Below are positions 1-64,000 of a stretch of 64,000 nucleotides of DNA, one piece after another. Made by a program: the position numbers and the translations under genes. A model generated the notes under the pieces. It did no database searches. It saw only the letters and a program-made list of their open reading frames with translations, and was not told where the DNA came from. This DNA comes from Utricularia gibba (lineage: Eukaryota > Streptophyta > Magnoliopsida > Lamiales > Lentibulariaceae). The stretch is from NCBI GenBank assembly GCA_002189035.1, contig NEEC01000112.1:1-64000 (forward strand). Reading direction: 5' to 3'. Numbering within the stretch: the stretch's first letter is position 1; each line of letters starts with the position of its first letter.

Positions 1-636
1 CCGAAAACCCAACGTTAATAAATGCATCACTTTTTTGGCCGGGCTACAAATGACTATGGGCCAGAGCGCGACTCGACCATTTGCTCGATACTAGTGCCAG
101 CCTAGAGCACCTCGTCAAATATAAATCAGGTTGTTGAGAAAACCATTTGGGCGCTCATGACATCATAACTCCATTAAATGCATCACGATTTTCATCGAGT
201 AGGACCCGATTGGGCTAAGGAGCCAGACCAAACCTTGGGCCCTTACAAAGCTGCCAACGACAGCACCACCTTAAAACGGCAAGCTGTTGCTTGAAAAACC
301 ATGTGGGCAGCCGCCGACAACCCAACGTTAATAAATGCATCACTTCTTTTGACGGGCTACAGCTGACTTTGTCCCCAAGCCCGACCGAATTCCGGCCCGA
401 TCTCGGTGACCCACAAAAGCGCCTTCTCAAGTGTATAGCATGCTGTTGAAAAAAGCATTTTGGGTGGTCTTGAGATCCTCACTTCAATAAAGGTATCACG
501 ATTTTCGTCGAATGGGACCTTATTGTGCTGTGAAGTCAGACCGAACCTTGGGTCCGGACGAAGTTCCCAACACAGCACCCGCCAAAAAACGACAACTTTT
601 CCTTGAAAAGCATGTAGGCAGCCGCCGAAAACCCAA

Positions 637-951
637 CGTTAATAAATGCATCACTTTTTTGGCCGGGCTACAAATGACTATGGGCCAGAGCGCGACTCGA
701 CCATTTGCTCGATACTAGTGCCAGCCTAGAGCACCTCGTCAAATATAAATCAGGTTGTTGAGAAAACCATTTGGGGCGCTCATGACATCATAACTTCATT
801 AAATGCATCACGATTTTCATCGAGTAGGACCCGATTGGGCTAAGGAGCCAGACCAAACCTTGGGCCCTTACAAAGCTGCCAACGACAGCACCCACCTTAA
901 AACGGCAAGCTGTTGCTTGAAAAACCATGTGGGCAGCCGCCGACAACCCAA
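637..951 (+). repeat. Monomer type A (left-block form), reference copy
   Basis: It starts CGTTAATAAATGCATCAC, then TTTTTTGGCCGGGCTAC, and carries CTCGATACTAGTGCC (SpeI core) in the first half. The second half begins near ATTAAATGCATCACG and contains TTGGGCCCTTAC. Its last part (from about 890) does not look like the A monomers of the right block. It reads CACCTTAAAACGGCAAGC, as in type C, and then CCATGTGGGCAGCCGCCGAC, as in type D just before B. This A therefore looks chimeric, with an A body and a C/D tail. Confidence 0.85.
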
Positions 952-1264
952 CGTTAATAAATGCATCACTTCTTTTGACGGGCTACAGCTGACTTTGTCC
1001 CCCAAGCCCGACCCGAATTCCGGCCCGATTTGGGTGACCCACAAAAGCGCCTTCTCAAGTGTATAGCATGCTGTTGAAAAAAGCATTTGGGTGGTCTTGA
1101 GATCCTCACTTCAATAAAGGTATCACGATTTTCGTCGAATGGGACCTTATTGTGCTGTGAAGTCAGACCGAACCTTGGGTCCGGACGAAGTTCCCAACAA
1201 CAGCACCCGCCAAAAAACGACAACTTTTCCTTGAAAAGCATGTAGGCAGCCGCCGAAAACCCAA
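952..1264 (+). repeat. Monomer type B (left-block form), reference copy
   Basis: It starts CGTTAATAAATGCATCAC followed by TTCTTTTGACGGG. Diagnostic features are an EcoRI site in CCGAATTCCGG, a GGTGACCCACAAAAGCG segment, GCATGCTGTTGAAAA, a TTTCGTCGAATGGGACC segment and the tail AAAAAACGACAACTTTTCC, which replaces the TTAAAACGGCAAGCTGTTGC of the other types. It always follows A in this block and is always followed by A. Confidence 0.88.
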
Positions 1265-4200
1265 CGTTAATAAATGCATCACTTTTTTGGCCGGGCTACA
1301 AATGACTATGGGCCAGAGCGCGACTCGACCATTTGCTCGATACTAGTGCCAGCCTAGAGCACCTCGTCAAATATAAATCAGGTTGTTGAGAAAACCATTT
1401 GGGGCGCTCATGACATCATAACTCCATTAAATGCATCACGATTTTCATCGAGTAGGACCCGATTGGGCTAAGGAGCCAGACCAAACCTTGGGCCCTTACA
1501 AAGCTGCCAACGACAGCACCCACCTTAAAACGGCAAGCTGTTGCTTGAAAAACCATGTGGGCAGCCGCCGACAACCCAACGTTAATAAATGCATCACTTC
1601 TTTTGACGGGCTACAGCTGACTTTGTCCCCCAAGCCCGACCCGAATTCCGGCCCGATCTCGGTGACCCACAAAAGCGCCTTCTCAAGTGTATAGCATGCT
1701 GTTGAAAAAAGCATTTGGGGTGGTCTTGAGATCCTCACTTCAATAAAGGTATCACGATTTTCGTCGAATGGGACCTTATTGTGCTGTGAAGTCAGACCGA
1801 ACCTTGGGTCCGGACGAAGTTCCCAACACAGCACCCGCCAAAAAACGACAACTTTTCCTTGAAGAAGCATGTAGGCAGCCGCCGAAAACCCAACGTTAAT
1901 AAATGCATCACTTTTTTGGCCGGGCTACAAATGACTATGGGCCAGAGCGCGACTCGACCATTTGCTCGATACTAGTGCCAGCCTAGAGCACCTCGTCAAA
2001 TATAAATCAGGTTGTTGAGAAAACCATTTGGGGCGCTCATGACATCATAACTCCATTAAATGCATCACGATTTTCATCGAGTAGGACCCGATTGGGCTAA
2101 GGAGCCAGACCAAACCTTGGGCCCTTACAAAGCTGCCAACGACAGCACCCACCTTAAAACGGCAAGCTGTTGCTTGAAAAACCATGTGGGCAGCCGCCGA
2201 CAACCCAACGTTAATAAATGCATCACTTCTTTTGACGGGCTACAGCTGACTTTGTCCCCAAGCCCGACCGAATTCCGGCCCGATCTCGGTGACCCACAAA
2301 AGCGCCTTCTCAAGTGTATAGCATGCTGTTGAAAAAAGCATTTGGGGTGGTCTTGAGATCCTCACTTCAATAAAGGTATCACGATTTTCGTCGAATGGGA
2401 CCTTATTGTGCTGTGAAGTCAGACCGAACCTTGGGTCCGGACGAAGTTCCAACAACAGCACCCGCCAAAAAACGACAACTTTTCCTTGAAAAAGCATGTA
2501 GGCAGCCGCCGAAAACCCAACGTTAATAAATGCATCACTTTTTTGGCCGGGCTACAAATGACTATGGGCCAGAGCGCGACTCGACCATTTGCTCGATACT
2601 AGTGCCAGCCTAGAGCACCTCGTCAAATATAAATCAGGTTGTTGAGAAAACCATTTGGGGCGCTCATGACATCATAACTCATTAAATGCATCACGATTTT
2701 CATCGAGTAGGACCCGATTGGGCTAAGGAGCCAGACCAAACCTTGGGCCCTTACAAAGCTGCCAACGACAGCACCCACCTTAAAACGGCAAGCTGTTGCT
2801 TGAAAAACCATGTGGGCAGCCGCCGACAACCCAACGTTAATAAATGCATCACTTCTTTTGACGGGCTACAGCTGACTTTGTCCCCCAAGCCCGACCCGAA
2901 TTCCGGCCCGATTTGGGTGACCCACAAAAGCGCCTTCTCAAGTGTATAGCATGCTGTTGAAAAAAGCATTTGGGGTGGTCTTGAGATCCTCACTTCAATA
3001 AAGGTAACACGATTTTCGTCGAATGGGACCTTATTGTGCTGTGAAGTCAGACCGAACCTTGGGTCCGGACGAAGTTCCCAACAACAGCACCCGCCAAAAA
3101 ACGACAACTTTTCCTTGAAGAAGCATGTAGGCAGCCGCCGAAAACCCAACGTTAATAAATGCATCACTTTTTTGGCCGGGCTACAAATGACTATGGGCCA
3201 GAGCGCGACTCGACCATTTGCTCGATACTAGTGCCAGCCTAGAGCACCTCGTCAAATATAAATCAGGTTGTTGAGAAAACCATTTGGGGCGCTCATGACA
3301 TCAAACTCATTAAATGCATCACGATTTTCATCGAGTAGGACCCGATTGGGCTAAGGAGCCAGACCAAACCTTGGGCCCTTACAAAGCTGCCAACGACAGC
3401 ACCCACCTTAAAACGGCATGCTGTTGCTTGAAAAACCATGTGGGCAGCCGCCGACAACCCAACGTTAATAAATGCATCACTTCTTTTGACGGGCTACAGC
3501 TGACTTTGTCCCCCAAGCCCGACCCGAATTCCGGCCCGATCTGGTGACCACAAAAGCGCCTTCTCAAGTGTATAGCATGCTGTTGAAAAAAGCATTTGGG
3601 GTGGTCTTGAGATCCTCACTTCAATAAAGGTATCACGATTTTCGTCGAATGGGACCTTATTGTGCTGTGAAGTCAGACCGAACCTTGGGTCCGGACGAAG
3701 TTCCAACAACAGCACCCGCCAAAAAACGACAACTTTTCCTTGAAGAAGCATGTAGGCAGCCGCCGAAAACCCAACGTTAATAAATGCATCACTTTTTTGG
3801 CCGGGCTACAAATGACTATGGGCCAGAGCGCGACTCGACCATTTGCTCGATACTAGTGCCAGCCTAGAGCACCTCGTCAAATATAAATCAGGTTGTTGAG
3901 AAAACCATTTGGGGCGCTCATGACATCATAACTTCATTAAATGCATCACGATTTTCATCGAGTAGGACCCGATTGGGCTAAGGAGCCAGACCAAACCTTG
4001 GGCCCTTACAAAGCTGCCAACGACAGCACCCACCTTAAAACGGCAAGCTGTTGCTTGAAAAACCATGTGGGCAGCCGCCGACAACCCAACGTTAATAAAT
4101 GCATCACTTCTTTTGACGGGCTACAGCTGACTTTGTCCCCAAGCCCGACCCGAATTCCGGCCCGATTTGGGTGACCCACAAAAGCGCCTTCTCAAGTGTA

Positions 4201-7200
4201 TAGCATGCTGTTGAAAAAAGCATTTGGGGTGGTCTTGAGATCCTCACTTCAATAAAGGTATCACGATTTTCGTCGAATGGGACCTTATTGTGCTGTGAAG
4301 TCAGACCGAACCTTGGGTCCGGACGAAGTTCCCAACAACAGCACCCGCCAAAAAAACGACAACTTTTCCTTGAAGAAGCATGTAGGCAGCCGCCGAAAAC
4401 CCAACGTTAATAAATGCATCACTTTTTTGGCCGGGCTACAAATGACTATGGGCCAGAGCGCGACTCGACCATTTGCTCGATACTAGTGCCAGCCTAGAGC
4501 ACCTCGTCAAATATAAATCAGGTTGTTGAGAAAACCATTTGGGGCGCTCATGACATCATAACTCCATTAAATGCATCACGATTTTCATCGAGTAGGACCC
4601 GATTGGGCTAAGGAGCCAGACCAAACCTTGGGCCCTTACAAAGCTGCCAACGACAGCACCCACCTTAAAACGGCATGCTGTTGCTTGAAAAACCATGTGG
4701 GCAGCCGCCGACAACCCAACGTTAATAAATGCATCACTTCTTTTGACGGGCTACAGCTGACTTTGTCCCCCAAGCCCGACCGAATTCCGGCCCGATCTCG
4801 GTGACCCACAAAAGCGCCTTCTCAAGTGTATAGCATGCTGTTGAAAAAAGCATTTGGGTGGTCTTGAGATCCTCACTTCAATAAAGGTATCACGATTTTC
4901 GTCGAATGGGACCTTATTGTGCTGTGAAGTCAGACCGAACCTTGGGTCCGGACGAAGTTCCAACAACAGCACCCGCCAAAAAACGACAACTTTTCCTTGA
5001 AGAAGCATGTAGGCAGCCGCCGAAAACCCAACGTTAATAAATGCATCACTTTTTTGGCCGGGCTACAAATGACTATGGGCCAGAGCGCGACTCGACCATT
5101 TGCTCGATACTAGTGCCAGCCTAGAGCACCTCGTCAAATATAAATCAGGTTGTTGAGAAAACCATTTGGGGCGCTCATGACATCATAACTTCATTAAATG
5201 CATCACGATTTTCATCGAGTAGGACCCGATTGGGCTAAGGAGCCAGACCAAACCTTGGGCCCTTACAAAGCTGCCAACGACAGCACCCACCTTAAAACGG
5301 CAAGCTGTTGCTTGAAAAACCATGTGGGCAGCCGCCGACAACCCAACGTTAATAAATGCATCACTTCTTTTGACGGCTACAGCTGACTTTGTCCCCCAAG
5401 CCCGACCCGAATTCCGGCCCGATTTGGGTGACCCACAAAAGCGCCTTCTCAAGTGTATAGCATGCTGTTGAAAAAAGCATTTGGGGTGGTCTTGAGATCC
5501 TCACTTCAATAAAGGTATCACGATTTTCGTCGAATGGGACCTTATTGTGCTGTGAAGTCAGACCGAACCTTGGGTCCGGACGAAGTTCCCAACAACAGCA
5601 CCCGCCAAAAAACGACAACTTTTCCTTGAAGAAGCATGTAGGCAGCCGCCGAAAACCCAACGTTAATAAATGCATCACTTTTTTGGCCGGGCTACAAATG
5701 ACTATGGGCCAGAGCGCGACTCGACCATTTGCTCGATACTAGTGCCAGCCTAGAGCACCTCGTCAAATATAAATCAGGTTGTTGAGAAAACCATTTGGGG
5801 CGCTCATGACATCATAACTCCATTAAATGCATCACGATTTTCATCGAGTAGGACCCGATTGGGCTAAGGAGCCAGACCAAACCTTGGGCCCTTACAAAGC
5901 TGCCAACGACAGCACCCACCTTAAAACGGCAAGCTGTTGCTTGAAAAACCATGTGGGCAGCCGCCGACAACCCAACGTTAATAAATGCATCACTTCTTTT
6001 GACGGGCTACAGCTGACTTTGTCCCCCAAGCCCGACCCGAATTCCGGCCCGATCTCGGTGACCCACAAAAGCGCCTTCTCAAGTGTATAGCATGCTGTTG
6101 AAAAAAGCATTTGGGGTGGTCTTGAGATCCTCACTTCAATAAAGGTATCACGATTTTCGTCGAATGGGACCTTATTGTGCTGTGAAGTCAGACCGAACCT
6201 TGGGTCCGGACGAAGTTCCCAACAACAGCACCCGCCAAAAAACGACAACTTTTCCTTGAAGAAGCATGTAGGCAGCCGCCGAAAACCCAACGTTAATAAA
6301 TGCATCACTTTTTTGGCCGGGCTACAAATGACTATGGGCCAGAGCGCGACTCGACCATTTGCTCGATACTAGTGCCAGCCTAGAGCACCTCGTCAAATAT
6401 AAATCAGGTTGTTGAGAAAACCATTTGGGGCGCTCATGACATCATAACTTCATTAAATGCATCACGATTTTCATCGAGTAGGACCCGATTGGGCTAAGGA
6501 GCCAGACCAAACCTTGGGCCCTTACAAAGCTGCCAACGACAGCACCCACCTTAAAACGGCAAGCTGTTGCTTGAAAAACCATGTGGGCAGCCGCCGACAA
6601 CCCAACGTTAATAAATGCATCACTTCTTTTGACGGGCTACAGCTGACTTTGTCCCCCAAGCCCGACCGAATTCCGGCCCGATTTGGGTGACCCACAAAAG
6701 CGCCTTCTCAAGTGTATAGCATGCTGTTGAAAAAAGCATTTGGGGTGGTCTTGAGATCCTCACTTCAATAAAGGTATCACGATTTTCGTCGAATGGGACC
6801 TTATTGTGCTGTGAAGTCAGACCGAACCTTGGGTCCGGACGAAGTTCCCAACGACAGCACCCGCCAAAAAACGACAACTTTTCCTTGAAGAAGCATGTAG
6901 GCAGCCGCCGAAAACCCAACGTTAATAAATGCATCACTTTTTTGGCCGGGCTACAAATGACTATGGGCCAGAGCGCGACTCGACCATTTGCTCGATACTA
7001 GTGCCAGCCTAGAGCACCTCGTCAAATATAAATCAGGTTGTTGAGAAAACCATTTGGGGCGCTCATGACATCATAACTCCATTAAATGCATCACGATTTT
7101 CATCGAGTAGGACCCGATTGGGCTAAGGAGCCAGACCAAACCTTGGGCCCTTACAAAGCTGCCAACGACAGCACCCACCTTAAAACGGCATGCTGTTGCT

Positions 7201-10200
7201 TGAAAAACCATGTGGGCAGCCGCCGACAACCCAACGTTAATAAATGCATCACTTCTTTTGACGGGCTACAGCTGACTTTGTCCCCCAAGCCCGACCTGAA
7301 TTCCGGCCCGATCTCGGTGACCCACAAAAGCGCCTTCTCAAGTGTTAGCATGCTGTTGAAAAAAGCATTTGGGGTGGTCTTGAGATCCTCACTTCAATAA
7401 AGGTATCACGATTTTCGTCGAATGGGACCTTATTGTGCTGTGAAGTCAGACCGAACCTTGGGTCCGGACGAAGTTCCCAACAACAGCACCCGCCAAAAAA
7501 CGACAACTTTTCCTTGAAGAAGCATGTAGGCAGCCGCCGAAAACCCAACGTTAATAAATGCATCACTTTTTTGGCCGGGCTACAAATGACTATGGGCCAG
7601 AGCGCGACTCGACCATTTGCTCGATACTAGTGCCAGCCTAGAGCACCTCGTCAAATAAAATCAGGTTGTTGAGAAAACCATTTGGGGCGCTCATGACATC
7701 ATAACTTCATTAAATGCATCACGATTTTCATCGAGTAGGACCCGATTGGGCTAAGGAGCCAGACCAAACCTTGGGCCCTTACAAAGCTGCCAACGACAGC
7801 ACCCACCTTAAAACGGCAAGCTGTTGCTTGAAAAACCATGTGGGCAGCCGCCGACAACCCAACGTTAATAAATGCATCACTTCTTTTGACGGGCTACAGC
7901 TGACTTTGTCCCCAAGCCCGACCCGAATTCCGGCCCGATTTGGGTGACCCACAAAAGCGCCTTCTCAAGTGTTATAGCATGCTGTTGAAAAAAGCATTTG
8001 GGGTGGTCTTGAGATCCTCACTTCAATAAAGGTAACACGATTTTCGTCGAATGGGACCTTATTGTGCTGTGAAGTCAGACCGAACCTTGGGTCCGGACGA
8101 AGTTCCCAACGACAGCACCCGCCAAAAAACGACAACTTTTCCTTGAAGAAGCATGTAGGCAGCCGCCGAAAACCCAACGTTAATAAATGCATCACTTTTT
8201 TGGCCGGGCTACAAATGACTATGGGCCAGAGCGCGACTCGACCATTTGCTCGATACTAGTGCCAGCCTAGAGCACCTCGTCAAATATAAATCAGGTTGTT
8301 GAGAAAACCATTTGGGGCGCTCATGACATCATAACTCCATTAAATGCATCACGATTTTCATCGAGTAGGACCCGATTGGGCTAAGGAGCCAGACCAAACC
8401 TTGGGCCCTTACAAAGCTGCCAACGACAGCACCCACCTTAAAACGGCATGCTGTTGCTTGAAAAACCATGTGGGCAGCCGCCGACAACCCAACGTTAATA
8501 AATGCATCACTTTTTTGACGGGCTACAGCTGACTTTGTCCCCAAGCCCGACCGAATTCCGGCCCGATCTCGGTGACCCACAAAAGCGCCTTCTCAAGTGT
8601 ATAGCATGCTGTTGAAAAAAGCATTTGGGGTGGTCTTGAGATCCTCACTTCAATAAAGGTATCACGATTTTCGTCGAATGGGACCTTATTGTGCTGTGAA
8701 GTCAGACCGAACCTTGGGTCCGGACGAAGTTCTTAACAACAGCACCCGCCAAAAAACGACAACTTTTCCTTGAAAAGCATGTAGGCAGCCGCCGAAAACC
8801 CAACGTTAATAAATGCATCACTTTTTTGGCCGGGCTACAAATGACTATGGGCCAGAGCGCGACTCGACCATTTGCTCGATACTAGTGCCAGCCTAGAGCA
8901 CCTCGTCAAATATAAATCAGGTTTGAGAAAACCATTTGGGGCGCTCATGACATCATAACTCCATTAAATGCATCACGATTTTCATCGAGTAGGACCCGAT
9001 TGGGCTAAGGAGCCAGACCAAACCTTGGGCCCTTACAAAGCTGCCAACGACAGCACCCGCCTTAAAACGGCAAGCTGTTGCTTGAAAAACCATGTGGGCA
9101 GCCGCCGACAACCCAACGTTAATAAATGCATCACTTCTTTTGACGGGCTACAGCTGACTTTGTCCCCCAAGCCCGACCCGAATTCCGGCCGATTTGGGTG
9201 ACCCACAAAAGCGCCTTCTCAAGTGTATAGCATGCTGTTGAAAAAAGCATTTGGGGTGGTCTTGAGATCCTCACTTCAATAAAGGTAACACGATTTTCGT
9301 CGAATGGGACCTTATTGTGCTGTGAAGTCAGACCGAACCTTGGGTCCGGACGAAGTTCCCAACAACAGCACCCGCCAAAAAACGACAACTTTTCCTTGAA
9401 GAAGCATGTAGGCAGCCGCCGAAAACCCAACGTTAATAAATGCATCACTTTTTTGGCCGGGCTACAAATGACTATGGGCCAGAGCGCGACTCGACCATTT
9501 GCTCGATACTAGTGCCAGCCTAGAGCACCTCGTCAAATATAAATCAGGTTGTTGAGAAAACCATTTGGGGCGCTCATGACATCATAACTCCATTAAATGC
9601 ATCACGATTTTCATCGAGTAGGACCCGATTGGGCTAAGGAGCCAGACCAAACCTTGGGCCCTTACAAAGCTGCCAACGACAGCACCCACCTTAAAACGGC
9701 ATGCTGTTGCTTGAAAAACCATGTGGGCAGCCGCCGACAACCCAACGTTAATAAATGCATCACTTCTTTTGACGGGCTACAGCTGACTTTGTCCCCCAAG
9801 CCCGACCTGAATTCCGGCCCGATCTCGGTGACCCACAAAAGCGCCTTCTCAAGTGTATAGCATGCTGTTGAAAAAAGCATTTGGGTGGTCTTGAGATCCT
9901 CACTTCAATAAAGGTATCACGATTTTCGTCGAATGGGACCTTATTGTGCTGTGAAGTCAGACCGAACCTTGGGTCCGGACGAAGTTCCTTAACAACAGCA
10001 CCCGCCAAAAAACGACAACTTTTCCTTGAAAAGCATGTAGGCAGCCGCCGAAAACCCAACGTTAATAAATGCATCACTTTTTTGGCCGGGCTACAAATGA
10101 CTATGGGCCAGAGCGCGACTCGACCATTTGCTCGATACTAGTGCCAGCCTAGAGCACCTCGTCAAATATAAATCAGGTTGTTGAGAAAACCATTTGGGGC

Positions 10201-10683
10201 GCTCATGACATCATAACTTCATTAAATGCATCACGATTTTCATCGAGTAGGACCCGATTGGGCTAAGGAGCCAGACCAAACCTTGGGCCCTTACAAAGCT
10301 GCCAACGACAGCACCCACCTTAAAACGGCAAGCTGTTGCTTGAAAAACCATGTGGGCAGCCGCCGACAACCAACGTTAATAAATGCATCACTTCTTTTGA
10401 CGGGCTACAGCTGACTTTGTCCCCCAAGCCCGACCCGAATTCCGGCCCGATTTGGGTGACCCACAAAAGCGCCTTCTCATGTTTAGCATGCTGTTGAAAA
10501 AGCATTTGGGGTGGTCTTGAGATCCTCACTTCAATAAAGGTATCACGATTTTCGTCGAATGGGACCTTATTGTGCTGTGAAGTCAGACCGAACTTGGGTC
10601 CGGACGAAGTTCCAACAACAGCACCCGCCAAAAAACGACAACTTTTCCTTGAAGAAGCATGTAGGCAGCCGCCGAAAACCCAA

Positions 10684-11785
10684 CGTTAATAATGCATCAC
10701 TTTTTTGGCCGGGCTACAAATGACTATGTGCCAGAGCGCGACTCGACCATTTGCTCGATACTAGTGCCAGCCTAGAGCACCTCGTCAAATATAAATCAGG
10801 TTGTTGAGAAAACCATTTGGGGCTCATGACATCCTAACTTCATTAAATGCATCACGATTTTCATCGAGTAGGACCCGATTGGGCTCAGGAGCCAGACCAA
10901 ACCTTGGCCCTTACAAAGCTGCCAACGACAGCACCCGCCTTAAAACGGCAAGCTGTTGCTTGAAAAACCATGTGGGCAGCCGCCGACAACCCAACGTTAA
11001 TAAATGCATCACTTTTTGACGGGCTACAGCTGACTAAAGCCCGACCTGATTCGGCCCGATCCCGTGACCCCCAAAAGCCTTCTCAAATATAAAGCATGCT
11101 GTTGAAAAAGCATTTGGGGTTCTCATGAGATCCTAACTAAATAAAGGTATCACGATTTTCGTCGAATGGGACCCGATTGGGCTTGTAGCCAGACCGAACC
11201 TGGGCCCTGACGAAGTTCCCAACTACAGCACCCAAAAAAACGCAACTTTCCTTGAAAAACCATTTGGCAGCCGCCGAAAACCCAACGTTATAAATGCATC
11301 ACTTTTTTCCGGGCTACAATGACTATGGGCCTGAGCCCGACCCGACCTCTGGCTGAGCGCCTTCTCAAATATAAATAGGTGTTGAGAAAACCATTTGGGT
11401 TCTCATGACATCCTAACTAAAGCAAATGCATTACGATTTCGTCGAGTACGACCCGATTGGGCTTAGTAGCCAGATCGAACCTGACAAAGAGCACCCGCCT
11501 TAAAACGGCAAGCTATTGCTTGAAAAACCATTTTGAAAACCCAACGTTGATAAATGCATCACATTTTCCGGGCCACAACTGACTATGGCCTGAGCCCGAC
11601 CCGACCAGCGGAGCGCCTTCTCCAAACCAATTGGGTTCTCATGACATCCTAACTATGCATTACGATTTTCGTCGAGTGCGACTCGATTGGGCAGCCAGAC
11701 CGAAGACAAAGCTCCAACGACAGCACCCGCCTTAAAACGGCAAGCTGTTGCTTGAAAAACCATGTGGGCAGCCGCCGACAACCCA
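10684..11785 (+). repeat. Degenerate, deletion-rich monomers
   Basis: Four monomers lie here: 10684-10994 (A-like, 311 bp), 10995-11285 (B/C blend, 291 bp), 11286-11544 (C-like, 259 bp) and 11545-11785 (C/D-like, 241 bp). They lose many short internal pieces, for example the CCAATCCCGAA segment and the stretch around ACAAAGCTCCCAAC. The B-like monomer at 10995 is followed by C, which is exceptional: elsewhere B is followed only by A. This is the most diverged stretch of the window and marks the right edge of the long AB dimer block. Confidence 0.85.
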
Positions 11786-12724
11786 CGTTAATAAATGCAT
11801 CACTTCTTTTGACGGGCTACAGCTGACTTTGGCCAAGCCCGACCCGAATTCCGGCCGATCTCGGTGACCCACAAAAGCGCCTTCTCAAGTGTAAAGCATG
11901 CTGTTGAAAAAAGCATTTGGGGTGGTCATGAGATCCTAACTTCAATAAAGGTATCACGATTTCGTCGAATGGGATCGGATTGTGCTGTGAAGTCAGACCG
12001 AACCTTGGGTCCGGACGAAGTTCCCAACAACAGCACCCGCAAAAAACGACAACTTTTCCTTGAAAAAGCATGTAGGCAGCCGCCGAAAACCCAACGTTAA
12101 TAAATGCATCACTTTTTTGGCCGGGCTACAAATGACTATGGCCAGAGCGCGACTCGACCATTTGCTCGATACTAGTGCCAGCCTAGAGCACCTCGTCAAA
12201 TATAAATCAGGTTGTTGAGAAAACCATTTGGGGCGCTCATGACATCATAACTTCATTAAATGCATCACGATTTTCATCGAGTAGGACCCGATTGGGCTAA
12301 GGAGCCAGACCAAACCTTGGGCCCTTACAAAGCTGCCAACGACAGCACCCACCTTAAAACGGCAAGCTGTTGCTTGAAAAACCATGTGGGCAGCCGCCGA
12401 CAACCCAACGTTAATAAATGCATCACTTCTTTTGACGGGCTACAGCTGACTTTGTCCCCCAAGCCCGACCCGAATTCCGGCCCGATTTGGGTGACCCACA
12501 AAAGCGCCTTCTCATGTTTAAAGCATGCTGTTGAAAAAAGCATTTGGGGTGGTCTTGAGATCCTCACTTCAATAAAGGTATCACGATTTTCGTCGAATGG
12601 GACCTTATTGTGCTGTGAAGTCAGACCGAACCTTGGGTCCGGACGAAGTTCCCAACAACAGCACCCGCCAAAAAACGACAACTTTTCCTTGAAGAAGCAT
12701 GTAGGCAGCCGCCGAAAAACCCAA
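11786..12724 (+). repeat. B monomer plus one clean AB dimer
   Basis: The B monomer at 11786-12094 mixes states: it keeps the EcoRI site but has CTTTGGCC and GTCATGAGATCCTAAC, as in later B monomers. An AB dimer at 12095-12724 (A at 12095, B at 12409) is almost the same as the dimers before 10684, including CATCATAACTTC and GCACCTCGTC. The dimer family thus reappears to the right of the degenerate stretch. Confidence 0.85.
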
Positions 12725-14279
12725 CGTTAATAAATGCATCACTTTTTTGGCCGGGCTACAAATGACTATGCCAGAGCGCGACTCGACCATTTGCTCGATA
12801 CTGGTGCCCGCCTAGAGCGCCTCCTTAAATATAAATCAGGTTGTTGAGAAAACCATTTGGGGTTCTCATGACATCCTAACTTCAGTAAATGCATCACGAT
12901 TTTCATAGACTAGGACCCGATTGGGCTCAGGAGCCAGACCGATCCTTGGGCCCTTTCAAAGCTACCAACGACAGCACCCGCCTTAAAACGGCAAGCTGTT
13001 GCTTAAAAAACCATTTAGGCAGCCGCCGAAAACCCAACGTTGATAAATGCATCACTTATTTTCCGGGCTACAACTGACTATGGGCCTGAGCCCGACCTGA
13101 CCTCTGGCCCAATCCCGAACCCCCAAGAGCGCCTTCTGAAATATAAAGTAGAGTGTTGAGAAAACCCAATGGGGTTCTCATGACATCCTAACTAAAGCAA
13201 ATGCATTACGATTTCGTCGAGTACGACCCGATTGGGCTTAGTAGCCAGACCGAATCTCGGGCCCTGACAAAGCTCCCAACTACAGCACCCACCTTAAAAC
13301 GGCAAGCTGTTGCTTGAAAAACCATTTGGCAGCCGCCGAAAACCCAACGTTGATAAATGCATCACTTATTTTCCGGGCTACAACTGACTATGGGCCTGAG
13401 CCCGACCCGACCTCTGGCCCAATCCCGAAACCCTCGAGCGCCTTCTCAAATATAAAGTAGAGTGTTGAGAAAACCCATTGGGGTTCTCATGACATCCTAA
13501 CTAAAGCAAATGCATTACGATTTCGTCGAGTACGACCCGATTGGGCTTAGTAGCCAGATCGAATCTCGGGCCCTGACAAAGCTCCCAACTATAGCACCCG
13601 CCTTAAAACGGCAAGCTATTGCTTGAAAAACCATTTAGGCAGCCGCTGAAAACCCAACGTTGATAAATGCATCACTTATTTTCCGGGCCACAACTGACTA
13701 TGGGCCTGAGCCCGACCCGACCACTGGACCAATCCCGATACCCCCAAGAGCGCCTTCTCAAATATATAGCAGAGTGTTGAGAAAACCATTGGGGTTCTCA
13801 TGACATCCTCACTACAGCAAATGCGTTACGATTTTCGTCGAGTGCGACCGATTGGCTTAGTAGCCAGACCGAATCTCGGGCCGGAAAAAGCTCCCAACGA
13901 CAGCACCCGCCTTTAAATGGCAAGCTGTTGCTTGAAAAACCATGTGGGCAGCCGCCGACAACCCAACGTTAATAAATGCATCACTTCTTTTGCCGGGCTA
14001 CAGCTGACTATGGGCTCAAGCCCGACCCGAATCCGGCCCGATCTCGGTGACCCACAAAAGCGCCTTGTCAAGTGTAAAGCATGCTGTTGAAAAAACCATT
14101 TGGGGTGGTCATGAGATCCTAACTTCAATAAAGGCATCACGATTTACGTCGAATGGGATCGGATTGTGCTGTGAAGTCAGACCGACCTTGGGTCCGGACG
14201 AAGTTCCCAACAACAGCACCCGCAAAAAAACGACAACTTTTCCTCGAAAAAAGCATGTAGGCAGCCGCCGAAAACCCAA
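12725..14279 (+). repeat. Pentamer A-C-C-D-B
   Basis: Monomers start at 12725 (A), 13038 (C), 13348 (C), 13658 (D) and 13967 (B). The A has the rare state CTGGTGCCCGCC. The first C has GACCTGACC, and the D has GGGCCACAACTGAC with CCACTGGACC. The first two of these C and D states recur in the pentamer at 15529, so the two are related copies. Confidence 0.85.
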
Positions 14280-15528
14280 CGTTAATAAATGCATCACTTT
14301 TTTGGCCGGGCTACAAATGACTATGGGCCAGAGCGCGACTCGACCATTTGCTCGATACTAGTGCCAGCCTAGAGCGCCTCCTCAAATATAAATCAGGTTG
14401 TTGAGAAAACCATTTGGGGTGCTCATGACATCCTAACTTCAAAAAATGCATCACGATTTTCATCGAGTAGCACCCGATTGGGCTCAGGAGCCAGACCGAA
14501 CCTTGGGCCCTTACAAAGCTGCCAACGACAGCACCCGCCTTAAAATGGCAAGCTATTGCTTGAAAAACCATTCAGGCAGCCGCCGAAAACCCAACGTTGA
14601 TAAATGCATCACTTATTTTCCGGGCTACAACTGACTATGGGCCATAGCCCGACCCGACCTCTGGCCCAATCCCGAAACCCCCCAAGAGCGCCTTCTGAAA
14701 TATAAAGTAGAGTGTTGAGAAAACCCATTGGGGTTCTCATGACATCCTAACTAAAGCAAATGCATTACGATTTCGTCGAGTACGACCCGATTGGGCTTAG
14801 TAGCCAGACCGAATCTCGGGCCCTGACAAAGCTCCCAACTACAGTACCCACCTTAAAACGGCAAGCTGTTGCTTGAAAAACCATTTAGGCAGCCGCCGAA
14901 AACCCAACGTTGATAAATGCATCACTTATTTTCCGGGCTACAACTGACTATGGGCCTAGCCCGACCCGACCTCTGGCCCAATCCTGAAACCCCCCAAGAG
15001 CGCCTTCTGAAATATAAAGTAGAGTGTTGAGAAAACCCATTGGGGTTCTCATGACATCCTAACTAAAGCAAATGCGTTACGATTTTCGTCGAGTGCGACC
15101 CGATTGGGCTTAGTAGCCAGACCGAATCTCGGGCCGGAAAAAGCTCCCAACGACAGCACCCGCCTTTAAATGGCAAGCTGTTGCTTGAAAAACCATGTGG
15201 GCAGCCGCCGAAAACCCAACGTTAATAAATGCATCACTTCTTTGCCGGGCTACAGCTGACTTGGGCAGAGCCCGACCCGAATTCTGGCCCGATCTCGGTG
15301 CCCCACAAAAGCGCCTTCTCAAGTGTAAAGCATGCTGTTGAAAAAACCATTTGGGGTGGTCATGAGATCCTAACTTCAATAAAGGTGTCACGATTTTCGT
15401 CGAATGGGATCGGATTGTGCTGTGAAGTCAGACCGAACCTTGGGTCCGGACGAAGTTCCCAACAACAGCACCCGCCAAAAACGACAACTTTTCCTTGAAA
15501 AAGCATATAGGCAGCCGCGAAAACCCAA
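14280..15528 (+). repeat. Tetramer A-C-C/D-B
   Basis: Monomers start at 14280 (A), 14595 (C), 14908 (chimera) and 15220 (B). The third is C-like in its first half (CTGAAATATAAAGTAGAG) and D-like in its second (AAATGCGTTACG, GGCCGGAAAAAGC). The B has GAATTCTGG, so it keeps an EcoRI site, and GGTGTCACG. Confidence 0.83.
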
Positions 15529-17081
15529 CGTTAATAAATGCATCACTTTTTTGGCCGGGCTACAAATGACTATGGGCTAGAGCGCGACTCGACCATTTGC
15601 TCGATACTAGTGCCAGCCTAGAGCGCCTCCTCAAATATAAATCAGGTTGTTGAGAAAAACATTTGGGGTGCTCATGACATCTAACTTCAAAAAATGCATC
15701 ACGATTTCATCGAGTAGCACCCGATTGGGCTCAGGAGCCAGACCGAACCTTGGGCCCTTACAAAGCTGCCAACGACAGCACCCGCCTTAAAATGGCAAGC
15801 TATTGCTTGAAAAACCATTCAGGCAGCCGCCGAAAACCCAACGTTGATAAATGCATCACTTATTTTCCGGGCTACAACTGACTATGGGCCTGAGCCCGAC
15901 CTGACCTCTGGCCCAATCCCGAAACCCCCAAGAGCGCCTTCTGAAATATAAAGTAGAGTGTTGAGAAAACCCATGGGGTTCTCATGACATCCTAACTAAA
16001 GCAAATGCATTACGATTTCGTCGAGTACGACCCGATTGGGCTTAGTAGCCAGACCGAATCTCGGGCCCTGACAAAGCTCCCAACTACAGCACCCACCTTA
16101 AAACGGCAAGCTGTTGCTTGAAAAACCATTTGGCAGCCGCCGAAAACCCAACGTTGATAAATGCATCACTTATTTTCCGGGCTACAACTGACTATGGGCC
16201 TGAGCCCGACCCGACCTCTGGCCCAATCCCGAAACCCTCCGAGCGCGCCTTCTCAAATAAAGTAGAGTGTTGAGAAAACCCATTGGGGTTCTCATGACAT
16301 CCTAACTAAAGCAAATGCATTACGATTTCGTCGAGTACGACCCGATTGGGCTTAGTATCCAGATCGAATCTCGGGCCCTGACAAAGCTCCCAACTATAGC
16401 ACCCGCCTTAAAACGGCAAGCTATTGCTTGAAAAACCATTTAGGCAGCCGCGAAAACCCAACGTTGATAAATGCATCTTTTATTTTCCGGGCCACAACTG
16501 ACTATGGGCCTGAGCCCGACCCGACCTGGACCAATCCCGAACCCCCCAAGAGCGCCTTCTCAATATATAGCAGAGTGTTGAGAAAACCAATTGGGGTTCT
16601 CATGACATCCTAACTACAACAAATGCATTACGATTTTCGTCGAGTGCGACCGATTGGGCTTAGTAGCCAGACCGAATCTCGGGCCGGACAAAGCTCCCAA
16701 CGACAGCACCCGCCTTTAAATGGCAAGCTGTTGCTTGAAAACCATGTGGGCAGCCGCCGAAAACCCAACGTTAATAAATGCATCACTTCTTTGCCGGGCT
16801 ACAGCTGACTTTGGGCACGAGCCCGACCCGAATTCTGGCCCGATCTCGGTGCCCCCACAAAAGCGCCTTCTCAAGTGTAAAGCATGCTGTTGAAAAAACC
16901 ATTTGGGGTGGTCATGAGATCCTAACTTCAATAAAGGTGTCACGATTTTCGTCGAATGGGATCGGATTGTGCTGTGAAGTCAGACCGAACCTTGGGTCCG
17001 GACGAAGTTCCCAACAACAGCACCCGCAAAAAAACGACAACTTTTCCTGAAAAAAGCATGAGGCAGCCGCCGAAAACCCAA
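15529..17081 (+). repeat. Pentamer A-C-C-D-B, second copy
   Basis: Monomers start at 15529 (A), 15842 (C), 16152 (C), 16462 (D) and 16769 (B). It shares the GACCTGACC state in its first C and GGGCCACAACTGAC in its D with the pentamer at 12725. Its B shares GAATTCTGG and GGTGTCACG with the B at 15220, so homogenisation has crossed the unit boundary. Confidence 0.83.
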
Positions 17082-18328
17082 CGTTAATAAATGCATCACT
17101 TTTTTTGCCGGGCTACAAATGACTATGGGCCAGAGCGCGACTCGACCATTTGCTCGATACTAGTGCCAGCCTAGAGCGCCTCCTCAAATATAAATCAGGT
17201 TGTTGAGAAAAACATTTGGGGTGCTCATGACATCTAACTTCAAAAAATGCATCACGATTTTCATCGAGTAGCACCCGATTGGGCTCAGGAGCCAGACCGA
17301 ACCTTGGGCCCTTACAAAGCTGCCAACGACAGCACCCGCCTTAAAATGGCAAGCTATTGCTTGAAAAACCATTCAGGCAGCCGCCGAAAACCCAACGTTG
17401 ATAAATGCATCACTTATTTTCCGGGCTACAACTGACTATGGGCCATAGCCCGACCCGACCTCTGGCCCAATCCCGAAACCCCCCAAGAGCGCCTTCTGAA
17501 ATATAAAGTAGAGTGTTGAGAAAACCCATTGGGGTTCTCATGACATCCTAACTAAAGCAAATGCATTACGATTTCGTCGAGTACGACCCGATTGGGCTTA
17601 GTAGCCAGACCGAATCTCGGGCCCTGACAAAGCTCCCAACTATAGCACCCGCCTTAAAACGGCAAGCTATTGCTTGAAAAACCATTTAGGCAGCCGCGAA
17701 AACCCAACGTTGATAAATGCATCACTTATTTTCCGGGCCACAACTGACTATGGGCCTGAGCCCGACCCGACCACTGGACCAATCCCGATACCCCCCAAGA
17801 GCGCCTTCTCAATATATAGCAGAGTGTTGAGAAAACCAATTGGGGTTCTCATGACATCCTAACTACAACAAATGCATTACGTTTTTTCGTCGAGTGCGAC
17901 CGATTGGGCTTAGTAGCCAGACCGAATCTCGGGCCGGACAAAGCTCCCAACGACAGCACCCGCCTTTAAATGGCAAGCTGTTGCTTGAAAACCATGTGGG
18001 CAGCCGCCGACAACCCAACGTTAATAATGCATCACTTTTTTTGCCGGGCTACAACTGATTTTGGGCTCAAGACCGACCCGAATCCGGCCCGATCTCGGTG
18101 ACCCACAAAAGCGCCTCTCAAGTGTAAAGCATGCTGTTGAAAAAACCATTTGGGGTGGTCATGAGATCCTAACTTCAATAAAGGTATCACGATTTTCGTC
18201 GAATGGGACCGGATTGTGCTGTGAAGTCAGACCGAACCTTGGTCCGGACAAAGTTCCCAACGACAGCACCCACCAAAAAACGACAACTTTTCCTTCAAAA
18301 AGCATGTAGGCAGCCACCGAAAACCCAA
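17082..18328 (+). repeat. Tetramer A-C-D-B
   Basis: Monomers start at 17082 (A), 17396 (C), 17708 (D) and 18019 (B). The D carries GGGCCACAACTGAC and CCACTGGACC, as in the D at 13658. The B is unusual: TTTTTTTGCCGGG and GGGCTCAAGACCGAC instead of the usual GGGCTCAAGCCCGAC. Confidence 0.83.
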
Positions 18329-20821
18329 CGTTAATAAATGCATCACTTTTTGGCCGGGCTACAAATGACTATGGGCCAGAGCGCGACTCGACCATTTGCT
18401 CGATACTGGTGCCCGCCTAGAGCGCCTCCTCAAATATAAATCAGGTTGTTGAGAAAACCATTTGGGGTTCTCATGACATCCTAACTTCAAAATGCATCAC
18501 GATTTTCGTCGACCGATTGGGCTCAGGAGCAGACCGAACCTTGGGACCTTACAAAGCTCCCAACGACAGCACCCACCTTAAAACGGCAAGCTGTTGCTTG
18601 AAAAACCATTTGGCAGCCGCCGAAAACCCAACGTTGATAAATGCATCACTTATTTCCGGGCTACAACTGACTATGGGCCTGAGCCCGACCCGACCTCTGG
18701 CCCAATCCCGAAACCCTCCGAGAGCGCCTTCTGAAATATAAAGTAGAGTGTTGAGAAAACCCATTGGGGTTCTCATGACATCCTAACTAAAGCAAATGCA
18801 TTACGATTTCGTCGAGTACGACCCGATTGGGCTTAGTAGCCAGACCGAATCTCGGGCCTTGACAAAGCTGCCAACGACAGCACCCGCCTTTAAACGGCAA
18901 GCTGTTTCTTGAAAAACCATTTAGCAGCCGCCGAAAACCCAACGTTGATAAATGCATCACTTATTTTCCGGGCTACAACTGACTATGGGCCCGAGCGCGA
19001 CTCGACCATTTGCTCGATACTAGTGCCAGCCTAGAGCGCCTCCTCAAATATAAATCAGGTTGTTGAGAAAACCATTTGGGGTGCTCATGACATCCTAACT
19101 TCAAAAATGCATCACGATTTTCATCGAGTAGCACCCGATTGGGCTCAGGAGCCAGACCGAACCTTGGGCCCTTACAAAGCTGCCAAAGACAGCACCCGCC
19201 TTAAAATGGCAAGCTATTGCTTGAAAAACCATTCAGGCAGCCGCCGAAAACCCAACGTTGATAAATGCATCACTTATTTTCCGGGCTACAACTGACTATG
19301 GGCCATAGCCCGACCCGACCTCTGGCCCAATCCCGAAACCCCCAAGAGCGCCTTCTAAAATATAAAGTAGAGTGTTGAGAAAACCCATTGGGGTTCTCAT
19401 GACATCCTAACTAAAGCAAATGCATTACGATTTCGTCGAGTACGACCCGATTGGGCTTAGTAGCCAGACCGAATCTCGGGCCCTGACAAAGCTGCCAACG
19501 ACAACACCCGCCTTAAAATGGCAAGCTATTGCTTGAAAAACCATTTAGGCAGCCGCCGAAAACCCAACGTTGATAAATGCATCACTTATTTGGCCGGGCT
19601 ACAAATGACTATGGGCCAGAGCGCGACTCGACCATTTGCTCGATACTAGTGCCAGCCTAGAGCGCCTCCTCAAATATAAATCAGGTTGTTGAGAAAACCA
19701 TTTGGGGTTCTCATGACATCCTAACTTCAAAAAATGCATCACGATTTTCATCGAGTAGCACCCGATTGGGCTCAGGAGCCAGACCGAACCTTGGGCCCTT
19801 ACAAAGCTCCCAACTACAGCACCCACCTTAAAACGGCAAGCTGTTGCTTGAAAAACCATTTAGGCAGCCGCCGAAAACCCATCGTTGATAAATGCATCAC
19901 TTATTTTCCGGGCTACAACTGACTATTGGCCTGAGCCCGACCCGACCTCTGGCCCAATCCCGAAACCCCCAAGAGCGCCTTCTGAAATATAAAGTAGAGT
20001 GTTGAGAAAACCCATTGGGGTTCTCATGACATCCTAACTAAAGCAAATGCATTACGATTTCGTCGAGTACGACCCGATTGGGCTTAGTAGCCAGACCGAA
20101 TCTCGGGCCTGACAAAGCTGCCAACGACAACACCCGCCTTAAAATGGCAAGCTATTGCTTGAAAAACCATTTAGGCAGCCGCCGAAAACCCAACGTTGAT
20201 AAATGCATCACTTATTTGGCCGGGCTACAAATGACTATGGGCCAGAGCGCGACTCGACCATTTGCTCGATACTAGTGCCAGCCTAGAGCGCCTCCTCAAA
20301 TATAAATCAGGTTGTTGAGAAAACCATTTGGGGTGCTCATGACATCCTAACTTCAAAAAATGCATCACGATTTTCATCGAGTAGCACCCGATTGGGCTCA
20401 GGAGCCAGACCGAACCTTGGGCCCTTACAAAGCTGCCAACGACAGCACCCGCCTTAAAATGGCAAGCTATTGCTTGAAAAACCATTCAGGCAGCCGCCGA
20501 AAACCCAACGTTGATAAATGCATCACTTATTTTCCGGGCTACAACTGACTATGGGCCATAGCCCGACCCGACCTCTGGCCCAATCCCGAAACCCCCCAAG
20601 AGCGCCTTCTGAAATATAAAGTAGAGTGTTGAGAAAACCCATTGGGGTTCTCATGACATCCTAACTAAAGCAAATGCATTACGATTTCGTCGAGTACGAC
20701 CCGATTGGGCTTAGTAGCCAGATCGAATCTCGGGCCCTGACAAAGCTCCCAACTACAGCACCCGCCTTAAAACGGCAAGCTATTGCTTGAAAAACCATTT
20801 AGGCAGCCGCCGAAAACCCAA
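18329..20821 (+). repeat. Transition zone with chimeric A monomers and A-C pairs
   Basis: Monomers start at 18329 (A with short deletions), 18632 (C), 18943 (C head on A body), 19256 (C), 19568 (C head, A body, C tail), 19883 (D head, C body), 20194 (A with C-type head) and 20509 (C). No B or complete D monomer occurs between 18329 and 23012. This is where A monomers with a CGTTGATAAATGC head first appear; that form is then amplified in the decamer block to the right. Confidence 0.82.
18943..19255 (+). repeat. Chimeric monomer, C head joined to A body
   Basis: The first 40-50 bases are type C (TTATTTTCCGGGCTACAAC, TGACTATGGGCC). From about 18990 the sequence is type A (GAGCGCGACTCGACC, CTCGATACTAGTGCC). 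The junction reads GGGCCCGAGCG. The same GGGCCCGAG state occurs in the third monomer of three decamer copies (21132, 24267, 27397), so this is a plausible relative of the ancestor of that position. Confidence 0.8.
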
Positions 20822-23639
20822 CGTTGATAAATGCATCACTTATTTTCCGGGCTACAACTGACTATGGCCTGAGCCCGACCCGACCTCTGGCCCAATCCCG
20901 AAACCCCCCAAGAGCGCCTTCTGAAATATAAAGTAGAGTGTTGAGAAAACCCATTGGGGTTCTCATGACATCCTAACTAAAGCAAATGCATTACGATTTC
21001 GTCGAGTACGACCCGATTGGGCTTAGTAGCCAGACCGAATCTCGGGCCTTGACAAAGCTGCCAACGACAACCCGCCTTAAAATGGCAAGCTATTGCTTGA
21101 AAAACCATTTAGGCAGCCGCCGAAAACCCAACGTTGATAAATGCATCACTTATTTGGCCGGGCTACAAATGACTATGGGCCCGAGCGCGACTCGACCATT
21201 TGCTCGATACTAGTGCCAGCCTAGAGCGCCTCCTCAAATATAAATCAGGTTGTTGAGAAAACCATTTGGGGTGCTCATGACATCCTAACTTCAAAAAATG
21301 CATCACGATTTTCATCGAGTAGCACCCGATTGGGCTCAGGAGCCAGACCGAACCTTGGGCCCTTACAAAGCTGCCAAGACAGCACCCGCCTTAAAATGGC
21401 AAGCTATTGCTTGAAAAACCATTCAGGCAGCCGCCGAAAACCCAACGTTGATAAATGCATCACTTATTTTCCGGGCTACAACTGACTATGGGCCATAGCC
21501 CGACCCGACCTCTGGCCCAATCCGAAACCCCCCAAAAGCGCCTTCTGAAATATAAAGTAGAGTGTTGAGAAAACCCATTGGGGTTCTCATGACATCCTAA
21601 CTAAAGCAAATGCATTACGATTTCGTCGAGTACGACCCGATTGGGCTTAGTAGCCAGACCGAATCTCGGGCCTTGACAAAGCTGCCAACGACAACACCCG
21701 CCTTAAAATGGCAAGCTATTGCTTGAAAAACCATTTAGGCAGCCGCCGAAAACCCAACGTTGATAAATGCATCACTTATTTGGCCGGGCTACAAATGACT
21801 ATGGGCCGAGCGCGACTCGACCATTTGCTCGATACTAGTGCCAGCCTAGAGCGCCTCCTCAAATATAAATCAGGTTGTTGAGAAAACCATTTGGGGTGCT
21901 CATGACATCCTAACTTCAAAAAATGCATCACGATTTTCATCGAGTAGCACCCGATTGGGCTCAGGAGCCAGACCGAACCTTGGGCCCTTACAAAGCTGCC
22001 AAAGACAGCACCCGCCTTAAAATGGCAAGCTATTGCTTGAAAAACCATTCAGGCAGCCGCCGAAAACCCAACGTTGATAAATGCATCACTTATTTTCCGG
22101 GCTACAACTGACTATGGGCCATAGCCCGACCCGACCTCTGGCCCAATCCCGAAACCCCCCAAGAGCGCCTTCTAAAATATAAAGTAGAGTGTTGAGAAAA
22201 CCCATTGGGGTTCTCATGACATCCTAACTAAAGCAAATGCATTACGATTTCGTCGAGTACGACCCGATTGGGCTTAGTAGCCAGACCGAATCTCGGGCCC
22301 TGACAAAGCTGCCAACGACAACACCCGCCTTAAAATGGCAAGCTATTGCTTGAAAAACCAATTAGGCAGCCGCCGAAAACCCAACGTTGATAAATGCATC
22401 ACTTATTTGGCCGGGCTACAAATGACTATGGGCCAGAGCGCGACTCGACCATTTGCTCGATACTAGTGCCAGCCTAGAGCGCCTCCTCAAATATAAATCA
22501 GGTTGTTGAGAAAACCATTTGGGGTGCTCATGACATCCTAACTTCAAAAAATGCATCACGATTTTCATCGAGTAGCACCCGATTGGGCTCAGGAGCCAGA
22601 CCGAACCTTGGGCCCTTACAAAGCTGCCAACGACAGCACCCGCCTTAAAATGGCAAGCTATTGCTTGAAAAACCATTCAGGCAGCCGCCGAAAACCCAAC
22701 GTTGATAAATGCATCACTTATTTTCCGGGCTACAACTGACTATGGGCCATAGCCCGACCCGACCTCTGGCCCAATCCCGAAACCCCCCAAGAGCGCCTTC
22801 TGAAATATAAAGTAGAGTGTTGAGAAAACCCATTGGGGTTCTCATGACATCCTAACTAAAGCAAATGCATTACGATTTCGTCGAGTACGACCCGATTGGG
22901 CTTAGTAGCCAGACCGAATCTCGGGCCCTGACAAAGCTCCCAACTATAGCACCCACCTTAAAACGGCAAGCTGTTGCTTGAAAAACCATTTAGGTAGCCG
23001 CCGAAAACCCATCGTTGATAAATGCATCACTTATTTTCCGGGCTACAACTGACTATTGGCCTGAGCCCGACCCGACCTCTGGCCCAATCCCGAAACCCTC
23101 CGAGAGCGCCTTCTCAAATATATAGCAGAGTGTTGAGAAAACCCATTGGGGTTCTCATGACATCCTAACTACATCAAATGCGTTACGATTTTCGTCGAGT
23201 GCGACCCGATTGGGCTTAGTAGCCAGACCGAATCTCGGGCCGGACAAAGCTCCCAACGACAGCACCCGCCTTTAAATGGCAAGCTGTTGCTTGAAAAACC
23301 ATGTGGGCAGCCGCCGACAACCCAACGTTAATAAATGCATCACTTCTTTTGCCGGGCTACAGCTGACTTTGGGCTCAAGCCCGACCCGAATCCGGCCCGA
23401 TCTCGGTGACCCACAAAAGCGCCTTGTCAAGTGTAAAGCATGCTGTTGAAAAAACCAGTTGGGGTGGTCATGAGATCCTAACTTCAATAAAGGCATCACG
23501 ATTTACGTCGAATGGTATCGGATTGTGCTGTGAAGTCAGACCGAACCTTGGGTCCGGACGAAGTTGCCAACAACAGCACCCGCAAAAAAACGACAACTTT
23601 TCCTCGAAAAAAGCATGTAGGCAGCCGCCGAAAACCCAA
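20822..23639 (+). repeat. Decamer HOR copy lacking its first monomer
   Basis: Nine monomers start at 20822 (D/C-like), 21132 (A''), 21446 (C), 21758 (A''), 22072 (C), 22385 (A''), 22700 (C), 23013 (D) and 23326 (B). A'' means type A with a CGTTGATAAATGC head and TTATTTGGCCGGG. They match positions 2-10 of the next two units with a period of about 3130 bp. The usual first monomer is replaced by a plain C at 20509. Confidence 0.85.
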
Positions 23640-26600
23640 CGTTAATAAATGCATCACTTTTTTGGCCGGGCTACAAATGACTATGGGCCAGAGCACGACT
23701 CGACCATTTGCTCGATACTAGTGCCAGCCTAGAGCGCCTCCTCAAATATAAATCAGGTTGTTGAGAAAACCATTTGGGGTGCTCATGACACCTAACTTCA
23801 AAAAATGCATCACGATTTTCATCGAGTAGCACCCGATTGGGCTTAGTAGCCAGACCGAATCTCGGGCCCTGACAAAGCTCCCAACTACAGCACCCACCTT
23901 AAAACGGCAAGCTGTCGCTTGAAAAACCATTTAGGCAGCCGCCGAAAACCCATCGTTGATAAATGCATCACTTATTTTCCGGGCTACAACTGACTATTGG
24001 CCTGAGCCCGACCCGACCTCTGGCCCAATCCCGAAACCCCCCAAGAGCGCCTTCTGAAATATAAAGTAGAGTGTTGAGAAAACCCATTGGGGTTCTCATG
24101 ACATCCTAACTAAAGCAAATGCATTACGATTTCGTCGAGTACGACCCGATTGGGCTTAGTAGCCAGACCGAATCTCGGGCCCTGACAAAGCTGCCAACGA
24201 CAACACCCGCCTTAAAATGGCAAGCTATTGCTTGAAAAACCATTTAGGCAGCCGCCGAAAACCCAACGTTGATAAATGCATCACTTATTTGGCCGGGCTA
24301 CAAATGACTATGGGCCCGAGCGCGACTCGACCATTTGCTCGATACTAGTGCCAGCCTAGAGCGCCTCCTCAAATATAAATCAGGTTGTTGAGAAAACCAT
24401 TTGGGGTGCTCATGACATCCTAACTTCAAAAAATGCATCACGATTTTCATCGAGTAGCACCCGATTGGCTCAGGAGCCAGACCGAACCTTGGGCCCTTAC
24501 AAAGCTGCCAAAGACAGCACCCGCCTTAAAATGGCAAGCTATTGCTTGAAAAACCATTCAGGCAGCCGCCGAAAACCCAACGTTGATAAATGCATCACTT
24601 ATTTTCCGGGCTACAACTGACTATGGGCCTAGCCCGACCCGACCTCTGGCCCAATCCGAAACCCCCAAGAGCGCCTTCTGAAATATAAAGTAGAGTGTTG
24701 AGAAAACCCATTGGGGTTCTCATGACATCCTAAATAAAGCAAATGCATTACGATTTCGTCGAGTACGACCCGATTGGGCTTAGTAGCCAGACCGAATCTC
24801 GGGCCTTGACAAAGCTCCCAACGACAACACCCGCCTTAAAATGGCAAGCTATTGCTTGAAAAACCATTTAGGCAGCCGCCGAAAACCCAACGTTGATAAA
24901 TGCATCACTTATTTGGCCGGGCTACAAATGACTATGGGCCGAGCGCGACTCGACCATTTGCTCGATACTAGTGCCAGCCTAGAGCGCCTCCTCAAATATA
25001 AATCAGGTTGTTGAGAAAACCATTTGGGGTGCTCATGACATCCTAACTTCAAAAAAATGCATCACGATTTTCATCGAGTAGCACCCGATTGGGCTCAGGA
25101 GCCAGACCGAACCTTGGGCCCTTACAAAGCTGCCAAAGACAGCACCCGCCTTAAAATGGCAAGCTATTGCTTGAAAAACCATTCAGGCAGCCGCCGAAAA
25201 CCCAACGTTGATAAATGCATCACTTATTTTCCGGGCTACAACTGACTATGGGCCATAGCCCGACCCGACCTCTGGCCCAATCCCGAAACCCCCCAAGAGC
25301 GCCTTCTAAAATATAAAGTAGAGTGTTGAGAAAACCCATTGGGGTTCTCATGACATCCTAACTAAAGCAAATGCATTACGATTTCGTCGAGTACGACCCG
25401 ATTGGGCTTAGTAGCCAGACCGAATCTCGGGCCCTGACAAAGCTGCCAACGACAACACCCGCCTTAAAATGGCAAGCTATTGCTTGAAAAACCATTAGGC
25501 AGCCGCCGAAAACCCAACGTTGATAAATGCATCACTTATTTGGCCGGGCTACAAATGACTATGGGCCAGAGCGCGACTCGACCATTTGCTCGATACTAGT
25601 GCCAGCCTAGAGCGCCTCCTCAAATATAAATCAGGTTGTTGAGAAAACCATTTGGGGTGCTCATGACATCCTAACTTCAAAAAATGCATCACGATTTTCA
25701 TCGAGTAGCACCCGATTGGGCTCAGGAGCCAGACCGAACCTTGGGCCCTTACAAAGCTGCCAACGACAGCACCCGCCTTAAAATGGCAAGCTATTGCTTG
25801 AAAAACCATTCAGGCAGCCGCCGAAAACCCAACGTTGATAAATGCATCACTTATTTTCCGGGCTACAACTGACTATGGGCCATAGCCCGACCCGACCTCT
25901 GGCCCAATCCCGAAACCCCCAAGAGCGCCTTCTGAAATATAAAGTAGAGTGTTGAGAAAACCCATTGGGGTTCTCATGACATCCTAACTAAAGCAAATGC
26001 ATTACGATTTCGTCGAGTACGACCCGATTGGGCTTAGTAGCCAGACCGAATCTCGGGCCCTGACAAAGCTCCCAACTATAGCACCCACCTTAAAACGGCA
26101 AGCTGTTGCTTGAAAAACCATTTAGGTAGCCGCCGAAAACCCATCGTTGATAAATGCATCACTTATTTTCCGGGCTACAACTGACTATTGGCCTGAGCCC
26201 GACCCGACCTCTGGCCCAATCCCGAAACCCTCCGAGAGCGCCTTCTCAAATATATAGCAGAGTGTTGAGAAAACCCATTGGGGTTCTCATGACATCCTAA
26301 CTACATCAAATGCGTTACGATTTTCGTCGAGTGCGACCCGATTGGGCTTAGTAGCCAGACCGAATCTCGGGCCGGACAAAGCTCCCAACGACAGCACCCG
26401 CCTTTAAATGGCAAGCTGTTGCTTGAAAAACCATGTGGGCAGCCGCCGACAACCCAACGTTAATAAATGCATCACTTCTTTTGCCGGGCTACAGCTGACT
26501 TTGGGCTCAAGCCCGACCCGAATCCGGCCCGATCTCGGTGACCCACAAAAGCGCCTTGTCAAGTGTAAAGCATGCTGTTGAAAAAACCAGTTGGGGTGGT

Positions 26601-26770
26601 CATGAGATCCTAACTTCAATAAAGGCATCACGATTTACGTCGAATGGTATCGGATTGTGCTGTGAAGTCAGACCGAACCTTGGGTCCGGACGAAGTTGCC
26701 AACAACAGCACCCGCAAAAAACGACAACTTTTCCTCGAAAAAAGCATGTAGGCAGCCGCCGAAAACCCAA
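23640..26770 (+). repeat. Decamer HOR, complete copy (3131 bp)
   Basis: Monomers start at 23640 (A/C), 23954 (D/C), 24267 (A''), 24581 (C), 24891 (A''), 25206 (C), 25518 (A''), 25833 (C), 26145 (D) and 26458 (B). Position-specific marks identify it: GAGCACGACTCG and GCTGTCGCTTG in monomer 1, GGGCCCGAG in 3, GGGCCGAGC in 5, CTTCTAAAATATAAAG in 6, GGGCCAGAG in 7, TTTAGGTAGCCGCC at the end of 8, and ACCAGTTGGGG in the B just before the unit (23326) and in monomer 10. Confidence 0.9.
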
Positions 26771-29700
26771 CGTTAATAAATGCATCACTTTTTGGCCGGG
26801 CTACAAATGACTATGGGCCAGAGCACGACTCGACCATTTGCTCGATACTAGTGCCAGCCTAGAGCGCCTCCTCAAATATAAATCAGGTTGTTGAGAAAAC
26901 CATTTGGGGTGCTCATGACACCTAACTTCAAAAAATGCATCACGATTTTCATCGAGTAGCACCCGATTGGGCTTAGTAGCCAGACCGAATCTCGGGCCCT
27001 GACAAAGCTCCCAACTACAGCACCCACCTTAAAACGGCAAGCTGTCGCTTGAAAAACCATTTAGGCAGCCGCCGAAAACCCATCGTTGATAAATGCATCA
27101 CTTATTTTCCGGGCTACAACTGACTATTGGCCTGAGCCCGACCCGACCTCTGGCCCAATCCCGAAACCCCCCAAGAGCGCCTTCTGAAATATAAAGTAGA
27201 GTGTTGAGAAAACCCATTGGGGTTCTCATGACATCCTAACTAAAGCAAATGCATTACGATTTCGTCGAGTACGACCCGATTGGGCTTAGTAGCCAGACCG
27301 AATCTCGGGCCCTGACAAAGCTGCCAACGACAACACCCGCCTTAAAATGGCAAGCTATTGCTTGAAAAACCATTTAGGCAGCCGCCGAAAACCCAACGTT
27401 GATAAATGCATCACTTATTTGGCCGGGCTACAAATGACTATGGGCCCGAGCGCGACTCGACCATTTGCTCGATACTAGTGCCAGCCTAGAGCGCCTCCTC
27501 AAATATAAATCAGGTTGTTGAGAAAACCATTTGGGGTGCTCATGACATCCTAACTTCAAAAAATGCATCACGATTTTCATCGAGTAGCACCCGATTGGCT
27601 CAGGAGCCAGACCGAACCTTGGGCCCTTACAAAGCTGCCAAAGACAGCACCCGCCTTAAAATGGCAAGCTATTGCTTGAAAAACCATTCAGGCAGCCGCC
27701 GAAAACCCAACGTTGATAAATGCATCACTTATTTTCCGGGCTACAACTGACTATGGGCCATAGCCCGACCCGACCTCTGGCCCAATACCGAAACCCCCCA
27801 AGAGCGCCTTCTGAAATATAAAGTAGAGTGTTGAGAAAACCCATTGGGGTTCTCATGACATCCTAACTAAAGCAAATGCATTACGATTTCGTCGAGTACG
27901 ACCCGATTGGGCTTAGTAGCCAGACCGAATCTCGGGCCCTGACAAAGCTCCCAACGACAACACCCGCCTTAAAATGGCAAGCTATTGCTTGAAAAACCAT
28001 TTAGGCAGCCGCCGAAAACCCAACGTTGATAAATGCATCACTTATTTGGCCGGGCTACAAATGACTATGGGCCGAGCGCGACTCGACCATTTGCTCGATA
28101 CTAGTGCCAGCCTAGAGCGCCTCCTCAAATATAAATCAGGTTGTTGAGAAAACCATTTGGGGTGCTCATGACATCCTAACTTCAAAAAATGCATCACGAT
28201 TTTCATCGAGTAGCACCCGATTGGGCTCAGGAGCCAGACCGAACCTTGGGCCCTTACAAAGCTGCCAAAGACAGCACCCGCCTTAAAATGGCAAGCTATT
28301 GCTTGAAAAACCATTCAGGCAGCCGCCGAAAACCCAACGTTGATAAATGCATCACTTATTTTCCGGGCTACAACTGACTATGGCCATAGCCCGACCCGAC
28401 CTCTGGCCCAATCCCGAAACCCCCCAAGAGCGCCTTCTAAAATATAAAGTAGAGTGTTGAGAAAACCCATTGGGGTTCTCATGACATCCTAACTAAAGCA
28501 AATGCATTACGATTTCGTCGAGTACGACCCGATTGGGCTTAGTAGCCAGACCGAATCTCGGGCCCTGACAAAGCTGCCAACGACAACACCCGCCTTAAAA
28601 TGGCAAGCTATTGCTTGAAAAACCATTAGGCAGCCGCCGAAAACCCAACGTTGATAAATGCATCACTTTTTGGCCGGGCTACAAATGACTATGGGCCAGA
28701 GCGCGACTCGACCATTTGCTCGATACTAGTGCCAGCCTAGAGCGCCTCCTCAAATATAAATCAGGTTGTTGAGAAAACCATTTGGGGTGCTCATGACATC
28801 CTAACTTCAAAAAATGCATCACGATTTTCATCGAGTAGCACCCGATTGGGCTCAGGAGCCAGACCGAACCTTGGCCCCTTACAAAGCTGCCAACGACAGC
28901 ACCCGCCTTAAAATGGCAAGCTATTGCTTGAAAAACCATTCAGGCAGCCGCCGAAAACCCAACGTTGATAAATGCATCACTTATTTTCCGGGCTACAACT
29001 GACTATGGGCCATAGCCCGACCCGACCTCTGGCCCAATCCCGAAACCCCCAAGAGCGCCTTCTGAAATATAAAGTAGAGTGTTGAGAAAACCCATTGGGG
29101 TTCTCATGACATCCTAACTAAAGCAAATGCATTACGATTTCGTCGAGTACGACCCGATTGGGCTTAGTAGCCAGACCGAATCTCGGGCCCTGACAAAGCT
29201 CCCAACTATAGCACCCACCTTAAAACGGCAAGCTGTTGCTTGAAAAACCATTTAGGTAGCCGCCGAAAACCCATCGTTGATAAATGCATCACTTATTTTC
29301 CGGGCTACAACTGACTATTGGCCTGAGCCCGACCCGACCTCTGGCCCAATCCCGAAACCCTCCGAGAGCGCCTTCTCAAATATAGCAGAGTGTTGAGAAA
29401 ACCCATTGGGTTCTCATGACATCCTAACTACATCAAATGCGTTACGATTTTCGTCGAGTGCGACCCGATTGGGCTTAGTAGCCAGACCGAATCTCGGGCC
29501 GGACAAAGCTCCCAACGACAGCACCCGCCTTTAAATGGCAAGCTGTTGCTTGAAAAACCATGTGGGCAGCCGCCGACAACCCAACGTTAATAAATGCATC
29601 ACTTCTTTTGCCGGGCTACAGCTGACTTTGGGCTCAAGCCCGACCCGAATCCGGCCCGATCTCGGTGACCCACAAAAGCGCCTTGTCAAGTGTAAAGCAT

Positions 29701-29896
29701 GCTGTTGAAAAAACCATTGGGTGGTCATGAGATCCTAACTTCAATAAAGGCATCACGATTTACGTCGAATGGTATCGGATTGTGCTGTGAAGTCAGACCG
29801 AACCTTGGGTCCGGACGAAGTTGCCAACAACAGCACCCGCAAAAAAACGACAACTTTTCCTCGAAAAAAGCATGTAGGCAGCCGCCGAAAACCCAA
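26771..29896 (+). repeat. Decamer HOR, second complete copy (3126 bp)
   Basis: Monomers start at 26771, 27084, 27397, 27711, 28024, 28338, 28649, 28963, 29275 and 29585, in the same order of types as the unit at 23640. The position-specific marks listed there recur at the same places, including the shared short deletion GCTCATGACACCTAAC in monomer 1. The B at 29585 differs by reading ACCATTGGGTGG. Confidence 0.9.
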
Positions 29897-31779
29897 CGTT
29901 AATAAATGCATCACTTTTTTGGCCGGGCTACAAATGACTATGGGCCAGAGCACGACTCGACCATTTGCTCGATACTAGTGCCAGCCTAGAGCGCCTCCTC
30001 AAATATAAATCAGGTTGTTGAGAAAACCATTTGGGGTGCTCATGACATCCTAACTTCAAAAAATGCATCACGATTTTCATCGAGTAGCACCCTGATTGGG
30101 CTTAGTAGCCAGACCGAATCTCGGGCCCTGACAAAGCTCCCAACTACAGCACCCACCTTAAAACGGCAAGCTGTTGCTTGAAAAACCATTTAGGCAGCCG
30201 CCGAAAACCCATCGTTGATAAATGCATCACTTATTTTCCGGGCTACAACTGACTATTGGCCTGAGCCCGACCCGACCTCTGGCCCAATCCCGAAACCCCC
30301 CAAGAGCGCCTTCTGAAATATAAAGTAGAGTGTTGAGAAAACCCATTGGGGTTCTCATGACATCCTAACTAAAGCAAATGCATTACGATTTCGTCGAGTA
30401 CGACCCGATTGGGCTTAGTAGCCAGACCGAATCTCGGGCCCTGACAAAGCTGCCAACGACAACACCCGCCTTTAAAATGGCAAGCTATTGCTTGAAAAAC
30501 CATTTAGGCAGCCGCCGAAAACCCAACGTTGATAAATGCATCACTTATTTGGCCGGGCTACAAATGACTATGGGCCAGAGCGCGACTCGACCATTTGCTC
30601 GATACTAGTGCCAGCCTAGAGCGCCTCCTCAAATATAAATCAGGTTGTTGAGAAAACCATTTGGGGTGCTCATGACATCCTAACTTCAAAAATGCATCAC
30701 GATTTTCATCGAGTAGCACCCGATGGGCTCAGGAGCCAGACCGAACCTTGGGCCCTTACAAAGCTGCCAACGACAGCACCCGCCTTAAAATGGCAAGCTA
30801 TTGCTTGAAAAACCATTCAGGCAGCCGCCGAAAACCCAACGTTGATAAATGCATCACTTATTTTCCGGGCTACAACTGACTATGGGCCATAGCCCGACCC
30901 GACCTCTGGCCCAATCCCGAAACCCCCCAAGAGCGCCTTCTGAAATATAAAGTAGAGTGTTGAGAAAACCCATTGGGGTTCTCATGACATCCTAACTAAA
31001 GCAAATGCATTACGATTTCGTCGAGTACGACCCGATTGGGCTTAGTAGCCAGACCGAATCTCGGGCCCTGACAAAGCTCCCAACTATAGCACCCACCTTA
31101 AAACGGCAAGCTGTTGCTTGAAAAACCATTTAGGTAGCCGCCGAAAACCCATCGTTGATAAATGCATCACTTATTTTCCGGGCTACAACTGACTATTGGC
31201 CTGAGCCCGACCCGACCTCTGGCCCAATCCCGAAACCCTCCGAGAGCGCCTTCTCAAATATATAGCAGAGTGTTGAGAAAACCCATTGGGGTTCTCATGA
31301 CATCCTAACTACATCAAATGCGTTACGATTTTCGTCGAGTGCGACCCGATTGGGCTTAGTAGCCAGACCGAATCTCGGGCCGGACAAAGCTCCCAACGAC
31401 AGCACCCGCCTTTAAATGGCAAGCTGTTGCTTGAAAAACCATGTGGGCAGCCGCCGACAACCCAACGTTAATAAATGCATCACTTCTTTTGCCGGGCTAC
31501 AGCTGACTTTGGGCTCAAGCCCGACCCGAATCCGGCCCGATCTCGGTGACCCACAAAAGCGCCTTGTCAAGTGTAAAGCATGCTGTTGAAAAAACCAGTT
31601 GGGGTGGTCATGAGATCCTAACTTCAATAAAGGCATCACGATTTACGTCGAATGGTATCGGATTGTGCTGTGAAGTCAGACCGAACCTTGGGTCCGGACG
31701 AAGTTGCCAACAACAGCACCCGCAAAAAAACGACAACTTTTCCTCGAAAAAAGCATGTAGGCAGCCGCCGAAAACCCAA
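29897..31779 (+). repeat. Hexamer, decamer with two A''-C pairs missing
   Basis: Monomers start at 29897 (A/C), 30213 (D/C), 30527 (A''), 30840 (C), 31153 (D) and 31466 (B), total 1883 bp. The surviving A'' has GGGCCAGAG and the following C has CTTCTGAAATATAAAG and TTTAGGTAGCC. These are the marks of decamer positions 7 and 8, so positions 3-6 are the ones lost. The difference from the decamer is about 1250 bp, four monomers. Confidence 0.87.
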
Positions 31780-34280
31780 CGTTAATAAATGCATCACTTT
31801 TTTGGCCGGGCTACAAATGACTATGGGCCAGAGCACGACTCGACCATTTGCTCGATACTAGTGCCAGCCTAGAGCGCCTCCTCAAATATAAATCAGGTTG
31901 TTGAGAAAACCATTTGGGGTGCTCATGACACCCTAACTTCAAAAAATGCATCACGATTTTCATCGAGTAGCACCCGATTGGGCTTAGTAGCCAGACCGAA
32001 TCTCGGGCCCTGACAAAGCTCCCAACTACAGCACCCACCTTAAAACGGCAAGCTGTCGCTTGAAAAACCATTTAGGCAGCCGCCGAAAACCCATCGTTGA
32101 TAAATGCATCACTTATTTTCCGGGCTACAACTGACTATTGGCCTGAGCCCGACCCGACCTCTGGCCCAATCCCGAAACCCCCCAAGAGCGCCTTCTGAAA
32201 TATAAAGTAGAGTGTTGAGAAAACCCATTGGGGTTCTCATGACATCCTAACTAAAGCAAATGCATTACGATTTCGTCGAGTACGACCCGATTGGGCTTAG
32301 TAGCCAGACCGAATCTCGGGCCCTGACAAAGCTGCCAACGACAACACCCGCCTTAAAATGGCAAGCTATTGCTTGAAAAACCATTTAGGCAGCCGCCGAA
32401 AACCCAACGTTGATAAATGCATCACTTATTTGGCCGGGCTACAAATGACTATGGGCCAGAGCGCGACTCGACCATTTGCTCGATACTAGTGCCAGCCTAG
32501 AGCGCCTCCTCAAATATAAATCAGGTTGTTGAGAAAACCATTTGGGGTGCTCATGACATCCTAACTTCAAAAAATGCATCACGATTTTCATCGAGTAGCA
32601 CCCGATTGGGCTCAGGAGCCAGACCGAACCTTGGGCCCTTACAAAGCTGCCAACGACAGCACCCGCCTTAAAATGGCAAGCTATTGCTTGAAAAACCATT
32701 CAGGCAGCCGCCGAAAACCCAACGTTGATAAATGCATCACTTATTTTCCGGGCTACAACTGACTATGGGCCATAGCCCGACCCGACCTCTGGCCCAATCC
32801 CGAAACCCCCCAAGAGCGCCTTCTGAAATATAAAGTAGAGTGTTGAGAAAACCCATTGGGGTTCTCATGACATCCTAACTACATCAAATGCGTTACGATT
32901 TTCGTCGAGTGCGACCCGATTGGGCTTAGTAGCCAGACCGAATCTCGGGCCGGACAAAGCTCCCAACGACAACACCCGCCTTTAAATGGCAAGCTGTTGC
33001 TTGAAAAACCATGTGGGCAGCCGCCGACAACCCAACGTTAATAAATGCATCACTTCTTTTGCCGGGCTACAGCTGACTTTGGGCTCAAGCCCGACCCGAA
33101 TCCGGCCCGATCTCGGTGACCCACAAAAGCGCCTTGTCAAGTGTAAAGCATGCTGTTGAAAAACCATTTGGTGGTCATGAGATCCTAACTTCAATAAAGG
33201 CATCACGATTTACGTCGAATGGTATCGGATTGTGCTGTGAAGTCAGACCGAACCTTGGGTCCGGACGAAGTTCCCAACAACAGCACCCGCAAAAAAACGA
33301 CAACTTTTCCTCGAAAAAAGCATGTAGGCAGCCGCCGAAAACCCAACGTTAATAAATGCATCACTTTTTTGGCCGGGCTACAAATGACTATGGGCCAGAG
33401 CGCGACTCGACCATTTGCTCGATACTAGTGCCAGCCTAGAGCGCCTCCTCAAATATAAATCAGGTTGTTGAGAAAACCATTTGGGGTGCTCATGACATCC
33501 TAACTTCAAAAAATGCATCACGATTTTCATCGAGTAGCACCCGATTGGGCTTAGTAGCCAGACCGAATCTCGGGCCCTGACAAAGCTCCCAACTACAGCA
33601 CCACCTTAAAACGGCAAGCTGTTGCTTGAAAAACCATTTAGGCAGCCGCCGAAAACCCATCGTTGATAAATGCATCACTTATTTTCCGGGCTACAACTGA
33701 CTATTGGCCTGAGCCCGACCCGACCTCTGGCCCAATCCGAAACCCTCCGAGAGCGCCTTCTCAAATATATAGCAGAGTGTTGAGAAAACCCATTGGGGTT
33801 CTCATGACATCCTAACTACATCAAATGCGTTACGATTTTCGTCGAGTGCGACCCGATTGGGCTTAGTAGCCAGACCGAATCTCGGGCCGGACAAAGCTCC
33901 CAACGACAGCCCGCCTTTAAATGGCAAGCTGTTGCTTGAAAAACCATGTGGGCAGCCGCCGACAACCCAACGTTAATAAATGCATCACTTCTTTTGCCGG
34001 GCTACAGCTGACTTTGGGCTCAAGCCCGACCCGAATCCGGCCCGATCTCGGTGACCCACAAAAGCGCCTTGTCAAGTGTAAAGCATGCTGTTGAAAAAAC
34101 CATTTGGGGTGGTCATGAGATCCTAACTTCAATAAAGGCATCACGATTTCGTCGAATGGATCGGATTGTGCTGTGAAGTCAGACCGAACCTTGGGTCCGG
34201 ACGAAGTTGCCAACAACAGCACCCGCAAAAAAACGACAACTTTTCCTCAAAAAGCATGTAGGCAGCCGCCGAAAACCCAA
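31780..34280 (+). repeat. Octamer HOR (5+3), first copy
   Basis: The pentamer part starts at 31780 (A/C), 32095 (D/C), 32408 (A''), 32723 (C/D chimera) and 33036 (B). The trimer part starts at 33347 (A/C), 33661 (D) and 33971 (B). Total 2501 bp. The A/C at 31780 still carries the GAGCACGAC and GCTGTCGCTTG marks of the decamer, linking this unit to the block on its left. Confidence 0.83.
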
Positions 34281-36756
34281 CGTTAATAAATGCATCACTT
34301 TTTTGGCCGGGCTACAAATGACTATGGGCCAGAGCGCGACTCGACCATTTGCTCGATACTAGTGCCAGCCTAGAGCGCCTCCTCAAATATAAATCAGGTT
34401 GTTGAGAAAACCATTTGGGGTGCTCATGACATCCTAACTTCAAAAAATGCATCACGATTTTCATCGAGTAGCACCGATTGGGCTTAGTAGCCAGACCGAA
34501 TCTCGGGCCCTGACAAAGCTCCCAACTACAGCACCCACCTTAAAACGGCAAGCTGTGCTTGAAAAACCATTTAGGCAGCCGCCGAAAACCCACGTTGATA
34601 AATGCATCACTTATTTCCGGGCTACAACTGACTATGGCCTGAGCCCGACCCGACCTCTGGCCCAATCCCGAAACCCCCAAGAGCGCCTTCTGAAATATAA
34701 AGTAGAGTGTTGAGAAAACCCATTGGGGTTCTCATGACATCCTAACTAAAGCAAATGCATACGATTTCGTCGAGTACGACCCGATTGGGCTTAGTAGCCA
34801 GACCGAATCTCGGGCCCTGACAAAGCTCCAACGACAGCACCCGCCTTAAAATGGCAAGCTATTGCTTGAAAAACCATTTAGGCAGCCGCCGAAAACCCAA
34901 CGTTGATAAATGCATCACTTATTTGGCCGGGCTACAAATGACTATGGGCCAGAGCGCGACTCGACCATTTGCTCGATACTAGTGCCAGCCTAGAGCGCCT
35001 CCTCAAATATAAATCAGGTTGTTGAGAAAACCATTTGGGGTGCTCATGACATCCTAACTTCAAAAATGCATCACGATTTTCATCGAGTAGCACCCGATTG
35101 GGCTCAGGAGCCAGACCGAACCTTGGGCCCTACAAAGCTGCCAACGACAGCACCGCCTTAAAACGGCAAGCTATTGCTTGAAAAACCATTAGGCAGCCGC
35201 CGAAAACCCAACGTTGATAAATGCATCACTTATTTTCCGGGCTACAACTGACTATGGGCCTGAGCCCGACCCGACCTCTGGCCCAATCCCGAAACCCCCC
35301 AAGAGCCTTCTCAAATAAAGTAGAGTGTTGAGAAAACCCATTGGGGTTCTCATGACATCCTAACTACATCAAATGCGTTACGATTTTCGTCGAGTGCGAC
35401 CCGATTGGGCTTAGTAGCCAGACCGAATCTCGGGCCGGACAAAGCTCCCAACGACAGCACCCGCCTTTAAATGGCAAGCTGTTGCTTGAAAACCATGTGG
35501 GCAGCCGCCGACAACCCAACGTTAATAAATGCATCACTTCTTTTGCCGGGCTACAGCTGACTTTGGGCTCAAGCCCGACCCGAATCCGGCCCGATCTCGG
35601 TGACCCACAAAAGCGCCTTGTCAAGTGTAAAGCATGCTGTTGAAAAACCATTTGGGTGGTCATGAGATCCTAACTTCAATAAAGGCATCACGATTTCGTC
35701 GAATGGATCGGATTGTGCTGTGAAGTCAGACCGAACCTTGGGTCCGGACGAAGTTCCCAACAACAGCACCCGAAAAAAACGACAACTTTTCCTCAAAAAG
35801 CATGTAGGCAGCCGCCGAAAACCCAACGTTAATAAATGCATCACTTTTTTGGCCGGGCTACAAATGACTATGGGCCAGAGCGCGACTCGACCATTTGCTC
35901 GATACTAGTGCCAGCCTAGAGCGCCTCCTCAAATATAAATCAGGTTGTTGAGAAAACCATTTGGGGTGCTCATGACATCCTAACTTCAAAAATGCATCAC
36001 GATTTTCATCGAGTAGCACCCGATTGGGCTTAGTAGCCAGACCGAATCTCGGGCCCTGACAAAGCTCCCAACTAGAGCACCCACCTTAAAACGGCAAGCT
36101 GTTGCTTGAAAAACCATTTAGGCAGCCGCCGAAAACCCATCGTTGATAAATGCATCACTTATTTTCCGGGCTACAACTGACTATTGGCCTGAGCCCGACC
36201 CGACCTCTGGCCCAATCCCGAAACCCTCCGAGAGCGCCTTCTCAAATATATAGCAGAGTGTTGAGAAAACCCATTGGGGTTCTCATGACATCCTAACTAC
36301 ATCAAATGCGTTACGATTTTCGTCGAGTGCGACCCGATTGGGCTTAGTAGCCAGACCGAATCTCGGGCCGGACAAAGCTCCCAACGACAGCACCCGCCTT
36401 TAATGGCAAGCTGTTGCTTAACCATGTGGGCAGCCGCCGACAACCCAACGTTAATAAATGCATCACTTCTTTTGCCGGGCTACAGCTGACTTTGGGCTCA
36501 AGCCCGACCGAATCCGGCCGATCTCGGTGACCCAAAAGCGCCTTGTCAAGTGTAAAGCATGCTGTTGAAAAAACCATTTGGGGTGGTCATGAGATCCTAA
36601 CTTCAATAAAGGCATCACGATTTCGTCGAATGGATCGGATTGTGCTGTGAAGTCAGACCGAACCTTGGGTCCGGACGAAGTTGCCAACAACAGCACCCGC
36701 AAAAAAACGACAACTTTTCCTCGAAAAAAGCATGTAGGCAGCCGCCGAAAACCCAA
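34281..36756 (+). repeat. Octamer HOR (5+3), second copy
   Basis: The pentamer starts at 34281 (A/C), 34593 (D/C), 34901 (A''), 35212 (C/D) and 35520 (B). The trimer starts at 35827 (A/C), 36141 (D) and 36449 (B). The order of types, including the same chimeric classes, repeats the unit at 31780. Short deletions are frequent, for example AAGAGCCTTCTCAAATAAAG in the C/D monomer and GTTGCTTAACC near 36417. Confidence 0.83.
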
Positions 36757-37379
36757 CGTTAATAAATGCATCACTTTTTTGGCCGGGCTACAAATGACTA
36801 TGGGCCAGAGCGCGACTCGACCATTTGCTCGATACTAGTGCCAGCCTAGAGCGCCTCCTCAAATATAAATCAGGTTGTTGAGAAAACCATTTGGGGTGCT
36901 CATGACATCCTAACTTCAAAAATGCATCACGATTTTCATCGAGTAGCACCCGATTGGGCTAGGAGCCAGACCGAACCTTGGGCCCTTACAAAGCTGCCAA
37001 CGACAGCACCCGCCTTTAAATGGCAAGCTATTGCTTGAAAAACCATTCAGGCAGCCGCCGAAAACCCAACGTTGATAAATGCATCACTTCTTTTGCCGGG
37101 CTACAGCTGACTTTGGGCTCAAGCCCGACCCGAATCCGGCCCGATCTCGGTGACCCACAAAAGCGCCTTGTCAAGTGTAAAGCATGCTGTTGAAAAAACC
37201 ATTTGGGTGGTCATGAGATCCTAACTTCAATAAAGGCATCACGATTTCGTCGAATGGATCGGATTGTGCTGTGAAGTCAGACCGAACCTTGGGTCCGGAC
37301 GAAGTTCCAACAACAGCACCCGCAAAAAAACGACAACTTTTCCTCGAAAAAAGCATGTAGGCAGCCGCCGAAAACCCAA
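36757..37379 (+). repeat. Isolated A-B dimer with a novel junction
   Basis: A at 36757 keeps its own A tail (AACCATTCAGGCAGCC). It is joined to a B at 37070 whose head is CGTTGATAAATGCATCAC instead of the CGTTAATAAATGC normal for B. So the exchange that removed C and D lies within the first 20-40 bases of the monomer. This is a different breakpoint from that in the AB dimers at 13-10683. Confidence 0.85.
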
Positions 37380-38630
37380 CGTTAATAAATGCATCACTTT
37401 TTTGGCCGGGCTACAAATGACTATGGGCCAGAGCGCGACTCGACCATTTGCTCGATACTAGTGCCAGCCTAGAGCGCCTCCTCAAATATAAATCAGGTTG
37501 TTGAGAAAACCATTTGGGGTGCTCATGACATCCTAACTTCAAAAAATGCATCACGATTTTCATCGAGTAGCACCCGATTGGGCTCAGGAGCCAGACCGAA
37601 CCTTGGGCCCTTACAAAGCTGCCAACGACAGCACCCGCCTTAAAATGGCAAGCTATTGCTTGAAAAACCATTCAGGCAGCCGCCGAAAACCCAACGTTGA
37701 TAAATGCATCACTTATTTTCCGGGCTACAACTGACTATGGGCCATAGCCCGACCCGACCTCTGGCCCAATCCGAAACCCCCCAAGAGCGCCTTCTGAAAT
37801 ATAAAGTAGAGTGTTGAGAAAACCCATTGGGGTTCTCATGACATCCTAACTAAAGCAAATGCATTACGATTTCGTCGAGTACGACCCGATTGGGCTTAGT
37901 AGCCAGACCGAATCTCGGGCCCTGACAAAGCTCCCAACTACAGCACCCACCTTAAAACGGCAAGCTGTTGCTTGAAAAACCATTTAGGCAGCCGCCGAAA
38001 ACCCATCGTTGATAAATGCATCACTTATTTTCCGGGCTACAACTGACTATTGGCCTGAGCCCGACCCGACCTCTGGCCCAATCCCGAAACCCTCCGAGGG
38101 CGCCTTCTCAAATATATAGCAGAGTGTTGAGAAAACCCATTGGGGTTCTCATGACATCCTAACTACATCAAATGCGTTACGATTTTCGTCGAGTGCGACC
38201 CGATTGGGCTTAGTAGCCAGACCGAATCTCGGGCCGGACAAAGCTCCCAACGACAGCACCCGCCTTTAAATGGCAAGCTGTTGCTTGAAAACCATGTGGG
38301 CAGCCGCCGACAACCCAACGTTAATAAATGCATCACTTCTTTTGCCGGGCTACAGCTGACTTTGGGCTCAAGCCCGACCCGAATCCGGCCCGATCTCGGT
38401 GACCCACAAAAGCGCCTTGTCAAGTGTAAAGCATGCTGTTGAAAAAACCATTTGGGGTGGTCATGAGATCCTAACTTCAATAAAGGCATCACGATTTCGT
38501 CGAATGGGATCGGATTGTGCTGTGAAGTCAGACCGACCTTGGGTCCGGACGAAGTTCCCAACAACAGCACCCGCAAAAAAACGACAACTTTTCCTCGAAA
38601 AAAGCATGTAGGCAGCCGCCGAAAACCCAA
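37380..38630 (+). repeat. Tetramer A-C-D-B (1251 bp)
   Basis: Monomers start at 37380 (A), 37695 (C), 38007 (D) and 38319 (B). This is the first appearance of the form that dominates after 43724, including CTCCGAGGGCGCC in D. C still reads ACCCATTGGGG where the right block has ACCCGTTGGGG, so it is slightly older or less homogenised. Confidence 0.88.
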
Positions 38631-40183
38631 CGTTAATAAATGCATCACTTTTTTGGCCGGGCTACAAATGACTATGGGCCAGAGCGCGACTCGACCATTT
38701 GCTCGATACTAGTGCCAGCCTAGAGCGCCTCCTCAAATATAAATCAGGTTGTTGAGAAAACCATTTGGGGTGCTCATGACATCCTAACTTCAAAAAATGC
38801 ATCACGATTTTCATCGAGTAGCACCCGATTGGGCTCAGGAGCCAGACCGAACCTTGGGCCCTTACAAAGCTGCCAACGACAGCACCGCCTTAAAATGGCA
38901 AGCTATTGCTTGAAAAACCATTCAGGCAGCCGCCGAAAACCCAACGTTGATAAATGCATCACTTATTTTCCGGGCTACAACTGACTATGGGCCATAGCCC
39001 GACCCGACCTCTGGCCCAATCCCGAAACCCCCCAAGAGCGCCTTCTGAAATATAAAGTAGAGTGTTGAGAAAACCCATTGGGTTCTCATGACATCCTAAC
39101 TAAAGCAAATGCATTACGATTTCGTCGAGTACGACCCGATTGGGCTTAGTAGCCAGACCGAATCTCGGGCCTGACAAAGCTCCCAACTACAGCACCACCT
39201 TAAAACGGCAAGCTGCTTGAAAAACCATTTAGGCAGCCGCCGAAAACCCACGTTGATAAATGCATCACTTATTTTCCGGGCTACAACTGACTATGGGCCT
39301 AGCCCGACCCGACCTCTGGCCCAATCCCGAAACCCCCCAAGAGCGCCTTCTGAAATATAAAGTAGAGTGTTGAGAAAACCCATTGGGGTTCTCATGACAT
39401 CCTAACTAAAGCAAATGCATTACGATTTCGTCGAGTACGACCCGATTGGGCTTAGTAGCCAGACCGAATCTCGGGCCCTGACAAAGCTCCCAACTACAGC
39501 ACCCACCTTAAAACGGCAAGCTGTTGCTTGAAAAACCATTTAGGCAGCCGCCGAAAACCCATCGTTGATAAATGCATCACTTATTTTCCGGGCTACAACT
39601 GACTATTGGCCTGAGCCCGACCCGACCTCTGGCCCAATCCCGAAACCCTCCGAGAGCGCCTTCTCAAATATATAGCAGAGTGTTGAGAAAACCCATTGGG
39701 TTCTCATGACATCCTAACTACATCAAATGCGTTACGATTTTCGTCGAGTGCGACCCGATTGGGCTTAGTAGCCAGACCGAATCTCGGGCCGGACAAAGCT
39801 CCCAACGACAGCACCCGCCTTTAAATGGCAAGCTGTTGCTTGAAAACCATGTGGGCAGCCGCCGACAACCCAACGTTAATAAATGCATCACTTCTTTTGC
39901 CGGGCTACAGCTGACTTTGGGCTCAAGCCCGACCCGAATCCGGCCCGATCTCGGTGACCCACAAAAGCGCCTTGTCAAGTAAAGCATGCTGTTGAAAAAA
40001 CCATTTGGGGTGGTCATGAGATCCTAACTTCAATAAAGGCATCACGATTTTCGTCGAATGGGATCGGATTGTGCTGTGAAGTCAGACCGAACCTTGGGTC
40101 CGGACGAAGTTCCCAACAACAGCACCCGCAAAAAAACGACAACTTTTCCTCAAAAAGCATGTAGGCAGCCGCCGAAAACCCAA
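38631..40183 (+). repeat. Pentamer A-C-C-D-B (1553 bp)
   Basis: Monomers start at 38631 (A), 38945 (C), 39251 (C), 39563 (D) and 39874 (B). The first C has the short deletion GCAAGCTGCTTG and ends CCCACGTTG. The second C has GGGCCTAGCCC. These marks reappear in the shortened pentamer at 42372, showing common descent. Confidence 0.85.
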
Positions 40184-41118
40184 CGTTAATAAATGCATCA
40201 CTTTTTTGGCCGGGCTACAAATGACTATGGGCCAGAGCGCGACTCGACCATTTGCTCGATACTAGTGCCAGCCTAGAGCGCCTCCTCAAATATAAATCAG
40301 GTTGTTGAGAAAACCATTTGGGGTGCTCATGACATCCTAACTTAAAAAAATGCATCACGATTTCATCGAGTAGCACCCGATTGGGCTTAGTAGCCAGACC
40401 GAATCTCGGGCCCTGACAAAGCTCCCAACTACAGCACCCACCTTAAAACGGCAAGCTGTTGCTTGAAAAACCATTTAGGCAGCCGCCGAAAACCCACGTT
40501 GATAAATGCATCACTTATTTTCCGGGCTACAACTGACTATGGCCTGAGCCCGACCCGACCTCTGGCCCAATCCCGAAACCCTCCGAGCGCCTTCTCAAAT
40601 ATATAGCAGAGTGTTGAGAAAACCCATTGGGGTTCTCATGACATCCTAACTACATCAAATGCGTTACGATTTTCGTCGAGTGCGACCCGATTTGGGCTTA
40701 GTAGCCAGACCGAATCTCGGGCCGGACAAAGCTCCCAACGACAGCACCCGCCTTTAAATGGCAAGCTGTTGCTTGAAAAACCATGTGGGCAGCCGCCGAC
40801 AACCCAACGTTAATAAATGCATCACTTCTTTTGCCGGGCTACAGCTGACTTTGGGCTCAAGCCCGACCCGAATCCGGCCCGATCTCGGTGACCCACAAAA
40901 GCGCCTTGTCAAGTGTAAAGCATGCTGTTGAAAAAACCATTTGGGTGGTCATGAGATCCTAACTTCAATAAAGGCATCACGATTTCGTCGAATGGATCGG
41001 ATTGTGCTGTGAAGTCAGACCGAACCTTGGGTCCGGACGAAGTTCCCAACAACAGCACCCGCAAAAAAACGACAACTTTTCCTCGAAAAAAGCATGTAGG
41101 CAGCCGCCGAAAACCCAA
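40184..41118 (+). repeat. Trimer A/C-D-B (935 bp)
   Basis: Monomers start at 40184 (A head, C tail), 40497 (D) and 40808 (B). The A monomer switches to type C after TCATCGAGTAGCACCCG, where CTTAGTAGCC replaces CTCAGGAGCC. That is the same kind of within-monomer exchange as at 33347 and 35827. The C monomer is effectively fused into A. Confidence 0.85.
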
Positions 41119-42371
41119 CGTTAATAAATGCATCACTTTTTTGGCCGGGCTACAAATGACTATGGGCCAGAGCGCGACTCGACCATTTGCTCGATACTAG
41201 TGCCAGCCTAGAGCGCCTCCTCAAATATAAATCAGGTTGTTGAGAAAACCATTTGGGGTGCTCATGACATCCTAACTTCAAAAAATGCATCACGATTTTC
41301 ATCGAGTAGCACCCGATTGGGCTCAGGAGCCAGACCGAACCTTGGGCCCTTACAAAGCTGCCAACGACAGCACCCGCCTTAAAATGGCAAGCTATTGCTT
41401 GAAAAACCATTCAGGCAGCCGCCGAAAACCCAACGTTGATAAATGCATCACTTATTTTCCGGGCTACAACTGACTATGGGCCATAGCCCGACCCGACCTC
41501 TGGCCCAATCCCGAAACCCCCAAGAGCGCCTTCTGAAATATAAAGTAGAGTGTTGAGAAAACCCATTGGGGTTCTCATGACATCCTAACTAAAGCAAATG
41601 CATTACGATTTCGTCGAGTACGACCCGATTGGGCTTAGTAGCCAGACCGAATCTCGGGCCCTGACAAAGCTCCCAACTACAGCACCCACCTTAAAACGGC
41701 AAGCTGTTGCTTGAAAAACCATTTAGGCAGCCGCCGAAAACCCATCGTTGATAAATGCATCACTTATTTTCCGGGCTACAACTGACTATTGGCCTGAGCC
41801 CGACCCGACCTCTGGCCCAATCCCGAAACCCTCCGAGGGCGCCTTCTCAAATATATAGCAGAGTGTTGAGAAAACCCATTGGGGTTCTCATGACATCCTA
41901 ACTACATCAAATGCGTTACGATTTTCGTCGAGTGCGACCCGATTGGGCTTAGTAGCCAGACCGAATCTCGGGCCGGACAAAGCTCCCAACGACAGCACCC
42001 GCCTTTAAATGGCAAGCTGTTGCTTGAAAAACCATGTGGGCAGCCGCCGACAACCCAACGTTAATAAATGCATCACTTCTTTTGCCGGGCTACAGCTGAC
42101 TATGGGCTCAAGCCCGACCCGAATCCGGCCCGATCTCGGTGACCCACAAAAGCGCCTTGTCAAGTGTAAAGCATGCTGTTGAAAAAACCATTTGGGGTGG
42201 TCATGAGATCCTAACTTCAATAAAGGTGTCACGATTTTCGTCGAATGGGATCGGATTGTGCTGTGAAGTCAGACCGAACCTTGGGTCCGGACGAAGTTCC
42301 CAACAACAGCACCCGCAAAAAACGACAACTTTTCCTCGAAAAAAGCATGTAGGCAGCCGCCGAAAACCCAA
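41119..42371 (+). repeat. Tetramer A-C-D-B (1253 bp)
   Basis: Monomers start at 41119 (A), 41434 (C), 41746 (D) and 42059 (B). The B has TGACTATGGGCTC and AAAGGTGTCACG, states otherwise seen in B monomers near 14-17 kb, so this copy carries a patch of an older B variant. Confidence 0.87.
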
Positions 42372-43723
42372 CGTTAATAAATGCATCACTTTTTTGGCCG
42401 GGCTACAAATGACTATGGGCCAGAGCGCGACTCGACCATTTGCTCGATACTAGTGCCAGCCTAGAGCGCCTCCTCAAATATAAATCAGGTTGTTGAGAAA
42501 ACCATTTGGGGTGCTCATGACATCCTAACTTCAAAAATGCATCACGATTTTCATCGAGTAGCACCGATTTCAGGAGCCAGACCGAACCTTGGGCCCTTAC
42601 AAAGCTCTTAAAATGGCAAGCTATTGCTTGAAAAACCATTCGTTGATAAATGCATCACTTATTTTCCGGGCTACAACTATTCGAAATGCCTTCAAACTCA
42701 TGACATCCTAACTAATGCATTACGATTTCGTCGAGTACGACCCGATTGGGCTTAGTAGCCAGACCGAAACAAAGACAGCACCCGCCTTAAAACGGCAAGC
42801 TGCTTGAAAAACCCAGCCGCCGAAAACCCACGTTGATAAATGCATCACTTATTTTCCGGGCTACAACGGGCCTAGCCCGACCCGACCTCTGGCCCAATCC
42901 CGAGAGCGCCTTCTGAGAAACCCATTGGGGTTCTCATGACATCCTAACTAAAGCAAATGCATTACGATTTCGTCGAGTACGACCCGATTGGGCTTAGTAG
43001 CCAGACCGAATCTCGGGCCCTGACAAAGCTCCCAACTACAGCACCCACCTTAAAACGGCAAGCTGTTGCTTGAAAAACCATTTAGGCAGCCGCCGAAAAC
43101 CCATCGTTGATAAATGCATCACTTATTTTCCGGGCTACAACTGACTATTGGCCTGAGCCCGACCCGACCTCTGGCCCAATCCCGAAACCCTCCGAGGCGC
43201 CTTCTCAAATATATAGCAGAGTGTTGAGAAAACCCATTGGGTTCTCATGACATCCTAACTACATCAAATGCGTTACGATTTTCGTCGAGTGCGACCCGAT
43301 TGGGCTTAGTAGCCAGACCGAATCTCGGGCCGGACAAAGCTCCCAACGACAGCACCCGCCTTTAAATGGCAAGCTGTTGCTTGAAAACCATGTGGGCAGC
43401 CGCCGACAACCCAACGTTAATAAATGCATCACTTCTTTTGCCGGGCTACAGCTGACTTGGGCTCAAGCCCGACCCGAATCCGGCCCGATCTCGGTGACCC
43501 ACAAAAGCGCCTTGTCAAGTGTAAAGCATGCTGTTGAAAAAACCATTTGGGGTGGTCATGAGATCCTAACTTCAATAAAGGCATCACGATTTCGTCGAAT
43601 GGGATCGGATTGTGCTGAAGTCAGACCGACCTTGGGTCCGGACGAAGTTCCCAACAACAGCACCCGCAAAAAAACGACAACTTTTCCTCGAAAAAAGCAT
43701 GTAGGCAGCCGCCGAAAACCCAA
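42372..43723 (+). repeat. Pentamer shortened by many internal deletions
   Basis: Monomers start at 42372 (A, 269 bp), 42641 (C, 190 bp), 42831 (C, 274 bp), 43105 (D) and 43415 (B). The A loses about 18 bases after ACAAAGCT and the tail between AACCATT and CGTTG. The first C has lost well over 100 bases. The D and B are nearly normal. Shared marks (GCAAGCTGCTTG, CCCACGTTG, GGGCCTAGCCC) tie it to the pentamer at 38631. Confidence 0.85.
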
Positions 43724-44038
43724 CGTTAATAAATGCATCACTTTTTTGGCCGGGCTACAAATGACTATGGGCCAGAGCGCGACTCGACCATTTGCTCGAT
43801 ACTAGTGCCAGCCTAGAGCGCCTCCTCAAATATAAATCAGGTTGTTGAGAAAACCATTTGGGGTGCTCATGACATCCTAACTTCAAAAAATGCATCACGA
43901 TTTTCATCGAGTAGCACCCGATTGGGCTCAGGAGCCAGACCGAACCTTGGGCCCTTACAAAGCTGCCAACGACAGCACCCGCCTTAAAATGGCAAGCTAT
44001 TGCTTGAAAAACCATTCAGGCAGCCGCCGAAAACCCAA
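43724..44038 (+). repeat. Monomer type A (right-block form), reference copy
   Basis: Head CGTTAATAAATGCATCAC, then TTTTTTGGCCGGG, CTCGATACTAGTGCC and GAGCGCCTCCTC. The second half starts at TTCAAAAAATGCATCACG; CATCAC at 43736 returns at 43893, a 157-bp offset that shows the internal duplication. The tail is CTATTGCTTGAAAAACC then ATTCAGGCAGCC, unlike the left-block A. Confidence 0.9.
43925..43936. repeat. Short inverted repeat in second half of A
   Basis: GGCTCAGGAGCC forms two perfect 5-bp arms with a 2-base centre. It recurs in most A monomers right of 12725. In the left-block A it is broken (GGCTAAGGAGCC). Confidence 0.7.
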
Positions 44039-44082
44039 CGTTGATAAATGCATCACTTATTTTCCGGGCTACAACTGACTAT

Positions 44083-44094
44083 GGGCCATAGCCC
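44083..44094. repeat. Short inverted repeat in first half of C
   Basis: GGGCCATAGCCC gives 4-bp arms (GGGC/GCCC) around CATA. It sits at the place in the first half that corresponds to the inverted repeat of the second half. Confidence 0.6.
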
Positions 44095-44236
44095 GACCCG
44101 ACCTCTGGCCCAATCCCGAAACCCCCAAGAGCGCCTTCTGAAATATAAAGTAGAGTGTTGAGAAAACCCGTTGGGGTTCTCATGACATCCTAACTAAAGC
44201 AAATGCATTACGATTTCGTCGAGTACGACCCGATTG

Positions 44237-44248
44237 GGCTTAGTAGCC
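44237..44248. repeat. Short inverted repeat in second half of C
   Basis: GGCTTAGTAGCC gives 4-bp arms (GGCT/AGCC) around TAGT. It aligns with GGCTCAGGAGCC of type A and is also present in D. Confidence 0.6.
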
Positions 44249-44350
44249 AGACCGAATCTCGGGCCCTGACAAAGCTCCCAACTACAGCACCCACCTTAAA
44301 ACGGCAAGCTGTTGCTTGAAAAACCATTTAGGCAGCCGCCGAAAACCCAT

Positions 44351-44663
44351 CGTTGATAAATGCATCACTTATTTTCCGGGCTACAACTGACTATTGGCCT
44401 GAGCCCGACCCGACCTCTGGCCCAATCCCGAAACCCTCCGAGGGCGCCTTCTCAAATATATAGCAGAGTGTTGAGAAAACCCATTGGGGTTCTCATGACA
44501 TCCTAACTACATCAAATGCGTTACGATTTTCGTCGAGTGCGACCCGATTGGGCTTAGTAGCCAGACCGAATCTCGGGCCGGACAAAGCTCCCAACGACAG
44601 CACCCGACTTTAAATGGCAAGCTATTGCTTGACAAACCATGTGGGCAGCCGCCGACAACCCAA
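44351..44663 (+). repeat. Monomer type D, reference copy
   Basis: Close relative of C with the same head. It differs by ACTATTGGCCTGAGCCC, CTCCGAGGGCGCC, CAAATATATAGCAGAG, ACATCAAATGCGTTACG and CTCGGGCCGGACAAAGC. The tail CCATGTGGGCAGCCGCCGAC always leads into B. Confidence 0.9.
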
Positions 44664-44976
44664 CGTTAATAAATGCATCACTTCTTTTGCCGGGCTACAG
44701 CTGACTTTGGGCTCAAGCCCGACCCGAATCCGGCCCGATCTCGGTGACCCACAAAAGCGCCTTGTCAAGTGTAAAGCATGCTGTTGAAAAAACCATTTGG
44801 GGTGGTCATGAGATCCTAACTTCAATAAAGGCATCACGATTTACGTCGAATGGGATCGGATTGTGCTGTGAAGTCAGACCGACCTTGGGTCCGGACGAAG
44901 TTCCCAACAACAGCACCCGCAAAAAAACGACAACTTTTCCTCGAAAAAAGCATGTAGGCAGCCGCCGAAAACCCAA
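44664..44976 (+). repeat. Monomer type B (right-block form), reference copy
   Basis: Head CGTTAATAAATGCATCAC, then TTCTTTTGCCGGG, GGGCTCAAGCCC, GCCTTGTCAAGTG, GCATGCTGTTGAAAA, AAAGGCATCACG, and a tail CGCAAAAAAACGACAAC. Most copies lack the EcoRI site of the left-block B because AATTCCGG has become AATCCGG. Confidence 0.9.
44709..44720. repeat. Short inverted repeat in first half of B
   Basis: GGGCTCAAGCCC gives perfect 5-bp arms around CA. It is intact in most B monomers right of 13967. In left-block B it is replaced by GTCCCCCAAGCCC, which has no dyad. Confidence 0.65.
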
Positions 44977-47480
44977 CGTTAATAAATGCATCACTTTTTT
45001 GGCCGGGCTACAAATGACTATGGGCCAGAGCGCGACTCGACCATTTGCTCGATACTAGTGCCAGCCTAGAGCGCCTCCTCAAATATAAATCAGGTTGTTG
45101 AGAAAACCATTTGGGGTGCTCATGACATCCTAACTTCAAAAAATGCATCACGATTTTCATCGAGTAGCACCCGATTGGGCTCAGGAGCCAGACCGAACCT
45201 TGGGCCCTTACAAAGCTGCCAACGACAGCACCCGCCTTAAAATGGCAAGCTATTGCTTGAAAAACCATTCAGGCAGCCGCCGAAAACCCAACGTTGATAA
45301 ATGCATCACTTATTTTCCGGGCTACAACTGACTATGGGCCATAGCCCGACCCGACCTCTGGCCCAATCCCGAAACCCCCAAGAGCGCCTTCTGAAATATA
45401 AAGTAGAGTGTTGAGAAAACCCGTTGGGGTTCTCATGACATCCTAACTAAAGCAAATGCATTACGATTTCGTCGAGTACGACCCGATTGGGCTTAGTAGC
45501 CAGACCGAATCTCGGGCCCTGACAAAGCTCCCAACTACAGCACCCACCTTAAAACGGCAAGCTGTTGCTTGAAAAACCATTTAGGCAGCCGCCGAAAACC
45601 CATCGTTGATAAATGCATCACTTATTTTCCGGGCTACAACTGACTATTGGCCTGAGCCCGACCCGACCTCTGGCCCAATCCCGAAACCCTCCGAGGGCGC
45701 CTTCTCAAATATATAGCAGAGTGTTGAGAAAACCCATTGGGGTTCTCATGACATCCTAACTACATCAAATGCGTTACGATTTTCGTCGAGTGCGACCCGA
45801 TTGGGCTTAGTAGCCAGACCGAATCTCGGGCCGGACAAAGCTCCCAACGACAGCACCCCCTTTAAATGGCAAGCTGTTGCTTGAAAACCATGTGGGCAGC
45901 CGCCGACAACCCAACGTTAATAAATGCATCACTTCTTTTGCCGGGCTACAGCTGACTTTGGGCTCAAGCCCGACCCGAATCCGGCCCGATCTCGGTGACC
46001 CACAAAAGCGCCTTGTCAAGTGTAAAGCATGCTGTTGAAAAAACCATTTGGGGTGGTCATGAGATCCTAACTTCAATAAAGGCATCACGATTTCGTCGAA
46101 TGGGATCGGATTGTGCTGTGAAGTCAGACCGAACCTTGGGTCCGGACGAAGTTCCCAACAACAGCACCCGCAAAAAAACGACAACTTTTCCTCGAAAAAA
46201 GCATGTAGGCAGCCGCCGAAAACCCAACGTTAATAAATGCATCACTTTTTTGGCCGGGCTACAAATGACTATGGGCCAGAGCGCGACTCGACCATTTGCT
46301 CGATACTAGTGCCAGCCTAGAGCGCCTCCTCAAATATAAATCAGGTTGTTGAGAAAACCATTTGGGGTGCTCATGACATCCTAACTTCAAAAAATGCATC
46401 ACGATTTTCATCGAGTAGCACCCGATTGGGCTCAGGAGCCAGACCGAACCTTGGGCCCTTACAAAGCTGCCAACGACAGCACCCGCCTTAAAATGGCAAG
46501 CTATTGCTTGAAAAACCATTCAGGCAGCCGCCGAAAACCCAACGTTGATAAATGCATCACTTATTTTCCGGGCTACAACTGACTATGGGCCATAGCCCGA
46601 CCCGACCTCTGGCCCAATCCCGAAACCCCCAAGAGCGCCTTCTGAAATATAAAGTAGAGTGTTGAGAAAACCCGTTGGGGTTCTCATGACATCCTAACTA
46701 AAGCAAATGCATTACGATTTCGTCGAGTACGACCCGATTGGGCTTAGTAGCCAGACCGAATCTCGGGCCCTGACAAAGCTCCCAACTACAGCACCCACCT
46801 TAAAACGGCAAGCTGTTGCTTGAAAAACCATTTAGGCAGCCGCCGAAAACCCATCGTTGATAAATGCATCACTTATTTTCCGGGCTACAACTGACTATTG
46901 GCCTGAGCCCGACCCGACCTCTGGCCCAATCCCGAAACCCTCCGAGGGCGCCTTCTCAAATATATAGCAGAGTGTTGAGAAAACCCATTGGGGTTCTCAT
47001 GACATCCTAACTACATCAAATGCGTTACGATTTTCGTCGAGTGCGACCCGATTGGGCTTAGTAGCCAGACCGAATCTCGGGCCGGACAAAGCTCCCAACG
47101 ACAGCACCCGACTTTAAATGGCAAGCTATTGCTTGAAAACCATGTGGGCAGCCGCCGACAACCCAACGTTAATAAATGCATCACTTCTTTTGCCGGGCTA
47201 CAGCTGACTTTGGGCTCAAGCCCGACCCGAATCCGGCCCGATCTCGGTGACCCACAAAAGCGCCTTGTCAAGTGTAAAGCATGCTGTTGAAAAAACCATT
47301 TGGGGTGGTCATGAGATCCTAACTTCAATAAAGGCATCACGATTTTCGTCGAATGGGATCGGATTGTGCTGTGAAGTCAGACCGATCCTTGGGTCCGGAC
47401 GAAGTTCCCAACAACAGCACCCGCAAAAAAACGACAACTTTTCCTCGAAAAAAGCATGTAGGCAGCCGCCGAAAACCCAA

Positions 47481-48673
47481 CGTTAATAAATGCATCACTT
47501 TTTTGGCCGGGCTACAAATGACTATGGGCCAGAGCGCGACTCGACCATTTGCTCGATACTAGTGCCAGCCTAGAGCGCCTCCTCAAATATAAATCAGGTT
47601 GTTGAGAAAACCATTTGGGGTGCTCATGACATCCTAACTTCAAAAAATGCATCACGATTTTCATCGAGTAGCACCCGATTGGGCTCAGGAGCCAGACCGA
47701 ACCTTGGGCCCTTACAAAGCTGCCAACGACAGCACCCGCCTTAAAATGGCAAGCTATTGCTTGAAAAACCATTCAGGCAGCCGCCGAAAACCCAACGTTG
47801 ATAAATGCATCACTTATTTTCCGGGCTACAACTGACTATGGGCCATAGCCCGACCCGACCTCTGGCCCAATCCCGAAACCCCCCAAGAGCGCCTTCTGAA
47901 ATATAAAGTAGAGTGTTGAGAAAACCCGTTGGGGTTCTCATGACATCCTAACTAAAGCAAATGCATTACGATTTCGTCGAGTACGACCCGATTGGGCTTA
48001 GTAGCCAGACCGAATCTCGGGCCCTGACAAAGCTCCCAACTACAGCACCCACCTTAAAACGGCAAGCTGTTGCTTGAAAAACCATTTAGGCAGCCGCCGA
48101 AAACCCATCGTTGATAAATGCATCACTTATTTTCCGGGCTACAACTGACTAAGCCCGAGACCTCTGGCCAACTCCGACGCCTTCTCAGCACCCACTCATG
48201 ACATCCTAACTACATCAAATGCGTTACGATTTTCGTCGAGTGCGACCGATTGGGCTTAGTAGCCAGACCGAATCTCGGGCCGGACAAAGCCCCAACGACA
48301 GCACCCGCTTTAATGGCAAGCTATTGCTTGACAAACCATGTGGGCAGCCGCCGACAACCAACGTTAATAAATGCATCACTTCTTTTGCCGGGCTACAGCT
48401 GACTTTGGGCTCAAGCCCGACCCGAATCCGGCCCGATCTCGGTACCCACAAAAGCGCCTTGTCAAGTGTAAAGCATGCTGTTGAAAAACCATTTGGGGTG
48501 GTCATGAGATCCTAACTTCAATAAAGGCATCACGATTTACGTCGAATGGGATCGGATTGTGCTGTGAAGTCAGACCGAACCTTGGGTCCGGACGAAGTTC
48601 CCAACAACAGCACCCGCAAAAAAACGACAATTTTTCCTCGAAAAAAGCATGTAGGCAGCCGCCGAAAACCCAA
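47481..48673 (+). repeat. Tetramer with an internally deleted D (1193 bp)
   Basis: Monomers start at 47481 (A), 47796 (C), 48109 (D, 253 bp) and 48362 (B). D loses several pieces: ACTAAGCCCGAGACC replaces the TTGGCCTGAGCCC segment, and the ATATATAGCAGAGTGTTGAG region is gone between CTTCTCAG and CTCATGAC. The B contains the only GGTACC I noticed (48441), created by loss of one G from GGTGACCC. Confidence 0.87.
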
Positions 48674-49598
48674 CGTTAATAAATGCATCACTTTTTTGGC
48701 CGGGCTACAAATGACTATGGGCCAGAGCGCGACTCGACCATTTGCTCGATACTAGTGCCAGCCTAGAGCGCCTCCTCAAATATAAATCAGGTTGTTGAGA
48801 AAACCATTTGGGGTGCTCATGACACCTAAAACTTCAAAAAATGCATCACGATTTTCATCGAGTAACCCGATTGGGCTTAGCTCGGGCCCTGACAAAGCTC
48901 CAACTACAGCACCCACCTTAAAACGGCAAGCTGTTGCTTGAAAAACCATTTAGGCAGCCGCCGAAAACCCATCGTTGATAAATGCATCACTTATTTTCCG
49001 GGCTACAACTGACTATTGGCCTGAGCCCGACCCGACCTCTGGCCCAATCCCGAAACCCTCCGAGGGCGCCTTCTCAAATATATAGCAGAGTGTTGAGAAA
49101 ACCCATTGGGGTTCTCATGACATCCTAACTACATCAAATGCGTTACGATTTCGTCGAGTGCGACCCGATTGGGCTTAGTAGCCAGACCGAATCTCGGGCC
49201 GGACAAAGCTCCCAACGACAGCACCCGACTTTAAATGGCAAGCTATTGCTTGACAAACCATGTGGGCAGCCGCCGACAACCCAACGTTAATAAATGCATC
49301 ACTTCTTTTGCCGGGCTACAGCTGACTTTGGGCTCAAGCCCGACCCGAATCCGGCCCGATCTCGGTGACCCACAAAAGCGCCTTGTCAAGTGTAAAGCAT
49401 GCTGTTGAAAAAACCATTTGGGGTGGTCATGAGATCCTAACTTCAATAAAGGCATCACGATTTTCGTCGAATGGGATCGGATTGTGCTGTGAAGTCAGAC
49501 CGATCCTTGGGTCCGGACGAAGTTCCCAACAACAGCACCCGCAAAAAAACGACAACTTTTCCTCGAAAAAAGCATGTAGGCAGCCGCCGAAAACCCAA
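48674..49598 (+). repeat. Trimer A/C-D-B (925 bp)
   Basis: Monomers start at 48674 (A head, C tail), 48973 (D) and 49285 (B). The A to C switch lies near GAGTAACCCGATTGGGC (about 48860), with nearby losses: the AGCCAGACCGAAT segment is missing between GGGCTTAG and CTCGGGCCC. It interrupts an otherwise uniform tetramer run. Confidence 0.86.
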
Positions 49599-52100
49599 CG
49601 TTAATAAATGCATCACTTTTTTGGCCGGGCTACAAATGACTATGGCCAGAGCGCGACTCGACCATTTGCTCGATACTAGTGCCAGCCTAGAGCGCCTCCT
49701 CAAATATAAATCAGGTTGTTGAGAAAACCATTTGGGGTGCTCATGACATCCTAACTTCAAAAAATGCATCACGATTTTCATCGAGTAGCACCCGATTGGG
49801 CTCAGGAGCCAGACCGAACCTTGGGCCCTTACAAAGCTGCCAACGACAGCACCCGCCTTAAAATGGCAAGCTATTGCTTGAAAAACCATTCAGGCAGCCG
49901 CCGAAAACCCAACGTTGATAAATGCATCACTTATTTTCCGGGCTACAACTGACTATGGGCCATAGCCCGACCCGACCTCTGGCCCAATCCCGAAACCCCC
50001 CAAGAGCGCCTTCTGAAATATAAAGTAGAGTGTTGAGAAAACCCGTTGGGGTTCTCATGACATCCTAACTAAAGCAAATGCATTACGATTTCGTCGAGTA
50101 CGACCCGATTGGGCTTAGTAGCCAGACCGAATCTCGGGCCCTGACAAAGCTCCCAACTACAGCCCACCTTAAAACGGCAAGCTGTTGCTTGAAAAACCAT
50201 TTAGGCAGCCGCCGAAAACCCATCGTTGATAAATGCATCACTTATTTTCCGGGCTACAACTGACTATTGGCCTGAGCCCGACCCGACCTCTGGCCCAATC
50301 CCGAAACCCTCCGAGGGCGCCTTCTCAAATATATAGCAGAGTGTTGAGAAAACCCATTGGGGTTCTCATGACATCCTAACTACATCAAATGCGTTACGAT
50401 TTTCGTCGAGTGCGACCCGATTGGGCTTAGTAGCCAGACCGAATCTCGGGCCGGACAAAGCTCCCAACGACAGCACCCGACTTTAAATGGCAAGCTATTG
50501 CTTGAAAACCATGTGGGCAGCCGCCGACAACCCAACGTTAATAAATGCATCACTTCTTTTGCCGGGCTACAGCTGACTTGGGCTCAAGCCCGACCCGAAT
50601 CCGGCCCGATCTCGGTGACCCACAAAAGCGCCTTGTCAAGTGTAAAGCATGCTGTTGAAAAAACCATTTGGGGTGGTCATGAGATCCTAACTTCAATAAA
50701 GGCATCACGATTTCGTCGAATGGGATCGGATTGTGCTGTGAAGTCAGACCGAACCTTGGGTCCGGACGAAGTTCCCAACAACAGCACCCGCAAAAAAACG
50801 ACAACTTTTCCTCGAAAAAAGCATGTAGGCAGCCGCCGAAAACCCAACGTTAATAAATGCATCACTTTTTTGGCCGGGCTACAAATGACTATGGGCCAGA
50901 GCGCGACTCGACCATTTGCTCGATACTAGTGCCAGCCTAGAGCGCCTCCTCAAATATAAATCAGGTTGTTGAGAAAACCATTTGGGGTGCTCATGACATC
51001 CTAACTTCAAAAAATGCATCACGATTTTCATCGAGTAGCACCCGATTGGGCTCAGGAGCCAGACCGAACCTTGGGCCCTTACAAAGCTGCCAACGACAGC
51101 ACCCGCCTTAAAATGGCAAGCTATTGCTTGAAAAACCATTCAGGCAGCCGCCGAAAACCCAACGTTGATAAATGCATCACTTATTTTCCGGGCTACAACT
51201 GACTATGGGCCATAGCCCGACCCGACCTCTGGCCCAATCCCGAAACCCCCAAGAGCGCCTTCTGAAATATAAAGTAGAGTGTTGAGAAAACCCGTTGGGG
51301 TTCTCATGACATCCTAACTAAAGCAAATGCATTACGATTCGTCGAGTACGACCCGATTGGGCTTAGTAGCCAGACCGAATCTCGGGCCCTGACAAAGCTC
51401 CCAACTACAGCACCCACCTTAAAACGGCAAGCTGTTGCTTGAAAAACCATTTAGGCAGCCGCCGAAAACCCATCGTTGATAAATGCATCACTTATTTTCC
51501 GGGCTACAACTGACTATTGGCCTGAGCCCGACCCGACCTCTGGCCCAATCCCGAAACCCTCCGAGGGCGCCTTCTCAAATATATAGCAGAGTGTTGAGAA
51601 AACCCATTGGGGTTCTCATGACATCCTAACTACATCAAATGCGTTACGATTTTCGTCGAGTGCGACCCGATTGGGCTTAGTAGCCAGACCGAATCTCGGG
51701 CCGGACAAAGCTCCCAACGACAGCACCCGACTTTAAATGGCAAGCTATTGCTTGACAAACCATGTGGGCAGCCGCCGACAACCCAACGTTAATAAATGCA
51801 TCACTTCTTTTGCCGGGCTACAGCTGACTTTGGGCTCAAGCCCGACCCGAATCCGGCCCGATCTCGGTGACCCACAAAAGCGCCTTGTCAAGTGTAAAGC
51901 ATGCTGTTGAAAAAACCATTTGGGGTGGTCATGAGATCCTAACTTCAATAAAGGCATCACGATTTACGTCGAATGGGATCGGATTGTGCTGTGAAGTCAG
52001 ACCGATCCTTGGGTCCGGACGAAGTTCCCAACAACAGCACCCGCAAAAAAACGACAACTTTTCCTCGAAAAAAGCATGTAGGCAGCCGCCGAAAACCCAA
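49599..52100 (+). repeat. Tetramer HOR run, 2 copies
   Basis: Units start at 49599 (1249 bp) and 50848 (1253 bp), each A-C-D-B. They carry the right-block states ACCCGTTGGGG in C and CTCCGAGGGCGCC in D. The first has a 2-base loss in GCACCCACC (ACAGCCCACC near 50160). Confidence 0.92.
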
Positions 52101-53600
52101 CGTTAATAAATGCATCACTTTTTTGGCCGGGCTACAAATGACTATGGGCCAGAGCGCGACTCGACCATTTGCTCGATACTAGTGCCAGCCTAGAGCGCCT
52201 CCTCAAATATAAATCAGGTTGTTGAGAAAACCATTTGGGGTGCTCATGACATCCTAACTTCAAAAAATGCATCACGATTTTCATCGAGTAGCACCCGATT
52301 GGGCTCAGGAGCCAGACCGAACCTTGGGCCCTTACAAAGCTGCCAACGACAGCACCCGCCTTAAAATGGCAAGCTATTGCTTGAAAAACCATTCAGGCAG
52401 CCGCCGAAAACCCAACGTTGATAAATGCATCACTTATTTTCCGGGCTACAACTGACTATGGGCCATAGCCCGACCCGACCTCTGGCCCAATCCCGAAACC
52501 CCCAAGAGCGCCTTCTGAAATATAAAGTAGAGTGTTGAGAAAACCCGTTGGGGTTCTCATGACATCCTAACTAAAGCAAATGCATTACGATTTCGTCGAG
52601 TACGACCCGATTGGGCTTAGTAGCCAGACCGAATCTCGGGCCCTGACAAAGAGCTTAAAACGGCAAGCTGTTGCTTGAAAAACCATTTAGGCAGCCGCCG
52701 AAAACCCATCGTTGATAAATGCATCACTTATTTTCCGGGCTACAACTGACTAAGCCCGACCCGACCTCTGGCCCAATCCCGAGAGCGCCTTCTTGAGAAA
52801 ACCCATTGGGGTTCTCATGACATCCTAACTAAAGCAAATGCATTACGATTTCGTCGAGTACGACCCGATTGGCTTAGTAGCCAGACCGAATCTCGGGCCC
52901 TGACAAAGCTCCCAACTACAGCACCCACCTTAAAACGGCAAGCTGTTGCTTGAAAAACCATTTAGGCAGCCGCCGAAAACCCATCGTTGATAAATGCATC
53001 ACTTATTTTCCGGGCTACAACTGACTATTGGCCTGAGCCCGACCCGACCTCTGGCCCAATCCCGAAACCCTCCGAGCGCCTTCTCAAATATATAGTGTTG
53101 AGAAAACCCATTGGGGTTCTCATGACATCCTAACTACATCAAATGCGTTACGATTTTCGTCGAGTGCGACCCGATTGGGCTTAGTAGCCAGACCGAATCT
53201 CGGGCCGGACAAAGCTCCCAACGACAGCACCCGACTTTAAATGGCAAGCTATTGCTTGAAAACCATGTGGGCAGCCGCCGACAACCAACGTTAATAAATG
53301 CATCACTTCTTTTGCCGGGCTACAGCTGACTTGGGCTCAAGCCCGACCCGAATCCGGCCCGATCTCGGTGACCCACAAAAGCGCCTTGTCAAGTGTAAAG
53401 CATGCTGTTGAAAAAACCATTTGGGGTGGTCATGAGATCCTAACTTCAATAAAGGCATCACGATTTACGTCGAATGGGATCGGATTGTGCTGTGAAGTCA
53501 GACCGAACCTTGGGTCCGGACGAAGTTCCCAACAACAGCACCGCAAAAAAACGACAACTTTTCCTCGAAAAAAGCATGTAGGCAGCCGCCGAAAACCCAA
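52101..53600 (+). repeat. Pentamer with a shortened extra C (1500 bp)
   Basis: Monomers start at 52101 (A), 52416 (C, with a loss at ACAAAGAGCTTAAAACGG), 52710 (C, 275 bp), 52985 (D) and 53289 (B). The extra C joins CCAATCCCGA directly to GAGCGCC and lacks the AAATATAAAGTAGAG segment. The short C at 42831 has similar losses. Confidence 0.87.
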
Positions 53601-56600
53601 CGTTAATAAATGCATCACTTTTTTGGCCGGGCTACAAATGACTATGGGCCAGAGCGCGACTCGACCATTTGCTCGATACTAGTGCCAGCCTAGAGCGCCT
53701 CCTCAAATATAAATCAGGTTGTTGAGAAAACCATTTGGGGTGCTCATGACATCCTAACTTCAAAAAATGCATCACGATTTTCATCGAGTAGCACCCGATT
53801 GGGCTCAGGAGCCAGACCGAACCTTGGGCCCTTACAAAGCTGCCAACGACAGCACCCGCCTTAAAATGGCAAGCTATTGCTTGAAAAACCATTCAGGCAG
53901 CCGCCGAAAACCCAACGTTGATAAATGCATCACTTATTTTCCGGGCTACAACTGACTATGGGCCATAGCCCGACCCGACCTCTGGCCCAATCCCGAAACC
54001 CCCCAAGAGCGCCTTCTGAAATATAAAGTAGAGTGTTGAGAAAACCCGTTGGGGTTCTCATGACATCCTAACTAAAGCAAATGCATTACGATTTCGTCGA
54101 GTACGACCCGATTGGGCTTAGTAGCCAGACCGAATCTCGGGCCCTGACAAAGCTCCCAACTACAGCACCCACCTTAAAACGGCAAGCTGTTGCTTGAAAA
54201 ACCATTTAGGCAGCCGCCGAAAACCCATCGTTGATAAATGCATCACTTATTTTCCGGGCTACAACTGACTATTGGCCTGAGCCCGACCCGACCTCTGGCC
54301 CAATCCCGAAACCCTCCGAGGGCGCCTTCTCAAATATATAGCAGAGTGTTGAGAAAACCCATTGGGGTTCTCATGACATCCTAACTACATCAAATGCGTT
54401 ACGATTTTCGTCGAGTGCGACCCGATTGGGCTTAGTAGCCAGACCGAATCTCGGGCCGGACAAAGCTCCCAACGACAGCACCCGACTTTAAATGGCAAGC
54501 TATTGCTTGACAAACCATGTGGGCAGCCGCCGACAACCCAACGTTAATAAATGCATCACTTCTTTTGCCGGGCTACAGCTGACTTGGGCTCAAGCCCGAC
54601 CCGAATCCGGCCCGATCTCGGTGACCCACAAAAGCGCCTTGTCAAGTGTAAAGCATGCTGTTGAAAAAACCATTTGGGGTGGTCATGAGATCCTAACTTC
54701 AATAAAGGCATCACGATTTTCGTCGAATGGGATCGGATTGTGCTGTGAAGTCAGACCGACCTTGGGTCCGGACGAAGTTCCCAACAACAGCACCCGCAAA
54801 AAAACGACAACTTTTCCTCGAAAAAAGCATGTAGGCAGCCGCCGAAAACCCAACGTTAATAAATGCATCACTTTTTTGGCCGGGCTACAAATGACTATGG
54901 GCCAGAGCGCGACTCGACCATTTGCTCGATACTAGTGCCAGCCTAGAGCGCCTCCTCAAATATAAATCAGGTTGTTGAGAAAACCATTTGGGGTGCTCAT
55001 GACATCCTAACTTCAAAAAATGCATCACGATTTTCATCGAGTAGCACCCGATTGGGCTCAGGAGCCAGACCGAACCTTGGGCCCTTACAAAGCTGCCAAC
55101 GACAGCACCCGCCTTAAAATGGCAAGCTATTGCTTGAAAAACCATTCAGGCAGCCGCCGAAAACCCAACGTTGATAAATGCATCACTTATTTTCCGGGCT
55201 ACAACTGACTATGGGCCATAGCCCGACCCGACCTCTGGCCCAATCCCGAAACCCCCCAAGAGCGCCTTCTGAAATATAAAGTAGAGTGTTGAGAAAACCC
55301 GTTGGGGTTCTCATGACATCCTAACTAAAGCAAATGCATTACGATTTCGTCGAGTACGACCCGATTGGGCTTAGTAGCCAGACCGAATCTCGGGCCCTGA
55401 CAAAGCTCCCAACTACAGCACCCACCTTAAAACGGCAAGCTGTTGCTTGAAAAACCATTTAGGCAGCCGCCGAAAACCCATCGTTGATAAATGCATCACT
55501 TATTTTCCGGGCTACAACTGACTATTGGCCTGAGCCCGACCCGACCTCTGGCCCAATCCCGAAACCCTCCGAGGGCGCCTTCTCAAATATATAGCAGAGT
55601 GTTGAGAAAACCCATTGGGGTTCTCATGACATCCTAACTACATCAAATGCGTTACGATTTTCGTCGAGTGCGACCCGATTGGGCTTAGTAGCCAGACCGA
55701 ATCTCGGGCCGGACAAAGCTCCCAACGACAGCACCCGACTTTAAATGGCAAGCTATTGCTTGACAAACCATGTGGGCAGCCGCCGACAACCCAACGTTAA
55801 TAAATGCATCACTTCTTTTGCCGGGCTACAGCTGACTTTGGGCTCAAGCCCGACCCGAATCCGGCCCGATCTCGGTGACCCACAAAAGCGCCTTGTCAAG
55901 TGTAAAGCATGCTGTTGAAAAAACCATTTGGGGTGGTCATGAGATCCTAACTTCAATAAAGGCATCACGATTTCGTCGAATGGGATCGGATTGTGCTGTG
56001 AAGTCAGACCGATCCTTGGGTCCGGACGAAGTTCCCAACAACAGCACCCGCAAAAAAACGACAACTTTTCCTCGAAAAAAGCATGTAGGCAGCCGCCGAA
56101 AACCCAACGTTAATAAATGCATCACTTTTTTGGCCGGGCTACAAATGACTATGGGCCAGAGCGCGACTCGACCATTTGCTCGATACTAGTGCCAGCCTAG
56201 AGCGCCTCCTCAAATATAAATCAGGTTGTTGAGAAAACCATTTGGGGTGCTCATGACATCCTAACTTCAAAAAATGCATCACGATTTTCATCGAGTAGCA
56301 CCCGATTGGGCTCAGGAGCCAGACCGAACCTTGGGCCCTTACAAAGCTGCCAACGACAGCACCCGCCTTAAAATGGCAAGCTATTGCTTGAAAAACCATT
56401 CAGGCAGCCGCCGAAAACCCAACGTTGATAAATGCATCACTTATTTTCCGGGCTACAACTGACTATGGGCCATAGCCCGACCCGACCTCTGGCCCAATCC
56501 CGAAACCCCCAAGAGCGCCTTCTGAAATATAAAGTAGAGTGTTGAGAAAACCCGTTGGGGTTCTCATGACATCCTAACTAAAGCAAATGCATTACGATTT

Positions 56601-59600
56601 CGTCGAGTACGACCCGATTGGGCTTAGTAGCCAGACCGAATCTCGGGCCCTGACAAAGCTCCCAACTACAGCACCCACCTTAAAACGGCAAGCTGTTGCT
56701 TGAAAAACCATTTAGGCAGCCGCCGAAAACCCATCGTTGATAAATGCATCACTTATTTTCCGGGCTACAACTGACTATTGGCCTGAGCCCGACCCGACCT
56801 CTGGCCCAATCCCGAAACCCTCCGAGGGCGCCTTCTCAAATATATAGCAGAGTGTTGAGAAAACCCATTGGGGTTCTCATGACATCCTAACTACATCAAA
56901 TGCGTTACGATTTTCGTCGAGTGCGACCCGATTGGGCTTAGTAGCCAGACCGAATCTCGGGCCGGACAAAGCTCCCAACGACAGCACCCGCTTTAAATGG
57001 CAAGCTATTGCTTGAAAACCATGTGGGCAGCCGCCGACAACCCAACGTTAATAAATGCATCACTTCTTTTGCCGGGCTACAGCTGACTTTGGGCTCAAGC
57101 CCGACCCGAATCCGGCCCGATCTCGGTGACCCACAAAAGCGCCTTGTCAAGTGTAAAGCATGCTGTTGAAAAAACCATTTGGGGTGGTCATGAGATCCTA
57201 ACTTCAATAAAGGCATCACGATTTTCGTCGAATGGGATCGGATTGTGCTGTGAAGTCAGACCGATCCTTGGGTCCGGACGAAGTTCCCAACAACAGCACC
57301 CGCAAAAAAACGACAACTTTTCCTCGAAAAAAGCATGTAGGCAGCCGCCGAAAACCCAACGTTAATAAATGCATCACTTTTTTGGCCGGGCTACAAATGA
57401 CTATGGGCCAGAGCGCGACTCGACCATTTGCTCGATACTAGTGCCAGCCTAGAGCGCCTCCTCAAATATAAATCAGGTTGTTGAGAAAACCATTTGGGGT
57501 GCTCATGACATCCTAACTTCAAAAAATGCATCACGATTTTCATCGAGTAGCACCCGATTGGGCTCAGGAGCCAGACCGAACCTTGGGCCCTTACAAAGCT
57601 GCCAACGACAGCACCCGCCTTAAAATGGCAAGCTATTGCTTGAAAAACCATTCAGGCAGCCGCCGAAAACCCAACGTTGATAAATGCATCACTTATTTTC
57701 CGGGCTACAACTGACTATGGGCCATAGCCCGACCCGACCTCTGGCCCAATCCCGAAACCCCCAAGAGCGCCTTCTGAAATATAAAGTAGAGTGTTGAGAA
57801 AACCCGTTGGGGTTCTCATGACATCCTAACTAAAGCAAATGCATTACGATTTCGTCGAGTACGACCCGATTGGGCTTAGTAGCCAGACCGAATCTCGGGC
57901 CCTGACAAAGCTCCCAACTACAGCACCCACCTTAAAACGGCAAGCTGTTGCTTGAAAAACCATTTAGGCAGCCGCCGAAAACCCATCGTTGATAAATGCA
58001 TCACTTATTTTCCGGGCTACAACTGACTATTGGCCTGAGCCCGACCCGACCTCTGGCCCAATCCCGAAACCCTCCGAGGGCGCCTTCTCAAATATATAGC
58101 AGAGTGTTGAGAAAACCCATTGGGGTTCTCATGACATCCTAACTACATCAAATGCGTTACGATTTTCGTCGAGTGCGACCCGATTGGGCTTAGTAGCCAG
58201 ACCGAATCTCGGGCCGGACAAAGCTCCCAACGACAGCACCCGACTTTAAATGGCAAGCTATTGCTTGACAAACCATGTGGGCAGCCGCCGACAACCCAAC
58301 GTTAATAAATGCATCACTTCTTTTGCCGGGCTACAGCTGACTTTGGGCTCAAGCCCGACCCGAATCCGGCCCGATCTCGGTGACCCACAAAAGCGCCTTG
58401 TCAAGTGTAAAGCATGCTGTTGAAAAAACCATTTGGGGTGGTCATGAGATCCTAACTTCAATAAAGGCATCACGATTTTCGTCGAATGGGATCGGATTGT
58501 GCTGTGAAGTCAGACCGATCCTTGGGTCCGGACGAAGTTCCCAACAACAGCACCCGCAAAAAAACGACAACTTTTCCTCGAAAAAAGCATGTAGGCAGCC
58601 GCCGAAAACCCAACGTTAATAAATGCATCACTTTTTTGGCCGGGCTACAAATGACTATGGGCCAGAGCGCGACTCGACCATTTGCTCGATACTAGTGCCA
58701 GCCTAGAGCGCCTCCTCAAATATAAATCAGGTTGTTGAGAAAACCATTTGGGGTGCTCATGACATCCTAACTTCAAAAAAATGCATCACGATTTTCATCG
58801 AGTAGCACCCGATTGGGCTCAGGAGCCAGACCGAACCTTGGGCCCTTACAAAGCTGCCAACGACAGCACCCGCCTTAAAATGGCAAGCTATTGCTTGAAA
58901 AACCATTCAGGCAGCCGCCGAAAACCCAACGTTGATAAATGCATCACTTATTTTCCGGGCTACAACTGACTATGGGCCATAGCCCGACCCGACCTCTGGC
59001 CCAATCCCGAAACCCCCAAGAGCGCCTTCTGAAATATAAAGTAGAGTGTTGAGAAAACCCGTTGGGGTTCTCATGACATCCTAACTAAAGCAAATGCATT
59101 ACGATTTCGTCGAGTACGACCCGATTGGGCTTAGTAGCCAGACCGAATCTCGGGCCCTGACAAAGCTCCCAACTACAGCACCCACCTTAAAACGGCAAGC
59201 TGTTGCTTGAAAAACCATTTAGGCAGCCGCCGAAAACCCATCGTTGATAAATGCATCACTTATTTTCCGGGCTACAACTGACTATTGGCCTGAGCCCGAC
59301 CCGACCTCTGGCCCAATCCCGAAACCCTCCGAGGGCGCCTTCTCAAATATATAGCAGAGTGTTGAGAAAACCCATTGGGGTTCTCATGACATCCTAACTA
59401 CATCAAATGCGTTACGATTTTCGTCGAGTGCGACCCGATTGGGCTTAGTAGCCAGACCGAATCTCGGGCCGGACAAAGCTCCCAACGACAGCACCCGACT
59501 TTAAATGGCAAGCTATTGCTTGAAAACCATGTGGGCAGCCGCCGACAACCCAACGTTAATAAATGCATCACTTCTTTTGCCGGGCTACAGCTGACTTTGG

Positions 59601-62600
59601 GCTCAAGCCCGACCCGAATCCGGCCCGATCTCGGTGACCCACAAAAGCGCCTTGTCAAGTGTAAAGCATGCTGTTGAAAAAACCATTTGGGGTGGTCATG
59701 AGATCCTAACTTCAATAAAGGCATCACGATTTTCGTCGAATGGGATCGGATTGTGCTGTGAAGTCAGACCGAACCTTGGGTCCGGACGAAGTTCCCAACA
59801 ACAGCACCCGCAAAAAAACGACAACTTTTCCTCGAAAAAAGCATGTAGGCAGCCGCCGAAAACCCAACGTTAATAAATGCATCACTTTTTTGGCCGGGCT
59901 ACAAATGACTATGGGCCAGAGCGCGACTCGACCATTTGCTCGATACTAGTGCCAGCCTAGAGCGCCTCCTCAAATATAAATCAGGTTGTTGAGAAAACCA
60001 TTTGGGGTGCTCATGACATCCTAACTTCAAAAAATGCATCACGATTTTCATCGAGTAGCACCCGATTGGGCTCAGGAGCCAGACCGAACCTTGGGCCCTT
60101 ACAAAGCTGCCAACGACAGCACCCGCCTTAAAATGGCAAGCTATTGCTTGAAAAACCATTCAGGCAGCCGCCGAAAACCCAACGTTGATAAATGCATCAC
60201 TTATTTTCCGGGCTACAACTGACTATGGGCCATAGCCCGACCCGACCTCTGGCCCAATCCCGAAACCCCCAAGAGCGCCTTCTGAAATATAAAGTAGAGT
60301 GTTGAGAAAACCCGTTGGGGTTCTCATGACATCCTAACTAAAGCAAATGCATTACGATTTCGTCGAGTACGACCCGATTGGGCTTAGTAGCCAGACCGAA
60401 TCTCGGGCCCTGACAAAGCTCCCAACTACAGCACCCACCTTAAAACGGCAAGCTGTTGCTTGAAAAACCATTTAGGCAGCCGCCGAAAACCCATCGTTGA
60501 TAAATGCATCACTTATTTTCCGGGCTACAACTGACTATTGGCCTGAGCCCGACCCGACCTCTGGCCCAATCCCGAAACCCTCCGAGGGCGCCTTCTCAAA
60601 TATATAGCAGAGTGTTGAGAAAACCCATTGGGGTTCTCATGACATCCTAACTACATCAAATGCGTTACGATTTTCGTCGAGTGCGACCCGATTGGGCTTA
60701 GTAGCCAGACCGAATCTCGGGCCGGACAAAGCTCCCAACGACAGCACCCGCCTTTAAATGGCAAGCTATTGCTTGACAAACCATGTGGGCAGCCGCCGAC
60801 AACCCAACGTTAATAAATGCATCACTTCTTTTGCCGGGCTACAGCTGACTTGGGCTCAAGCCCGACCCGAATCCGGCCCGATCTCGGTGACCCACAAAAG
60901 CGCCTTGTCAAGTGTAAAGCATGCTGTTGAAAAAACCATTTGGGGTGGTCATGAGATCCTAACTTCAATAAAGGCATCACGATTTTCGTCGAATGGGATC
61001 GGATTGTGCTGTGAAGTCAGACCGATCCTTGGGTCCGGACGAAGTTCCCAACAACAGCACCCGCAAAAAAACGACAACTTTTCCTCGAAAAAAGCATGTA
61101 GGCAGCCGCCGAAAACCCAACGTTAATAAATGCATCACTTTTTTGGCCGGGCTACAAATGACTATGGGCCAGAGCGCGACTCGACCATTTGCTCGATACT
61201 AGTGCCAGCCTAGAGCGCCTCCTCAAATATAAATCAGGTTGTTGAGAAAACCATTTGGGGTGCTCATGACATCCTAACTTCAAAAAATGCATCACGATTT
61301 TCATCGAGTAGCACCCGATTGGGCTCAGGAGCCAGACCGAACCTTGGGCCCTTACAAAGCTGCCAACGACAGCACCCGCCTTAAAATGGCAAGCTATTGC
61401 TTGAAAAACCATTCAGGCAGCCGCCGAAAACCCAACGTTGATAAATGCATCACTTATTTTCCGGGCTACAACTGACTATGGGCCATAGCCCGACCCGACC
61501 TCTGGCCCAATCCCGAAACCCCCCAAGAGCGCCTTCTGAAATATAAAGTAGAGTGTTGAGAAAACCCGTTGGGGTTCTCATGACATCCTAACTAAAGCAA
61601 ATGCATTACGATTTCGTCGAGTACGACCCGATTGGGCTTAGTAGCCAGACCGAATCTCGGGCCCTGACAAAGCTCCCAACTACAGCACCCACCTTAAAAC
61701 GGCAAGCTGTTGCTTGAAAAACCATTTAGGCAGCCGCCGAAAACCCATCGTTGATAAATGCATCACTTATTTTCCGGGCTACAACTGACTATTGGCCTGA
61801 GCCCGACCCGACCTCTGGCCCAATCCCGAAACCCTCCGAGGGCGCCTTCTCAAATATATAGCAGAGTGTTGAGAAAACCCATTGGGGTTCTCATGACATC
61901 CTAACTACATCAAATGCGTTACGATTTTCGTCGAGTGCGACCCGATTGGGCTTAGTAGCCAGACCGAATCTCGGGCCGGACAAAGCTCCCAACGACAGCA
62001 CCCGACTTTAAATGGCAAGCTATTGCTTGACAAACCATGTGGGCAGCCGCCGACAACCCAACGTTAATAAATGCATCACTTCTTTTGCCGGGCTACAGCT
62101 GACTTTGGGCTCAAGCCCGACCCGAATCCGGCCCGATCTCGGTGACCCACAAAAGCGCCTTGTCAAGTGTAAAGCATGCTGTTGAAAAAACCATTTGGGG
62201 TGGTCATGAGATCCTAACTTCAATAAAGGCATGTCACGATTTTCGTCGGGATCGGATTGTGCTGTGAAGTCAGACCGATCCTTGGGTCCGGACGAAGTTC
62301 CCAACAACAGCACCCGCAAAAAAACGACAACTTTTCCTCGAAAAAAGCATGTAGGCAGCCGCCGAAAACCCAACGTTAATAAATGCATCACTTTTTTGGC
62401 CGGGCTACAAATGACTATGGGCCAGAGCGCGACTCGACCATTTGCTCGATACTAGTGCCAGCCTAGAGCGCCTCCTCAAATATAAATCAGGTTGTTGAGA
62501 AAACCATTTGGGGTGCTCATGACATCCTAACTTCAAAAAATGCATCACGATTTTCATCGAGTAGCACCCGATTGGGCTCAGGAGCCAGACCGAACCTTGG

Positions 62601-63625
62601 GCCCTTACAAAGCTGCCAACGACAGCACCCGCCTTAAAATGGCAAGCTATTGCTTGAAAAACCATTCAGGCAGCCGCCGAAAACCCAACGTTGATAAATG
62701 CATCACTTATTTTCCGGGCTACAACTGACTATGGGCCATAGCCCGACCCGACCTCTGGCCCAATCCCGAAACCCCCAAGAGCGCCTTCTGAAATATAAAG
62801 TAGAGTGTTGAGAAAACCCGTTGGGGTTCTCATGACATCCTAACTAAAGCAAATGCATTACGATTTCGTCGAGTACGACCCGATTGGGCTTAGTAGCCAG
62901 ACCGAATCTCGGGCCCTGACAAAGCTCCCAACTACAGCACCCACCTTAAAACGGCAAGCTGTTGCTTGAAAAACCATTTAGGCAGCCGCCGAAAACCCAT
63001 CGTTGATAAATGCATCACTTATTTTCCGGGCTACAACTGACTATTGGCCTGAGCCCGACCCGACCTCTGGCCCAATCCCGAAACCCTCCGAGGGCGCCTT
63101 CTCAAATATATAGCAGAGTGTTGAGAAAACCCATTGGGGTTCTCATGACATCCTAACTACATCAAATGCGTTACGATTTTCGTCGAGTGCGACCCGATTG
63201 GGCTTAGTAGCCAGACCGAATCTCGGGCCGGACAAAGCTCCCAACGACAGCACCCGACTTTAAATGGCAAGCTATTGCTTGAAAAACCATGTGGGCAGCC
63301 GCCGACAACCCAACGTTAATAAATGCATCACTTCTTTTGCCGGGCTACAGCTGACTTTGGGCTCAAGCCCGACCCGAATCCGGCCCGATCTCGGTGACCC
63401 ACAAAAGCGCCTTGTCAAGTGTAAAGCATGCTGTTGAAAAAACCATTTGGGGTGGTCATGAGATCCTAACTTCAATAAAGGCATCACGATTTCGTCGAAT
63501 GGGATCGGATTGTGCTGTGAAGTCAGACCGACCTTGGGTCCGGACGAAGTTCCCAACAACAGCACCCGCAAAAAAACGACAACTTTTCCTCGAAAAAAGC
63601 ATGTAGGCAGCCGCCGAAAACCCAA
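53601..63625 (+). repeat. Tetramer HOR run, 8 copies of ~1253 bp
   Basis: Units start at 53601, 54854, 56108, 57360, 58614, 59868, 61121 and 62374, spaced 1252-1254 bp. This is the most homogeneous stretch. Variation is limited mainly to the C5/C6 run in type C, the D tail and several positions in B. One B (near 62228) reads GGCATGTCACG and lacks AATG in GTCGGGATCGG. Confidence 0.95.
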
Positions 63626-64000
63626 CGTTAATAAATGCATCACTTTTTTGGCCGGGCTACAAATGACTATGGGCCAGAGCGCGACTCGACCATTTGCTCG
63701 ATACTAGTGCCAGCCTAGAGCGCCTCCTCAAATATAAATCAGGTTGTTGAGAAAACCATTTGGGGTGCTCATGACATCCTAACTTCAAAAAATGCATCAC
63801 GATTTTCATCGAGTAGCACCCGATTGGGCTCAGGAGCCAGACCGAACCTTGGGCCCTTACAAAGCTGCCAACGACAGCACCCGCCTTAAAATGGCAAGCT
63901 ATTGCTTGAAAAACCATTCAGGCAGCCGCCGAAAACCCAACGTTGATAAATGCATCACTTATTTTCCGGGCTACAACTGACTATGGGCCATAGCCCGACC
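63626..64000 (+). repeat. Next tetramer, cut by the window end
   Basis: A complete A monomer (63626-63940) is followed by the first 60 bases of a C monomer ending in GGGCCATAGCCCGACC. The array evidently continues beyond the window. Confidence 0.93.

What the first reader, a model, noticed from the sequence alone, without database searches (positions are those of the whole stretch)
1..64000. Several HOR classes nested in one contiguous 64-kb array
Repeat structure exists at four levels: half-unit (~156 bp), monomer (~313 bp), short HOR (AB dimer, A/C-D-B trimer, ACDB tetramer, ACCDB pentamer) and longer HOR (octamer ~2.5 kb, decamer ~3.13 kb). The classes occupy separate neighbouring domains and transitions between them are visible. 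Most satellite windows show one dominant period; here the whole series lies in one window.
Basis: seen in the sequence. Interest (0 to 1): 0.7.

Follow-up and report, generated by a model that had tools for sequence, protein, structure and literature searches.

The report
Nested satellite DNA in bladderwort
The window is one uninterrupted block of a 313-base satellite repeat, arranged in several nested larger repeats, almost certainly from the tiny-genome carnivorous plant Utricularia gibba; nested satellites are common, but this plant's centromeres have been described as lacking satellites, so an abundant candidate centromere repeat is worth knowing about.

Summary
All 64 kb is a head-to-tail, one-strand array of 205 monomers of ~313 bp; each monomer is itself an old dimer of ~156-bp halves (66-77% alike). 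Order is far from random. Corrections: decamer and octamer have only about two full copies each, and a nonamer (ACCDB-ACDB, two copies) was missed. No inserted element or RNA family was found. The assembly (100.09 Mb, 516 contigs, plastid rbcL, TTTAGGG telomeres, a 6.82-Mb contig matching 'Unitig_8') fits Utricularia gibba. The satellite superfamily makes up roughly 2.3-6.2 Mb, mostly in small all-satellite contigs; on one 3.7-Mb contig it fills the inner 218 kb behind a telomere-capped 3.49-Mb arm. Two telomere-to-telomere contigs lack it. Best reading: a (peri)centromeric satellite of some chromosomes, shaped by unequal exchange or break-induced copying. HORs are widespread, so this is a new member of a known kind; the interest is that U. 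gibba centromeres were reported to lack satellites. Centromere function was not tested.

The parts
1..64000 (+). Single uninterrupted satellite array, 205 monomers of ~313 bp; continues to the end of contig C438 (75,494 bp)
   Evidence: HMM tiling; contig end also satellite
6..10987 (+). AB dimer domain (629-bp HOR), 35 monomers in perfect alternation
   Evidence: lag-2 divergence 0.9%, lag-1 25.9%
10988..11778 (+). Ragged border: three shortened monomers (about 290, 257 and 241 bp)
11779..18321 (+). Mixed region: B-a-b-A, then ACCDB pentamer and ACDB tetramer alternating, i.e. a nonamer (~2.8 kb) present about twice
   Evidence: lag-9 divergence 2.7%; type strings
17389..21750 (+). AC dimer tract with one CC doubling; overlaps the end of the mixed region
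21125..31772 (+). ACACACACDB decamer (3,130 bp): two full units (23,633-26,763 and 26,764-29,889) with partial units on both sides
   Evidence: lag-10 divergence 0.2%; strings
31146..36133 (+). DBACADBA octamer (~2.5 kb), two full units
   Evidence: lag-8 divergence 1.7%, below all 500 shuffles
36134..40175 (+). Mixed short units between octamer and tetramer domains (AB, ACDB, ACCDB, ADB)
40176..64000 (+). ACDB tetramer domain (1,253-bp HOR), nearly identical copies from 53.6 kb onward
   Evidence: lag-4 divergence 0.0-0.1% at 53.6-64 kb; same tetramer on C47, C109 and C140
42365..43096 (+). Broken monomers inside the tetramer domain; further shortened ones near 48.1-48.4 kb and 52.4-53.3 kb

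Best explanation
This is an array of the dominant satellite of Utricularia gibba. Shown: a 156-bp unit doubled into a 313-bp monomer; monomers diverged into types; AB, AC and ACDB blocks were then duplicated, deleted and re-amplified, giving neighbouring domains whose equivalent copies are about 0-3% diverged while different types differ by 7-26%. Inferred: the copying is by unequal exchange or break-induced replication, and the arrays lie at or beside the centromeres of some chromosomes, where they are the DNA on which CENH3 chromatin or pericentromeric heterochromatin sits. On this view the sequence carries no coded message: function would come from length, homogeneity and nucleosome-sized periodicity (156 bp), not from a specific protein box.
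For: Tiling, types and HOR lags. Same HORs on other contigs with unit additions and losses. Abundance: 17-mer box 7,470 copies, 24-mer with up to 3 mismatches 19,847 sites, reversed controls 0; the latter hits 204 of 205 window monomers. Contig C213 begins with telomere repeats and runs 3.486 Mb to a Ty1/copia element, then satellite in all 14 samples over the last 218 kb. C414 begins in the satellite and C402 ends in a tandem that includes it. Seven of ten small contigs sampled blind were this superfamily. Species: 100.09 Mb in 516 contigs, intact plastid rbcL, telomere-capped contigs, C451 = 6.82 Mb, against NEEC01 with 518 contigs and 101 Mb (PMC6982007) and Unitig_8 of 6.8 Mb (PMC8333044). 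A CENH3-like exon is present on C375.
Against: No CENH3 ChIP or FISH data. C3 (5.35 Mb) and C4 (3.85 Mb) have telomeres at both ends and no copy of the 17-mer; C1 and C2 also have none, so the satellite is not on every chromosome. Other arm contigs end in different tandem repeats (339-bp, 535-bp and a 2,324-bp composite). A subtelomeric position at the far end of C213's chromosome is not excluded.
Confidence: 0.6

Rival explanations
1. The satellite is non-centromeric heterochromatin (subtelomeric or interstitial knob-like blocks) on a few chromosomes.
For: Absent from C1-C4; most copies are on unplaced contigs; arm contigs end in several different tandem repeats.
Against: On C213 it lies at the inner end of a telomere-capped 3.49-Mb arm; the largest telomere-capped contigs are about 4-8 Mb, so that is a mid-chromosome position; none is found beside the telomeres sampled.
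Confidence: 0.3
2. The domain borders are assembly joins, so that unrelated arrays were stitched into one contig.
For: Old long-read contigs; near-identical tetramer copies are hard to assemble; single-base deletions in homopolymers remain.
Against: All borders but one are in monomer register and share types with both sides; the exception at 11 kb has decayed monomers, as expected of an old array edge; independent contigs show the same short HORs with the same kind of unit changes.
Confidence: 0.1
3. The satellite carries a conserved protein-binding box (CENP-B-box-like) that drives HOR structure.
For: A 40-bp block GGCAGCCGCCGAAAACCCAACGTTRATAAATGCATCACTT is nearly unchanged among the window's types (best of four window sizes tried, P = 0.002).
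Against: Across 13 deeper subfamilies the best 17-bp window is no better than shuffled columns (0.910 against a mean of 0.912); no CENP-B box core match in the window.
Confidence: 0.07

Closest known systems
Human alpha satellite, suprachromosomal families and local-nested HORs
   Same: Types A and B form a dimer that underlies longer HORs; layered domains with the most homogeneous copies together; nested subunit amplification (PMC8997354, PMC10053651)
   Different: Unrelated sequence, 313-bp not 171-bp monomer, no CENP-B box, centromere function untested
New World monkey 343-bp alpha satellite
   Same: Monomer is an old dimer whose two halves still align (PMC4053949)
   Different: Unrelated sequence and lineage
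Arabidopsis and switchgrass centromere satellites
   Same: Plant satellites with multi-monomer HORs, some including truncated monomers (PMC4053949, PMC10053651)
   Different: Unrelated, shorter monomers (175 and 166 bp in switchgrass, PMC4053949; about 178 bp in Arabidopsis, from general knowledge); here the types within one array differ by up to 26%
Genlisea nigrocaulis 161-bp repeat Gn7c161 (same family, Lentibulariaceae)
   Same: Nucleosome-length unit, most abundant tandem repeat of a tiny genome, centromere-associated (PMC4542322)
   Different: Its published primers have no match in the window with up to 3 mismatches; full sequence not available here

Membership tests
Higher-order-repeat satellite | Multimer copies much more alike than adjacent monomers | tested here: met
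   lag 2/4/8/9/10 against lag 1 divergence
Higher-order-repeat satellite | Head-to-tail tandem arrays, non-coding | tested here: met
   single-strand tiling; only mechanical ORFs of up to 161 aa, repeated with the array; no Rfam match
Higher-order-repeat satellite | Same HOR on independent contigs | tested here: met
   C47, C109, C140, C92
Centromeric satellite | CENH3 chromatin on the array | not testable with these tools
   no ChIP data; a CENH3-like exon exists on C375
Centromeric satellite | Interior position on chromosomes | tested here: inconclusive
   C213 inner end, C414 start, C402 end; other chromosomes not resolved
Centromeric satellite | Present on all chromosomes (common, not a strict requirement) | tested here: not met
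   17-mer absent from C1-C4, including telomere-to-telomere C3 and C4
Alpha-satellite-like CENP-B system | CENP-B box | tested here: not met
   0 matches to TTCGNNNNANNCGGG
Genlisea Gn7c161 family | Sequence match to the published primers | tested here: not met

The most novel reading that the evidence does not exclude
U. gibba has mixed centromeres: some chromosomes without this satellite (those that assembled end to end) and others with long HOR arrays of it or of other families. The published view that its centromeres lack satellites would then come from judging only the chromosomes that were easy to assemble.
Probability: 0.45. Interest if true: 0.6.

Novelty: new member of a known kind. 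Interest (0 to 1): 0.43.

Why it matters
U. gibba is a textbook case of a minimal plant genome, and its putative centromeres were described as lacking satellite repeats (PMC8333044, citing Lan et al. 2017). A satellite of about 2-6% of the assembly, with layered HORs and one placed array behind a telomere-capped arm, gives a concrete probe set to test whether those centromeres are satellite-free, satellite-based or mixed. The series AB, AC, ACDB, ACCDB, octamer and decamer in one 64-kb stretch is also a clear record of how longer repeat units can grow from shorter ones.

Tried and rejected
rRNA search for taxonomy failed. Lan et al. 2017 is not held, so its centromere text is cited only through PMC8333044. 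A conserved protein-binding box was tested and not supported across subfamilies. CENP-B box: none. Genlisea repeat: no primer match. A search for the 11-kb border on other contigs could not be scored. One pattern was designed with B (C/G/T) where a mutated base was meant, so it matched intact copies; it is used only as a count of near-exact copies. Pattern hit lists stop at 100 places, sorted by contig, so only contigs up to about C133 were seen fully for any pattern. No paper describing this satellite in U. gibba turned up in the searches made; most subscription papers are not in that library.

Full report
What is there. A monomer HMM built from the window tiles it from base 6 to 64,000 on one strand, with no inserted element and only a few shortened copies. 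The 205 monomers average about 313 bp. A differs from C by 16% and from B by 22-26%. Cutting each well-sampled consensus near its middle and aligning the halves gives 66-77% identity, so the 313-bp monomer is itself an old dimer of a ~156-bp unit, and 156/157 bp is also a peak of the base autocorrelation.

HOR structure. Mean divergence between monomers k apart has deep minima that change along the window: lag 2 (0.9%, against 25.9% at lag 1) in the AB domain to 11.0 kb; lag 9 (2.7%) at 13-18 kb; lag 10 (0.2%) at 21-28 kb; lag 8 (1.7%) at 31-36 kb; lag 4 (2.4%, falling to 0.0-0.1% beyond 53.6 kb) in the right-hand 20 kb. Shuffling monomer order inside a domain never reached the nonamer, decamer, octamer or tetramer minima, and five-letter entropy of the type string is 4.65 bits against at least 7.20 in 2000 shuffles.

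Is it an assembly artefact? It cannot be settled without reads. In favour of real structure: all borders but one are in monomer register, and the exception at 11 kb is decayed as an array edge would be. Contig C47 carries the same ACDB tetramer with occasional ACCDB, ADB and shortened monomers; C109 mixes ACDB, ADB and ACD; C140 is pure ACDB in the 9 kb read; C92 is AB with aCb trimers. Single-base deletions, many of them in homopolymers, remain between copies and are probably residual read error rather than biology.

Which organism. The window is bases 1-64,000 of contig C438 (75,494 bp, satellite to its end) in an assembly of 100,091,633 bases and 516 contigs. It has an intact plastid-type rbcL frame on contig C516 and plant telomere repeats on several large contigs. 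The published U. gibba assembly has 518 contigs (NEEC01) and 101 Mb (PMC6982007), with Unitig_8 of 6.8 Mb (PMC8333044); C451 here is 6,822,880 bp. I take the species as U. gibba, by inference and not by a direct record match.

How much, and where. A 17-mer present in 203 of 205 window monomers has 7,470 exact copies in the genome, and the longer 24-mer with up to three mismatches has 19,847 sites; the reversed controls have none. That is about 2.3 to 6.2 Mb of satellite; the upper figure assumes that one site means one monomer, as it does in the window. Of ten small contigs chosen without regard to content and readable at the sampled end, seven are this superfamily and three a different ~535-bp satellite. 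Subfamilies are 66-90% alike; a tree puts A with C/D, B apart, and the C213/C34/C264/C212 copies in another group. On C213 (3.70 Mb) telomere repeats stand at base 1, a Ty1/copia element at about 3.481-3.486 Mb, and satellite from 3,486,175 to the contig end, in all 14 places sampled. C414 starts in the satellite, and C402 ends in a 2,324-bp tandem that contains it. C3 and C4 have telomeres at both ends and, like C1 and C2, not one copy of the 17-mer. Other arm contigs stop in different tandem repeats (C451 and C244: 339 bp; C505: 535 bp).

What it most likely is. Abundance, nucleosome-length halves, homogeneous HOR domains and the inner-end position on C213 make a centromeric or pericentromeric satellite of some chromosomes the best reading (0.6). 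It is an inference: there is no CENH3 mapping. The genome does encode a CENH3-like exon, so CENH3 centromeres are expected. The growth of HORs fits the unequal-exchange and break-induced-replication models reviewed in PMC8997354: starting from AB and AC blocks, single additions or losses of one block give ACDB, ACCDB, ADB, the octamer and the decamer. Which of AB or ACDB came first is not decided. No conserved protein-binding box could be shown.

Novelty. HORs are found in 76 of 171 species surveyed (PMC4053949), and nested ones in human and Arabidopsis (PMC10053651). This is a new member of a known kind. The part worth following is the conflict with the statement that U. gibba putative centromeric regions lack satellite repeats (PMC8333044): the two contigs seen here to run from telomere to telomere do lack this one, while the unassembled part is full of it.

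Noticed in passing
G000:C213:3481400-3486170 (L029:1-4770): A Ty1/copia-like retrotransposon (recognised by eye from its gag, integrase and reverse-transcriptase reading) abuts the 218-kb satellite block.
   Followed up: partly
G000:C375:2692400-2694100 (L087): CENH3-like exon reading [32 protein letters not shown] on the minus strand; plausible CENH3 gene of this plant.
   Followed up: partly
C214, C320, C400 and start of C505 (L068, L070, L071, L084, L110, L118): A second, unrelated satellite with ~535-bp period, also at the end of a 3.45-Mb contig.
   Followed up: partly
Ends of C451 and C244 (L058, L088, L092, L108, L112): A third tandem repeat of ~339 bp at the inner ends of telomere-capped contigs; the two contigs' versions are about 75% alike, which hints at chromosome-specific end satellites.
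   Followed up: partly
End of C402 (L094, L099, L100): A 2,324-bp tandem unit that contains several diverged 313-bp monomers, so part of the satellite was captured into a larger repeat.
   Followed up: partly
Starts of C375 and C409 (L081, L086): The two large contigs begin in sequence that is 91% alike over 400 bp, perhaps another shared repeat or a duplicated region.
   Followed up: no
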